This document shows, one piece after another, positions 1 to 64,000 of a DNA stretch of 64,000 nucleotides; positions within the stretch are counted from its first letter, which is position 1, and every line of letters starts with the position of its first letter. A program made the translations under genes and the position numbers. The notes beneath the pieces were generated by a model. That model made no database searches, was not told the DNA's origin, and worked only from the letters and a program-made list of their open reading frames with translations. The stretch comes from Plasmopara viticola (Eukaryota; Oomycota; Peronosporomycetes; Peronosporales; Peronosporaceae). The stretch is from contig MBPM02000019.1 in the NCBI GenBank assembly GCA_001695595.3, positions 372,001-436,000 on the forward strand, read 5' to 3'.

Positions 1-204
1 CGGTAGGAGGGAGAGCTTAGAGTCACGTCATCTAGCGACTGACACGAGACCAGACCCAATTCAATAGACTCCGACGTTTTCGTCGACTGTTTCGGCCAAC
101 TCGTCCTTTGAACCGTTATTCAATTGCTAACGTGCGTCTCTGTGTATGTGACATTGAAACGGATGCAGTGAGTGAGGAGGCGGTCGAAGTCGCTTTAAAG
201 GGCG
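1..204. other. leading region, no gene seen
   Basis: I see no coding signal here. It is probably the upstream region of the DENN-domain gene whose first proposed exon starts at 205. Confidence 0.3.
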
Positions 205-882
205 ATGGACGAGAACCAAGGCAGTGACTGGAAGCGCAGGTGTCAACGCGAAACAAAGGTGCGACGATGGCAGTGGCCACTCGAGTGACAGCTTTTTAAC
301 GCTTTCTATCTGTCAAGGTGAACAAGGAACTGGGGCGACGACTTCGTGTATGAACACTCTTGTCTCCAAGAGATGCGAAAGCGAACTGTTGGTGAGCTAA
401 TTTTTGAACATGGTTGCAATAGGAAATGAAGCGTCAATTGGCAGAAGAAAGAGGGCGGACGCAAACGTTAAGTGCTCAAGTGCTTTATCTGACCAAGCAT
501 CTAAACAGCAACGACAGGATACAGGTATACGCTGCCTCGTGTTGATTCCAGACTTGAATAGCTAATGAATGCATGGGTCTCTTTATGGGTAGGACCCACG
601 TCCTCCATGCTTGAAGTGTGAGCGCCTTGAAGCAAAAGTCGCGCGACTGGAAACCATGGTCGATCAGCCCGTCAAGTTGTCAAGACTAGACACGTTTACG
701 GCGGCACCACTCCACTATAAAGATAGCACGCGTGACGATAAGCAAGCTTGCGCTGAGAGTGGTCCCTTTGATACAAACAAAGACGTGCCATTGGCAAATG
801 ATGCTTGTAATGCATCAAGTCCAAGGACGCTATTGTATGCTGGTAAAGACACGCAGGGATCAACGAACTTGCTAGCAATCAA
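205..882 (+). CDS. proposed 5' exons of the DENN-domain gene
   Basis: Three in-phase exons can be read: 205-258, 423-524 and 593 onward, separated by GT-AG introns 259-422 (164 nt) and 525-592 (68 nt). The joined reading frame is charged and coiled-coil-like (for example EMKRQLAEERGRTQTL and CERLEAKVARLETMV) and stays open to 1174. To enter the DENN frame that is open from 847, a third intron is needed. A GT-AG pair at 807-856 (50 nt) gives the right phase; 835-875 (41 nt) is a second option. A one-base loss in the A-run at 881-883 would also join the frames. Coiled-coil N-termini are compatible with membrane-traffic proteins. This is a splice prediction by eye; the start at 205 is the first ATG giving an uninterrupted joined frame. 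Confidence 0.45.
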
Positions 883-2772
883 ATGGACGAAACCTGCTAC
901 GTTCTCACCGACGGGGAGAACGCGTCGGTGGGCGCCTTATTCAAATACGCGGTTGTCTTGGCGGGTCCGGCACAGAATCGATCGAAAAGCAAGCCGCGCG
1001 TCTCGTTCACGGATCGTTTCAAGCCCTTGGATCTCTCGCGACTTCGAAGTCCGCAAGACTGGGTCGAGCAGAGTGAGGACCACGAGAGTTCGAGTGAGAG
1101 CAATGGTGGACAAAGTGGACCAGGGGGCAAAGAAAAAGCTCCGTCGCCCAAAAGCGGAAGTCTTTGGCCATTGAAACGCCAGTCCCACGCAGTCCTCGAC
1201 AATGGCAATGAAACGCGAGTCCCTTCGCCAATCCGACGCGCTGCCACCGGCTTTTTCTCAACGTTTGTGCCCAATGGACGACGAAGTGGCGCTTTGCTTA
1301 GTGCTCCGTCCACCCCGCCATTGCCACCGCTCGTCGATCCCATGAAAGCCACGACTGTTCCTCGACCAAGCATCGTTCCAGCCAGTAAATTGTTGTGTGT
1401 CTACCCGCCCCACGCTGGCAAAGTACAAGAATTGGAAGGCTTGTTGGAAATCTGTTTTCCCTACGGGGACGATCCACCTGCACCAAGCGAGTATTCGTTA
1501 CCTCAATTAAAGCACTCGTTGCAAGAACGGCATCGCACGTATCGCAGTCTTGACTCGACGTTTGTCCTCACGATCGCGAGTGCCAGTACTCCCACCGAAG
1601 TGACGTACGCCATCTGTGTCCGTTGTCCATTGTTTCCAGAAAATGACGACGAAGGGACTGAACGATTAAACCCAGCAGATTTGGAAACCGAGACTCTATC
1701 CGACGGACCCACGCAATGTTGTTTGTGTCTATTGAGTCCATACCCTTTCTTTGGGTTGTTCTTTAAGGTCCTGTACGGCATTGCTGTCTTGTGGAATACC
1801 AAACGAAGAGACGCCGTGATGGCGAAGAACGAGACGCGTGAAGTGGATCAAATGGCGCACATGCTGGAAAAACCCTTGGGAATGCTGGATTTTGTCGAAG
1901 TGTTTCAAGGTGTGATGGAACGGTTGAAAACAATGGCCCTCCCGTCCATGGGTGGCTGGAGTCGCATGGTCCTTTCCCCCAAAGTCACGCCTCTAGCCTT
2001 TCATCGACCTCACAGTGCGAGTTTAGGAGTCGAACGCCGCCATCTAGTCCTCGAATACGCCGCCCCACTGCTCTTTGGACTCCTCTCGGTCGATCAAGTG
2101 CTCTTCTTACTGGGTTGTCTCTGTTCCGAGCGCAAAGTGTTGGTCGTGTCGGATCATGTGAATATCGTGAGCTCTTGTGTCTTGGCCCTCATTACCCTCC
2201 TCCATCCGTTGCAATGGGCGGGTCCAGTCATTCCAGTGTTACCACCACGACTCGATGAATTGCTCGAAGCACCCGTGCCGTTGATTGCTGGCCGCGTTTC
2301 GATCAATTCGGCATCGATCGAGAATTTCTCGACCTTGGACCATCCACTGCAAGACGTGATTGAAATGAACATGGATCAAAATGCCTTGCATATGCACGAC
2401 GAGGATCTTGTCACGTACCACGAGCTCAAGCTGCCCGAATGCGACGAATTGGTCCATGAACTCCATCCATACTCAACTCTTCTCTTTGGCAAGCATACAG
2501 CGCCCGACTTTCCAACGGTGCAACAGGACGAAGCGTGCAAGCTCATGTGTACTCGGATCCACCACCATATCGAGTCCATCTGTGCTCTGGCCATGGCGAA
2601 AAGGACGCGAGTCGGTCGACCGAGTGGCTCCTCTCGACCACGATTCGGACCAGGCTTCTTCCGATCCGTCATCGCCGTCGCGAGAATCAATCACTCGACT
2701 TGGTGCCGAGCGACGATGCAGTGCCATGGTCGCGGACTACCTCACTCGGTTCCAAGCCACGCAAATGTTTAG
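883..2772 (+). CDS. DENN-domain protein (Rab GEF type), main open frame
   Basis: The 629-codon frame carries a tripartite DENN module. An upstream DENN part is at about residues 168-302 (starts KLLCVYPPHAGK, ends LCLLSPYPFFGLFFKVLYGI). The core DENN part is at about 385-475, with HLVLEYAAPLLFGLLSVDQV, SERKVLVVSDHVNIVSSC and a WAGPVIPVLP strand. A downstream part follows. In the family these domains act as guanine-nucleotide exchange factors for Rab GTPases in vesicle traffic. Residues 55-150 are Ser/Pro-rich and probably disordered. The listed start is only the first ATG in this frame; true translation probably begins further upstream. The last ~55 residues read poorly, and the sensible C-terminus lies in another frame (2600-2899). 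The 3' end faces the ABHD11-like gene 91 bp away. Family call is firm; exact ends are not. Confidence 0.8.
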   Translation: MDETCYVLTDGENASVGALFKYAVVLAGPAQNRSKSKPRVSFTDRFKPLDLSRLRSPQDWVEQSEDHESSSESNGGQSGPGGKEKAPSPKSGSLWPLKRQSHAVLDNGNETRVPSPIRRAATGFFSTFVPNGRRSGALLSAPSTPPLPPLVDPMKATTVPRPSIVPASKLLCVYPPHAGKVQELEGLLEICFPYGDDPPAPSEYSLPQLKHSLQERHRTYRSLDSTFVLTIASASTPTEVTYAICVRCPLFPENDDEGTERLNPADLETETLSDGPTQCCLCLLSPYPFFGLFFKVLYGIAVLWNTKRRDAVMAKNETREVDQMAHMLEKPLGMLDFVEVFQGVMERLKTMALPSMGGWSRMVLSPKVTPLAFHRPHSASLGVERRHLVLEYAAPLLFGLLSVDQVLFLLGCLCSERKVLVVSDHVNIVSSCVLALITLLHPLQWAGPVIPVLPPRLDELLEAPVPLIAGRVSINSASIENFSTLDHPLQDVIEMNMDQNALHMHDEDLVTYHELKLPECDELVHELHPYSTLLFGKHTAPDFPTVQQDEACKLMCTRIHHHIESICALAMAKRTRVGRPSGSSRPRFGPGFFRSVIAVARINHSTWCRATMQCHGRGLPHSVPSHANV

Positions 2773-2899
2773 CATGTTGACACTGCAAGGTCACGATGCG
2801 GACCATGAAATTGACGACAGTGAGCTGGAGTTTGATGACAGTGACAATGACGGAGTTGGGGATGAAGAGTATCATTACAGTGGAAAAGAATCCGGTTAA
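2600..2899 (+). CDS. out-of-frame C-terminus of the DENN-domain gene
   Basis: The +1 frame relative to 883-2772 continues with a Ser/Asp-rich linker, then VADYLTRFQATQMFSML, which resembles the helical downstream DENN part, and ends in a very acidic tail before the stop at 2897-2899. Two explanations fit: one extra A in the run at 2599-2602 (frameshift mutation or assembly error), or a 43-nt GT-AG intron at 2611-2653 that also restores this frame. Other introns in the window are mostly 57-68 nt, so 43 nt would be short. Confidence 0.5.
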   Translation, partial: KGRESVDRVAPLDHDSDQASSDPSSPSRESITRLGAERRCSAMVADYLTRFQATQMFSMLTLQGHDADHEIDDSELEFDDSDNDGVGDEEYHYSGKESG

Positions 2900-2990
2900 A
2901 GGGCTCGAGAAGACAAGATTCTGGGACCTTTCATTAAGCCACATCGTTTTATCAAGCTACTATGGCAAGCGTCTCCCTTCATCGAATCAA

Positions 2991-4160
2991 TTACAGCATG
3001 TAAGGTTGGATGATCTTGAGGAGTCCATTGGGATTGTCGATATGTACCCAATGCCCCGATTGCTCTAATAAATGGTGGTGGACGTGGTGATCTAGAGCAT
3101 CGAGGCGATTAAGCACGTCACGAGTCCACATGGTGTTTTTGGCAGCACGGACAAAGTGAAGGGCCACGTCAGTGCTCTCCTTGCAACTCTCGACAACTGG
3201 CCAAAGGTCCGTCGCCAGGAAAGAGTTAAAGAGCTGCTCAATCACGTCAACGTCCATCTTCCACTCGTACAGTTCTGGACTCTGACCAATAAGGCGTAGA
3301 TTCGTCGTAAGCCACTGGGCTTCCCCAAGTCCAACACCGGATTTTTGCAATTCCTCAATCAACTTTGTCTTGGAGCGAATAGGGAGCAAGATCTTCTTCA
3401 CGACGGGTAAGATCGTCTCAATCGAAGTCGTGAGGTCACGCCTTCCATAGTCGGTCAAGCCTGCATTGCAAGCATGAACATCAAAGCCAACAACACGACG
3501 AGACGAAGGAGATTGGGGCGCTACCTGTGCCTGGCAATGCGTCCAAGACCCACACTTGACGAGGGGGGGAGTGACCTTGGTGTCGACACTGGTCCACGTA
3601 CGTGAGCGCCACTTTGCCACCAAACGAGTGTCCAAGAATTGCCGTCGGCTGGACATTCAAAGCAGCAGCCAGGCGACTGTAGACCAGCATGAAGCGTGGT
3701 CAAGACAATACAAAGAGAACGATAGCAGACGTACAAGACATCCTTTGCACATGCTGCCAACGTGTGTGGCTTGGCAAAGGACGGCGAGTCGCCGTGGCCT
3801 GCACTTGATCATTAAAATCGATTTGTCGTTAAATGGCACGATTCTTTCACACTCACCGCGTAGATCCACGCAAATGAAGCGCCAATTGGGATTCATCCTC
3901 GTCAACCTACATTATAACAGAGAGGCTCAATGCGATTCGTTTTGGGCAATTCTTTGAATTGGATACTTTTGCGAAAATGTGCGCCAATTGAGTTTGTTGC
4001 CTGCAGAATGCGTAAGCTAATAATTGGACAATAATTCTGAAAAATATGATAGTTTACCGAGGATGCCATGTAACACAAATGCCGTTTGCGTAGGGTTCGT
4101 CGCGCGACTCGTATCTTCGAACACACGATACGATAGCGTGGTCTTATCTTGGCGCGCCAT
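2991..4160 (-). CDS. alpha/beta-hydrolase, ABHD11-like, six exons
   Basis: Exons on the minus strand, in order: 4160-4058, 4000-3967, 3906-3857, 3798-3735, 3676-3525, 3460-2991. The five introns are 57, 60, 58, 58 and 64 nt, all GT-AG and all in phase, giving 290 residues. The protein has the oxyanion-hole motif HGILG (31-35), DLRGHGDSP (60-68), the nucleophile elbow GHSFGG with Ser101, a VWVLDALPG strand, and the catalytic His271 in SGHWVHIDNP. The C-terminal half (TTNL, FNSF, DLWP, FVRA) matches the plant and algal branch of ABHD11-like hydrolases as I know them. The acid residue is not assigned. The family are serine hydrolases, often organellar; the substrate here is unknown. An in-frame TAA lies 27 bases upstream of the ATG, supporting the start. 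The gene is convergent with the DENN gene. Confidence 0.85.
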
Positions 4161-6199
4161 TGCGCTACAAAGATTGAATGTTTACCAGATTGTTTCGTCT
4201 CGATGACACTTGGTCTATTGCACCTGTATTTGGCGACGCCAACAGGCCGGAAAGACCTCCTAAAACGATGCATTAACGCCGGAGGGTGAATGACGCTGTA
4301 TAAATTGCAGAAAATACGAGGAAAATAATGCCAAAGAATACTGTACTCATTAACGATACATGATATGAGGGAATACATTTATTTTGGATCATATACGGGA
4401 GGTATTTATTTCGGAGGCTGACAAGGCCAGATAAATACACAAGCTTTTAGCTGCAACGATCCGCCGAGCTTTTAAATGATTAATCTTTGTATGATTACCG
4501 CTTCGAGAGCATAGTACTGTCAGTCTCACACGCGGAGATTACAACATTCATAGGTGTAGACGAGTATTTTGTAAGCTGTATGTTTTACCATTTGTTTCAC
4601 GGATCTACCATTGTAAAATCCGGCATCGATGTCGAGATGGTGGCCACATTTAGCTTACACAAGCGTGTACGATGCGCAACGTGTCATTTGATTTCGGATA
4701 AAAGTTGTGGGGATGAGATGACTTTCGTTAGAAGCCACTGCTGCTTTGTGCTTTGCACGAAAGAATGCGTTTGTGACGTCAAACGACTCCTTTGATCAGG
4801 ACCACTGCCCTTTTACGCAAAATATGACTCTTGACCTTGTCAATTCCATCATGTCCAGCTTAATTAGGCGGTCATGTCAGGATTAAATCAAATGCTGCAA
4901 TTCTTTCAACAGAAGATTCTACGGATTCGATGAGTTTTACGATTACATCTTGCACTTAAACTTCTCGTGGTCTTGTACGTTGGTCGTACAGGCCCCTCCG
5001 GACTCGGCCATGTAAATTTCATCCAGCTGACTCACACTATTTGCATCAGGTCCACGCTCTAAGCTTATCGTAAAGAAAGCTATATAGGCTAGCACTTTTG
5101 ACGTTCAGTGGCATGCCGACATTGAATCCTCTCAATATTAAAGAATGAGACGTCCTGTGCTGCCTTGAATTGTCATACGTCGTTGTTTGTTTTATTAAAG
5201 ATTAATGCTTTGGAGAGACGTTGCACGTCGTGTATGTGTATATCGTTTACAGCTCTATCTATCATCTTGCTCAGGCGGCACAGGAACGCCGTGTCGCCAT
5301 ATATACTTTCAGCGTTTCGCCGATACGGGCTCTGTAAAAGAGTCGACGCGTGAGCCGCAAGGTCAATCCTTTAGCAAGTCTCACAGATTGACGTTCAGCC
5401 AAGCGCTGGGCTCGTCGGAGCTTCCGCCCAGTTATGTATGCACCACTTCATATTATTGCGAAGGGCAGTGCCTCGGATGCTTCAACCTCAGATTGGCTTT
5501 GTCACACCTGACACGCACAAACACTGGCCATAGCTCAGACAATTATGCGCTGCTTCACTTGCATCGTCAGGTCAAGTTATGTAGTGAGTGCTGGTAGATT
5601 ACGTGCCAGGTAGCGTACCGCATATTGTGCCTATATTCCAAGCCTGCCATATCAATCCTGACATGCAGTAAGTGCCGAGTCTTGCATGTGAAAACAACGG
5701 GCATTATGAAGTTCGCACTGAATAGCACTACACATCGCACAGCCAGCAAAGCACACGCAGCGCACTATAGTGCATATCAACAAGATGAGCAAGTCATTAT
5801 ATTTATCGGAAGTCGAAGCAGCGGCCTGATAACATACTTTATTAAAGTGCTTATGTGCTACGACATTAGTGAATTAAATGCTAAAACGCTTACGGTACGT
5901 AAAAATTGCTACTGTTGCAAAGGTTTTCGTAACATATATCAGTACATTTGAAATTCGACATAATCATTGCGTATTGTTCTCATCCTCGGATTCTGCACAA
6001 TACTGCAATAGAAACGAAAAGGAAGGTAACACAATAATAGATTGATTATTGCGTAAATTATTTCACGGCGCTCACTAGCAGTCCATATAGGGAATGCAAT
6101 GTTTTTTTTTAGATTTATTAAAGAGCTTGCAACTATTTAATGCGAATCACTGATCAAACGACCTAGTTCTATTGCGTAAAAGATCGGGTTATGATGCAT
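4161..6199. other. 2-kb intergenic stretch, no supported gene
   Basis: Open frames of 60-130 codons occur on both strands (for example 4487-4795 and 5205-5597), but none shows a recognisable domain or plausible composition. An AT-rich part with a T9 run lies at 6102-6110. It presumably holds the promoter of the hydrolase gene and the 3' flank of the uridine phosphorylase gene. Confidence 0.4.
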
Positions 6200-7188
6200 C
6201 TACGATGACGCATTGATCTTCGTTTTGATGTAGTGTAGCAGCACCAAGGCTGGACGCCGCTCAAATTCCTGAAGAATCTCCAGGCTCGAGAGCACTTGGT
6301 CACCGTTCAAGCGGTTGAGTAACGTCACACAGACGACAGCAACAGGAATGTGGAGCTTGTGACAGAATGCAGCAATCAAGCGCGCCTCCATCTCGATATT
6401 GCACACGCCAGCGTCAGCCAAGCTTTGCAAAAAGGTCATCTTGTCCTCGAGCGTGTATTCACAAATGGCGCCGTCCAAACGTCCCTGACCTTCGTAAAAA
6501 TCATTGCAGCTGAGCGTCTTACCGACCACGTAGGGCAGTCCCACCTCGTTTGTGGCCGCAATGATCTCGTCGCGAATTCCAGGCGAGCAGATGGATGGCC
6601 GTAACACAGTCGAGCCGAGCACAGCCACCTCTTCGACGGCTTCCATTCGATTGTTCACAGCCTCGATGTAATCACAACAGTACCGGGCTCAACGCCAATG
6701 CCACCGCTTGTGCCCATGCGAATATAAACGGCATCATGGGCGCCAGCATACTCGAGCAACTTTGTGACCTCATGCAGTAAGATCGAGATCGACGGCATCC
6801 CAATCCCATGATTCGCCACAAGCACTGGGCCCACTTTGTAAAGCGTATAGCGGGACGTGCTTCCGATGGGGGCCAATTGGTAGCCATAGGGCGGAGCAAT
6901 GTCCAGTGCCGTGGCTACTAAGCGCGCAAAGTGAGTCATGCGCTCGGCACTGCCGCCCGTGACGAAAAACTTGACGTCACCAAAGGTGTTGACTACCTGC
7001 TCACGTTCTTCTTGTGAAATTGTCAGGCCGATGTGAAACAACACGTCCGAGTGCATCTCGAGGAGGTGGCTGTTGCGCACGTGCACCTGTGCAGTGTCAG
7101 TGGTGACGGTGGGTACGAAGGGGGCCATAGGAACGATTGGCTTGGCTATGGGTAGAAGGAAGGATTTGGATACTGAAGCTGTGCACAT
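6200..7188 (-). pseudogene. uridine phosphorylase, split by a one-base frameshift
   Basis: Two adjacent minus-strand frames, 7188-6655 and 6658-6200, together make one uridine phosphorylase of the eukaryotic UPP type (nucleoside phosphorylase superfamily), which reversibly splits uridine with phosphate to uracil and ribose-1-phosphate. The first half carries the N-terminal HLLEMHSDVLFHIGL, FGDVKFFVTGGS, GPVLVANHGIGMPSISI and the phosphate-binding GTSGGIGVEPGTVVIT. The second carries DFYEGQGRLDGA (base recognition), NIEMEA (ribose contact) and AVVCVTLLNRL. The frame breaks right after VVIT: the expected next residues (EAVNNRMEAVEE) sit in the other frame, so one base is missing near 6667-6670. 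No intron fits. Total length of about 330 residues is normal for the family. All other key motifs are intact, so this is either a recent inactivation or a sequence error. Confidence 0.85.
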
Positions 7189-7254
7189 GCATAGTGGCGA
7201 GCACGAATACTAGCTAGTTACGATACATGAGATCACGCAAAGGTTGGCAATACT

Positions 7255-7614
7255 TTACTTGGCAATAACAGACTGAAATGATCGCATCCTACTTAAAATT
7301 TCTTTTTTTATGAAATTGAGATTTCGTGGCCTTAATTTATAAAAACAACTACCTAGTCGCTCGTACTGAACAATAAATTTTGATGTATATAGAATTGGTA
7401 AGGCTTGAAAACCATACTTTGGGTACTTTAAAGTAGTGGTAAATCGTGAGATCTTTTTTACAAGGCCAAATTTCTTGCGCTCACAGCGTACACGGACGCA
7501 GCCTTTGTGGTGATAGCCGACGCGTCGTGTGGGATAGACCTTGTAGTCACGGCTCTCCAGGTCAAACGAAAGTGGTAGGAGCACGAAGTTTGGTCTTTGT
7601 TGGATAAAAATCAA
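7255..7614 (-). other. open frame in a dispersed-repeat fragment
   Basis: The 119-codon minus frame is rich in basic and aromatic residues and matches no family I know. Its part at about 7470-7580 resembles 13239-13335 (shared ggccaa.ttt, then a 14-base ccgacgcgtcgtgt and several further blocks), so it is more likely a piece of a dispersed element than a gene. Confidence 0.3.
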
Positions 7615-7758
7615 TACACTGTCGACAAGCTACCAAACGTCTCTTGATTTCACGATTACTGCTTGTCATTCAATGCAAGTAAGAACAATCACATGCAATG
7701 CCGATCTCCCTTCTTCTTTGCTCGTATGTCAAGCAACTCCTCCCGACTCCTCTCCACA

Positions 7759-8418
7759 TTAGCATCCTACGTCCATTCCCACAATTGTACATGAGTCAGC
7801 TCGCAGCATCATTTTGCTTTCTAATTCTTCCACTCTCACCTCTTTGACGATCGCATACCCTCCAAACGCCCCACTTTTTTTGACTCGGTAAGTGTACTGT
7901 CCTCCCTTCTCTGTCCCTCCGGCATAAGTCCCGAAAGCTGTCGACTCATCCATTTTTTGTTTTTTCTTGTGCTTTTCTTGTTCCGCCTCTTCTTCTTGTA
8001 CACCCTTGGGTGGCGCCTTAATATAGTAAAAGGGCGTGGACGACACTAAGTCTGAGCTAAAAGCGGAGCTGACACTGGCAGACACGTCGCTTAGTACCAT
8101 GCGCACTATGCGCGTTTCTTCCGTCAGTGACGTCGGGTGATTAATCACAATGGCATCACCTACGCACAGCTCCTGTAGAAACTTGGAGCCCACTTGTCCC
8201 ATCAGAGTCGTACCCGAGCTCAGGAGGCGGCCCGAGCCACGGAGTTTGACCAGCTCAAATGGCTTAGATGAGGACTCTATTTTCGGGGCCTCGAGCTCAC
8301 GCTTTTTGCTATTGTCCTTGCTCTTCTTTTTATGTTTATGTGACTTGATGGCTTTAAGAGAAAGCCCACCTTTGAGCTGCAGCTTGCCACCAACAGTCTT
8401 GGTGTACGCCGACGACAT
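7759..8418 (-). CDS. 219-aa protein of unknown function
   Basis: A single-exon frame starting at ATG 8418. The N-terminus (10-40) is GGKLQLKGG followed by a Lys/His-rich basic stretch, loosely like the start of FAM32A-type nuclear proteins. The middle (60-135) has GSGRLLSSGTTLMGQ, then SKFLQELCVGDAIVI and a repeated Ser/Val strand pattern; this G-x-G...SGTT...F..EL.VGD arrangement resembles a small beta-domain often seen in phage and bacterial structural proteins. An acidic/basic linker (140-158) and a Gly-rich C-terminus (AFGTYAGG, GAFGGYAIVKEV) follow. Composition and clean termination suggest a real gene. The basic stretch may direct it to the nucleus (inference). I do not recognise a function. 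Confidence 0.65.
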   Translation of the reverse strand: MSSAYTKTVGGKLQLKGGLSLKAIKSHKHKKKSKDNSKKRELEAPKIESSSKPFELVKLRGSGRLLSSGTTLMGQVGSKFLQELCVGDAIVINHPTSLTEETRIVRMVLSDVSASVSSAFSSDLVSSTPFYYIKAPPKGVQEEEAEQEKHKKKQKMDESTAFGTYAGGTEKGGQYTYRVKKSGAFGGYAIVKEVRVEELESKMMLRADSCTIVGMDVGC

Positions 8419-9529
8419 TGGTCTCGACAGCTTTGTATGTTTTAGTGTTAGCTAGTTATTCATCTCGAAAGTATAAAGTTGATGCATTACGAAAATGAGA
8501 ATATTTTTGCCTACCATTCGAAATATTATGAAATCAATTCAACTAGTCAATTGTTGAGGGTTGCGATGGCGGTGGCAAATGATTGCTCAGCTTGTTGCAA
8601 TCAATCACGCTGTGCCTAGGGTTAGACGATGGAATTCATGCACTATATTACCTCTTGAGGCAACATTCAAAATTGTAAAAAATTTCATCGCTTTTGTTAT
8701 ATACTCGAATATATCTCGACAATAAGTGGAAAATGCATTCTCGCCAAAACATATCGACGAAGACCACACTGGCAGTAGATCAATTAGCTGAGCAACGACT
8801 TCACTTCTAAAGTCCGACTATAGAGACCTTGGTCAACACAAGCAAGATAGCACTCCGCAGTCGGATCAGGCGGCAAAGAAGCTGCCCTTTTGTGGATTGA
8901 GCTGACGCAGCTAATTAAAATCCCTTGTCAAAGGCCAGAGACTCACTTCTTCTCTATCACGGATACAATTGCTGACAAAGACCACATGATATTTGGTATC
9001 CTGGTCAGGCCAACCGGCTACGAGCTTTCCCTGACGACCATGACGTTAGCACAACATTTGTCGTCGACATCGATGATTATGCTGCAAAGCAGGCGGTGGT
9101 CTCTCAGCGACTAGTGCCATCTCAGGCGGTCGGTGCGCTCATCGCGATGCACTCCCATTTGCTGCCCGGCTGTAACCAGCCAAAGAGGTCCGCGACTATG
9201 CCGAAGCCTATGCGTAAATAGACTTGGTCTTTCGGGCATAAGCCGCAGCAAAGTATATTGATGTGAATGCATCAGCGCTGATTGCAGCGAATACAAGTTT
9301 TCTTCGCTTCTCCAAATTCCTCTTGTGATCTGACGACACCCGCCAAGCTATTTGCACCATCGATCTTGAGGAGTATCCAATGACCTCGCTCCTTCCTGGA
9401 AACAGCTTGGAGCTCTCTTTAGTCGTCGAAATCGGTGGAGATGGCGATGACGAAATCGATACCGCTAGCGTTAGCGGTAACAGCGACGACGGCCCCCAAG
9501 GCAAAGACACAAACCGTGAAGACATGACG
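8419..9529. other. 1.1-kb stretch without a supported gene
   Basis: Only short frames with no domain are present (for example 8890-9114 on +). The right part could be the decayed 5' or ORF1 portion of the retrotransposon remnant that follows, but nothing in it proves that. Confidence 0.3.
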
Positions 9530-12000
9530 ACTTGATGACTGAGCATCCAACAGCGATATTCTGGACGCTTCGTCTCCCTGAGCAACCTTATGCCCTCCGG
9601 GGCCTTTCCATCAACATTAATGGGCTGAACAAGTCCACCCACGATCACTTCTCCCGCTTATTCTCCGGTTTACAAATAATCGCCTTTCAAGAAACCAAGT
9701 TTCTCACTTTGACCACGTAAGTCGAGCCCACCACTTTGCCCACTGTGTTGACGCTAAATCGAGAATCTTCTGATCCCACCATACAGACTCAAACTTCTCA
9801 GTCTGGCGTCGCCTTTGTCTTCTCTGGTCTTCCATCCTTTGAATATCTTAAAAGTGCAACGTTAGAGTGCGTCGGCGACGACCTTAGCCACCATTCCATG
9901 GTTATAAAGCTATTACAAAATTAGTTTGGCCGCGAGGGCTACTTCGATAAGTGTGGATCCGACTTTTTTTTGAGACCGCCATCATCATCCGACACTCGGG
10001 TTGCTACTCCAGGCGTTCAGCGCGCAAACGGTATCATCGCAACATTATCAGAGGAGGTGGCTCGTCATCATCGACGGTATTGGGGCTCCGTCTTTCAGTG
10101 TCCGTCGTGGGACACAGAGCCAGAATTCCAAAAGGGGTTCGACCCCGATCGGCCTCTTCACTCTTTCCCGTTGCACCACAATTGCGCTGTCCGACTCGGA
10201 TCACCGATTCTTGGATGCCCCGATGACAGCAAACATTTTCTTGTGGGTCATCCAGTATTCCTTAAAAATAAGTCGAGTAGCTTCGAGTCCTACCATCTCT
10301 ATAGAGACGTGGGCACTCGTCCACGCGTTGATATAACCAGCTCAGCTTGACCGTGAGCGAACGACCCAGTTTCAGCGACGCGCATCCATCTCTCTCGTGT
10401 ACAAGAAGGAGGATCACATCGATCCGAGAACTACCGTCCAATTACATGACTTATTACGACGTAAGGTTCGGCCCATCGATCCTCTTGCACCACCTCGCTA
10501 CGATCCTTCCACAACTTATTTATGTCTACCAGACTGGAATTACTAAAAGGAGATTAAACCGACACGCGTTGTTGCGCATCCAAGTCCTCTATTCCTTTTG
10601 TTCAGCGAAGGCTTTGAGGCCGACGGTGCAGTCTTCTTGGACTTTACAAAAGCGGTTGACAGTATACATTGGCCAGCTTTTGACCAAGTGCTTCAAAATT
10701 TCGGCTTTGGCTCCGGCGATCGGGAGCTGCAAGGACTTTCTTCTCCGACTCGCTCGTGAGCGTCCTTGTCAACGGTGTCGAAAGTGACTACTTCGAGCTG
10801 AGGTGCGGCGCGTCGACTGCGGGCCTTTAGCTCAACGCAAACAAGACGGTCTTTCTCTCGCTCCAGGCCTTTGACGTGGGCATACGCGCGACCCTTTCCG
10901 GCTTTGCCTGCCTATTGACCCCTGACGTCGGCTTTGTTTTCTGCTAGATTTACCGCAAAGCTTCACTCTGCCACAAAAGTCAAGACTGGATGCGCTGCGA
11001 CTCTGGCGGTAGCGAGCACGTACGCTTCGTGAGGGGGGGCATAATCTTGTGCACGATCATCCTTCCGCTGCGCTGAGGAGTTCTGCGAGAAAGCAAAGAC
11101 CTGTGCAAAGCTTTTGTGTTCCGACTTTCATCCGACGCCGACACCAAACTTCGTGCCCCAATGACTTCAGACTCGCAAGCTCGAAAAAAGGCCTAGGATC
11201 CCAAATGCACGCGCACTTGGGGCCACCTTTTAGCTCTGCTCGCTACGAGACACTGTGCGGTGTGCTTGTCGTTTCTCATCGAAACTACGCTCGTTTCCGA
11301 TTTCCAGACAAAGACACTTGCCGGAGACGATATTGCGTTCAACATCCGTTACACTTTGATTCTAATGAAACGTCCGACATCTCGGTCTTGGCTCCAGCTT
11401 GGTCCCTTCTGGCTTCAACACTTCAGACGTGGCAGCGACTGCGCGAAACGGACTCGCATGCCCCAGTCTGCTTGTTGGGTCTATTAGACGCATCACTCTG
11501 AGATAAAACTTGCTTTAAAGTTGGACGGCTTCAACGCCACTTCTCACGCTCGTTAAAGCTTGGACGCCTTATCCACACATTGGGGTTTCTACGGCACAGC
11601 GACTTCGTGAGCCACAACGGCTTTCTTCCCACCATAGCCCTATGCAAACAATTGATAATCGAGTTGGACTTCGCCAGCCCACGCTTAGAACACTAACAGC
11701 CTCATAGATTGTAACCGTCCTGGAGGCAATGGTCGCCAAGCAGGTGAGACGCCCTGCACAGATCACATCTGCCACTCACGGTTGGTCCTTTCGAGGAAAG
11801 CTACTTGTCACACTAGAGAACCGGGACAAGTATCGGCTTGACCACAAGCTACCCCAAATTGAGCGCATGCTTCATCAGCCGCTGGAGATACTCACAGAAT
11901 CCAGCTTGGATAACATATGGCGGCGCAAACGATCTTTGACATCGACGTACTCTCGATCTTCAGCAATGTCAAGTTTTGGCTGCAATACAACGCACTAATA
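9530..12000 (+). mobile_element. decayed LINE (non-LTR) retrotransposon
   Basis: Conceptual pieces in all three + frames follow the order of an L1-like ORF2. Around 9594-9710 is an apurinic-type endonuclease start (LRGLSININGLN, LQIIAFQETKF). Around 10403-10445 is the reverse-transcriptase motif ENYRPIT. Around 10614-10725 is FFLDFTKAVDSIHWPAFDQV, the metal-binding Asp motif. Around 10760-10805 is VLVNGVESDYFELRCG. At 10838 begins LNANKT, normally placed after the catalytic YxDD motif. About 100 residues that should lie between RCG and LNANKT, including YxDD, are missing, and stops and frameshifts occur throughout, so the element is dead. The ends are set only by where similarity fades. No target-site duplication or poly-A tail was identified. 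Confidence 0.65.
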
Positions 12001-12479
12001 CCACACGCTAGACGTCAAGCGTGTTCACGGCTGTGGAGTGATGGACTTCGCGCGCCATCTCTCCTAGGACTCTTCGTTTGCCTGTGTGCTGAGAAGCCGC
12101 TTTCTCCGTGAATTTAACATCATCCGCACCAGCATACTCCAGCGCCTATGGATTGACCGCACTGAACGCATCTACCGTCGACTCTGCCAAGCGCAGCATT
12201 TCTGGTTGCTCACTTGGGTAGCTTTGTGAGGCATTACTTGCAAAGGCTAGCCTCAGTATCCGGCAGTCCTTGACTCCACATGCGCTGCCGGAGCGTACTA
12301 GACGCTTTTCTGGAGATAACGACGACGGTGATTTTTTTGCTTTATTGCAGTGGTCTACACTAAATCTGTGTGACATACAAACCCCAGACTACACTGGGTC
12401 ATACTCTTTCCAAGCCTCCAATCATTTGCACTTTTATCTAGGTCGCCAAACCATGCCGTTTTAGGATAAGTCTCGAGGC

Positions 12480-14129
12480 ATAAAAACTTTTCGGTGTAGG
12501 GTTCACTTACAATTGGCAAAATCTCATAATTGAATCTGCCTTTCTGTTGTAAGCCACAATGTGGCGTTATGTGGGCTCCAATTTTTAGACATTAAATAAA
12601 AAAGGGCTGATTTAATGACAACACAGCTCCGGTCTTCAAGCGACTTGTTAAGAAATGAAAGCCTTAGAAACCCTCTCCGTAAATGACACTCACATCTGAT
12701 GACGAGTACGAGTTTCTTTGTCAAGATCCTCGACAACAGTGACAAATACTGCAAGTTACTAACGCGTTGTCGTAGACCCGCTTAACTTCTACGGTAGAAT
12801 TTCAGGTCGCGTGGCACCGTCGGCAATGACACTTTTGGTGCAAAAGTTCACGTTTCGATTGGATCGCTAAAAGATCTTGATAGTCGCATGCTAGACTAGC
12901 TTTACGTATGTTACGTATTCGCTTCACGGCGATATGCTGATTGCCTTAAAGGTTGACACTCTGGTCGGTGCCATGATGTCTACCTGTGGTATGGTCGTAC
13001 TGCAATTTGAACTTGCACACGGTATTTGCCATCAGCCAGAAGGTGGACATCTGCTGCAGCGATAAGGCTTTGACGTGCCAAAAAACGGCAAAGCCTCAAC
13101 AGATGGGCTGAAAATTACTCATTTCAAGAATTTGATTCAAGTATTATGGCGTCGTGGCCGTGCGCTCATTAAGGAAAAAGTTTCACGTTGCCATAAGTTT
13201 GTTACGTTGGTCAACGCGTGAAACGTACTCTATGTGATGACGGCCAAGTTTTTCTGTCTCTAGTTACCGACGCGTCGTGTAAGATCGATCTTGCAGTCAT
13301 AATCAATTAGGTCAGACGAAGTTGGATAGAACTTCGACCGTCTATAAAGATACTTTGCTAGACATTGTCGATACCTTACTTGTACTACGGCCCGGAGAAA
13401 TATTGGTGGGCCTTCCACGTGAGTGCCTTAGTCGCTCCAGGGGTGCGTGAGCTTGAGCTCCGGACTTGACCGCCTTGTATGCGCTAGAGTCAGGGAGCGT
13501 GTGTTGGACGATCCATTCATAAAGCAGGCAAGCCTTTTGCTTATATTTTAGCACACATTTCAAAGGCGAAGGCCAAGAACATGTACGAAAACTTTGGCGA
13601 GAGACAAATTTTCACCGCGTTGTCTTAGCCACATCTCAATAAAACTTAAAGTCTGCACAAGCAGAAGCATGGTGACCGAACTTTTAATTTGTGGGGCTGC
13701 GTTCCAGTGTACAGGCGTTGACACAAGTATTGATTGCCCTATAGACTTGTCATAATTGGTGCAGAAACAATTGCGTCGTGTTTGGTTGTATTAGTCAGAG
13801 TGCGGAAAAGAAAGCTGTATAGAGTTATCCCCGTCCATTTTCAGCACAAAATAGTAGAGATTGGCTTTGACAATAGTAGCCCAACACTGCCTCTAATTGC
13901 ACGCAATGCGCTGATTGGTTTGTTTCGAAACACGCAAGTAGTAACTACCGCTTGTGATAGGAGAGACGCTCGAAAGTTACGATTCATACAGTTTTCATAG
14001 TGCTTACTACTCTTACCAGCTGGTGATCGAGTCCGTACCGTCCGACCGACTCTCTCGCGTCGCCGGCACTCTCAAATTGCACTCTCAGCGCAGACTGCAC
14101 TGAAAGAACAAGGTTCACCTCCACCCCTC
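12480..14129. other. transposon-like debris and upstream region of the calponin-domain gene
   Basis: No intact gene. One + frame across about 12800-13250 is semi-coherent but broken by several stops, suggesting a decayed coding sequence. The segment 13239-13335 is related to about 7470-7580. The last ~130 bases are pyrimidine-rich with CACTCT elements like oomycete initiator sites and probably include the promoter of the next gene. Confidence 0.3.
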
Positions 14130-15824
14130 ATGTCCATGCGTGCACCCGTAAAAGTCCGTGGCGGCGGCTACGGCCTCGATGCCGAGTTGGCACGCAAAGC
14201 AGCCGAGCGTTACGACTACGACATGGAGGACGAAGCGTGCGAGTGGCTCGAGACCATATCAGGCATGGAAATTGGCGAAGACTTTGGGGACGGTCTACGC
14301 GACGGTATCATCCTATGCACCGTGGCCAACAAAATTCACCCCGGCGTGATCAAGCGGGTCGAGACCAAGTCCAAGATGCCTTTCAAGCTCATGGAGAATG
14401 TGTCGGCTTTTATCAAGGCTTGCCGCGTCATGGGCGTGAACGAGTTTGATCTGTTCGAGACGGTCGATTTGTTTGAACTCAAAGACCTTGGGAACGTGGT
14501 GCGCTGTATTTTCGCGCTTGGGCGTGCAGTACAGCGTAATTATCCCAACTTTCAGGGTCCGACACTGGGCGTCAAGGAGAGTAGCAAGAACCAGCGCTCG
14601 TTTACATCGGACCAAATCGCTGGCGGCAAGAACGTCCCGGCACAACAGACACTGGGTAGCTTCCGTACTATGAAGCGCCACACGGCTTCCCACACGAACA
14701 AACTAATGCTTGGTGCAGATGCTGCACAGAGCGCGTATCGTGCTCCACCTCCACCGCCGCCTCCATCGGCCGAAAAGATTGAGCAGTTGTCTCAATTTCG
14801 AAAAAAAGATCGTCTGACAACGTTTGACTCGCAGGCAGAGGCTACAAAATCGCCTTCCAAGCACGCACCGATTGATGCGACGGTGGCAGAGCTCACTAAC
14901 GAGGTGGATGCCACGTCTATAAATGACAAGGCAGTTGCGTCATCCATGCATGGCTTGACAAGCGTGGCCGCGCTTGCTGGACCTACGCCAGAAACTGAGG
15001 CTCAGGAATGGATTGAGGCCGTGCTGGGTGAGAAATTTTTGACAAATTTTGGCGACAGCTTAAAGGATGGCGTCATGTTGTGCACAATGATGAATAAGCT
15101 CAAACCGGGACTGATTCCAAAGATCCAGATGTCCTCAATGCCGTTCAAGCAGATGGAAAATGTCAGCGCCTTTGTCCGCGCATGCCGTAGCATTGGTGTC
15201 GCGGAGTTTGACCTCTTTGAAACGGTGGACTTGTACAACCAGTCAAACTTGGGACAGGTTGTGCAATGCATTCATGCTCTAGGCCGCGCGATTCAGAAAA
15301 CAATGCCCGATTACAAGGGACCGATTCTAGGTGTGAAAGAGTCGACTGTGACCCCGCGTAAGTTCTCGGAAGCGCAGCTTCGTGAGGCTGCGGCAGCTGT
15401 CCCGGTGTTTGCAACTGCGAGCCAATTGGTGATGGAACGGCTGCCTTTTGATCATTCTACATCGGTCACCTTTCGCTCAGATGCGGCTGCTTCTCCTGGC
15501 AAATCGGGCAGCGACGTAGAGCGTTTAAACACGAAAACTAAGAGCGATGGTTTCGAAGCTCAACCGCCGGCCACGACCGAGTCCGAGCCTTCGACTTTAA
15601 AAGGTGCAGCAGCCGCTGCTTTGGCGCCGGTGAAGGCAAAAGCTGAGATCGCGCCAAATGCAGAGACGGAGGACGGTTGTGCTCAGTCCAAGGAAGAACC
15701 CAATTGGTTGTCGCAGCAGGTAACGTCTTTGAATAAGTCAGGGAGCTTTGGGAAGGTTTCGAAGCCACATATTCCTGTCGGAGGCGCCTCCTCTACGCTA
15801 CCGACACGTACTGTCTGGAGTTAA
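14130..15824 (+). CDS. protein with two calponin-homology domains
   Basis: A single 564-codon frame. CH domain 1 spans about residues 34-137 (ACEWLETISG, DFGDGLRDGIILC, MPFKLMENVSAFIKAC, FDLFETVDL, VVRCIFALGRA). CH domain 2 spans about 288-394 with the same landmarks. Each is followed by a GPxLGVKES segment and a short F-x(3-4)-Q stretch, like the start of a calponin repeat. A seven-proline run (206-212) and a Ser/Thr/Lys-rich linker join them; the tail is Ala/Lys-rich and probably disordered. Type-3-like CH domains of the calponin/transgelin class bind actin or scaffold signalling proteins; a role in actin bundling or anchoring is inferred. The two domains are clearly alike, so an internal duplication is likely. 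The start is the first ATG of the frame, after a pyrimidine-rich leader. The tRNA array begins about 190 bp after the stop. Confidence 0.88.
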   Translation: MSMRAPVKVRGGGYGLDAELARKAAERYDYDMEDEACEWLETISGMEIGEDFGDGLRDGIILCTVANKIHPGVIKRVETKSKMPFKLMENVSAFIKACRVMGVNEFDLFETVDLFELKDLGNVVRCIFALGRAVQRNYPNFQGPTLGVKESSKNQRSFTSDQIAGGKNVPAQQTLGSFRTMKRHTASHTNKLMLGADAAQSAYRAPPPPPPPSAEKIEQLSQFRKKDRLTTFDSQAEATKSPSKHAPIDATVAELTNEVDATSINDKAVASSMHGLTSVAALAGPTPETEAQEWIEAVLGEKFLTNFGDSLKDGVMLCTMMNKLKPGLIPKIQMSSMPFKQMENVSAFVRACRSIGVAEFDLFETVDLYNQSNLGQVVQCIHALGRAIQKTMPDYKGPILGVKESTVTPRKFSEAQLREAAAAVPVFATASQLVMERLPFDHSTSVTFRSDAAASPGKSGSDVERLNTKTKSDGFEAQPPATTESEPSTLKGAAAAALAPVKAKAEIAPNAETEDGCAQSKEEPNWLSQQVTSLNKSGSFGKVSKPHIPVGGASSTLPTRTVWS

Positions 15825-15931
15825 GTGGCTAGCTTGCACAAGGTCTCAGCAATTACAAGTGAAAAGACAACCTCAATTTGCATGCGTGTGGTGACAGAAA
15901 CAATTTCCAATGTGTGTTGTAGCCTTTCTAC

Positions 15932-15937
15932 AATAAA
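15932..15937 (+). other. polyadenylation signal of the calponin-domain gene
   Basis: AATAAA lies 107 bases after the stop codon and is followed by a T-rich stretch, a normal layout for a 3' end. Confidence 0.5.
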
Positions 15938-16013
15938 ACTTTTTTGTCGTACTTCATGCCCTTTTCTTTTTGATCTGTCATATTCATCAATTCACCAGCT
16001 TTAGACAGTTTTA

Positions 16014-16279
16014 GCGAAGGGTTCAATTCCTGGACGGCGCACTTTTGTGTCACAAATTTTTTAAACCTTACATTGACCGCCAATCATTATTTTAAGGTAC
16101 AACGTCGTGCCCACATACATCACAATACGGCTTTCTTTTGCAAGAAGATGAGCATACTCGCTTACAACATGACACTTGTCATAAAAACAGCGCTTGATAC
16201 CTGCAAATTATTACCTTCCTGCGTGGTTGTTAATTGCTTAGGCTGAAAAATAAACCTTTGGTCGAAGCAATCAAAGCAA
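16014..16279 (+). pseudogene. truncated first unit (A-type), left edge of the array
   Basis: Only the 3' half of the tRNA remains (T-arm with one C-to-T change in the box-B region, acceptor 3' strand ending at 16041), followed by an A-type spacer. The array therefore begins by truncation within a gene copy. Confidence 0.75.
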
Positions 16280-17247
16280 GTGCCGTTGTTTTTCTCGTTG
16301 CTAACGAGATGCTCCAGTTTCGATATCTGGACAGTGCGCTTTTGTGCTTCTTGTTTTTAAAACCTCAGATTGACCACCAATCATTATTTTAAGAATGTAC
16401 GTCGAGCAAACACATATGAGCGATCTATGATACCCTTTTCTTTTACAAGAAGATGACCATACTAGCTTCAATTTGACACTTGTCAAAAAACCAGCGCTTG
16501 ATGCCTGCACATATTACCTTCTGCGTTGTTGTTCATTGCTTAGGCTGAAAAATAAACCTTTGATCGAAGCAAGCGCCGTTGTTAAGTGAAAAATTTGTCA
16601 CTGCGAACGAGATACCCGGGTTCGATTCCCGGACGGCGCACTTTTGTGCTACCACTTTTTAAGACCTCACATTGACCACCAATCCTTGTTTTAAGATAGC
16701 ACGTCGAGCCTACATACATGAGCGATCTATGACACGTGTTTTTGCAAGAAGACGAGCATACTAGCCTTCAACTTGACGCTCGTGAAAATAACAGCGCTTG
16801 ATACTTGAGACGGGTGTAAATGTCAGTGATAAGCATTATGCTGACAAGAATAAGATGTGTGATGCATATTTTTGCCTTCTGCGTTATTGTTCAGCGGTAC
16901 AAAGTGCTTAGGCCCAAAAGTTACCCTACGATCGGAGCAAGCGCCGTTAGTTTAGTGTTTAAATATACCGTTGCCAACGAGATACCCCGGGTTCGATTCC
17001 CGGACGGCGCACTTTTGTGCTACCAGTTTTTAAAATCTCGCATTGACCACCAATTTTGTTTAGAGGTATTACGTCGAGCCCACATACATCGCGAGAGAGC
17101 TTTCTTTTGCAAGAAGATGGGCATACTAGCTTACAACATGACACTTGTCATAAAAACAGCGCTTGATACCTGCAAATTATTACCTTTCTGCGTGGTTGTT
17201 AATTGCTTAGGCTGAAAAGAAACCTTTGATCAAAGCAATCAAAGCAA
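16280..17247 (+). pseudogene. degenerate tRNA triplet 1 (B-C-A)
   Basis: Pseudo-tRNAs at 16280-16338 (B), 16573-16640 (C) and 16941-17011 (A). B has lost most of the D-arm and its box B is interrupted. C has a shortened D-loop and an unpaired anticodon stem. A is full length (71 nt), keeps anticodon GCC, T-arm and acceptor stem, but has AGTGTTT instead of AGTGGTA in the D-loop and two mismatches in the anticodon stem. Confidence 0.8.
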
Positions 17248-18214
17248 GTGCCGTTGTTTTTTCGTTGCTAACGAGATGCTCCGGTTTCGATATCTGGACA
17301 GCGCGCTTTTGTGCTTCTTGTTTTTAAAACCTCAAATTGACCACCAATCATTTTTTTAAGAATGTACGTCGAGCAAACACATATGAGCGATCTATGATAC
17401 AGCTTTCTTTTACAAGAAGATGGCCATACTAGCTTCATTTTGACACTTGTCAAAATACCAGCGCATGATGCCTGCATATATTACCTTCTGCGTTGTTGTT
17501 CATTGCTTAGGCTGAAAAATAAACCTTTGGTCGGAGCAAGCGCCGTTGTTAAGTGAAAAATTTGTCATTACGAACGAGATCCCCGGGTTCGATTCCCGGA
17601 CGGCGCACTTTTGTTCTACCACTTTTTAAGACCTCACAATGACCACCAATCCTTGTTTTAAGATAGCACGTCGAGCCTACATACATGAGCGATCTATGAT
17701 ACAATTTTCTTTGCAAGAAGACGAGCATACTAACCTACAATTGACGCTCGTCAAAACAACAGCGTTTGATACCTGAGACGGGTGTAAATGTCAGTGATAA
17801 GCATTATGCTGACAAGAAAAGATGTGTGATGCATATCTTTGCCTTCTGCGTTATTGTTGAGCGGTGCAAAGTGCTTAGGCCCGAAAGTTACCTTACGATC
17901 GGAGCAAGCGCCGTTAGTTTAGTGTTTAAATAGATCGTTGCCGACGAGATACCCCGGGTTCGATTCCCGGACGGCGCACTTTTGTGCTACCAGTTTTTAA
18001 AATCTCGCATTGACCACCAATTTTGTTTAGAGGTATAACGTCGAGCCCACATACATCGCGAGAGAGCTTTCTTTTGCAAGAAGATGGGCATACTAGCTTA
18101 CAACATGACACTTGTCATAAAAACAGCGCTTGATACCTGCAAATTATTACCTTTCTGCGTGGTTGTTAATTGCTTGGGCTAAAAAAAAACCTTTGGTCAA
18201 AGCAATCAAAGCAA
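17248..18214 (+). pseudogene. degenerate tRNA triplet 2 (B-C-A)
   Basis: B 17248-17305 (one base shorter than most B copies), C 17540-17607 (loop TTACGAA), A 17908-17978 (loop TTGCCGA; anticodon stem GATCG against CGAGA). First triplet of super-repeat copy 1. Confidence 0.8.
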
Positions 18215-19182
18215 GTGCCGTTGTTTTTCTCGTTGCTAACGAGATGCTCCGGTTTCGATATCTGGACAGCGCGCTTTTGTGCTTCTTGTTGTTAAAACCT
18301 CAAATTGACCACCAATCATTATTTTAAGAATGTACGTCGAGCAAACACATATGAGCGATCTATGATACAGCTTTCTTTTACAAGAAAATGGCCATACTAG
18401 CTTCATTTTGACACTGGTCCAAATACCAGCGCTTGATACCTGCATATATTACCTTCTGCGTTGTTGTTCATTGCTTAGGTTGAAAAATAAACCTTTGGTC
18501 GGAGCAAGCGCCGTTGTTAAGTGAAAAATTTGTTATTACGAACGAGATCCCCGGGTTCAATTCCCGGACGGCGCACTTTTGTTCTACCACTTTTTAAGAC
18601 CTCACAATGACCACCAATCCTTGTTTTAAGATAGCACGTCGAGCCTACATACATGAGCGATCTATGATACAATTTTCTTTGCAAGAAGACGAGCATACTA
18701 ACCTACAATTGACGCTCGTCAAAACAACAGCGTTTGATACCTGAGACGGGTGTAAATGTCAGTGATAAGCATTATGCTGACAAGAAAAGATGTGTGATGC
18801 ATATCTTTGCCTTCTGCGTTATTGTTGAGCGGTGCAAAGTGCTTAGGCCCAAAAGTTACCTTACGATCGGAGCAAGCGCCGTTAGTTTAGTGTTTAAATA
18901 GATCGTTGCCGACGAGATACCCCGGGTTCGATTCCCGGACGGCGCACTTTTGTGCTACCAGTTTTTAAAATCTCGCATTGACCACCAATTTTGTTTAGAG
19001 GTATTACGTCGAGCCCACATGCATCGCGAGAGAGCTTTCTTTTGCAAGAAGATGGGCATACTAGCTTACAACATGACACTTGTCATGAAAAGAGCGCTTG
19101 ATACCTGCAAATTATTACCTTTCTGCGTGGTTGTTAATTGCTTGGGCTGAAAAGAAACCTTTGATCAAAGCAACCAAAGCAA
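18215..19182 (+). pseudogene. degenerate tRNA triplet 3 (B-C-A)
   Basis: B 18215-18273, C 18508-18575 (T-loop TTCAATT, which breaks box B), A 18876-18946. The spacer palindrome after B is decayed (GACACTGGTCC). Second triplet of super-repeat copy 1. Confidence 0.8.
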
Positions 19183-20148
19183 GTGCCGTTGTTTTTCTCG
19201 TTGCTAACGAGATGCTCCGGTTTCGATATCTGGACAGCGCGCTTTTGTGCTTTTTGTTTTTAAATCCTCAAATTGACCACCAATCATTATTTCAAGAATG
19301 TACGTCGAGCAAACACATATGAGCGATCTATGATACAGCTTTCTTTTACAAGAAGATGACCATACTAACTTCATTTTGACACTTGTCCAGATACCAGCGC
19401 TTGATACCTGCATATATTACCTTCTGCGTTGTTGTTCATTGCTTAGGCTGAAAAATAAACCTTTGGTCGAAGCAAGCGTTGTTGTTAAGTGAAATATTTG
19501 TCATTGCGAACGAGATACCCGGGTTCGATTCCCGGACGGCGCACTTTGTGCTACCAGTTCTTAAGACCTCACATTGACCACCAATCCTTGTTTTAAGATA
19601 GCACGTCGAGCCTACATACATGAGCGATCTATGATACAATTTTCTTTGCAAGAAGACGAGCATACAAACCTACAACTGACGCTCGTCAAAACAACAGCGT
19701 TTGATACCTGAGACGGGTGTAAATGTATGTGAATAGCATTATGCTGACAAGAAAAGATGTGTGATGCATATCTTTGCCTTCTGCGTTATTGTTGAGCGGT
19801 GCAAAGTGCTTAGGCCCAAAAGTTACCCTACGATCGGAGCAACCGCCGTTGGTTAAGTGTTTAAATATATCGTTGCCAACGAGATACCCCGAGTTCGATT
19901 CCCGGACGGCGCACTTTTGTGCTACCAGTTTTAAAATCTCGCATTGATCACCCATTTTGTTTAGAGGTATTACGTCGAGCCCACATACATAGCGAGAGAG
20001 CTTTCTTTTGCAAGAAGATGGGCATACTAGCTTACAACATGACACTTGTCATAAAAACAGCGCTTGATACCTGCAAATTATTACCTTTCTGCGTGGTTGT
20101 TAATTGCTTAGGCTGAAAAGAAACCTTTGATCAAAGCAATCAAAGCAA
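19183..20148 (+). pseudogene. degenerate tRNA triplet 4 (B-C-A)
   Basis: B 19183-19241, C 19476-19543 (acceptor starts GCGTTGT), A 19843-19913 (acceptor starts with C, T-stem CCGAG). Third triplet of super-repeat copy 1. Confidence 0.8.
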
Positions 20149-21112
20149 GTGCCGTTGTTTTTTCGTTGCTAACGAGATGCTCCGGTTTCGATATCTGGAC
20201 AGCGCGCTTTTGTGCTTCTTGTTTTTAAAACCTCAAATTGACCACCAATCATTTTTTAAGAATGTACGTCGAGCAAACACATATGAGCGATCTATGATAC
20301 AGCTTTCTTTTACAAGAAGATGGCCATACTAGCTTCATTTTGACACTTGTCAAAATACCAGCGCATGATGCCTGCATATATTACCTTCTGCGTTGTTGTT
20401 CATTGCTTAGGCTGAAAAATAAACCTTTGGTCGGAGCAAGCGCCGTTGTTAAGTGAAAAATTTGTCATTACGAACGAGATCCCCGGGTTCGATTCCCGGA
20501 CGGCGCACTTTTGTGCTACCACTTTTTAAGACCTCACATTGACCACCAATCCTTGTTTTAAGATAGCACGTCGAGCCTACATACATGAGCGATCTATGAT
20601 ACAATTTTCTTTGCAAGAAGACGAGCATACTAACCTACAATTGACGCTCGTCAAAACAACAGCGTTTGATACCTGAGACGGGTGTAAATGTCAGTGATAA
20701 GCATTATGCTGACAAGAAAAGATGTGTGATGCATATCTTTGCCTTCTGCGTTATTGTTGAGCGGTGCAAAGTGCTTAGGCCCGAAAGTTACCTTACGATC
20801 GGAGCAAGCGCCGTTAGTTTAGTGTTTAAATAGATCGTTGCCGACGAGATACCCCGGGTTCGATTCCCGGACGGCGCACTTTTGTGCTACCAGTTTTAAA
20901 ATCTCGCATTGACCACCAATTTTGTTTAGAGGTATAACGTCGAGCCCACATACATCGCGAGAGAGCTTTCTTTTGCAAGAAGATGGGCATACTAGCTTAC
21001 AACATGACACTTGTCATAAAAACAGCGCTTGATACCTGCAAATTATTACCTTTCTGCGTGGTTGTTAATTGCTTGGGCTAAAAAAAACCTTTGGTCAAAG
21101 CAATCAAAGCAA
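20149..21112 (+). pseudogene. degenerate tRNA triplet 5 (B-C-A)
   Basis: B 20149-20206, C 20440-20507, A 20808-20878. Counterpart of triplet 2; first triplet of super-repeat copy 2. Confidence 0.8.
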
Positions 21113-22076
21113 GTGCCGTTGTTTTTCTCGTTGCTAACGAGATGCTCCGGTTTCGATATCTGGACAGCGCGCTTTTGTGCTTCTTGTTGTTAAAACCTCA
21201 AATTGACCACCAATCATTATTTTAAGAATGTACGTCGAGCAAACACATATGAGCGATCTATGATACAGCTTTCTTTTACAAGAAATGGCCATACTAGCTT
21301 CATTTTGACACTGTCCAAATACCAGCGCTTGATACCTGCATATATTACCTTCTGCGTTGTTGTTCATTGCTTAGGTTGAAAAATAAACCTTTGGTCGGAG
21401 CAAGCGCCGTTGTTAAGTGAAAAATTTGTTATTACGAACGAGATCCCGGGTTCAATTCCCGGACGGCGCACTTTTGTTCTACCACTTTTTAAGACCTCAC
21501 ATGACCACCAATCCTTGTTTTAAGATAGCACGTCGAGCCTACATACATGAGCGATCTATGATACAATTTTCTTTGCAAGAAGACGAGCATACTAACCTAC
21601 AATTGACGCTCGTCAAAACAACAGCGTTTGATACCTGAGACGGGTGTAAATGTCAGTGATAAGCATTATGCTGACAAGAAAAGATGTGTGATGCATATCT
21701 TTGCCTTCTGCGTTATTGTTGAGCGGTGCAAAGTGCTTAGGCCCAAAAGTTACCTTACGATCGGAGCAAGCGCCGTTAGTTTAGTGTTTAAATAGATCGT
21801 TGCCGACGAGATACCCCGGGTTCGATTCCCGGACGGCGCACTTTTGTGCTACCAGTTTTTAAAATCTCGCATTGACCACCAATTTTGTTTAGAGGTATTA
21901 CGTCGAGCCCACATGCATCGCGAGAGAGCTTTCTTTTGCAAGAAGATGGGCATACTAGCTTACAACATGACACTTGTCATGAAAAGAGCGCTTGATACCT
22001 GCAAATTATTACCTTTCTGCGTGGTTGTTAATTGCTTGGGCTGAAAAGAAACCTTTGATCAAAGCAACCAAAGCAA
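21113..22076 (+). pseudogene. degenerate tRNA triplet 6 (B-C-A)
   Basis: B 21113-21171, C 21404-21470 (T-loop TTCAATT, as in triplet 3), A 21770-21840. Second triplet of super-repeat copy 2. Confidence 0.8.
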
Positions 22077-23040
22077 GTGCCGTTGTTTTTCTCGTTGCTA
22101 ACGAGATGCTCCGGTTTCGATATCTGGACAGCGCGCTTTTGTGCTTTTTGTTTTTAAATCCTCAAATTGACCACCAATCATTATTTCAAGAATGTACGTC
22201 GAGCAAACACATATGAGCGATCTATGATACAGCTTTCTTTTACAAGAAGATGACCATACTAACTTCATTTTGACACTTGTCCAGATACCAGCGCTTGATA
22301 CCTGCATATATTACCTTCTGCGTTGTTGTTCATTGCTTAGGCTGAAAAATAAACCTTTGGTCGAAGCAAGCGTTGTTGTTAAGTGAAATATTTGTCATTG
22401 CGAACGAGATACCCGGGTTCGATTCCCGGACGGCGCACTTTGTGCTACCAGTTCTTAAGACCTCACATTGACCACCAATCCTTGTTTTAAGATAGCACGT
22501 CGAGCCTACATACATGAGCGATCTATGATACAATTTTCTTTGCAAGAAGACGAGCATACAAACCTACAACTGACGCTCGTCAAAACAACAGCGTTTGATA
22601 CCTGAGACGGGTGTAAATGTATGTGAATAGCATTATGCTGACAAGAAAAGATGTGTGATGCATATCTTTGCCTTCTGCGTTATTGTTGAGCGGTGCAAAG
22701 TGCTTAGGCCCAAAAGTTACCCTACGATCGGAGCAACCGCCGTTGGTTAAGTGTTTAAATATATCGTTGCCAACGAGATACCCCGGTTCGATTCCCGGAC
22801 GGCGCACTTTTGTGCTACCAGTTTTAAAATCTCGCATTGATCACCATTTTGTTTAGAGGTATTACGTCGAGCCCACATACATAGCGAGAGAGCTTTCTTT
22901 TGCAAGAAGATGGGCATACTAGCTTACAACATGACACTTGTCATAAAAACAGCGCTTGATACCTGCAAATTATTACCTTTCTGCGTGGTTGTTAATTGCT
23001 TAGGCTGAAAAGAAACCTTTGATCAAAGCAATCAAAGCAA
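22077..23040 (+). pseudogene. degenerate tRNA triplet 7 (B-C-A)
   Basis: B 22077-22135, C 22370-22437 (GCGTTGT start, as in triplet 4), A 22737-22806 (70 nt; one G lost in the T-stem). Third triplet of super-repeat copy 2. Confidence 0.8.
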
Positions 23041-24003
23041 GTGCCGTTGTTTTTTCGTTGCTAACGAGATGCTCCGGTTTCGATATCTGGACAGCGCGCT
23101 TTTGTGCTTCTTGTTTTTAAAACCTCAAATTGACCACCAATCATTTTTTAAGAATGTACGTCGAGCAAACACATATGAGCGATCTATGATACAGCTTTCT
23201 TTTACAAGAAGATGGCCATACTAGCTTCATTTTGACACTTGTCAAAATACCAGCGCATGATGCCTGCATATATTACCTTCTGCGTTGTTGTTCATTGCTT
23301 AGGCTGAAAAATAAACCTTTGGTCGGAGCAAGCGCCGTTGTTAAGTGAAAAATTTGTCATTACGAACGAGATCCCGGGTTCGATTCCCGGACGGCGCACT
23401 TTTGTGCTACAAGTTTTTAAGACCTCACATTGACCACCAATTATTGTTTTAAGATAGTACGTCGAGCCTACATACATGAGCGATCTATGATACAATTTTC
23501 TTTGCAAGAAGACGAGCATACTAACCTACAATTGACGCTCGTCAAAACAACAGCGTTTGATACCTGAGACGGGTGTAAATGTCAGTGATAAGCATTATGC
23601 TGACAAGAAAAGATGTGTGATGCATATCTTTGCCTTCTGCGTTATTGTTGAGCGGTGCAAAGTGCTTAGGCCCAAAAGTTACCTTACGATCGGAGCAAGC
23701 GCCGTTAGTTTAGTGTTTAAATAGATCGTTGCCGACGAGATACCCCGGGTTCGATTCCCGGACGGCGCACTTTTGTGCTACCAGTTTTAAAATCTCGCAT
23801 TGACCACCAATTTTGTTTAGAGGTATAACGTCGAGCCCACATACATCGCGAGAGAGCTTTCTTTTGCAAGAAGATGGGCATACTAGCTTACAACATGACA
23901 CTTGTCATAAAAACAGCGCTTGATACCTGCAAATTATTACCTTTCTGCGTGGTTGTTAATTGCTTGGGCTAAAAAAAACCTTTGGTCAAAGCAATCAAAG
24001 CAA
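23041..24003 (+). pseudogene. degenerate tRNA triplet 8 (B-C-A)
   Basis: B 23041-23098, C 23332-23398, A 23699-23769. Counterpart of triplets 2 and 5, but the spacer after C carries ATTATTG and AGTACG forms typical of the intact array, which suggests gene conversion. Confidence 0.8.
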
Positions 24004-24967
24004 GTGCCGTTGTTTTTCTCGTTGCTAACGAGATGCTCCGGTTTCGATATCTGGACAGCGCGCTTTTGTGCTTCTTGTTTTAAAACCTCAAATTGACCAC
24101 CAATCATTATTTTAAGAATGTACGTCGAGCAAACACATATGAGCGATCTATGATACAGCTTTCTTTTACAAGAAAATGGCCATACTAGCTTCATTTTGAC
24201 ACTGGTCCAAATACCAGCGCTTGATACCTGCATATATTACCTTCTGCGTTGTTGTTCATTGCTTAGGCTGAAAAATAAACCTTTGGTCGGAGCAAGCGCC
24301 GTTGTTAAGTGAAAAATTTGTTATTACGAACGAGATCCCGGGTTCGATTCCCGGACGGCGCACTTTTGTTCTACCACTTTTTAAGACCTCACATGACCAC
24401 CAATCCTTGTTTTAAGATAGCACGTCGAGCCTACATACATGAGCGATCTATGATACAATTTTCTTTGCAAGAAGACGAGCATACTAACCTACAATTGACG
24501 CTCGTCAAAACAACAGCGTTTGATACCTGAGACGGGTGTAAATGTCAGTGATAAGCATTATGCTGACAAGAAAAGATGTGTGATGCATATCTTTGCCTTC
24601 TGCGTTATTGTTGAGCGGTGCAAAGTGCTTAGGCCCAAAAGTTACCTACGATCGGAGCAAGCGCCGTTAGTTTAGTGTTTAAATAGATCGTTGCCGACGA
24701 GATACCCCGGGTTCGATTCCCGGACGGCGCACTTTTGTGCTACCAGTTTTTAAAATCTCGCATTGACCACCAATTTTGTTTAGAGGTATTACGTCGAGCC
24801 CACATACATCGCGAGAGAGCTTTCTTTTGCAAGAAGATGGGCATACTAGCTTACAACATGACACTTGTCATGAAAAGAGCGCTTGATACCTGCAAATTAT
24901 TACCTTTCTGCGTGGTTGTTAATTGCTTGGGCTGAAAAGAAACCTTTGATCAAAGCAACCAAAGCAA
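24004..24967 (+). pseudogene. degenerate tRNA triplet 9 (B-C-A)
   Basis: B 24004-24062, C 24296-24362 (T-loop back to TTCGATT, unlike triplets 3 and 6), A 24661-24731. Second triplet of super-repeat copy 3. Confidence 0.8.
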
Positions 24968-25928
24968 GTGCCGTTGTTTTTCTCGTTGCTAACGAGATGC
25001 TCCGGTTTCGATATCTGGACAGCGCGCTTTTGTGCTTTTGTTTTTAAACCTCAAATTGACCACCAATCATTATTTCAAGAATGTACGTCGAGCAAACACA
25101 TATGAGCGATCTATGATACAGCTTTCTTTTACAAGAAGATGACCATACTAGCTTCATTTTGACACTTGTCCAAATACCAGCGCTTGATACCTGCATATAT
25201 TACCTTCTGCGTTGTTGTTCATTGCTTAGGCTGCAAAATAAACCTTTGGTCGAAGCAAGCGTTGTTGTTAAGTGAAAATTTGTCATTGCGAACGAGATAC
25301 CCGGGTTCGATTCCCGGACGGCGCACTTTGTGCTACCAGTTTTAAGACCTCACATTGACCACCAATCCTTGTTTTAAGATAGCACGTCGAGCCTACATAC
25401 ATGAGCGATCTATGATACAATTTTCTTTGCAAGAAGACGAGCATACAAACCTACAACTGACGCTCGTCAAAATAACAGCGTTTGATACCTGAAACGGGTG
25501 TAAATGTATGTGAATAGCATTATGCTGACAAGAAAAGATGTGTGATGCATATCTTTGCCTTCTGCGTTATTGTTGAGCGGTGCAAAGTGCTTAGGCCCAA
25601 AAGTTACCCTACGATCGGAGCAACCGCCGTTGGTTAAGTGTTTAAATATATCGTTGCCAACGAGATACCCCGGTTCGATTCCCGGACGGCGCACTTTTGT
25701 GCTACCAGTTTTAAAATCTCGCATTGATCACCCATTTTGTTTAGAGGTATTACGTCGAGCCCACATACATAGCGAGAGAGCTTTCTTTTGCAAGAAGATG
25801 GGCATACTAGCTTACAACATGACACTTGTCATAAAAACAGCGCTTGATACCTGCAAATTATTACCTTTCTGCGTGGTTGTTAATTGCTTGGGCTGAAAAG
25901 AAACCTTTGATCAAAGCAACCAAAGCAA
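24968..25928 (+). pseudogene. degenerate tRNA triplet 10 (B-C-A)
   Basis: B 24968-25026, C 25259-25325, A 25624-25693 (70 nt, acceptor starts with C). Third triplet of super-repeat copy 3. Confidence 0.8.
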
Positions 25929-26890
25929 GTGCCGTTGTTTTTCTCGTTGCTAACGAGATGCTCCGGTTTCGATATCTGGACAGCGCACTTTTGTGCTTCT
26001 TGTTTTTAAAACCTCAAATTGACCACCGATCGTTATTTTAAGAATGTACGTCGAGCAAACACATATGAGCGATCTATGATACAGCTTTCTTTTACAAGAA
26101 GATGACCATACTAGCTTCATTTTGACACTTGTCAAAATACCAGCGCTTGATACCTGCATATATTACCTTCTGCGTTGTTGTTCATTGCTTAGGCTGAAAA
26201 ATAAACCTTTGATCGAAGCAAGCGCCGTTGTTTGGTGAAAAATTTGTCATTATGAATGAGATACCCGGAATCGATTCCCGGACGGCGCACTTTTGTGCTA
26301 CCACTTTTTAAGACCTCACATTGACCACCAATCCTTGTTTTAAGATAGCACGTCGAGCCTACATACATGAGCGATCTATGACAATTTTTTTGCAAGAAGA
26401 CGAGCATACTAGCCTTCAACTTGACGCTCGTGAAAATAACAGCGCTTGATACCTGAGACGGGTGTAAATGTCAGTGATAAGCATTTTGCTGAGAATAAGA
26501 TGTGAGATGCATATTTTTGCCTTCTGCGTTATTATTCAGCGGTGCAAAGTGCTTAGGCCCAAAAGTTACCCTACGATCGGAGCAAGCGCCGTTAGTTTAG
26601 TTTTAAATATATTGTTGCCAACGAGATACCCCGGGTTCGATTCCCGGACGGCGCACTTTTGTGCTACCAGTTCTTAGAATCTCGCATTGACCACCAATTT
26701 TGTTTAGATGTTTCACGTCGAGCCCACATACATCGCGAGAGAGCTTTCTTTTGCAAGAAGATGGGCATACTAGCTTACAACATGACACTTGTCATAAAAA
26801 CAGCGCTTGATACCTGCAAATTATTACCTTTCTGCGTGGTTGTTAATTGCTTAGGCTGAAAAAAACCTTTGATCAAAGCAATCAAAGCAA
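25929..26890 (+). pseudogene. degenerate tRNA triplet 11 (B-C-A)
   Basis: B 25929-25987, C 26222-26289 (T-stem CCGGA, box B damaged), A 26586-26655 (70 nt). Not part of the threefold super-repeat; its A copy is closer to that of triplet 1. Confidence 0.8.
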
Positions 26891-27856
26891 GTGCCGTTGT
26901 TTTTCTCGTTGCTAACGAGATGCTCCGGTTTCGATATCTGGACAGCGCACTTTTGTGCTTCTTGTTGTTAAAACCTCAAATTGACCACCGATCATTATTT
27001 TAAGAATGTACGTCGAGCAAACACATATGAGCGATCTATGATACAGCTTTCTTTTACAAGAAGATGACCATACTAGCTTCATTTTGACACTTGTCCAAAT
27101 ACCAGCGCTTGATACCTGCATATATTACCTTCTGCGTTGTTGTTCATTGCTTAGGCTGAAAAATAAACCTTTGGTCGAAGCAAGCGCCGTTGTTAAGTGA
27201 AAAATTTGTCATTACGAACGAGATACCCGGATTCGATTCCCGGACGGCGCACTTTTGTGCTACCAGTTTTAAGACCTCACATTGACCACCAATCCTTGTT
27301 TTAAGATAGCACGTCGAGCCTACATACATGAGCGATCTATGATACAATTTTCTTTGCAAGAAGACGAGCATACAACCTACACTTGACGCTCGTCAAAATA
27401 ACAGCGTTTGATACCTGAGACGGGTGTAAATGTATGTGAATAGCATTATGCTGACAAGAAAAGATGTGTGATGCATATCTTTGCCTTCTGCGTTATTGTT
27501 GAGCGGTGCAAAGTGCATAGGCCCAAAAGTTACCCTACGATCGGAGCAACCGCCGTTGGTTAAGTGTTTAAATATATCGTTGCCAACGAGATACCCCGAG
27601 TTCGATTCCCGGACGGCGCACTTTTGTGCTACCAGTTTTAAAAATCTCGCATTGATCACCCATTTTGTTTAGAGGTATAACGTCGAGCCCACATACATAG
27701 CGAGAGAGCTTTCTTTTGCAAGAAGATGGGCATACTAGCTTACAACATGACACTTGTCATAAAAACAGCGCTTGATACCTGCAAATTATTACCTTTCTGC
27801 GTGGTTGTTAATTGCTTGGGCTGAAAAGAAACCTTTGATCAAAGCAACCAAAGCAA
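26891..27856 (+). pseudogene. degenerate tRNA triplet 12 (B-C-A)
   Basis: B 26891-26949, C 27184-27251 (T-stem CCGGA), A 27550-27620. The A copy has only one anticodon-stem mismatch but starts with C and has a T-stem mismatch, as in triplet 4. Confidence 0.8.
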
Positions 27857-28885
27857 GTGCCGTTGTTTTTCTCGTTGCTAACGAGATGCCCCGGTTTCGA
27901 TATCTGGACAGCGCGCTTTTGTGCTTTTTGTTTTTAAAACCTCAAATTGACCACCAATCATTATTTTAGGAATGTACGTCGAGCAAATACATATGAGCGA
28001 TCTATGATACAGCTTTCTTTTACAAGAAGATGACAATACTAGCTTCATTTTGACACTTGTCAAAATACCAGCGCATGATACCTGCATATATTACCTTCTG
28101 CGTTGTTGTTCATTGCTTAGGCTAAAAAATAGACCTTTGATCGAAGCAAGCGCCGTTGTTAAGTGAAAAATTTGTCATTGCGAACGAGATACCCGGGTTC
28201 GATTCTCGGACGGCGCACTTTTTGCTACAAGTTTTTAAGACCTCACATTGACCACCAATCCTTGTTTTAAGATAGCACGTCGAGCCTACATACATGAGCG
28301 ATCTATGACACAAGTTTCTTTGCAAGAAGACGAGCATACTAGCCTTCAACTTGACGCTCGTCAAAATAACAGCGCTTGATACCTGAGACGGGTGTAAATG
28401 TATGTGAATAGCATTCGCTGACAGGAATGAGATGTGGGATGCATATTATTGCCTTCTGCGTTTTTGTTGGGCGATACAAAGTGCTTAGGCTGAATAGTAA
28501 TCCTATGATCGGAGAAAGCGCCGATGGTTTAGTGGTAAACTAGTTGCCAACGAGATACCCCGGGTTCGATTCCCGGACGGCGCACTTTTGTGCTACAAGT
28601 TTTTAAGACCTCACATTGACCACCAATTATTGTTTTAAGATAGTACGTCGAGCCCACATACATGAGCGATCTATGACACAAGTTTCTTTGCAAGAAGACG
28701 AGCATACTAACCTACAATTGACGCTCGTCAAAATAACAGCGCTTGATACCTGAGACGGGTGTAAATGTATGTGAATAGCATTTTGCTGACAAGAATAAGA
28801 TGAGAGATGCATATTATTGCCTTCTGCGTTATTGTTGAGCGGTGCAAAGTGCTTAGGCTGAAAAGTTTACCTACGATCGGAACAA
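27857..28885 (+). pseudogene. transition triplet 13 (B-C-A) into the intact array
   Basis: B 27857-27915, C 28150-28217 (T-stem 3' strand CTCGG), A 28518-28584 (67 nt). This last A copy has the intact D-loop AGTGGTA but has lost bases in the 5' anticodon strand and has one acceptor change (GCGCCGA). The spacer after it is full length (368-bp unit) and of the intact-array type, so the switch from decayed to intact units lies within about 28.4-28.9 kb. Confidence 0.8.
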
Positions 28886-28956
28886 GCGCCGTTGGTTTAG
28901 TGGTAGTATATCTCGTTGCCAACGAGATGCCCCGGGTTCGATTCCCGGACGGCGCA
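28886..28956 (+). tRNA. tRNA-Gly(GCC) copy 1
   Basis: The first full-length gene. It differs from the common sequence by GTAGTAT instead of GTAAAAT at the D-arm 3' side, which puts a T-T mismatch into the D-stem. Next copy after 369 bp; spacer TGTA, T3, CAGG, GCAT, s5 region altered (GCGTTTTGTTGGCGG). Confidence 0.75.
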
Positions 28957-29254
28957 CTTTTGTGCTACAAGTTTTTAAGACCTCACATTGACCACCAATC
29001 ATTGTTTTAAGATAGTACGTCGAGCCCACATACATGAGCGATCTATGACACAAGTTTCTTTGCAAGAAGACGAGCATACTAGCCTTCAACTTGACTCTCG
29101 TCAAAATAACAGCGCTTGATACCTGAGACGGGTGTAAATGTATGTGAATAGCATTTGCTGACAGGAATGAGATGTGGGATGCATATTATTGCCTTCTGCG
29201 TTTTGTTGGCGGTACAAAGTGCTTAGGCTGAATAGTAATCTATGATCGGAGCAA

Positions 29255-29324
29255 GCGCCGTTGTTTAGTGGTAAAATATCTCGTTGCCAACGAGATGCCC
29301 CGGGTTCGATTCCCGGACGGCGCA
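29255..29324 (+). tRNA. tRNA-Gly(GCC) copy 2, variant
   Basis: 70 nt: one G is missing at bases 9-10, damaging box A and the D-stem; possibly not functional. Next after 370 bp; spacer TGTA, T4, CAG-type (CAGAGAAAATG), GCAT, ATTGAT. Confidence 0.6.
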
Positions 29325-29631
29325 CTTTTGTGCTACAAGTTTTTAAGACCTCACATTGACCACCAATTATTGTTTAAGATAGTTCTCGTCGAGCCCACAT
29401 ACATGAGCGATCTATGACACAAGTTTCTTTGCAAGAAGACGAGCATACTAGCCTTCAACTTGACGCTCGTCAAAATAACAGCGCTTGATACCTGAGACGG
29501 GTGTAAATGTATGTGAATAGCATTTTGCTGACAGAGAAAATGTGGATGCATATTATTGCCTTCTGCGTTATTGATGAGCGGTACAAAGTGCTTAGGCTGA
29601 ATAGTAATCCTATGATCGGAGCAAGCGCCGT

Positions 29632-29642
29632 TGGTTTAGTGG
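29632..29642 (+). promoter_or_regulatory. box A (shown for copy 3)
   Basis: TGGTTTAGTGG at tRNA bases 8-18 matches the eukaryotic pol III A-box TGGCNNAGTGG at all but one fixed position. It sits at the same offset in every intact copy. Confidence 0.85.
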
Positions 29643-29673
29643 TAAAATATCTCGTTGCCAACGAGATGCCCCG

Positions 29674-29684
29674 GGTTCGATTCC
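29674..29684 (+). promoter_or_regulatory. box B (shown for copy 3)
   Basis: GGTTCGATTCC at tRNA bases 50-60 is a perfect B-box, the main TFIIIC contact. A CAA triplet just before the gene, at the likely start site, is also constant. Confidence 0.85.
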
Positions 29685-29696
29685 CGGACGGCGCAC

Positions 29697-29700
29697 TTTT
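29697..29700 (+). terminator. pol III terminator T4 (shown for copy 3)
   Basis: TTTT begins two bases after the mature 3' end in every intact copy. It is the loop of a perfect GCAC-TTTT-GTGC inverted repeat whose left arm is the tRNA 3' end. Confidence 0.7.
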
Positions 29701-29710
29701 GTGCTACAAG

Positions 29711-29715
29711 TTTTT
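29711..29715 (+). terminator. back-up pol III terminator T5 (shown for copy 3)
   Basis: A T5 run 16-20 bases downstream of the tRNA end is constant in the intact array and would catch read-through past T4. Confidence 0.6.
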
Positions 29716-29829
29716 AAGACCTCACATTGACCACCAATTATTGTTTTAAGATAGTACGTCGAGCCCACATACATGAGCGATCTATGACACAAGTTTCTTT
29801 GCAAGAAGACGAGCATACTAGCCTTCAAC

Positions 29830-29843
29830 TTGACGCTCGTCAA
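29830..29843 (+). repeat. 14-bp spacer palindrome (shown for copy 3)
   Basis: TTGACG-CT-CGTCAA lies about 135 bases downstream of each tRNA. The decayed monomers carry other bases at the same place but often keep the symmetry: ATGACA-CT-TGTCAT in A spacers, TTGACA-CT-TGTCAA in the best B spacers. Confidence 0.75.
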
Positions 29844-29996
29844 AATAACAGCGCTTGATACCTGAGACGGGAATAAATGTATGTGAATAGCATTTTGCTG
29901 ACAGGAATGAAATGTGGGATGCATATTATTGCCTTCTGCGTTATTGTTGAGCGGTACAAAGTGCTTAGGCTGAAAGTAATCCTACGATCGGAGCAA

Positions 29997-30067
29997 GCGC
30001 CGTTGGTTTAGTGGTAAAATATCTCGTTGCCAACGAGATGCCCCGGGTTCGATTCCCGGACGGCGCA
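29997..30067 (+). tRNA. tRNA-Gly(GCC) copy 4
   Basis: Same as copy 3. Next after 371 bp; spacer TGTA, T3, CAGG, GTAT, AATTG. Confidence 0.92.
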
Positions 30068-30367
30068 CTTTTGTGCTACAAGTTTTTAAGACCTCACATT
30101 GACCACCAATTATTGTTTTAAGATAGTACGTCGAGCCCACATACATGAGCGATCTATGACACAAGTTTCTTTGCAAGAAGACGAGCATACTAGCCTTCAA
30201 CTTGACGCTCGTCAAAATAACAGCGCTTGATACCTGAGACGGGTGTAAATGTATGTGAATAGCATTTGCTGACAGGAATGAGATGTGGGATGTATATTAT
30301 TGCCTTCTGCGTTAATTGGAGCGGTACAAAGTGCTTAGGCTGAATAGTAATCCTATGATCGGAGCAA

Positions 30368-30438
30368 GCGCCGTTGGTTTAGTGGTAAAATATCTCGTTG
30401 CCAACGAGATGCCCCGGGTTCGATTCCCGGACGGCGCA
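30368..30438 (+). tRNA. tRNA-Gly(GCC) copy 5
   Basis: Same as copy 3. Next after 368 bp; spacer del, T3, CAGG, GTAT, AATTT. Confidence 0.92.
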
Positions 30439-30735
30439 CTTTTGTGCTACAAGTTTTTAAGACCTCACATTGACCACCAATTATTGTTTTAAGATAGTTC
30501 GTCGAGCCCACATACATGAGCGATCTATGACACAAGTTTCTTTGCAAGAAGACGAGCATACTAGCCTTCAACTTGACGCTCGTCAAAATAACAGCGCTTG
30601 ATACCTGAGACGGGTAAATGTATGTGAATAGCATTTGCTGACAGGAATGAAATTGGGATGTATATTATTGCCTTCTGCGTTAATTTGAGCGGTACAAAGT
30701 GCTTAGGCTGAATAGTAATCCTATGATCGGAGCAA

Positions 30736-30806
30736 GCGCCGTTGGTTTAGTGGTAAAATATCTCGTTGCCAACGAGATGCCCCGGGTTCGATTCCCGGAC
30801 GGCGCA
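30736..30806 (+). tRNA. tRNA-Gly(GCC) copy 6
   Basis: Same as copy 3. Next after 364 bp, the shortest unit, owing to a deletion after ACCACCAATT; spacer TGTA, T3, CAGG, GTAT, AATTT. Confidence 0.92.
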
Positions 30807-31099
30807 CTTTTGTGCTACAAGTTTTTAAGACCTCACATTGACCACCAATTTAAGATACTTCGTCGAGCCCACATACATGAGCGATCTATGACACAAGTTT
30901 CTTTGCAAGAAGACGAGCATACTAGCCTTCAACTTGACGCTCGTCAAAATAACAGCGCTTGATACCTGAGACGGGTGTAAATGTATGTGAATAGCATTTG
31001 CTGACAGGAATGAGATGTGGGATGTATATTATTGCCTTCTGCGTTAATTTGAGCGGTACAAAGTGCTTAGGCTGAATAGTAATCCTATGATCGGAGCAA

Positions 31100-31170
31100 G
31101 CGCCGTTGGTTTAGTGGTAAAATATCTCGTTGCCAACGAGATGCCCCGGGTTCGATTCCCGGACGGCGCA
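31100..31170 (+). tRNA. tRNA-Gly(GCC) copy 7
   Basis: Next after 373 bp; spacer AATA, T4, CAGG, GCAT, ATTGTT. Confidence 0.92.
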
Positions 31171-31472
31171 CTTTTGTGCTACAAGTTTTTAAGACCTCAC
31201 ATTGACCACCAATTATTGTTTTAAGATAGTACGTCGAGCCCACATACATGAGCGATCTATGACACAAGTTTCTTTGCAAGAAGACGAGCATACTAGCCTT
31301 CAACTTGACGCTCGTCAAAATAACAGCGCTTGATACCTGAGACGGGAATAAATGTATGTGAATAGCATTTTGCTGACAGGAATGAGATGTGGGATGCATA
31401 TTATTGCCTTCTGCGTTATTGTTGAGCGGTACAAAGTGCTTAGGCTGAATAGTAATCCTATGATCGGAGCAA

Positions 31473-31543
31473 GCGCCGTTGGTTTAGTGGTAAAATATCT
31501 CGTTGCCAACGAGATGCCCCGGGTTCGATTCCCGGACGGCGCA
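31473..31543 (+). tRNA. tRNA-Gly(GCC) copy 8
   Basis: Next after 371 bp; spacer TGTA, T3, CAGG, GTAT, AATTT. Confidence 0.92.
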
Positions 31544-31843
31544 CTTTTGTGCTACAAGTTTTTAAGACCTCACATTGACCACCAATTATTGTTTTAAGAT
31601 AGTACGTCGAGCCCACATACATGAGCGATCTATGACACAAGTTTCTTTGCAAGAAGACGAGCATACTAGCCTTCAACTTGACGCTCGTCAAAATAACAGC
31701 GCTTGATACCTGAGACGGGTGTAAATGTATGTGAATAGCATTTGCTGACAGGAATGAGATGTGGGATGTATATTATTGCCTTCTGCGTTAATTTGAGCGG
31801 TACAAAGTGCTTAGGCTGAATAGTAATCCTATGATCGGAGCAA

Positions 31844-31914
31844 GCGCCGTTGGTTTAGTGGTAAAATATCTCGTTGCCAACGAGATGCCCCGGGTTCGAT
31901 TCCCGGACGGCGCA
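31844..31914 (+). tRNA. tRNA-Gly(GCC) copy 9
   Basis: Next after 371 bp; spacer AATA, T3, CAGG, GTAT, AATTT. Confidence 0.92.
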
Positions 31915-32214
31915 CTTTTGTGCTACAAGTTTTTAAGACCTCACATTGACCACCAATTATTGTTTTAAGATAGTACGTCGAGCCCACATACATGAGCGAT
32001 CTATGACACAAGTTTCTTTGCAAGAAGACGAGCATACTAGCCTTCAACTTGACGCTCGTCAAAATAACAGCGCTTGATACCTGAGACGGGAATAAATGTA
32101 TGTGAATAGCATTTGCTGACAGGAATGAGATGTGGGATGTATATTATTGCCTTCTGCGTTAATTTGAGCGGTACAAAGTGCTTAGGCTGAATAGTAATCC
32201 TATGATCGGAGCAA

Positions 32215-32285
32215 GCGCCGTTGGTTTAGTGGTAAAATATCTCGTTGCCAACGAGATGCCCCGGGTTCGATTCCCGGACGGCGCA
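32215..32285 (+). tRNA. tRNA-Gly(GCC) copy 10
   Basis: Next after 372 bp; spacer TGTA, T4, CAGG, GCAT, AATTT. Confidence 0.92.
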
Positions 32286-32586
32286 CTTTTGTGCTACAAG
32301 TTTTTAAGACCTCACATTGACCACCAATTATTGTTTTAAGATAGTACGTCGAGCCCACATACATGAGCGATCTATGACACAAGTTTCTTTGCAAGAAGAC
32401 GAGCATACTAGCCTTCAACTTGACGCTCGTCAAAATAACAGCGCTTGATACCTGAGACGGGTGTAAATGTATGTGAATAGCATTTTGCTGACAGGAATGA
32501 GATGTGGGATGCATATTATTGCCTTCTGCGTTAATTTGAGCGGTACAAAGTGCTTAGGCTGAATAGTAATCCTATGATCGGAGCAA

Positions 32587-32657
32587 GCGCCGTTGGTTTA
32601 GTGGTAAAATATCTCGTTGCCAACGAGATGCCCCGGGTTCGATTCCCGGACGGCGCA
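32587..32657 (+). tRNA. tRNA-Gly(GCC) copy 11
   Basis: Next after 371 bp; spacer TGTA, T3, CAGG, GTAT, AATTT. Confidence 0.92.
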
Positions 32658-32957
32658 CTTTTGTGCTACAAGTTTTTAAGACCTCACATTGACCACCAAT
32701 TATTGTTTTAAGATAGTACGTCGAGCCCACATACATGAGCGATCTATGACACAAGTTTCTTTGCAAGAAGACGAGCATACTAGCCTTCAACTTGACGCTC
32801 GTCAAAATAACAGCGCTTGATACCTGAGACGGGTGTAAATGTATGTGAATAGCATTTGCTGACAGGAATGAGATGTGGGATGTATATTATTGCCTTCTGC
32901 GTTAATTTGAGCGGTACAAAGTGCTTAGGCTGAATAGTAATCCTATGATCGGAGCAA

Positions 32958-33028
32958 GCGCCGTTGGTTTAGTGGTAAAATATCTCGTTGCCAACGAGAT
33001 GCCCCGGGTTCGATTCCCGGACGGCGCA
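32958..33028 (+). tRNA. tRNA-Gly(GCC) copy 12
   Basis: Next after 370 bp; spacer TGTA, T3, CAGG, GTAT, AATCT, plus one T lost in ATTGTTTAAG. Confidence 0.92.
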
Positions 33029-33327
33029 CTTTTGTGCTACAAGTTTTTAAGACCTCACATTGACCACCAATTATTGTTTAAGATAGTACGTCGAGCCCAC
33101 ATACATGAGCGATCTATGACACAAGTTTCTTTGCAAGAAGACGAGCATACTAGCCTTCAACTTGACGCTCGTCAAAATAACAGCGCTTGATACCTGAGAC
33201 GGGTGTAAATGTATGTGAATAGCATTTGCTGACAGGAATGAGATGTGGGATGTATATTATTGCCTTCTGCGTTAATCTGAGCGGTACAAAGTGCTTAGGC
33301 TGAATAGTAATCCTATGATCGGAGCAA

Positions 33328-33398
33328 GCGCCGTTGGTTTAGTGGTAAAATATCTCGTTGCCAACGAGATGCCCCGGGTTCGATTCCCGGACGGCGCA
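33328..33398 (+). tRNA. tRNA-Gly(GCC) copy 13
   Basis: Next after 371 bp; spacer TGTA, T3, CACG, GTAT, AATTT. Confidence 0.92.
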
Positions 33399-33698
33399 CT
33401 TTTGTGCTACAAGTTTTTAAGACCTCACATTGACCACCAATTATTGTTTTAAGATAGTACGTCGAGCCCACATACATGAGCGATCTATGACACAAGTTTC
33501 TTTGCAAGAAGACGAGCATACTAGCCTTCAACTTGACGCTCGTCAAAATAACAGCGCTTGATACCTGAGACGGGTGTAAATGTATGTGAATAGCATTTGC
33601 TGACACGAATGAGATGTGGGATGTATATTATTGCCTTCTGCGTTAATTTGAGCGGTACAAAGTGCTTAGGCTGAATAGTAATCCTATGATCGGAGCAA

Positions 33699-33769
33699 GC
33701 GCCGTTGGTTTAGTGGTAAAATATCTCGTTGCCAACGAGATGCCCCGGGTTCGATTCCCGGACGGCGCA
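33699..33769 (+). tRNA. tRNA-Gly(GCC) copy 14
   Basis: Next after 369 bp; spacer del, T3, CAGG, GTAT, AATTT. Confidence 0.92.
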
Positions 33770-34067
33770 CTTTTGTGCTACAAGTTTTTAAGACCTCACA
33801 TTGACCACCAATTATTGTTTTAAGATAGTACGTCGAGCCCACATACATGAGCGATCTATGACACAAGTTTCTTTGCAAGAAGACGAGCATACTAGCCTTC
33901 AACTTGACGCTCGTCAAAATAACAGCGCTTGATACCTGAGACGGGTAAATGTATGTGAATAGCATTTGCTGACAGGAATGAGATGTGGGATGTATATTAT
34001 TGCCTTCTGCGTTAATTTGAGCGGTACAAAGTGCTTAGGCTGAATAGTAATCCTATGATCGGAGCAA

Positions 34068-34138
34068 GCGCCGTTGGTTTAGTGGTAAAATATCTCGTTG
34101 CCAACGAGATGCCCCGGGTTCGATTCCCGGACGGCGCA
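34068..34138 (+). tRNA. tRNA-Gly(GCC) copy 15
   Basis: Next after 371 bp; spacer TGTA, T3, CAGG, GTAT, AATTT. Confidence 0.92.
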
Positions 34139-34438
34139 CTTTTGTGCTACAAGTTTTTAAGACCTCACATTGACCACCAATTATTGTTTTAAGATAGTAC
34201 GTCGAGCCCACATACATGAGCGATCTATGACACAAGTTTCTTTGCAAGAAGACGAGCATACTAGCCTTCAACTTGACGCTCGTCAAAATAACAGCGCTTG
34301 ATACCTGAGACGGGTGTAAATGTATGTGAATAGCATTTGCTGACAGGAATGAGATGTGGGATGTATATTATTGCCTTCTGCGTTAATTTGAGCGGTACAA
34401 AGTGCTTAGGCTGAATAGTAATCCTATGATCGGAGCAA

Positions 34439-34508
34439 GCGCCGTTGGTTTAGTGGTAAAATATCTCGTTGCCAACGAGATGCCCGGGTTCGATTCCCGG
34501 ACGGCGCA
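34439..34508 (+). tRNA. tRNA-Gly(GCC) copy 16, variant
   Basis: 70 nt: one C is missing in the C-run before the T-stem, giving a three-base variable loop. Could be a homopolymer sequence error. Next after 370 bp; spacer TGTA, T3, CACG (then AATGAAATG), GTAT, AATTT. Confidence 0.75.
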
Positions 34509-34808
34509 CTTTTGTGCTACAAGTTTTTAAGACCTCACATTGACCACCAATTATTGTTTTAAGATAGTACGTCGAGCCCACATACATGAGCGATCTATGA
34601 CACAAGTTTCTTTGCAAGAAGACGAGCATACTAGCCTTCAACTTGACGCTCGTCAAAATAACAGCGCTTGATACCTGAGACGGGTGTAAATGTATGTGAA
34701 TAGCATTTGCTGACACGAATGAAATGTGGGATGTATATTATTGCCTTCTGCGTTAATTTGAGCGGTACAAAGTGCTTAGGCTGAATAGTAATCCTATGAT
34801 CGGAGCAA

Positions 34809-34879
34809 GCGCCGTTGGTTTAGTGGTAAAATATCTCGTTGCCAACGAGATGCCCCGGGTTCGATTCCCGGACGGCGCA
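34809..34879 (+). tRNA. tRNA-Gly(GCC) copy 17
   Basis: Next after 373 bp; spacer TGTA, T4, CAGG, GCAT, ATTGTT. Confidence 0.92.
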
Positions 34880-35181
34880 CTTTTGTGCTACAAGTTTTTA
34901 AGACCTCACATTGACCACCAATTATTGTTTTAAGATAGTACGTCGAGCCCACATACATGAGCGATCTATGACACAAGTTTCTTTGCAAGAAGACGAGCAT
35001 ACTAGCCTTCAACTTGACGCTCGTCAAAATAACAGCGCTTGATACCTGAGACGGGTGTAAATGTATGTGAATAGCATTTTGCTGACAGGAATGAGATGTG
35101 GGATGCATATTATTGCCTTCTGCGTTATTGTTGAGCGGTACAAAGTGCTTAGGCTGAATAGTAATCCTATGATCGGAGCAA

Positions 35182-35252
35182 GCGCCGTTGGTTTAGTGGT
35201 AAAATATCTCGTTGCCAACGAGATGCCCCGGGTTCGATTCCCGGACGGCGCA
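35182..35252 (+). tRNA. tRNA-Gly(GCC) copy 18
   Basis: Next after 370 bp; spacer TGTA, T3, CAGG, GTAT, AATT. Confidence 0.92.
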
Positions 35253-35551
35253 CTTTTGTGCTACAAGTTTTTAAGACCTCACATTGACCACCAATTATTG
35301 TTTTAAGATAGTACGTCGAGCCCACATACATGAGCGATCTATGACACAAGTTTCTTTGCAAGAAGACGAGCATACTAGCCTTCAACTTGACGCTCGTCAA
35401 AATAACAGCGCTTGATACCTGAGACGGGTGTAAATGTATGTGAATAGCATTTGCTGACAGGAATGAGATGTGGGATGTATATTATTGCCTTCTGCGTTAA
35501 TTGAGCGGTACAAAGTGCTTAGGCTGAATAGTAATCCTATGATCGGAGCAA

Positions 35552-35622
35552 GCGCCGTTGGTTTAGTGGTAAAATATCTCGTTGCCAACGAGATGCCCCG
35601 GGTTCGATTCCCGGACGGCGCA
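35552..35622 (+). tRNA. tRNA-Gly(GCC) copy 19
   Basis: Next after 370 bp; spacer del, T3, CAGG, GTAT, ATTGTT. Confidence 0.92.
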
Positions 35623-35921
35623 CTTTTGTGCTACAAGTTTTTAAGACCTCACATTGACCACCAATTATTGTTTTAAGATAGTACGTCGAGCCCACATACA
35701 TGAGCGATCTATGACACAAGTTTCTTTGCAAGAAGACGAGCATACTAGCCTTCAACTTGACGCTCGTCAAAATAACAGCGCTTGATACCTGAGACGGGTA
35801 AATGTATGTGAATAGCATTTGCTGACAGGAATGAGATGTGGGATGTATATTATTGCCTTCTGCGTTATTGTTGAGCGGTACAAAGTGCTTAGGCTGAATA
35901 GTAATCCTATGATCGGAGCAA

Positions 35922-35992
35922 GCGCCGTTGGTTTAGTGGTAAAATATCTCGTTGCCAACGAGATGCCCCGGGTTCGATTCCCGGACGGCGCA
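35922..35992 (+). tRNA. tRNA-Gly(GCC) copy 20
   Basis: Next after 370 bp; spacer TGTA, T3, CAGG, GTAT, AATT. Confidence 0.92.
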
Positions 35993-36291
35993 CTTTTGTG
36001 CTACAAGTTTTTAAGACCTCACATTGACCACCAATTATTGTTTTAAGATAGTACGTCGAGCCCACATACATGAGCGATCTATGACACAAGTTTCTTTGCA
36101 AGAAGACGAGCATACTAGCCTTCAACTTGACGCTCGTCAAAATAACAGCGCTTGATACCTGAGACGGGTGTAAATGTATGTGAATAGCATTTGCTGACAG
36201 GAATGAGATGTGGGATGTATATTATTGCCTTCTGCGTTAATTGAGCGGTACAAAGTGCTTAGGCTGAATAGTAATCCTATGATCGGAGCAA

Positions 36292-36362
36292 GCGCCGTTG
36301 GTTTAGTGGTAAAATATCTCGTTGCCAACGAGATGCCCCGGGTTCGATTCCCGGACGGCGCA
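36292..36362 (+). tRNA. tRNA-Gly(GCC) copy 21
   Basis: Next after 367 bp; spacer has a private deletion (ACCTGGGTGTAAATG) and GTGGATAG, then T3, CACG, GTAT, ATTGTT. Confidence 0.92.
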
Positions 36363-36658
36363 CTTTTGTGCTACAAGTTTTTAAGACCTCACATTGACCA
36401 CCAATTATTGTTTTAAGATAGTACGTCGAGCCCACATACATGAGCGATCTATGACACAAGTTTCTTTGCAAGAAGACGAGCATACTAGCCTTCAACTTGA
36501 CGCTCGTCAAAATAACAGCGCTTGATACCTGGGTGTAAATGTATGTGGATAGCATTTGCTGACACGAATGAGATGTGGGATGTATATTATTGCCTTCTGC
36601 GTTATTGTTGAGCGGTACAAAGTGCTTAGGCTGAATAGTAATCCTATGATCGGAGCAA

Positions 36659-36729
36659 GCGCCGTTGGTTTAGTGGTAAAATATCTCGTTGCCAACGAGA
36701 TGCCCCGGGTTCGATTCCCGGACGGCGCA
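36659..36729 (+). tRNA. tRNA-Gly(GCC) copy 22
   Basis: Next after 371 bp; spacer TGTA, T3, CAGG, GTAT, AATTT. Confidence 0.92.
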
Positions 36730-37029
36730 CTTTTGTGCTACAAGTTTTTAAGACCTCACATTGACCACCAATTATTGTTTTAAGATAGTACGTCGAGCCC
36801 ACATACATGAGCGATCTATGACACAAGTTTCTTTGCAAGAAGACGAGCATACTAGCCTTCAACTTGACGCTCGTCAAAATAACAGCGCTTGATACCTGAG
36901 ACGGGTGTAAATGTATGTGAATAGCATTTGCTGACAGGAATGAGATGTGGGATGTATATTATTGCCTTCTGCGTTAATTTGAGCGGTACAAAGTGCTTAG
37001 GCTGAATAGTAATCCTATGATCGGAGCAA

Positions 37030-37100
37030 GCGCCGTTGGTTTAGTGGTAAAATATCTCGTTGCCAACGAGATGCCCCGGGTTCGATTCCCGGACGGCGCA
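37030..37100 (+). tRNA. tRNA-Gly(GCC) copy 23
   Basis: Next after 373 bp; spacer AATA, T4, CAGG, GTAT, ATTGTT. Confidence 0.92.
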
Positions 37101-37402
37101 CTTTTGTGCTACAAGTTTTTAAGACCTCACATTGACCACCAATTATTGTTTTAAGATAGTACGTCGAGCCCACATACATGAGCGATCTATGACACAAGTT
37201 TCTTTGCAAGAAGACGAGCATACTAGCCTTCAACTTGACGCTCGTCAAAATAACAGCGCTTGATACCTGAGACGGGAATAAATGTATGTGAATAGCATTT
37301 TGCTGACAGGAATGAGATGTGGGATGTATATTATTGCCTTCTGCGTTATTGTTGAGCGGTACAAAGTGCTTAGGCTGAATAGTAATCCTATGATCGGAGC
37401 AA

Positions 37403-37473
37403 GCGCCGTTGGTTTAGTGGTAAAATATCTCGTTGCCAACGAGATGCCCCGGGTTCGATTCCCGGACGGCGCA
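37403..37473 (+). tRNA. tRNA-Gly(GCC) copy 24
   Basis: Next after 372 bp; spacer AATA, T4, CAGG, GTAT, AATTT, with AGTTCG for AGTACG. Confidence 0.92.
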
Positions 37474-37774
37474 CTTTTGTGCTACAAGTTTTTAAGACCT
37501 CACATTGACCACCAATTATTGTTTTAAGATAGTTCGTCGAGCCCACATACATGAGCGATCTATGACACAAGTTTCTTTGCAAGAAGACGAGCATACTAGC
37601 CTTCAACTTGACGCTCGTCAAAATAACAGCGCTTGATACCTGAGACGGGAATAAATGTATGTGAATAGCATTTTGCTGACAGGAATGAGATGTGGGATGT
37701 ATATTATTGCCTTCTGCGTTAATTTGAGCGGTACAAAGTGCTTAGGCTGAATAGTAATCCTATGATCGGAGCAA

Positions 37775-37845
37775 GCGCCGTTGGTTTAGTGGTAAAATAT
37801 CTCGTTGCCAACGAGATGCCCCGGGTTCGATTCCCGGACGGCGCA
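37775..37845 (+). tRNA. tRNA-Gly(GCC) copy 25
   Basis: Next after 372 bp; spacer TGTA, T3, CAGG, GTAT, ATTGTT. Confidence 0.92.
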
Positions 37846-38146
37846 CTTTTGTGCTACAAGTTTTTAAGACCTCACATTGACCACCAATTATTGTTTTAAG
37901 ATAGTACGTCGAGCCCACATACATGAGCGATCTATGACACAAGTTTCTTTGCAAGAAGACGAGCATACTAGCCTTCAACTTGACGCTCGTCAAAATAACA
38001 GCGCTTGATACCTGAGACGGGTGTAAATGTATGTGAATAGCATTTGCTGACAGGAATGAGATGTGGGATGTATATTATTGCCTTCTGCGTTATTGTTGAG
38101 CGGTACAAAGTGCTTAGGCTGAATAGTAATCCTATGATCGGAGCAA

Positions 38147-38217
38147 GCGCCGTTGGTTTAGTGGTAAAATATCTCGTTGCCAACGAGATGCCCCGGGTTC
38201 GATTCCCGGACGGCGCA
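38147..38217 (+). tRNA. tRNA-Gly(GCC) copy 26
   Basis: Next after 371 bp; spacer TGTA, T3, CACG (AATGAAATG), GTAT, AATCT. Confidence 0.92.
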
Positions 38218-38517
38218 CTTTTGTGCTACAAGTTTTTAAGACCTCACATTGACCACCAATTATTGTTTTAAGATAGTACGTCGAGCCCACATACATGAGC
38301 GATCTATGACACAAGTTTCTTTGCAAGAAGACGAGCATACTAGCCTTCAACTTGACGCTCGTCAAAATAACAGCGCTTGATACCTGAGACGGGTGTAAAT
38401 GTATGTGAATAGCATTTGCTGACACGAATGAAATGTGGGATGTATATTATTGCCTTCTGCGTTAATCTGAGCGGTACAAAGTGCTTAGGCTGAATAGTAA
38501 TCCTACGATCGGAGCAA

Positions 38518-38588
38518 GCGCCGTTGGTTTAGTGGTAAAATATCTCGTTGCCAACGAGATGCCCCGGGTTCGATTCCCGGACGGCGCA
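38518..38588 (+). tRNA. tRNA-Gly(GCC) copy 27
   Basis: Next after 372 bp; spacer TGTA, T3, CACG, GTAT, ATTGTT. Confidence 0.92.
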
Positions 38589-38889
38589 CTTTTGTGCTAC
38601 AAGTTTTTAAGACCTCACATTGACCACCAATTATTGTTTTAAGATAGTACGTCGAGCCCACATACATGAGCGATCTATGACACAAGTTTCTTTGCAAGAA
38701 GACGAGCATACTAGCCTTCAACTTGACGCTCGTCAAAATAACAGCGCTTGATACCTGAGACGGGTGTAAATGTATGTGAATAGCATTTGCTGACACGAAT
38801 GAGATGTGGGATGTATATTATTGCCTTCTGCGTTATTGTTGAGCGGTACAAAGTGCTTAGGCTGAATAGTAATCCTATGATCGGAGCAA

Positions 38890-38960
38890 GCGCCGTTGGT
38901 TTAGTGGTAAAATATCTCGTTGCCAACGAGATGCCCCGGGTTCGATTCCCGGACGGCGCA
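38890..38960 (+). tRNA. tRNA-Gly(GCC) copy 28
   Basis: Next after 369 bp; spacer del, T3, CACG, GTAT, AATTT. Confidence 0.92.
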
Positions 38961-39258
38961 CTTTTGTGCTACAAGTTTTTAAGACCTCACATTGACCACC
39001 AATTATTGTTTTAAGATAGTACGTCGAGCCCACATACATGAGCGATCTATGACACAAGTTTCTTTGCAAGAAGACGAGCATACTAGCCTTCAACTTGACG
39101 CTCGTCAAAATAACAGCGCTTGATACCTGAGACGGGTAAATGTATGTGAATAGCATTTGCTGACACGAATGAGATGTGGGATGTATATTATTGCCTTCTG
39201 CGTTAATTTGAGCGGTACAAAGTGCTTAGGCTGAATAGTAATCCTATGATCGGAGCAA

Positions 39259-39329
39259 GCGCCGTTGGTTTAGTGGTAAAATATCTCGTTGCCAACGAGA
39301 TGCCCCGGGTTCGATTCCCGGACGGCGCA
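39259..39329 (+). tRNA. tRNA-Gly(GCC) copy 29
   Basis: Next after 373 bp; spacer AATA, T4, CAGG, GTAT, ATTGTT. Confidence 0.92.
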
Positions 39330-39631
39330 CTTTTGTGCTACAAGTTTTTAAGACCTCACATTGACCACCAATTATTGTTTTAAGATAGTACGTCGAGCCC
39401 ACATACATGAGCGATCTATGACACAAGTTTCTTTGCAAGAAGACGAGCATACTAGCCTTCAACTTGACGCTCGTCAAAATAACAGCGCTTGATACCTGAG
39501 ACGGGAATAAATGTATGTGAATAGCATTTTGCTGACAGGAATGAGATGTGGGATGTATATTATTGCCTTCTGCGTTATTGTTGAGCGGTACAAAGTGCTT
39601 AGGCTGAATAGTAATCCTATGATCGGAGCAA

Positions 39632-39702
39632 GCGCCGTTGGTTTAGTGGTAAAATATCTCGTTGCCAACGAGATGCCCCGGGTTCGATTCCCGGACGGCG
39701 CA
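39632..39702 (+). tRNA. tRNA-Gly(GCC) copy 30
   Basis: Next after 368 bp; spacer TGTA, T3, CAGG, GTAT with three bases lost (GTATATTGCC), AATTT. Confidence 0.92.
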
Positions 39703-39999
39703 CTTTTGTGCTACAAGTTTTTAAGACCTCACATTGACCACCAATTATTGTTTTAAGATAGTACGTCGAGCCCACATACATGAGCGATCTATGACACAAG
39801 TTTCTTTGCAAGAAGACGAGCATACTAGCCTTCAACTTGACGCTCGTCAAAATAACAGCGCTTGATACCTGAGACGGGTGTAAATGTATGTGAATAGCAT
39901 TTGCTGACAGGAATGAGATGTGGGATGTATATTGCCTTCTGCGTTAATTTGAGCGGTACAAAGTGCTTAGGCTGAATAGTAATCCTATGATCGGAGCAA

Positions 40000-40070
40000 G
40001 CGCCGTTGGTTTAGTGGTAAAATATCTCGTTGCCAACGAGATGCCCCGGGTTCGATTCCCGGACGGCGCA
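40000..40070 (+). tRNA. tRNA-Gly(GCC) copy 31
   Basis: Next after 373 bp; spacer AATA, T4, CAGG, GTAT, ATTGTT. Confidence 0.92.
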
Positions 40071-40372
40071 CTTTTGTGCTACAAGTTTTTAAGACCTCAC
40101 ATTGACCACCAATTATTGTTTTAAGATAGTACGTCGAGCCCACATACATGAGCGATCTATGACACAAGTTTCTTTGCAAGAAGACGAGCATACTAGCCTT
40201 CAACTTGACGCTCGTCAAAATAACAGCGCTTGATACCTGAGACGGGAATAAATGTATGTGAATAGCATTTTGCTGACAGGAATGAGATGTGGGATGTATA
40301 TTATTGCCTTCTGCGTTATTGTTGAGCGGTACAAAGTGCTTAGGCTGAATAGTAATCCTATGATCGGAGCAA

Positions 40373-40443
40373 GCGCCGTTGGTTTAGTGGTAAAATATCT
40401 CGTTGCCAACGAGATGCCCCGGGTTCGATTCCCGGACGGCGCA
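40373..40443 (+). tRNA. tRNA-Gly(GCC) copy 32
   Basis: Next after 371 bp; spacer TGTA, T3, CAGG, GTAT, AATTT. Confidence 0.92.
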
Positions 40444-40743
40444 CTTTTGTGCTACAAGTTTTTAAGACCTCACATTGACCACCAATTATTGTTTTAAGAT
40501 AGTACGTCGAGCCCACATACATGAGCGATCTATGACACAAGTTTCTTTGCAAGAAGACGAGCATACTAGCCTTCAACTTGACGCTCGTCAAAATAACAGC
40601 GCTTGATACCTGAGACGGGTGTAAATGTATGTGAATAGCATTTGCTGACAGGAATGAGATGTGGGATGTATATTATTGCCTTCTGCGTTAATTTGAGCGG
40701 TACAAAGTGCTTAGGCTGAATAGTAATCCTATGATCGGAGCAA

Positions 40744-40814
40744 GCGCCGTTGGTTTAGTGGTAAAATATCTCGTTGCCAACGAGATGCCCCGGGTTCGAT
40801 TCCCGGACGGCGCA
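40744..40814 (+). tRNA. tRNA-Gly(GCC) copy 33
   Basis: Next after 372 bp; spacer AATA, T3, CAGG, GCAT, ATTGTT. Confidence 0.92.
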
Positions 40815-41115
40815 CTTTTGTGCTACAAGTTTTTAAGACCTCACATTGACCACCAATTATTGTTTTAAGATAGTACGTCGAGCCCACATACATGAGCGAT
40901 CTATGACACAAGTTTCTTTGCAAGAAGACGAGCATACTAGCCTTCAACTTGACGCTCGTCAAAATAACAGCGCTTGATACCTGAGACGGGAATAAATGTA
41001 TGTGAATAGCATTTGCTGACAGGAATGAGATGTGGGATGCATATTATTGCCTTCTGCGTTATTGTTGAGCGGTACAAAGTGCTTAGGCTGAATAGTAATC
41101 CTATGATCGGAGCAA

Positions 41116-41186
41116 GCGCCGTTGGTTTAGTGGTAAAATATCTCGTTGCCAACGAGATGCCCCGGGTTCGATTCCCGGACGGCGCA
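41116..41186 (+). tRNA. tRNA-Gly(GCC) copy 34
   Basis: Next after 371 bp; spacer TGTA, T3, CAGG, GTAT, AATTT. Confidence 0.92.
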
Positions 41187-41486
41187 CTTTTGTGCTACAA
41201 GTTTTTAAGACCTCACATTGACCACCAATTATTGTTTTAAGATAGTACGTCGAGCCCACATACATGAGCGATCTATGACACAAGTTTCTTTGCAAGAAGA
41301 CGAGCATACTAGCCTTCAACTTGACGCTCGTCAAAATAACAGCGCTTGATACCTGAGACGGGTGTAAATGTATGTGAATAGCATTTGCTGACAGGAATGA
41401 GATGTGGGATGTATATTATTGCCTTCTGCGTTAATTTGAGCGGTACAAAGTGCTTAGGCTGAATAGTAATCCTATGATCGGAGCAA

Positions 41487-41557
41487 GCGCCGTTGGTTTA
41501 GTGGTAAAATATCTCGTTGCCAACGAGATGCCCCGGGTTCGATTCCCGGACGGCGCA
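41487..41557 (+). tRNA. tRNA-Gly(GCC) copy 35
   Basis: Next after 370 bp; spacer TGTA, T4, CAGG, GTAT, GTT. Confidence 0.92.
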
Positions 41558-41856
41558 CTTTTGTGCTACAAGTTTTTAAGACCTCACATTGACCACCAAT
41601 TATTGTTTTAAGATAGTACGTCGAGCCCACATACATGAGCGATCTATGACACAAGTTTCTTTGCAAGAAGACGAGCATACTAGCCTTCAACTTGACGCTC
41701 GTCAAAATAACAGCGCTTGATACCTGAGACGGGTGTAAATGTATGTGAATAGCATTTTGCTGACAGGAATGAGATGTGGGATGTATATTATTGCCTTCTG
41801 CGTTGTTGAGCGGTACAAAGTGCTTAGGCTGAATAGTAATCCTATGATCGGAGCAA

Positions 41857-41927
41857 GCGCCGTTGGTTTAGTGGTAAAATATCTCGTTGCCAACGAGATG
41901 CCCCGGGTTCGATTCCCGGACGGCGCA
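41857..41927 (+). tRNA. tRNA-Gly(GCC) copy 36
   Basis: Next after 370 bp; spacer TGTA, T3, CAGG, GTAT, ATTT. Confidence 0.92.
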
Positions 41928-42226
41928 CTTTTGTGCTACAAGTTTTTAAGACCTCACATTGACCACCAATTATTGTTTTAAGATAGTACGTCGAGCCCAC
42001 ATACATGAGCGATCTATGACACAAGTTTCTTTGCAAGAAGACGAGCATACTAGCCTTCAACTTGACGCTCGTCAAAATAACAGCGCTTGATACCTGAGAC
42101 GGGTGTAAATGTATGTGAATAGCATTTGCTGACAGGAATGAGATGTGGGATGTATATTATTGCCTTCTGCGTTATTTGAGCGGTACAAAGTGCTTAGGCT
42201 GAATAGTAATCCTATGATCGGAGCAA

Positions 42227-42297
42227 GCGCCGTTGGTTTAGTGGTAAAATATCTCGTTGCCAACGAGATGCCCCGGGTTCGATTCCCGGACGGCGCA
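42227..42297 (+). tRNA. tRNA-Gly(GCC) copy 37
   Basis: Next after 370 bp; spacer del, T3, CAGG, GCAT, ATTGTT. Confidence 0.92.
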
Positions 42298-42596
42298 CTT
42301 TTGTGCTACAAGTTTTTAAGACCTCACATTGACCACCAATTATTGTTTTAAGATAGTACGTCGAGCCCACATACATGAGCGATCTATGACACAAGTTTCT
42401 TTGCAAGAAGACGAGCATACTAGCCTTCAACTTGACGCTCGTCAAAATAACAGCGCTTGATACCTGAGACGGGTAAATGTATGTGAATAGCATTTGCTGA
42501 CAGGAATGAGATGTGGGATGCATATTATTGCCTTCTGCGTTATTGTTGAGCGGTACAAAGTGCTTAGGCTGAATAGTAATCCTATGATCGGAGCAA

Positions 42597-42667
42597 GCGC
42601 CGTTGGTTTAGTGGTAAAATATCTCGTTGCCAACGAGATGCCCCGGGTTCGATTCCCGGACGGCGCA
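42597..42667 (+). tRNA. tRNA-Gly(GCC) copy 38
   Basis: Next after 370 bp; spacer TGTA, T3, CAGG, GTAT, AATT. Confidence 0.92.
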
Positions 42668-42966
42668 CTTTTGTGCTACAAGTTTTTAAGACCTCACATT
42701 GACCACCAATTATTGTTTTAAGATAGTACGTCGAGCCCACATACATGAGCGATCTATGACACAAGTTTCTTTGCAAGAAGACGAGCATACTAGCCTTCAA
42801 CTTGACGCTCGTCAAAATAACAGCGCTTGATACCTGAGACGGGTGTAAATGTATGTGAATAGCATTTGCTGACAGGAATGAGATGTGGGATGTATATTAT
42901 TGCCTTCTGCGTTAATTGAGCGGTACAAAGTGCTTAGGCTGAATAGTAATCCTATGATCGGAGCAA

Positions 42967-43037
42967 GCGCCGTTGGTTTAGTGGTAAAATATCTCGTTGC
43001 CAACGAGATGCCCCGGGTTCGATTCCCGGACGGCGCA
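42967..43037 (+). tRNA. tRNA-Gly(GCC) copy 39
   Basis: Next after 370 bp; spacer del, T3, CAGG, GTAT, ATTGTT. Confidence 0.92.
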
Positions 43038-43336
43038 CTTTTGTGCTACAAGTTTTTAAGACCTCACATTGACCACCAATTATTGTTTTAAGATAGTACG
43101 TCGAGCCCACATACATGAGCGATCTATGACACAAGTTTCTTTGCAAGAAGACGAGCATACTAGCCTTCAACTTGACGCTCGTCAAAATAACAGCGCTTGA
43201 TACCTGAGACGGGTAAATGTATGTGAATAGCATTTGCTGACAGGAATGAGATGTGGGATGTATATTATTGCCTTCTGCGTTATTGTTGAGCGGTACAAAG
43301 TGCTTAGGCTGAATAGTAATCCTATGATCGGAGCAA

Positions 43337-43407
43337 GCGCCGTTGGTTTAGTGGTAAAATATCTCGTTGCCAACGAGATGCCCCGGGTTCGATTCCCGGA
43401 CGGCGCA
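43337..43407 (+). tRNA. tRNA-Gly(GCC) copy 40
   Basis: Next after 370 bp; spacer TGTA, T3, CAGG, GTAT, AATT. Confidence 0.92.
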
Positions 43408-43706
43408 CTTTTGTGCTACAAGTTTTTAAGACCTCACATTGACCACCAATTATTGTTTTAAGATAGTACGTCGAGCCCACATACATGAGCGATCTATGAC
43501 ACAAGTTTCTTTGCAAGAAGACGAGCATACTAGCCTTCAACTTGACGCTCGTCAAAATAACAGCGCTTGATACCTGAGACGGGTGTAAATGTATGTGAAT
43601 AGCATTTGCTGACAGGAATGAGATGTGGGATGTATATTATTGCCTTCTGCGTTAATTGAGCGGTACAAAGTGCTTAGGCTGAATAGTAATCCTATGATCG
43701 GAGCAA

Positions 43707-43777
43707 GCGCCGTTGGTTTAGTGGTAAAATATCTCGTTGCCAACGAGATGCCCCGGGTTCGATTCCCGGACGGCGCA
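43707..43777 (+). tRNA. tRNA-Gly(GCC) copy 41
   Basis: Next after 370 bp; spacer TGTA, T3, CAGG, GTAT, ATTT. Confidence 0.92.
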
Positions 43778-44076
43778 CTTTTGTGCTACAAGTTTTTAAG
43801 ACCTCACATTGACCACCAATTATTGTTTTAAGATAGTACGTCGAGCCCACATACATGAGCGATCTATGACACAAGTTTCTTTGCAAGAAGACGAGCATAC
43901 TAGCCTTCAACTTGACGCTCGTCAAAATAACAGCGCTTGATACCTGAGACGGGTGTAAATGTATGTGAATAGCATTTGCTGACAGGAATGAGATGTGGGA
44001 TGTATATTATTGCCTTCTGCGTTATTTGAGCGGTACAAAGTGCTTAGGCTGAATAGTAATCCTATGATCGGAGCAA

Positions 44077-44147
44077 GCGCCGTTGGTTTAGTGGTAAAAT
44101 ATCTCGTTGCCAACGAGATGCCCCGGGTTCGATTCCCGGACGGCGCA
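44077..44147 (+). tRNA. tRNA-Gly(GCC) copy 42
   Basis: Next after 370 bp; spacer s5 AATT. Confidence 0.92.
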
Positions 44148-44446
44148 CTTTTGTGCTACAAGTTTTTAAGACCTCACATTGACCACCAATTATTGTTTTA
44201 AGATAGTACGTCGAGCCCACATACATGAGCGATCTATGACACAAGTTTCTTTGCAAGAAGACGAGCATACTAGCCTTCAACTTGACGCTCGTCAAAATAA
44301 CAGCGCTTGATACCTGAGACGGGTGTAAATGTATGTGAATAGCATTTGCTGACAGGAATGAGATGTGGGATGTATATTATTGCCTTCTGCGTTAATTGAG
44401 CGGTACAAAGTGCTTAGGCTGAATAGTAATCCTATGATCGGAGCAA

Positions 44447-44517
44447 GCGCCGTTGGTTTAGTGGTAAAATATCTCGTTGCCAACGAGATGCCCCGGGTTC
44501 GATTCCCGGACGGCGCA
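44447..44517 (+). tRNA. tRNA-Gly(GCC) copy 43
   Basis: Next after 370 bp; spacer s5 AATT. Confidence 0.92.
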
Positions 44518-44816
44518 CTTTTGTGCTACAAGTTTTTAAGACCTCACATTGACCACCAATTATTGTTTTAAGATAGTACGTCGAGCCCACATACATGAGC
44601 GATCTATGACACAAGTTTCTTTGCAAGAAGACGAGCATACTAGCCTTCAACTTGACGCTCGTCAAAATAACAGCGCTTGATACCTGAGACGGGTGTAAAT
44701 GTATGTGAATAGCATTTGCTGACAGGAATGAGATGTGGGATGTATATTATTGCCTTCTGCGTTAATTGAGCGGTACAAAGTGCTTAGGCTGAATAGTAAT
44801 CCTATGATCGGAGCAA

Positions 44817-44887
44817 GCGCCGTTGGTTTAGTGGTAAAATATCTCGTTGCCAACGAGATGCCCCGGGTTCGATTCCCGGACGGCGCA
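44817..44887 (+). tRNA. tRNA-Gly(GCC) copy 44
   Basis: Next after 371 bp; spacer s5 AATTT. Confidence 0.92.
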
Positions 44888-45187
44888 CTTTTGTGCTACA
44901 AGTTTTTAAGACCTCACATTGACCACCAATTATTGTTTTAAGATAGTACGTCGAGCCCACATACATGAGCGATCTATGACACAAGTTTCTTTGCAAGAAG
45001 ACGAGCATACTAGCCTTCAACTTGACGCTCGTCAAAATAACAGCGCTTGATACCTGAGACGGGTGTAAATGTATGTGAATAGCATTTGCTGACAGGAATG
45101 AGATGTGGGATGTATATTATTGCCTTCTGCGTTAATTTGAGCGGTACAAAGTGCTTAGGCTGAATAGTAATCCTATGATCGGAGCAA

Positions 45188-45258
45188 GCGCCGTTGGTTT
45201 AGTGGTAAAATATCTCGTTGCCAACGAGATGCCCCGGGTTCGATTCCCGGACGGCGCA
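45188..45258 (+). tRNA. tRNA-Gly(GCC) copy 45
   Basis: Next after 370 bp; private spacer changes: ATTACTGCC and s5 GAGT. Confidence 0.92.
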
Positions 45259-45557
45259 CTTTTGTGCTACAAGTTTTTAAGACCTCACATTGACCACCAA
45301 TTATTGTTTTAAGATAGTACGTCGAGCCCACATACATGAGCGATCTATGACACAAGTTTCTTTGCAAGAAGACGAGCATACTAGCCTTCAACTTGACGCT
45401 CGTCAAAATAACAGCGCTTGATACCTGAGACGGGTGTAAATGTATGTGAATAGCATTTGCTGACAGGAATGAGATGTGGGATGTATATTACTGCCTTCTG
45501 CGTTGAGTGAGCGGTACAAAGTGCTTAGGCTGAATAGTAATCCTATGATCGGAGCAA

Positions 45558-45628
45558 GCGCCGTTGGTTTAGTGGTAAAATATCTCGTTGCCAACGAGAT
45601 GCCCCGGGTTCGATTCCCGGACGGCGCA
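45558..45628 (+). tRNA. tRNA-Gly(GCC) copy 46
   Basis: Next after 370 bp; spacer s5 AATT. Confidence 0.92.
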
Positions 45629-45927
45629 CTTTTGTGCTACAAGTTTTTAAGACCTCACATTGACCACCAATTATTGTTTTAAGATAGTACGTCGAGCCCA
45701 CATACATGAGCGATCTATGACACAAGTTTCTTTGCAAGAAGACGAGCATACTAGCCTTCAACTTGACGCTCGTCAAAATAACAGCGCTTGATACCTGAGA
45801 CGGGTGTAAATGTATGTGAATAGCATTTGCTGACAGGAATGAGATGTGGGATGTATATTATTGCCTTCTGCGTTAATTGAGCGGTACAAAGTGCTTAGGC
45901 TGAATAGTAATCCTATGATCGGAGCAA

Positions 45928-45998
45928 GCGCCGTTGGTTTAGTGGTAAAATATCTCGTTGCCAACGAGATGCCCCGGGTTCGATTCCCGGACGGCGCA
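45928..45998 (+). tRNA. tRNA-Gly(GCC) copy 47
   Basis: Next after 370 bp; spacer s3 CACG, s5 AATT. Confidence 0.92.
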
Positions 45999-46297
45999 CT
46001 TTTGTGCTACAAGTTTTTAAGACCTCACATTGACCACCAATTATTGTTTTAAGATAGTACGTCGAGCCCACATACATGAGCGATCTATGACACAAGTTTC
46101 TTTGCAAGAAGACGAGCATACTAGCCTTCAACTTGACGCTCGTCAAAATAACAGCGCTTGATACCTGAGACGGGTGTAAATGTATGTGAATAGCATTTGC
46201 TGACACGAATGAGATGTGGGATGTATATTATTGCCTTCTGCGTTAATTGAGCGGTACAAAGTGCTTAGGCTGAATAGTAATCCTATGATCGGAGCAA

Positions 46298-46368
46298 GCG
46301 CCGTTGGTTTAGTGGTAAAATATCTCGTTGCCAACGAGATGCCCCGGGTTCGATTCCCGGACGGCGCA
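46298..46368 (+). tRNA. tRNA-Gly(GCC) copy 48
   Basis: Next after 368 bp; spacer s1 del, s5 AATT. Confidence 0.92.
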
Positions 46369-46665
46369 CTTTTGTGCTACAAGTTTTTAAGACCTCACAT
46401 TGACCACCAATTATTGTTTTAAGATAGTACGTCGAGCCCACATACATGAGCGATCTATGACACAAGTTTCTTTGCAAGAAGACGAGCATACTAGCCTTCA
46501 ACTTGACGCTCGTCAAAATAACAGCGCTTGATACCTGAGACGGGTAAATGTATGTGAATAGCATTTGCTGACAGGAATGAGATGTGGGATGTATATTATT
46601 GCCTTCTGCGTTAATTGAGCGGTACAAAGTGCTTAGGCTGAATAGTAATCCTATGATCGGAGCAA

Positions 46666-46736
46666 GCGCCGTTGGTTTAGTGGTAAAATATCTCGTTGCC
46701 AACGAGATGCCCCGGGTTCGATTCCCGGACGGCGCA
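46666..46736 (+). tRNA. tRNA-Gly(GCC) copy 49
   Basis: Next after 369 bp; spacer s5 ATT. Confidence 0.92.
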
Positions 46737-47034
46737 CTTTTGTGCTACAAGTTTTTAAGACCTCACATTGACCACCAATTATTGTTTTAAGATAGTACGT
46801 CGAGCCCACATACATGAGCGATCTATGACACAAGTTTCTTTGCAAGAAGACGAGCATACTAGCCTTCAACTTGACGCTCGTCAAAATAACAGCGCTTGAT
46901 ACCTGAGACGGGTGTAAATGTATGTGAATAGCATTTGCTGACAGGAATGAGATGTGGGATGTATATTATTGCCTTCTGCGTTATTGAGCGGTACAAAGTG
47001 CTTAGGCTGAATAGTAATCCTATGATCGGAGCAA

Positions 47035-47105
47035 GCGCCGTTGGTTTAGTGGTAAAATATCTCGTTGCCAACGAGATGCCCCGGGTTCGATTCCCGGACG
47101 GCGCA
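47035..47105 (+). tRNA. tRNA-Gly(GCC) copy 50
   Basis: Next after 369 bp; spacer s3 CAG, s5 AATT. Confidence 0.92.
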
Positions 47106-47403
47106 CTTTTGTGCTACAAGTTTTTAAGACCTCACATTGACCACCAATTATTGTTTTAAGATAGTACGTCGAGCCCACATACATGAGCGATCTATGACAC
47201 AAGTTTCTTTGCAAGAAGACGAGCATACTAGCCTTCAACTTGACGCTCGTCAAAATAACAGCGCTTGATACCTGAGACGGGTGTAAATGTATGTGAATAG
47301 CATTTGCTGACAGAATGAGATGTGGGATGTATATTATTGCCTTCTGCGTTAATTGAGCGGTACAAAGTGCTTAGGCTGAATAGTAATCCTATGATCGGAG
47401 CAA

Positions 47404-47474
47404 GCGCCGTTGGTTTAGTGGTAAAATATCTCGTTGCCAACGAGATGCCCCGGGTTCGATTCCCGGACGGCGCA
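47404..47474 (+). tRNA. tRNA-Gly(GCC) copy 51
   Basis: Next after 370 bp; spacer s3 CAGG, s5 AATT. Confidence 0.92.
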
Positions 47475-47773
47475 CTTTTGTGCTACAAGTTTTTAAGACC
47501 TCACATTGACCACCAATTATTGTTTTAAGATAGTACGTCGAGCCCACATACATGAGCGATCTATGACACAAGTTTCTTTGCAAGAAGACGAGCATACTAG
47601 CCTTCAACTTGACGCTCGTCAAAATAACAGCGCTTGATACCTGAGACGGGTGTAAATGTATGTGAATAGCATTTGCTGACAGGAATGAGATGTGGGATGT
47701 ATATTATTGCCTTCTGCGTTAATTGAGCGGTACAAAGTGCTTAGGCTGAATAGTAATCCTATGATCGGAGCAA

Positions 47774-47844
47774 GCGCCGTTGGTTTAGTGGTAAAATATC
47801 TCGTTGCCAACGAGATGCCCCGGGTTCGATTCCCGGACGGCGCA
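47774..47844 (+). tRNA. tRNA-Gly(GCC) copy 52
   Basis: Next after 370 bp; spacer s3 CAGG, s5 AATT. Confidence 0.92.
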
Positions 47845-48143
47845 CTTTTGTGCTACAAGTTTTTAAGACCTCACATTGACCACCAATTATTGTTTTAAGA
47901 TAGTACGTCGAGCCCACATACATGAGCGATCTATGACACAAGTTTCTTTGCAAGAAGACGAGCATACTAGCCTTCAACTTGACGCTCGTCAAAATAACAG
48001 CGCTTGATACCTGAGACGGGTGTAAATGTATGTGAATAGCATTTGCTGACAGGAATGAGATGTGGGATGTATATTATTGCCTTCTGCGTTAATTGAGCGG
48101 TACAAAGTGCTTAGGCTGAATAGTAATCCTATGATCGGAGCAA

Positions 48144-48214
48144 GCGCCGTTGGTTTAGTGGTAAAATATCTCGTTGCCAACGAGATGCCCCGGGTTCGAT
48201 TCCCGGACGGCGCA
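48144..48214 (+). tRNA. tRNA-Gly(GCC) copy 53
   Basis: Next after 369 bp; spacer s3 CAG, s5 AATT (same as copy 50). Confidence 0.92.
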
Positions 48215-48512
48215 CTTTTGTGCTACAAGTTTTTAAGACCTCACATTGACCACCAATTATTGTTTTAAGATAGTACGTCGAGCCCACATACATGAGCGAT
48301 CTATGACACAAGTTTCTTTGCAAGAAGACGAGCATACTAGCCTTCAACTTGACGCTCGTCAAAATAACAGCGCTTGATACCTGAGACGGGTGTAAATGTA
48401 TGTGAATAGCATTTGCTGACAGAATGAGATGTGGGATGTATATTATTGCCTTCTGCGTTAATTGAGCGGTACAAAGTGCTTAGGCTGAATAGTAATCCTA
48501 TGATCGGAGCAA

Positions 48513-48583
48513 GCGCCGTTGGTTTAGTGGTAAAATATCTCGTTGCCAACGAGATGCCCCGGGTTCGATTCCCGGACGGCGCA
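48513..48583 (+). tRNA. tRNA-Gly(GCC) copy 54
   Basis: Next after 370 bp; spacer s5 AATT. Confidence 0.92.
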
Positions 48584-48882
48584 CTTTTGTGCTACAAGTT
48601 TTTAAGACCTCACATTGACCACCAATTATTGTTTTAAGATAGTACGTCGAGCCCACATACATGAGCGATCTATGACACAAGTTTCTTTGCAAGAAGACGA
48701 GCATACTAGCCTTCAACTTGACGCTCGTCAAAATAACAGCGCTTGATACCTGAGACGGGTGTAAATGTATGTGAATAGCATTTGCTGACAGGAATGAGAT
48801 GTGGGATGTATATTATTGCCTTCTGCGTTAATTGAGCGGTACAAAGTGCTTAGGCTGAATAGTAATCCTATGATCGGAGCAA

Positions 48883-48953
48883 GCGCCGTTGGTTTAGTGG
48901 TAAAATATCTCGTTGCCAACGAGATGCCCCGGGTTCGATTCCCGGACGGCGCA
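48883..48953 (+). tRNA. tRNA-Gly(GCC) copy 55
   Basis: Next after 370 bp; spacer s5 AATT. Confidence 0.92.
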
Positions 48954-49252
48954 CTTTTGTGCTACAAGTTTTTAAGACCTCACATTGACCACCAATTATT
49001 GTTTTAAGATAGTACGTCGAGCCCACATACATGAGCGATCTATGACACAAGTTTCTTTGCAAGAAGACGAGCATACTAGCCTTCAACTTGACGCTCGTCA
49101 AAATAACAGCGCTTGATACCTGAGACGGGTGTAAATGTATGTGAATAGCATTTGCTGACAGGAATGAGATGTGGGATGTATATTATTGCCTTCTGCGTTA
49201 ATTGAGCGGTACAAAGTGCTTAGGCTGAATAGTAATCCTATGATCGGAGCAA

Positions 49253-49323
49253 GCGCCGTTGGTTTAGTGGTAAAATATCTCGTTGCCAACGAGATGCCCC
49301 GGGTTCGATTCCCGGACGGCGCA
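49253..49323 (+). tRNA. tRNA-Gly(GCC) copy 56
   Basis: Next after 370 bp; spacer s5 AATT. Confidence 0.92.
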
Positions 49324-49622
49324 CTTTTGTGCTACAAGTTTTTAAGACCTCACATTGACCACCAATTATTGTTTTAAGATAGTACGTCGAGCCCACATAC
49401 ATGAGCGATCTATGACACAAGTTTCTTTGCAAGAAGACGAGCATACTAGCCTTCAACTTGACGCTCGTCAAAATAACAGCGCTTGATACCTGAGACGGGT
49501 GTAAATGTATGTGAATAGCATTTGCTGACAGGAATGAGATGTGGGATGTATATTATTGCCTTCTGCGTTAATTGAGCGGTACAAAGTGCTTAGGCTGAAT
49601 AGTAATCCTATGATCGGAGCAA

Positions 49623-49693
49623 GCGCCGTTGGTTTAGTGGTAAAATATCTCGTTGCCAACGAGATGCCCCGGGTTCGATTCCCGGACGGCGCA
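49623..49693 (+). tRNA. tRNA-Gly(GCC) copy 57
   Basis: Next after 370 bp; spacer s5 AATT. Confidence 0.92.
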
Positions 49694-49992
49694 CTTTTGT
49701 GCTACAAGTTTTTAAGACCTCACATTGACCACCAATTATTGTTTTAAGATAGTACGTCGAGCCCACATACATGAGCGATCTATGACACAAGTTTCTTTGC
49801 AAGAAGACGAGCATACTAGCCTTCAACTTGACGCTCGTCAAAATAACAGCGCTTGATACCTGAGACGGGTGTAAATGTATGTGAATAGCATTTGCTGACA
49901 GGAATGAGATGTGGGATGTATATTATTGCCTTCTGCGTTAATTGAGCGGTACAAAGTGCTTAGGCTGAATAGTAATCCTATGATCGGAGCAA

Positions 49993-50063
49993 GCGCCGTT
50001 GGTTTAGTGGTAAAATATCTCGTTGCCAACGAGATGCCCCGGGTTCGATTCCCGGACGGCGCA
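49993..50063 (+). tRNA. tRNA-Gly(GCC) copy 58
   Basis: Next after 370 bp; spacer s5 AATT. Confidence 0.92.
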
Positions 50064-50362
50064 CTTTTGTGCTACAAGTTTTTAAGACCTCACATTGACC
50101 ACCAATTATTGTTTTAAGATAGTACGTCGAGCCCACATACATGAGCGATCTATGACACAAGTTTCTTTGCAAGAAGACGAGCATACTAGCCTTCAACTTG
50201 ACGCTCGTCAAAATAACAGCGCTTGATACCTGAGACGGGTGTAAATGTATGTGAATAGCATTTGCTGACAGGAATGAGATGTGGGATGTATATTATTGCC
50301 TTCTGCGTTAATTGAGCGGTACAAAGTGCTTAGGCTGAATAGTAATCCTATGATCGGAGCAA

Positions 50363-50433
50363 GCGCCGTTGGTTTAGTGGTAAAATATCTCGTTGCCAAC
50401 GAGATGCCCCGGGTTCGATTCCCGGACGGCGCA
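50363..50433 (+). tRNA. tRNA-Gly(GCC) copy 59
   Basis: Next after 370 bp; spacer s5 ATTT. Confidence 0.92.
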
Positions 50434-50732
50434 CTTTTGTGCTACAAGTTTTTAAGACCTCACATTGACCACCAATTATTGTTTTAAGATAGTACGTCGA
50501 GCCCACATACATGAGCGATCTATGACACAAGTTTCTTTGCAAGAAGACGAGCATACTAGCCTTCAACTTGACGCTCGTCAAAATAACAGCGCTTGATACC
50601 TGAGACGGGTGTAAATGTATGTGAATAGCATTTGCTGACAGGAATGAGATGTGGGATGTATATTATTGCCTTCTGCGTTATTTGAGCGGTACAAAGTGCT
50701 TAGGCTGAATAGTAATCCTATGATCGGAGCAA

Positions 50733-50803
50733 GCGCCGTTGGTTTAGTGGTAAAATATCTCGTTGCCAACGAGATGCCCCGGGTTCGATTCCCGGACGGC
50801 GCA
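50733..50803 (+). tRNA. tRNA-Gly(GCC) copy 60
   Basis: Next after 369 bp; spacer s3 CAG, s5 AATT. Confidence 0.92.
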
Positions 50804-51101
50804 CTTTTGTGCTACAAGTTTTTAAGACCTCACATTGACCACCAATTATTGTTTTAAGATAGTACGTCGAGCCCACATACATGAGCGATCTATGACACAA
50901 GTTTCTTTGCAAGAAGACGAGCATACTAGCCTTCAACTTGACGCTCGTCAAAATAACAGCGCTTGATACCTGAGACGGGTGTAAATGTATGTGAATAGCA
51001 TTTGCTGACAGAATGAGATGTGGGATGTATATTATTGCCTTCTGCGTTAATTGAGCGGTACAAAGTGCTTAGGCTGAATAGTAATCCTATGATCGGAGCA
51101 A

Positions 51102-51172
51102 GCGCCGTTGGTTTAGTGGTAAAATATCTCGTTGCCAACGAGATGCCCCGGGTTCGATTCCCGGACGGCGCA
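51102..51172 (+). tRNA. tRNA-Gly(GCC) copy 61
   Basis: Next after 368 bp; spacer s1 del, s5 AATT. Confidence 0.92.
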
Positions 51173-51469
51173 CTTTTGTGCTACAAGTTTTTAAGACCTC
51201 ACATTGACCACCAATTATTGTTTTAAGATAGTACGTCGAGCCCACATACATGAGCGATCTATGACACAAGTTTCTTTGCAAGAAGACGAGCATACTAGCC
51301 TTCAACTTGACGCTCGTCAAAATAACAGCGCTTGATACCTGAGACGGGTAAATGTATGTGAATAGCATTTGCTGACAGGAATGAGATGTGGGATGTATAT
51401 TATTGCCTTCTGCGTTAATTGAGCGGTACAAAGTGCTTAGGCTGAATAGTAATCCTATGATCGGAGCAA

Positions 51470-51540
51470 GCGCCGTTGGTTTAGTGGTAAAATATCTCGT
51501 TGCCAACGAGATGCCCCGGGTTCGATTCCCGGACGGCGCA
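51470..51540 (+). tRNA. tRNA-Gly(GCC) copy 62
   Basis: Next after 370 bp; spacer s5 AATT. Confidence 0.92.
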
Positions 51541-51839
51541 CTTTTGTGCTACAAGTTTTTAAGACCTCACATTGACCACCAATTATTGTTTTAAGATAGT
51601 ACGTCGAGCCCACATACATGAGCGATCTATGACACAAGTTTCTTTGCAAGAAGACGAGCATACTAGCCTTCAACTTGACGCTCGTCAAAATAACAGCGCT
51701 TGATACCTGAGACGGGTGTAAATGTATGTGAATAGCATTTGCTGACAGGAATGAGATGTGGGATGTATATTATTGCCTTCTGCGTTAATTGAGCGGTACA
51801 AAGTGCTTAGGCTGAATAGTAATCCTATGATCGGAGCAA

Positions 51840-51910
51840 GCGCCGTTGGTTTAGTGGTAAAATATCTCGTTGCCAACGAGATGCCCCGGGTTCGATTCCC
51901 GGACGGCGCA
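51840..51910 (+). tRNA. tRNA-Gly(GCC) copy 63
   Basis: Next after 370 bp; spacer s5 ATTT. Confidence 0.92.
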
Positions 51911-52209
51911 CTTTTGTGCTACAAGTTTTTAAGACCTCACATTGACCACCAATTATTGTTTTAAGATAGTACGTCGAGCCCACATACATGAGCGATCTAT
52001 GACACAAGTTTCTTTGCAAGAAGACGAGCATACTAGCCTTCAACTTGACGCTCGTCAAAATAACAGCGCTTGATACCTGAGACGGGTGTAAATGTATGTG
52101 AATAGCATTTGCTGACAGGAATGAGATGTGGGATGTATATTATTGCCTTCTGCGTTATTTGAGCGGTACAAAGTGCTTAGGCTGAATAGTAATCCTATGA
52201 TCGGAGCAA

Positions 52210-52280
52210 GCGCCGTTGGTTTAGTGGTAAAATATCTCGTTGCCAACGAGATGCCCCGGGTTCGATTCCCGGACGGCGCA
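52210..52280 (+). tRNA. tRNA-Gly(GCC) copy 64
   Basis: Next after 369 bp; spacer s3 CAG, s5 AATT (copies 63-64 repeat the 59-60 pattern). Confidence 0.92.
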
Positions 52281-52578
52281 CTTTTGTGCTACAAGTTTTT
52301 AAGACCTCACATTGACCACCAATTATTGTTTTAAGATAGTACGTCGAGCCCACATACATGAGCGATCTATGACACAAGTTTCTTTGCAAGAAGACGAGCA
52401 TACTAGCCTTCAACTTGACGCTCGTCAAAATAACAGCGCTTGATACCTGAGACGGGTGTAAATGTATGTGAATAGCATTTGCTGACAGAATGAGATGTGG
52501 GATGTATATTATTGCCTTCTGCGTTAATTGAGCGGTACAAAGTGCTTAGGCTGAATAGTAATCCTATGATCGGAGCAA

Positions 52579-52649
52579 GCGCCGTTGGTTTAGTGGTAAA
52601 ATATCTCGTTGCCAACGAGATGCCCCGGGTTCGATTCCCGGACGGCGCA
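52579..52649 (+). tRNA. tRNA-Gly(GCC) copy 65
   Basis: Next after 370 bp; spacer s5 AATT. Confidence 0.92.
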
Positions 52650-52948
52650 CTTTTGTGCTACAAGTTTTTAAGACCTCACATTGACCACCAATTATTGTTT
52701 TAAGATAGTACGTCGAGCCCACATACATGAGCGATCTATGACACAAGTTTCTTTGCAAGAAGACGAGCATACTAGCCTTCAACTTGACGCTCGTCAAAAT
52801 AACAGCGCTTGATACCTGAGACGGGTGTAAATGTATGTGAATAGCATTTGCTGACAGGAATGAGATGTGGGATGTATATTATTGCCTTCTGCGTTAATTG
52901 AGCGGTACAAAGTGCTTAGGCTGAATAGTAATCCTATGATCGGAGCAA

Positions 52949-53019
52949 GCGCCGTTGGTTTAGTGGTAAAATATCTCGTTGCCAACGAGATGCCCCGGGT
53001 TCGATTCCCGGACGGCGCA
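52949..53019 (+). tRNA. tRNA-Gly(GCC) copy 66
   Basis: Next after 370 bp; spacer s5 AATT. Confidence 0.92.
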
Positions 53020-53318
53020 CTTTTGTGCTACAAGTTTTTAAGACCTCACATTGACCACCAATTATTGTTTTAAGATAGTACGTCGAGCCCACATACATGA
53101 GCGATCTATGACACAAGTTTCTTTGCAAGAAGACGAGCATACTAGCCTTCAACTTGACGCTCGTCAAAATAACAGCGCTTGATACCTGAGACGGGTGTAA
53201 ATGTATGTGAATAGCATTTGCTGACAGGAATGAGATGTGGGATGTATATTATTGCCTTCTGCGTTAATTGAGCGGTACAAAGTGCTTAGGCTGAATAGTA
53301 ATCCTATGATCGGAGCAA

Positions 53319-53389
53319 GCGCCGTTGGTTTAGTGGTAAAATATCTCGTTGCCAACGAGATGCCCCGGGTTCGATTCCCGGACGGCGCA
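53319..53389 (+). tRNA. tRNA-Gly(GCC) copy 67
   Basis: Next after 371 bp; spacer s3 CAGG, s5 AATCT. Confidence 0.92.
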
Positions 53390-53689
53390 CTTTTGTGCTA
53401 CAAGTTTTTAAGACCTCACATTGACCACCAATTATTGTTTTAAGATAGTACGTCGAGCCCACATACATGAGCGATCTATGACACAAGTTTCTTTGCAAGA
53501 AGACGAGCATACTAGCCTTCAACTTGACGCTCGTCAAAATAACAGCGCTTGATACCTGAGACGGGTGTAAATGTATGTGAATAGCATTTGCTGACAGGAA
53601 TGAGATGTGGGATGTATATTATTGCCTTCTGCGTTAATCTGAGCGGTACAAAGTGCTTAGGCTGAATAGTAATCCTATGATCGGAGCAA

Positions 53690-53760
53690 GCGCCGTTGGT
53701 TTAGTGGTAAAATATCTCGTTGCCAACGAGATGCCCCGGGTTCGATTCCCGGACGGCGCA
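53690..53760 (+). tRNA. tRNA-Gly(GCC) copy 68
   Basis: Next after 371 bp; spacer s3 CACG, s5 AATCT. Confidence 0.92.
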
Positions 53761-54060
53761 CTTTTGTGCTACAAGTTTTTAAGACCTCACATTGACCACC
53801 AATTATTGTTTTAAGATAGTACGTCGAGCCCACATACATGAGCGATCTATGACACAAGTTTCTTTGCAAGAAGACGAGCATACTAGCCTTCAACTTGACG
53901 CTCGTCAAAATAACAGCGCTTGATACCTGAGACGGGTGTAAATGTATGTGAATAGCATTTGCTGACACGAATGAGATGTGGGATGTATATTATTGCCTTC
54001 TGCGTTAATCTGAGCGGTACAAAGTGCTTAGGCTGAATAGTAATCCTATGATCGGAGCAA

Positions 54061-54131
54061 GCGCCGTTGGTTTAGTGGTAAAATATCTCGTTGCCAACGA
54101 GATGCCCCGGGTTCGATTCCCGGACGGCGCA
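54061..54131 (+). tRNA. tRNA-Gly(GCC) copy 69
   Basis: Next after 370 bp; spacer s3 CAGG, s5 AATT. Confidence 0.92.
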
Positions 54132-54430
54132 CTTTTGTGCTACAAGTTTTTAAGACCTCACATTGACCACCAATTATTGTTTTAAGATAGTACGTCGAGC
54201 CCACATACATGAGCGATCTATGACACAAGTTTCTTTGCAAGAAGACGAGCATACTAGCCTTCAACTTGACGCTCGTCAAAATAACAGCGCTTGATACCTG
54301 AGACGGGTGTAAATGTATGTGAATAGCATTTGCTGACAGGAATGAGATGTGGGATGTATATTATTGCCTTCTGCGTTAATTGAGCGGTACAAAGTGCTTA
54401 GGCTGAATAGTAATCCTATGATCGGAGCAA

Positions 54431-54501
54431 GCGCCGTTGGTTTAGTGGTAAAATATCTCGTTGCCAACGAGATGCCCCGGGTTCGATTCCCGGACGGCGC
54501 A
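54431..54501 (+). tRNA. tRNA-Gly(GCC) copy 70
   Basis: Next after 371 bp; spacer s3 CAGG, s5 AATCT. Confidence 0.92.
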
Positions 54502-54801
54502 CTTTTGTGCTACAAGTTTTTAAGACCTCACATTGACCACCAATTATTGTTTTAAGATAGTACGTCGAGCCCACATACATGAGCGATCTATGACACAAGT
54601 TTCTTTGCAAGAAGACGAGCATACTAGCCTTCAACTTGACGCTCGTCAAAATAACAGCGCTTGATACCTGAGACGGGTGTAAATGTATGTGAATAGCATT
54701 TGCTGACAGGAATGAGATGTGGGATGTATATTATTGCCTTCTGCGTTAATCTGAGCGGTACAAAGTGCTTAGGCTGAATAGTAATCCTATGATCGGAGCA
54801 A

Positions 54802-54872
54802 GCGCCGTTGGTTTAGTGGTAAAATATCTCGTTGCCAACGAGATGCCCCGGGTTCGATTCCCGGACGGCGCA
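54802..54872 (+). tRNA. tRNA-Gly(GCC) copy 71
   Basis: Next after 371 bp; spacer s3 CACG, s5 AATCT. Confidence 0.92.
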
Positions 54873-55172
54873 CTTTTGTGCTACAAGTTTTTAAGACCTC
54901 ACATTGACCACCAATTATTGTTTTAAGATAGTACGTCGAGCCCACATACATGAGCGATCTATGACACAAGTTTCTTTGCAAGAAGACGAGCATACTAGCC
55001 TTCAACTTGACGCTCGTCAAAATAACAGCGCTTGATACCTGAGACGGGTGTAAATGTATGTGAATAGCATTTGCTGACACGAATGAGATGTGGGATGTAT
55101 ATTATTGCCTTCTGCGTTAATCTGAGCGGTACAAAGTGCTTAGGCTGAATAGTAATCCTATGATCGGAGCAA

Positions 55173-55243
55173 GCGCCGTTGGTTTAGTGGTAAAATATCT
55201 CGTTGCCAACGAGATGCCCCGGGTTCGATTCCCGGACGGCGCA
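55173..55243 (+). tRNA. tRNA-Gly(GCC) copy 72
   Basis: Next after 371 bp; spacer s3 CAGG, s5 AATCT. Confidence 0.92.
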
Positions 55244-55543
55244 CTTTTGTGCTACAAGTTTTTAAGACCTCACATTGACCACCAATTATTGTTTTAAGAT
55301 AGTACGTCGAGCCCACATACATGAGCGATCTATGACACAAGTTTCTTTGCAAGAAGACGAGCATACTAGCCTTCAACTTGACGCTCGTCAAAATAACAGC
55401 GCTTGATACCTGAGACGGGTGTAAATGTATGTGAATAGCATTTGCTGACAGGAATGAGATGTGGGATGTATATTATTGCCTTCTGCGTTAATCTGAGCGG
55501 TACAAAGTGCTTAGGCTGAATAGTAATCCTATGATCGGAGCAA

Positions 55544-55614
55544 GCGCCGTTGGTTTAGTGGTAAAATATCTCGTTGCCAACGAGATGCCCCGGGTTCGAT
55601 TCCCGGACGGCGCA
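55544..55614 (+). tRNA. tRNA-Gly(GCC) copy 73
   Basis: Next after 371 bp; spacer s3 CACG, s5 AATCT. Confidence 0.92.
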
Positions 55615-55914
55615 CTTTTGTGCTACAAGTTTTTAAGACCTCACATTGACCACCAATTATTGTTTTAAGATAGTACGTCGAGCCCACATACATGAGCGAT
55701 CTATGACACAAGTTTCTTTGCAAGAAGACGAGCATACTAGCCTTCAACTTGACGCTCGTCAAAATAACAGCGCTTGATACCTGAGACGGGTGTAAATGTA
55801 TGTGAATAGCATTTGCTGACACGAATGAGATGTGGGATGTATATTATTGCCTTCTGCGTTAATCTGAGCGGTACAAAGTGCTTAGGCTGAATAGTAATCC
55901 TATGATCGGAGCAA

Positions 55915-55985
55915 GCGCCGTTGGTTTAGTGGTAAAATATCTCGTTGCCAACGAGATGCCCCGGGTTCGATTCCCGGACGGCGCA
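55915..55985 (+). tRNA. tRNA-Gly(GCC) copy 74
   Basis: Next after 371 bp; spacer s3 CAGG, s5 AATCT. Confidence 0.92.
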
Positions 55986-56285
55986 CTTTTGTGCTACAAG
56001 TTTTTAAGACCTCACATTGACCACCAATTATTGTTTTAAGATAGTACGTCGAGCCCACATACATGAGCGATCTATGACACAAGTTTCTTTGCAAGAAGAC
56101 GAGCATACTAGCCTTCAACTTGACGCTCGTCAAAATAACAGCGCTTGATACCTGAGACGGGTGTAAATGTATGTGAATAGCATTTGCTGACAGGAATGAG
56201 ATGTGGGATGTATATTATTGCCTTCTGCGTTAATCTGAGCGGTACAAAGTGCTTAGGCTGAATAGTAATCCTATGATCGGAGCAA

Positions 56286-56356
56286 GCGCCGTTGGTTTAG
56301 TGGTAAAATATCTCGTTGCCAACGAGATGCCCCGGGTTCGATTCCCGGACGGCGCA
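56286..56356 (+). tRNA. tRNA-Gly(GCC) copy 75
   Basis: Next after 370 bp; spacer s3 CAGG, s5 AATT. Confidence 0.92.
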
Positions 56357-56655
56357 CTTTTGTGCTACAAGTTTTTAAGACCTCACATTGACCACCAATT
56401 ATTGTTTTAAGATAGTACGTCGAGCCCACATACATGAGCGATCTATGACACAAGTTTCTTTGCAAGAAGACGAGCATACTAGCCTTCAACTTGACGCTCG
56501 TCAAAATAACAGCGCTTGATACCTGAGACGGGTGTAAATGTATGTGAATAGCATTTGCTGACAGGAATGAGATGTGGGATGTATATTATTGCCTTCTGCG
56601 TTAATTGAGCGGTACAAAGTGCTTAGGCTGAATAGTAATCCTATGATCGGAGCAA

Positions 56656-56726
56656 GCGCCGTTGGTTTAGTGGTAAAATATCTCGTTGCCAACGAGATGC
56701 CCCGGGTTCGATTCCCGGACGGCGCA
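56656..56726 (+). tRNA. tRNA-Gly(GCC) copy 76
   Basis: Next after 371 bp; spacer s3 CAGG, s5 AATCT. Confidence 0.92.
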
Positions 56727-57026
56727 CTTTTGTGCTACAAGTTTTTAAGACCTCACATTGACCACCAATTATTGTTTTAAGATAGTACGTCGAGCCCACA
56801 TACATGAGCGATCTATGACACAAGTTTCTTTGCAAGAAGACGAGCATACTAGCCTTCAACTTGACGCTCGTCAAAATAACAGCGCTTGATACCTGAGACG
56901 GGTGTAAATGTATGTGAATAGCATTTGCTGACAGGAATGAGATGTGGGATGTATATTATTGCCTTCTGCGTTAATCTGAGCGGTACAAAGTGCTTAGGCT
57001 GAATAGTAATCCTATGATCGGAGCAA

Positions 57027-57097
57027 GCGCCGTTGGTTTAGTGGTAAAATATCTCGTTGCCAACGAGATGCCCCGGGTTCGATTCCCGGACGGCGCA
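57027..57097 (+). tRNA. tRNA-Gly(GCC) copy 77
   Basis: Next after 371 bp; spacer s3 CAGG, s5 AATCT. Confidence 0.92.
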
Positions 57098-57397
57098 CTT
57101 TTGTGCTACAAGTTTTTAAGACCTCACATTGACCACCAATTATTGTTTTAAGATAGTACGTCGAGCCCACATACATGAGCGATCTATGACACAAGTTTCT
57201 TTGCAAGAAGACGAGCATACTAGCCTTCAACTTGACGCTCGTCAAAATAACAGCGCTTGATACCTGAGACGGGTGTAAATGTATGTGAATAGCATTTGCT
57301 GACAGGAATGAGATGTGGGATGTATATTATTGCCTTCTGCGTTAATCTGAGCGGTACAAAGTGCTTAGGCTGAATAGTAATCCTATGATCGGAGCAA

Positions 57398-57468
57398 GCG
57401 CCGTTGGTTTAGTGGTAAAATATCTCGTTGCCAACGAGATGCCCCGGGTTCGATTCCCGGACGGCGCA
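57398..57468 (+). tRNA. tRNA-Gly(GCC) copy 78
   Basis: Next after 371 bp; spacer s3 CACG, s5 AATCT. Confidence 0.92.
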
Positions 57469-57768
57469 CTTTTGTGCTACAAGTTTTTAAGACCTCACAT
57501 TGACCACCAATTATTGTTTTAAGATAGTACGTCGAGCCCACATACATGAGCGATCTATGACACAAGTTTCTTTGCAAGAAGACGAGCATACTAGCCTTCA
57601 ACTTGACGCTCGTCAAAATAACAGCGCTTGATACCTGAGACGGGTGTAAATGTATGTGAATAGCATTTGCTGACACGAATGAGATGTGGGATGTATATTA
57701 TTGCCTTCTGCGTTAATCTGAGCGGTACAAAGTGCTTAGGCTGAATAGTAATCCTATGATCGGAGCAA

Positions 57769-57839
57769 GCGCCGTTGGTTTAGTGGTAAAATATCTCGTT
57801 GCCAACGAGATGCCCCGGGTTCGATTCCCGGACGGCGCA
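57769..57839 (+). tRNA. tRNA-Gly(GCC) copy 79
   Basis: Next after 371 bp; spacer s3 CAGG, s5 AATCT. Confidence 0.92.
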
Positions 57840-58139
57840 CTTTTGTGCTACAAGTTTTTAAGACCTCACATTGACCACCAATTATTGTTTTAAGATAGTA
57901 CGTCGAGCCCACATACATGAGCGATCTATGACACAAGTTTCTTTGCAAGAAGACGAGCATACTAGCCTTCAACTTGACGCTCGTCAAAATAACAGCGCTT
58001 GATACCTGAGACGGGTGTAAATGTATGTGAATAGCATTTGCTGACAGGAATGAGATGTGGGATGTATATTATTGCCTTCTGCGTTAATCTGAGCGGTACA
58101 AAGTGCTTAGGCTGAATAGTAATCCTATGATCGGAGCAA

Positions 58140-58210
58140 GCGCCGTTGGTTTAGTGGTAAAATATCTCGTTGCCAACGAGATGCCCCGGGTTCGATTCCC
58201 GGACGGCGCA
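58140..58210 (+). tRNA. tRNA-Gly(GCC) copy 80
   Basis: Next after 370 bp; spacer s5 AATT. Confidence 0.92.
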
Positions 58211-58509
58211 CTTTTGTGCTACAAGTTTTTAAGACCTCACATTGACCACCAATTATTGTTTTAAGATAGTACGTCGAGCCCACATACATGAGCGATCTAT
58301 GACACAAGTTTCTTTGCAAGAAGACGAGCATACTAGCCTTCAACTTGACGCTCGTCAAAATAACAGCGCTTGATACCTGAGACGGGTGTAAATGTATGTG
58401 AATAGCATTTGCTGACAGGAATGAGATGTGGGATGTATATTATTGCCTTCTGCGTTAATTGAGCGGTACAAAGTGCTTAGGCTGAATAGTAATCCTATGA
58501 TCGGAGCAA

Positions 58510-58580
58510 GCGCCGTTGGTTTAGTGGTAAAATATCTCGTTGCCAACGAGATGCCCCGGGTTCGATTCCCGGACGGCGCA
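58510..58580 (+). tRNA. tRNA-Gly(GCC) copy 81
   Basis: Next after 370 bp; spacer s5 AATT. Confidence 0.92.
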
Positions 58581-58879
58581 CTTTTGTGCTACAAGTTTTT
58601 AAGACCTCACATTGACCACCAATTATTGTTTTAAGATAGTACGTCGAGCCCACATACATGAGCGATCTATGACACAAGTTTCTTTGCAAGAAGACGAGCA
58701 TACTAGCCTTCAACTTGACGCTCGTCAAAATAACAGCGCTTGATACCTGAGACGGGTGTAAATGTATGTGAATAGCATTTGCTGACAGGAATGAGATGTG
58801 GGATGTATATTATTGCCTTCTGCGTTAATTGAGCGGTACAAAGTGCTTAGGCTGAATAGTAATCCTATGATCGGAGCAA

Positions 58880-58950
58880 GCGCCGTTGGTTTAGTGGTAA
58901 AATATCTCGTTGCCAACGAGATGCCCCGGGTTCGATTCCCGGACGGCGCA
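58880..58950 (+). tRNA. tRNA-Gly(GCC) copy 82
   Basis: Next after 371 bp; spacer s3 CAGG, s5 AATCT. Confidence 0.92.
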
Positions 58951-59250
58951 CTTTTGTGCTACAAGTTTTTAAGACCTCACATTGACCACCAATTATTGTT
59001 TTAAGATAGTACGTCGAGCCCACATACATGAGCGATCTATGACACAAGTTTCTTTGCAAGAAGACGAGCATACTAGCCTTCAACTTGACGCTCGTCAAAA
59101 TAACAGCGCTTGATACCTGAGACGGGTGTAAATGTATGTGAATAGCATTTGCTGACAGGAATGAGATGTGGGATGTATATTATTGCCTTCTGCGTTAATC
59201 TGAGCGGTACAAAGTGCTTAGGCTGAATAGTAATCCTATGATCGGAGCAA

Positions 59251-59321
59251 GCGCCGTTGGTTTAGTGGTAAAATATCTCGTTGCCAACGAGATGCCCCGG
59301 GTTCGATTCCCGGACGGCGCA
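59251..59321 (+). tRNA. tRNA-Gly(GCC) copy 83
   Basis: Next after 371 bp; spacer s3 CACG, s5 AATCT. Confidence 0.92.
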
Positions 59322-59621
59322 CTTTTGTGCTACAAGTTTTTAAGACCTCACATTGACCACCAATTATTGTTTTAAGATAGTACGTCGAGCCCACATACAT
59401 GAGCGATCTATGACACAAGTTTCTTTGCAAGAAGACGAGCATACTAGCCTTCAACTTGACGCTCGTCAAAATAACAGCGCTTGATACCTGAGACGGGTGT
59501 AAATGTATGTGAATAGCATTTGCTGACACGAATGAGATGTGGGATGTATATTATTGCCTTCTGCGTTAATCTGAGCGGTACAAAGTGCTTAGGCTGAATA
59601 GTAATCCTATGATCGGAGCAA

Positions 59622-59692
59622 GCGCCGTTGGTTTAGTGGTAAAATATCTCGTTGCCAACGAGATGCCCCGGGTTCGATTCCCGGACGGCGCA
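59622..59692 (+). tRNA. tRNA-Gly(GCC) copy 84
   Basis: Next after 371 bp; spacer s3 CAGG, s5 AATCT. Confidence 0.92.
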
Positions 59693-59992
59693 CTTTTGTG
59701 CTACAAGTTTTTAAGACCTCACATTGACCACCAATTATTGTTTTAAGATAGTACGTCGAGCCCACATACATGAGCGATCTATGACACAAGTTTCTTTGCA
59801 AGAAGACGAGCATACTAGCCTTCAACTTGACGCTCGTCAAAATAACAGCGCTTGATACCTGAGACGGGTGTAAATGTATGTGAATAGCATTTGCTGACAG
59901 GAATGAGATGTGGGATGTATATTATTGCCTTCTGCGTTAATCTGAGCGGTACAAAGTGCTTAGGCTGAATAGTAATCCTATGATCGGAGCAA

Positions 59993-60063
59993 GCGCCGTT
60001 GGTTTAGTGGTAAAATATCTCGTTGCCAACGAGATGCCCCGGGTTCGATTCCCGGACGGCGCA
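59993..60063 (+). tRNA. tRNA-Gly(GCC) copy 85
   Basis: Next after 371 bp; spacer s3 CACG, s5 AATCT. Confidence 0.92.
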
Positions 60064-60363
60064 CTTTTGTGCTACAAGTTTTTAAGACCTCACATTGACC
60101 ACCAATTATTGTTTTAAGATAGTACGTCGAGCCCACATACATGAGCGATCTATGACACAAGTTTCTTTGCAAGAAGACGAGCATACTAGCCTTCAACTTG
60201 ACGCTCGTCAAAATAACAGCGCTTGATACCTGAGACGGGTGTAAATGTATGTGAATAGCATTTGCTGACACGAATGAGATGTGGGATGTATATTATTGCC
60301 TTCTGCGTTAATCTGAGCGGTACAAAGTGCTTAGGCTGAATAGTAATCCTATGATCGGAGCAA

Positions 60364-60434
60364 GCGCCGTTGGTTTAGTGGTAAAATATCTCGTTGCCAA
60401 CGAGATGCCCCGGGTTCGATTCCCGGACGGCGCA
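60364..60434 (+). tRNA. tRNA-Gly(GCC) copy 86
   Basis: Next after 369 bp; spacer s1 del with private ATGTTTGTG, AATGAAATG, s5 AATCT. Confidence 0.92.
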
Positions 60435-60732
60435 CTTTTGTGCTACAAGTTTTTAAGACCTCACATTGACCACCAATTATTGTTTTAAGATAGTACGTCG
60501 AGCCCACATACATGAGCGATCTATGACACAAGTTTCTTTGCAAGAAGACGAGCATACTAGCCTTCAACTTGACGCTCGTCAAAATAACAGCGCTTGATAC
60601 CTGAGACGGGTAAATGTTTGTGAATAGCATTTGCTGACAGGAATGAAATGTGGGATGTATATTATTGCCTTCTGCGTTAATCTGAGCGGTACAAAGTGCT
60701 TAGGCTGAATAGTAATCCTATGATCGGAGCAA

Positions 60733-60803
60733 GCGCCGTTGGTTTAGTGGTAAAATATCTCGTTGCCAACGAGATGCCCCGGGTTCGATTCCCGGACGGC
60801 GCA
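60733..60803 (+). tRNA. tRNA-Gly(GCC) copy 87
   Basis: Next after 370 bp; spacer s5 AATT. Confidence 0.92.
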
Positions 60804-61102
60804 CTTTTGTGCTACAAGTTTTTAAGACCTCACATTGACCACCAATTATTGTTTTAAGATAGTACGTCGAGCCCACATACATGAGCGATCTATGACACAA
60901 GTTTCTTTGCAAGAAGACGAGCATACTAGCCTTCAACTTGACGCTCGTCAAAATAACAGCGCTTGATACCTGAGACGGGTGTAAATGTATGTGAATAGCA
61001 TTTGCTGACAGGAATGAGATGTGGGATGTATATTATTGCCTTCTGCGTTAATTGAGCGGTACAAAGTGCTTAGGCTGAATAGTAATCCTATGATCGGAGC
61101 AA

Positions 61103-61173
61103 GCGCCGTTGGTTTAGTGGTAAAATATCTCGTTGCCAACGAGATGCCCCGGGTTCGATTCCCGGACGGCGCA
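61103..61173 (+). tRNA. tRNA-Gly(GCC) copy 88
   Basis: Next after 370 bp; spacer s5 AATT. Confidence 0.92.
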
Positions 61174-61472
61174 CTTTTGTGCTACAAGTTTTTAAGACCT
61201 CACATTGACCACCAATTATTGTTTTAAGATAGTACGTCGAGCCCACATACATGAGCGATCTATGACACAAGTTTCTTTGCAAGAAGACGAGCATACTAGC
61301 CTTCAACTTGACGCTCGTCAAAATAACAGCGCTTGATACCTGAGACGGGTGTAAATGTATGTGAATAGCATTTGCTGACAGGAATGAGATGTGGGATGTA
61401 TATTATTGCCTTCTGCGTTAATTGAGCGGTACAAAGTGCTTAGGCTGAATAGTAATCCTATGATCGGAGCAA

Positions 61473-61543
61473 GCGCCGTTGGTTTAGTGGTAAAATATCT
61501 CGTTGCCAACGAGATGCCCCGGGTTCGATTCCCGGACGGCGCA
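61473..61543 (+). tRNA. tRNA-Gly(GCC) copy 89
   Basis: Next after 370 bp; spacer s5 AATT. Confidence 0.92.
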
Positions 61544-61842
61544 CTTTTGTGCTACAAGTTTTTAAGACCTCACATTGACCACCAATTATTGTTTTAAGAT
61601 AGTACGTCGAGCCCACATACATGAGCGATCTATGACACAAGTTTCTTTGCAAGAAGACGAGCATACTAGCCTTCAACTTGACGCTCGTCAAAATAACAGC
61701 GCTTGATACCTGAGACGGGTGTAAATGTATGTGAATAGCATTTGCTGACAGGAATGAGATGTGGGATGTATATTATTGCCTTCTGCGTTAATTGAGCGGT
61801 ACAAAGTGCTTAGGCTGAATAGTAATCCTATGATCGGAGCAA

Positions 61843-61913
61843 GCGCCGTTGGTTTAGTGGTAAAATATCTCGTTGCCAACGAGATGCCCCGGGTTCGATT
61901 CCCGGACGGCGCA
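61843..61913 (+). tRNA. tRNA-Gly(GCC) copy 90
   Basis: Next after 370 bp; spacer s5 AATT. Confidence 0.92.
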
Positions 61914-62212
61914 CTTTTGTGCTACAAGTTTTTAAGACCTCACATTGACCACCAATTATTGTTTTAAGATAGTACGTCGAGCCCACATACATGAGCGATC
62001 TATGACACAAGTTTCTTTGCAAGAAGACGAGCATACTAGCCTTCAACTTGACGCTCGTCAAAATAACAGCGCTTGATACCTGAGACGGGTGTAAATGTAT
62101 GTGAATAGCATTTGCTGACAGGAATGAGATGTGGGATGTATATTATTGCCTTCTGCGTTAATTGAGCGGTACAAAGTGCTTAGGCTGAATAGTAATCCTA
62201 TGATCGGAGCAA

Positions 62213-62283
62213 GCGCCGTTGGTTTAGTGGTAAAATATCTCGTTGCCAACGAGATGCCCCGGGTTCGATTCCCGGACGGCGCA
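62213..62283 (+). tRNA. tRNA-Gly(GCC) copy 91
   Basis: Next after 370 bp; spacer s5 AATT. Confidence 0.92.
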
Positions 62284-62582
62284 CTTTTGTGCTACAAGTT
62301 TTTAAGACCTCACATTGACCACCAATTATTGTTTTAAGATAGTACGTCGAGCCCACATACATGAGCGATCTATGACACAAGTTTCTTTGCAAGAAGACGA
62401 GCATACTAGCCTTCAACTTGACGCTCGTCAAAATAACAGCGCTTGATACCTGAGACGGGTGTAAATGTATGTGAATAGCATTTGCTGACAGGAATGAGAT
62501 GTGGGATGTATATTATTGCCTTCTGCGTTAATTGAGCGGTACAAAGTGCTTAGGCTGAATAGTAATCCTATGATCGGAGCAA

Positions 62583-62653
62583 GCGCCGTTGGTTTAGTGG
62601 TAAAATATCTCGTTGCCAACGAGATGCCCCGGGTTCGATTCCCGGACGGCGCA
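62583..62653 (+). tRNA. tRNA-Gly(GCC) copy 92
   Basis: Next after 370 bp; spacer s5 ATTT. Confidence 0.92.
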
Positions 62654-62952
62654 CTTTTGTGCTACAAGTTTTTAAGACCTCACATTGACCACCAATTATT
62701 GTTTTAAGATAGTACGTCGAGCCCACATACATGAGCGATCTATGACACAAGTTTCTTTGCAAGAAGACGAGCATACTAGCCTTCAACTTGACGCTCGTCA
62801 AAATAACAGCGCTTGATACCTGAGACGGGTGTAAATGTATGTGAATAGCATTTGCTGACAGGAATGAGATGTGGGATGTATATTATTGCCTTCTGCGTTA
62901 TTTGAGCGGTACAAAGTGCTTAGGCTGAATAGTAATCCTATGATCGGAGCAA

Positions 62953-63023
62953 GCGCCGTTGGTTTAGTGGTAAAATATCTCGTTGCCAACGAGATGCCCC
63001 GGGTTCGATTCCCGGACGGCGCA
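62953..63023 (+). tRNA. tRNA-Gly(GCC) copy 93
   Basis: Next after 370 bp; spacer s1 del, s5 ATTGTT (copies 92-93 repeat the 36-37 pattern apart from s4). Confidence 0.92.
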
Positions 63024-63322
63024 CTTTTGTGCTACAAGTTTTTAAGACCTCACATTGACCACCAATTATTGTTTTAAGATAGTACGTCGAGCCCACATAC
63101 ATGAGCGATCTATGACACAAGTTTCTTTGCAAGAAGACGAGCATACTAGCCTTCAACTTGACGCTCGTCAAAATAACAGCGCTTGATACCTGAGACGGGT
63201 AAATGTATGTGAATAGCATTTGCTGACAGGAATGAGATGTGGGATGTATATTATTGCCTTCTGCGTTATTGTTGAGCGGTACAAAGTGCTTAGGCTGAAT
63301 AGTAATCCTATGATCGGAGCAA

Positions 63323-63393
63323 GCGCCGTTGGTTTAGTGGTAAAATATCTCGTTGCCAACGAGATGCCCCGGGTTCGATTCCCGGACGGCGCA
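63323..63393 (+). tRNA. tRNA-Gly(GCC) copy 94
   Basis: Next after 367 bp; spacer s3 CACG, s5 shortened to A. Confidence 0.92.
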
Positions 63394-63689
63394 CTTTTGT
63401 GCTACAAGTTTTTAAGACCTCACATTGACCACCAATTATTGTTTTAAGATAGTACGTCGAGCCCACATACATGAGCGATCTATGACACAAGTTTCTTTGC
63501 AAGAAGACGAGCATACTAGCCTTCAACTTGACGCTCGTCAAAATAACAGCGCTTGATACCTGAGACGGGTGTAAATGTATGTGAATAGCATTTGCTGACA
63601 CGAATGAGATGTGGGATGTATATTATTGCCTTCTGCGTTAGAGCGGTACAAAGTGCTTAGGCTGAATAGTAATCCTACGATCGGAGCAA

Positions 63690-63760
63690 GCGCCGTTGGT
63701 TTAGTGGTAAAATATCTCGTTGCCAACGAGATGCCCCGGGTTCGATTCCCGGACGGCGCA
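63690..63760 (+). tRNA. tRNA-Gly(GCC) copy 95, last in window
   Basis: The following spacer (s1 del, CAGG, GCAT) is cut by the window edge, so the array continues. Confidence 0.92.
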
Positions 63761-64000
63761 CTTTTGTGCTACAAGTTTTTAAGACCTCACATTGACCACC
63801 AATTATTGTTTTAAGATAGTACGTCGAGCCCACATACATGAGCGATCTATGACACAAGTTTCTTTGCAAGAAGACGAGCATACTAGCCTTCAACTTGACG
63901 CTCGTCAAAATAACAGCGCTTGATACCTGAGACGGGTAAATGTATGTGAATAGCATTTGCTGACAGGAATGAGATGTGGGATGCATATTATTGCCTTCTG

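Follow-up and report, generated by a model that had tools for sequence, protein, structure and literature searches.

A giant monomeric array of tRNA-Gly(GCC) genes with a satellite-like decayed flank in the downy mildew Plasmopara viticola

Tandem tRNA units separated by spacers occur in the tRNA arrays of Entamoeba, the tRNA clusters of Xenopus and the Ser-Tyr-Tyr and Pro clusters of Arabidopsis, all of which belong to other lineages and have a unit make-up unlike that of the array described here. The human 1q23.3 locus is likewise a tandem repeat bearing tRNA genes, which varies in copy number and has a proposed boundary role, but its unit is 7.3 kb long, its alleles carry 9-43 units and it binds CTCF (PMC4041453). 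The closest described systems are those of Phytophthora infestans, where about 64% of the ~11,000 tRNA genes lie within arrays of the same gene, as in the 271 tRNA-Cys genes of P. infestans 1306 with a unit of 513 nt; representative copy numbers were verified there by read depth, and other oomycetes were compared (PMC9584435). The sequence-only reading of the P. viticola DNA knew of no such array in this lineage, a claim that fails since the P. infestans arrays had already been published (PMC9584435). The P. viticola array, on contig C19, is a further case of the giant single-tRNA arrays known from Phytophthora, which are thus found in a downy mildew with their anatomy at the level of the unit. 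It shares with the monomeric arrays of P. infestans an oomycete host, a single isoacceptor, a unit of a few hundred base pairs and near-identical repeats, although the species, the isoacceptor and the unit are different (PMC9584435). The P. infestans monomeric arrays lie mostly on one chromosome, with variants often clustered by one edge (PMC9584435), and likewise the C19 array has near-identical repeats, gene variants confined to its first 16 copies and diverged units at its edges. A nested decayed higher-order repeat, a displaced minus-strand block and a comparison with the spacer core go beyond those parts of the P. infestans account that describe monomeric arrays (PMC9584435). The dimeric and trimeric arrays of P. 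infestans are resembled instead by a mixed Gly(CCC)-Gly(TCC) array that we found on contig C17 (4-kb sample), the C19 array being monomeric (PMC9584435).

The window, that is, the whole stretch of 64,000 nucleotides that was analysed, comes from an assembly of 92.94 Mb in 358 contigs. ARAGORN called 107 tRNA-Gly(GCC) genes in it, all on the + strand, of which 95 form a tandem array at 28886-63761 with a unit of ~370 bp, the remaining 12 lying at 16941-27621. Tandem Repeats Finder, which had been proposed as a check, reported a period of 370, 96.9 copies and 98% matches over 28114-64000. The claim of a single-isoacceptor tandem array with at least 95 intact-looking pol III tRNA-Gly(GCC) genes is therefore borne out. 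Its extent had been read correctly as reaching the window edge, but this edge is not the end of the array, which continues to C19:450980, and decayed copies begin on the left at 16019. As assembled, the complete array comprises 136 copies in ~50 kb, all of them Gly(GCC), on one strand and head-to-tail. The gene sequence is identical in 133 of these copies, and the three variants are found at 28886, 29255 and ~34439. An exact genome search for the 71-mer gave 153 hits, against 0 for the reversed control, so that chance plays no part; 145 of the hits are on C19 and 5 in the sample of contig C229, these being contigs without chromosome placement. On the left, two transitional copies with a damaged tRNA part (28114-28824, +; 92-95% identity to the main units) precede the array, and the neighbouring gene outside it encodes a calponin-homology protein (14130-15824, +; PF00307, E 6.6e-41); on the right, the border consists of one decayed copy followed by a UFC1-like gene.

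A representative intact gene of 71 nt (29625-29695, +) scored 68.1 bits to RF00005, and in window positions 1-34000 the same score was obtained for 12 of the 14 main-array copies, the two others being edge copies with 61.3 and 58.7 bits. Its box A, TGGTTTAGTGG (29632-29642, +), follows a consensus found in 135 of the 136 copies (94 of the 95 in the window), and its box B, GGTTCGATTCC (29674-29684, +), is exact in all 136, including the 95 in the window. The TTTT terminator (29697-29700, +) starts one base past the gene and keeps this distance in 136/136 copies, adjoining the 3' side of all 95 in-window genes. The main-array genes thus carry a cloverleaf, box A, box B and a T-run terminator, as predicted for functional pol III tRNA genes, and because every unit contains an internal promoter and a terminator, each copy would be transcribed separately by pol III.

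The uniformity of the array is not restricted to the genes. We counted 2 substitutions in 9718 tRNA positions against 9 in 22656 positions of the adjacent spacer core (Fisher P=0.52); a variable hot zone, by contrast, had 219 in 12088. The tRNA was less variable than the 40 bases immediately upstream (11/5398, P=0.0004). Most unit variants are located further upstream than 40 nt, and rare ones occur at unit positions 38 and 49, which are 23 and 12 nt upstream. As the tRNA is not measurably better conserved than the spacer core, the identity of the copies is no proof of selection on each of them, and this is a caution against taking identical copies in arrays for selected copies. Identity to a mid-array unit was 92.8, 94.7, 96.0 and 96.4% for the four leftmost units and 96.0 and 82.0% for the last two at the right, most other listed units showing 97.3-98.9%, and the same trend was seen with an early unit as reference. 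Furthermore, differences between units grow with distance, with means of 5.7 at lag 1, 9.0 at lag 80 and 8.4 at lag 100. A dimer alternation was detected in the first 45 of 135 units (matched by 0 of 500 shuffles) and was absent from the other two thirds of the array, where 312 and 172 of 500 shuffles reached it. We consider it very probable that this tandem array, monomeric as in P. infestans, consists of ordinary pol III tRNA-Gly(GCC) genes that unequal crossing-over has amplified and kept homogeneous. Such exchange and gene conversion among units would shift copy number and maintain uniformity, and the array would provide the bulk of tRNA-Gly jointly with the Gly(CCC/TCC) array of C17.

The alternative that survives best, though we hold it only tentatively and think it rather unlikely, is that selection for GGC and GGT decoding keeps the copy number high. 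The copy order of the three glycine isoacceptors (153 exact copies for GCC; pattern counts on C17 of 41 for TCC and 33 for CCC) is also the order of codon use (37.4, 18.2 and 7.6 per 1000 codons), so that room for dosage selection remains, and the gene sequences show almost no variation. However, the spacer core is just as invariant, the codon figures come from a small sample of 22 unchecked ORFs, and the pattern counts miss variants, as in a 4.5-kb sample (L038) in which ARAGORN found four Gly(TCC) genes and the pattern two. In P. infestans, moreover, copy number and codon use are only modestly correlated (R=0.41), and the Pro and Ser families that have expanded furthest decode infrequent codons (PMC9584435). 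The very high glycine demand offered in the sequence-only reading is weakly supported, given 37.4 per 1000 codons for GGC+GGT and the existence of Lys, Glu, Met and Thr arrays, although the agreement in rank within glycine speaks for it. An argument against demand from a scarcity of Gly(TCC) genes was dropped, since the strict pattern gave 2 matches and a looser one 41 on C17. The exact size of the array is probably not tuned by demand.

The left flank (16019-28113, +) spans 12 kb, over which decayed copies form a nested higher-order repeat: blocks of ~965 bp, each composed of three diverged monomers, are repeated in turn every three (~2.9 kb). Its 11 blocks have a mean pairwise identity of 96.2%, whereas the monomer pieces are 81-90% identical to the mid-array unit, so the blocks are more alike than the monomers, the relation that defines a satellite higher-order repeat. 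The second-level trimer is seen as 17 differences at lag 3 against ~41 at lags 1 and 2 (0/5000 shuffles). Edge copies may have evaded homogenisation, lost function and been re-amplified as this satellite-like repeat, a process suggested by the pattern; the flank clearly exemplifies how a gene array becomes satellite DNA.

Besides glycine demand, the sequence-only reading offered tRNA-derived small RNAs or TFIIIC-bound chromatin as candidate roles of the array. TFIIIC-only (ETC-like) boundaries have box B without box A and are bound by TFIIIC without pol III. A role of the array or its flank as a putative TFIIIC-bound boundary or clustering block appears quite improbable to us, and the chromatin idea for tRNA arrays is already present in the discussion of the P. 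infestans work (PMC9584435). The 12 flank copies called by ARAGORN have all lost the box A consensus (0/12) yet retain an exact box B in 10 and TTTT in all 12. When flank monomers A and C and the right-terminal copy were compared to the main unit, the T-arm and terminator differed at 6 of 120 positions and the spacer at 83 of 471 (P=0.0003), and among the flank blocks monomer A is nearly invariant in T-arm and terminator (1/429). However, the contrast is weaker once monomer B is included (14/160 vs 109/628, P=0.007), the T-arm and terminator of monomer C are no less variable than the overall level (10/429 substitutions vs 206/10648), conversion from the main array could yield an identical picture, and the flank copies are not independent, because few ancestors gave rise to them.

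Another very improbable reading, that the assembler expanded or repeated a short array, could appeal to PacBio reads with a mean of 8,072 bp (~185x; PMC6660063), far below the 50-kb array, and to similar units on C229, a 55-kb contig that may represent a haplotype or an unplaced fragment, but it is opposed by the graded decay at the edges, by flanking genes that differ between left and right in a single 1-Mb contig, by the read depth that backs the same array type in P. infestans (PMC9584435), and by 75 variant types among 146 compared units (135 of the main array and 11 of a displaced block) and a longest exact repeat of 2,518 bp, exact repeats of at least 1.5 kb covering 26% of the array, so that reads could in principle resolve it.

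Similar arrays were present in other sampled stretches, with Glu(TTC) on C1, Lys(TTT) and Met(CAT) on C27, Lys on C140 and Thr(TGT) on C16. A search with the Gly unit spoke against a spacer common to different arrays: its spacer had no counterpart in the Glu, Lys, Met, Thr and Ile loci that were sampled, and the sole match was an 18-nt box-B stretch in Glu. The box-B-like pattern GGTTCGANNCC had 5399 matches across the genome and 408 when reversed as a control, while a short-read P. viticola genome was reported with 320 tRNA genes, which suggests that short-read assemblies hide such arrays. As a separate lead, Lys, Thr and Ile tRNA genes carry a SINE-like element at a common D-loop site, with a complete tRNA gene alongside.

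A displaced Gly block lies on the minus strand at C19:325925-330743, and C25 contains a truncated Gly unit. We considered whether one Gly array had been split by a single inversion, but the flanks of the minus-strand block had no match at E<=1e-10 in a 264-kb non-array stretch (C19:340001-372000 left out) and both of its ends break within the tRNA gene; a displaced block is therefore the better fit. The breaks fall at tRNA nt 19 in this block, nt 20 in the C25 block and nt 19 in the C27 Lys array. The R2 retroelement cuts within rDNA, and by analogy one could speculate from these breaks and from the D-loop site of the SINE-like element, as an unlikely lead, that retroelements cutting tRNA genes in the D-loop shape the tRNA arrays of this genome, breaks near nt 17-20 seeding expansions, rearrangements and dispersed blocks; if so, tRNA arrays would be driven by R2-like elements specific to them. 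Pfam searches of two putative element reading frames gave no family for one and zf-RVT, below the cut-off (E 0.012), for the other. Finally, two loose patterns for canonical tRNA-Trp, which may miss such genes, gave 7 matches against 9 in the control and 10 against 13. A further lead is a tRNA that combines a Gly body with a Trp anticodon, for which 35 matches were obtained.

In the window, ARAGORN found 107 tRNA-Gly(GCC) genes, of which 95 lie at 28886-63761; this agrees with the sequence-only reading, which had claimed at least 95 in tandem. We have followed this array beyond the window, which spans C19:372001-436000, into the next 200 kb of contig C19, and it ends at window coordinate 78980 (C19:450980), with a total of 136 copies, every one on the plus strand. 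The repeat unit measures 360-373 bp (370-373 bp in 115 of the 135 steps) and 133 of the 136 copies carry an identical 72-mer gene sequence. All but one of the copies (135/136) fit the box A consensus, and the perfect box B and T-run terminators claimed earlier were indeed found in every copy (exact box B in 136/136, TTTT directly after the gene in 136/136). With these elements, every unit has the look of an ordinary tRNA gene that would be transcribed on its own. In the whole genome (92,937,831 bases in 358 contigs), the exact Gly(GCC) 71-mer gave 153 matches vs 0 for the reversed control; 133 are in the main array, 12 in a block of displaced units at C19:325925-330743, 5 in a 7-kb sample of C229 (where ARAGORN called 18 tRNA genes, 1 with a GTC anticodon) and 3 are unplaced.

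The array is real and well formed, and it belongs to a kind already known. The claim that such arrays lacked a description in this lineage did not hold, as PMC9584435 describes near-identical monomeric tRNA arrays in P. infestans, with few variants that are often near one edge and with copy numbers that agree with read depth. The same source gives tRNA counts for other long-read oomycete genomes, reports a modest correlation with codon use, raises a chromatin role in its discussion and, in a supplementary legend, names a P. viticola assembly, GCA_001974925.1, among the genomes counted. For tandem tRNA genes of P. viticola, no title on such arrays was found in a search that had most subscription literature outside its reach. 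Other arrays were seen in sampled stretches of our genome: Glu(TTC) on C1, Lys(TTT) followed by Met(CAT) on C27, Lys on C140, Thr(TGT) in both orientations on C16 and a mixed Gly(CCC)-Gly(TCC) array on C17. The box-B pattern GGTTCGANNCC gave 5399 matches genome-wide vs 408 for the reversed control, and 320 tRNA genes have been reported for a short-read P. viticola assembly (PMC5768699). These other arrays have no terminator close to the gene: in samples L006, L032, L031, L004 and L034, the distance from the called gene to the nearest TTTT downstream was 20 nt in the Glu array (8/8 copies), 80 nt in the Lys array of L006 (5/5), 90 nt in the Met array (10/18) and 62-65 nt in the Thr array of L004 (6/6), unlike the Gly(GCC) array, where TTTT starts at the very next base in 136/136 copies.

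Relative to the unit consensus, the substitutions among aligned bases numbered 2/9718 for the tRNA, 9/22656 for the spacer core (unit positions 133-300), 11/5398 for the 40 bases just upstream of the tRNA and 219/12088 for a hot zone (positions 301-371 plus 1-20). The tRNA is less variable than its 40-base upstream stretch (P=0.0004), and no difference in substitution rate could be distinguished between the tRNA and the spacer core (P=0.52). Because these two are equally uniform, the uniformity of the array mostly reflects homogenisation, and identical genes need no selection on each copy. Furthermore, copies are increasingly decayed at both array edges, unit-to-unit differences grow with distance along the array, and, of the 135 units aligned, the first 45 show a dimer alternation (0/500 shuffles) vs none in the other two thirds (312/500 and 172/500 shuffles); edge decay, distance-dependent divergence and dimer alternation are marks of unequal exchange. 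Regarding glycine demand, codon use was taken from 22 ORFs that run from ATG to stop over 300 aa or more, unchecked as genes (16,828 codons); it was 18.9 GGC, 18.5 GGT, 18.2 GGA and 7.6 GGG per 1000. The gene counts were 153 exact GCC copies genome-wide and, by patterns on C17 that miss variants, 41 TCC and 33 CCC; this order fits codon demand, but three points cannot decide.

Judged by where the alignments stop, 10 of the 11 array or block edges examined lie inside the tRNA gene: at nt 49 for the left edge of the main Gly array, nt 37-42 (37 by BLAST vs 42 by exact match) at the start and 19 at the end of the displaced block, nt 50 and 20 likewise for a piece on C25, nt 19 for Lys, nt 9 for Met, nt 22 for Glu and nt 36 and 20 for Thr. 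Only the right edge of the Gly array is outside, and old edges are biased toward the tRNA gene because the gene stays alignable longest. The displaced block (L029, L030) has 12 complete units in minus orientation and the C25 piece (L036:420-762) one truncated unit; both look like circularly permuted pieces that could have been opened inside the tRNA gene. In the stretches compared, their flanks gave no mutual match beyond a 35-bp hit (E 0.017).

To the left of the main array, a decayed flank (window 16019 to about 28113) carries the array unit as three diverged monomers per ~965-bp block. Its 11 aligned blocks have a mean identity of 96.2% and are more alike at lag 3 (mean 17 differences vs ~41 at lags 1 and 2; 0/5000 shuffles), which indicates a second repeat level of ~2.9 kb, a pattern broken by the 45 and 39 differences in the final two of the eight lag-3 comparisons. 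The box A consensus is present in 0/12 of its ARAGORN-called copies and exact box B in 10/12; the flank copies are probably non-functional tRNA genes that persist as satellite DNA. On C17:288719-315664, the Gly(TCC) copies matched by pattern become sparser, at spacings of ~2.65, 3.5 and 6.2 kb, which suggests a second decayed higher-order-repeat flank. The left neighbour of the Gly(GCC) array is a calponin-homology gene; on the right, a single decayed copy (82%) is followed by a UFC1-like gene (L010:5771-6223), whose first 100 codons match PF08694 and whose frame runs into a stop at codon 120. By eye, its later part seemingly resumes in another frame, and the break may be due to a sequence error, an intron or a pseudogene.

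We have also found, by BLAST of L001-L008, L029-L038 and a 264-kb C19 stretch, an insert of 257-259 bp that lies in the tRNA D-loop in 8/8 copies found, with no match in the C19 stretch. The hosts are Lys, Thr and Ile tRNA genes, and the copies are at L033:2576-2834, 4554-4811 and 5416-5675, L032:30-286, L004:667-923, 1889-2160 and 2495-2751, and L003:1577-1832; as copies within one array may share one insertion, these represent at least three events. Exact flanking duplications, which span most or all of the tRNA 5' end, are 16-20 bp in 5/8 copies and 11 bp in 2/8, and the remaining copy is rearranged and yielded none. ARAGORN called a complete tRNA directly beside the insert in 8/8 copies and none within it, and box-A- and box-B-like words were seen by eye on the opposite strand. 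Such words would be expected in a tRNA-derived SINE, and the insert is SINE-like, apparently antisense to the host tRNA. The C27 Lys array stops at this same point of the D-loop, and the different sequence that it abuts begins with bases that by eye seem to resemble those of the insert; an ORF ~1 kb beyond gave a zf-RVT match that fell below the cut-off (E 0.012). Among known elements, PMC4640811 lists NeSL-related ones specific for tRNA in other groups and Utopia elements specific for U2 in oomycetes.

Finally, a predicted tRNA gene that combines a Gly(CCC) body with a CCA (Trp) anticodon is present at C17:287301-321263 (sample L038). Its 3' 41 nt gave 35 exact matches there, which adjoin the Gly(CCC/TCC) array on one side and are mostly ~885 bp apart; four whole copies examined were identical, with 54.7 bits each. 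Single array copies with a changed anticodon were also seen at L035:5116-5187 (Gly(GCC) body with GTC) and L037:758-832 (Gly(TCC) body with TTC).
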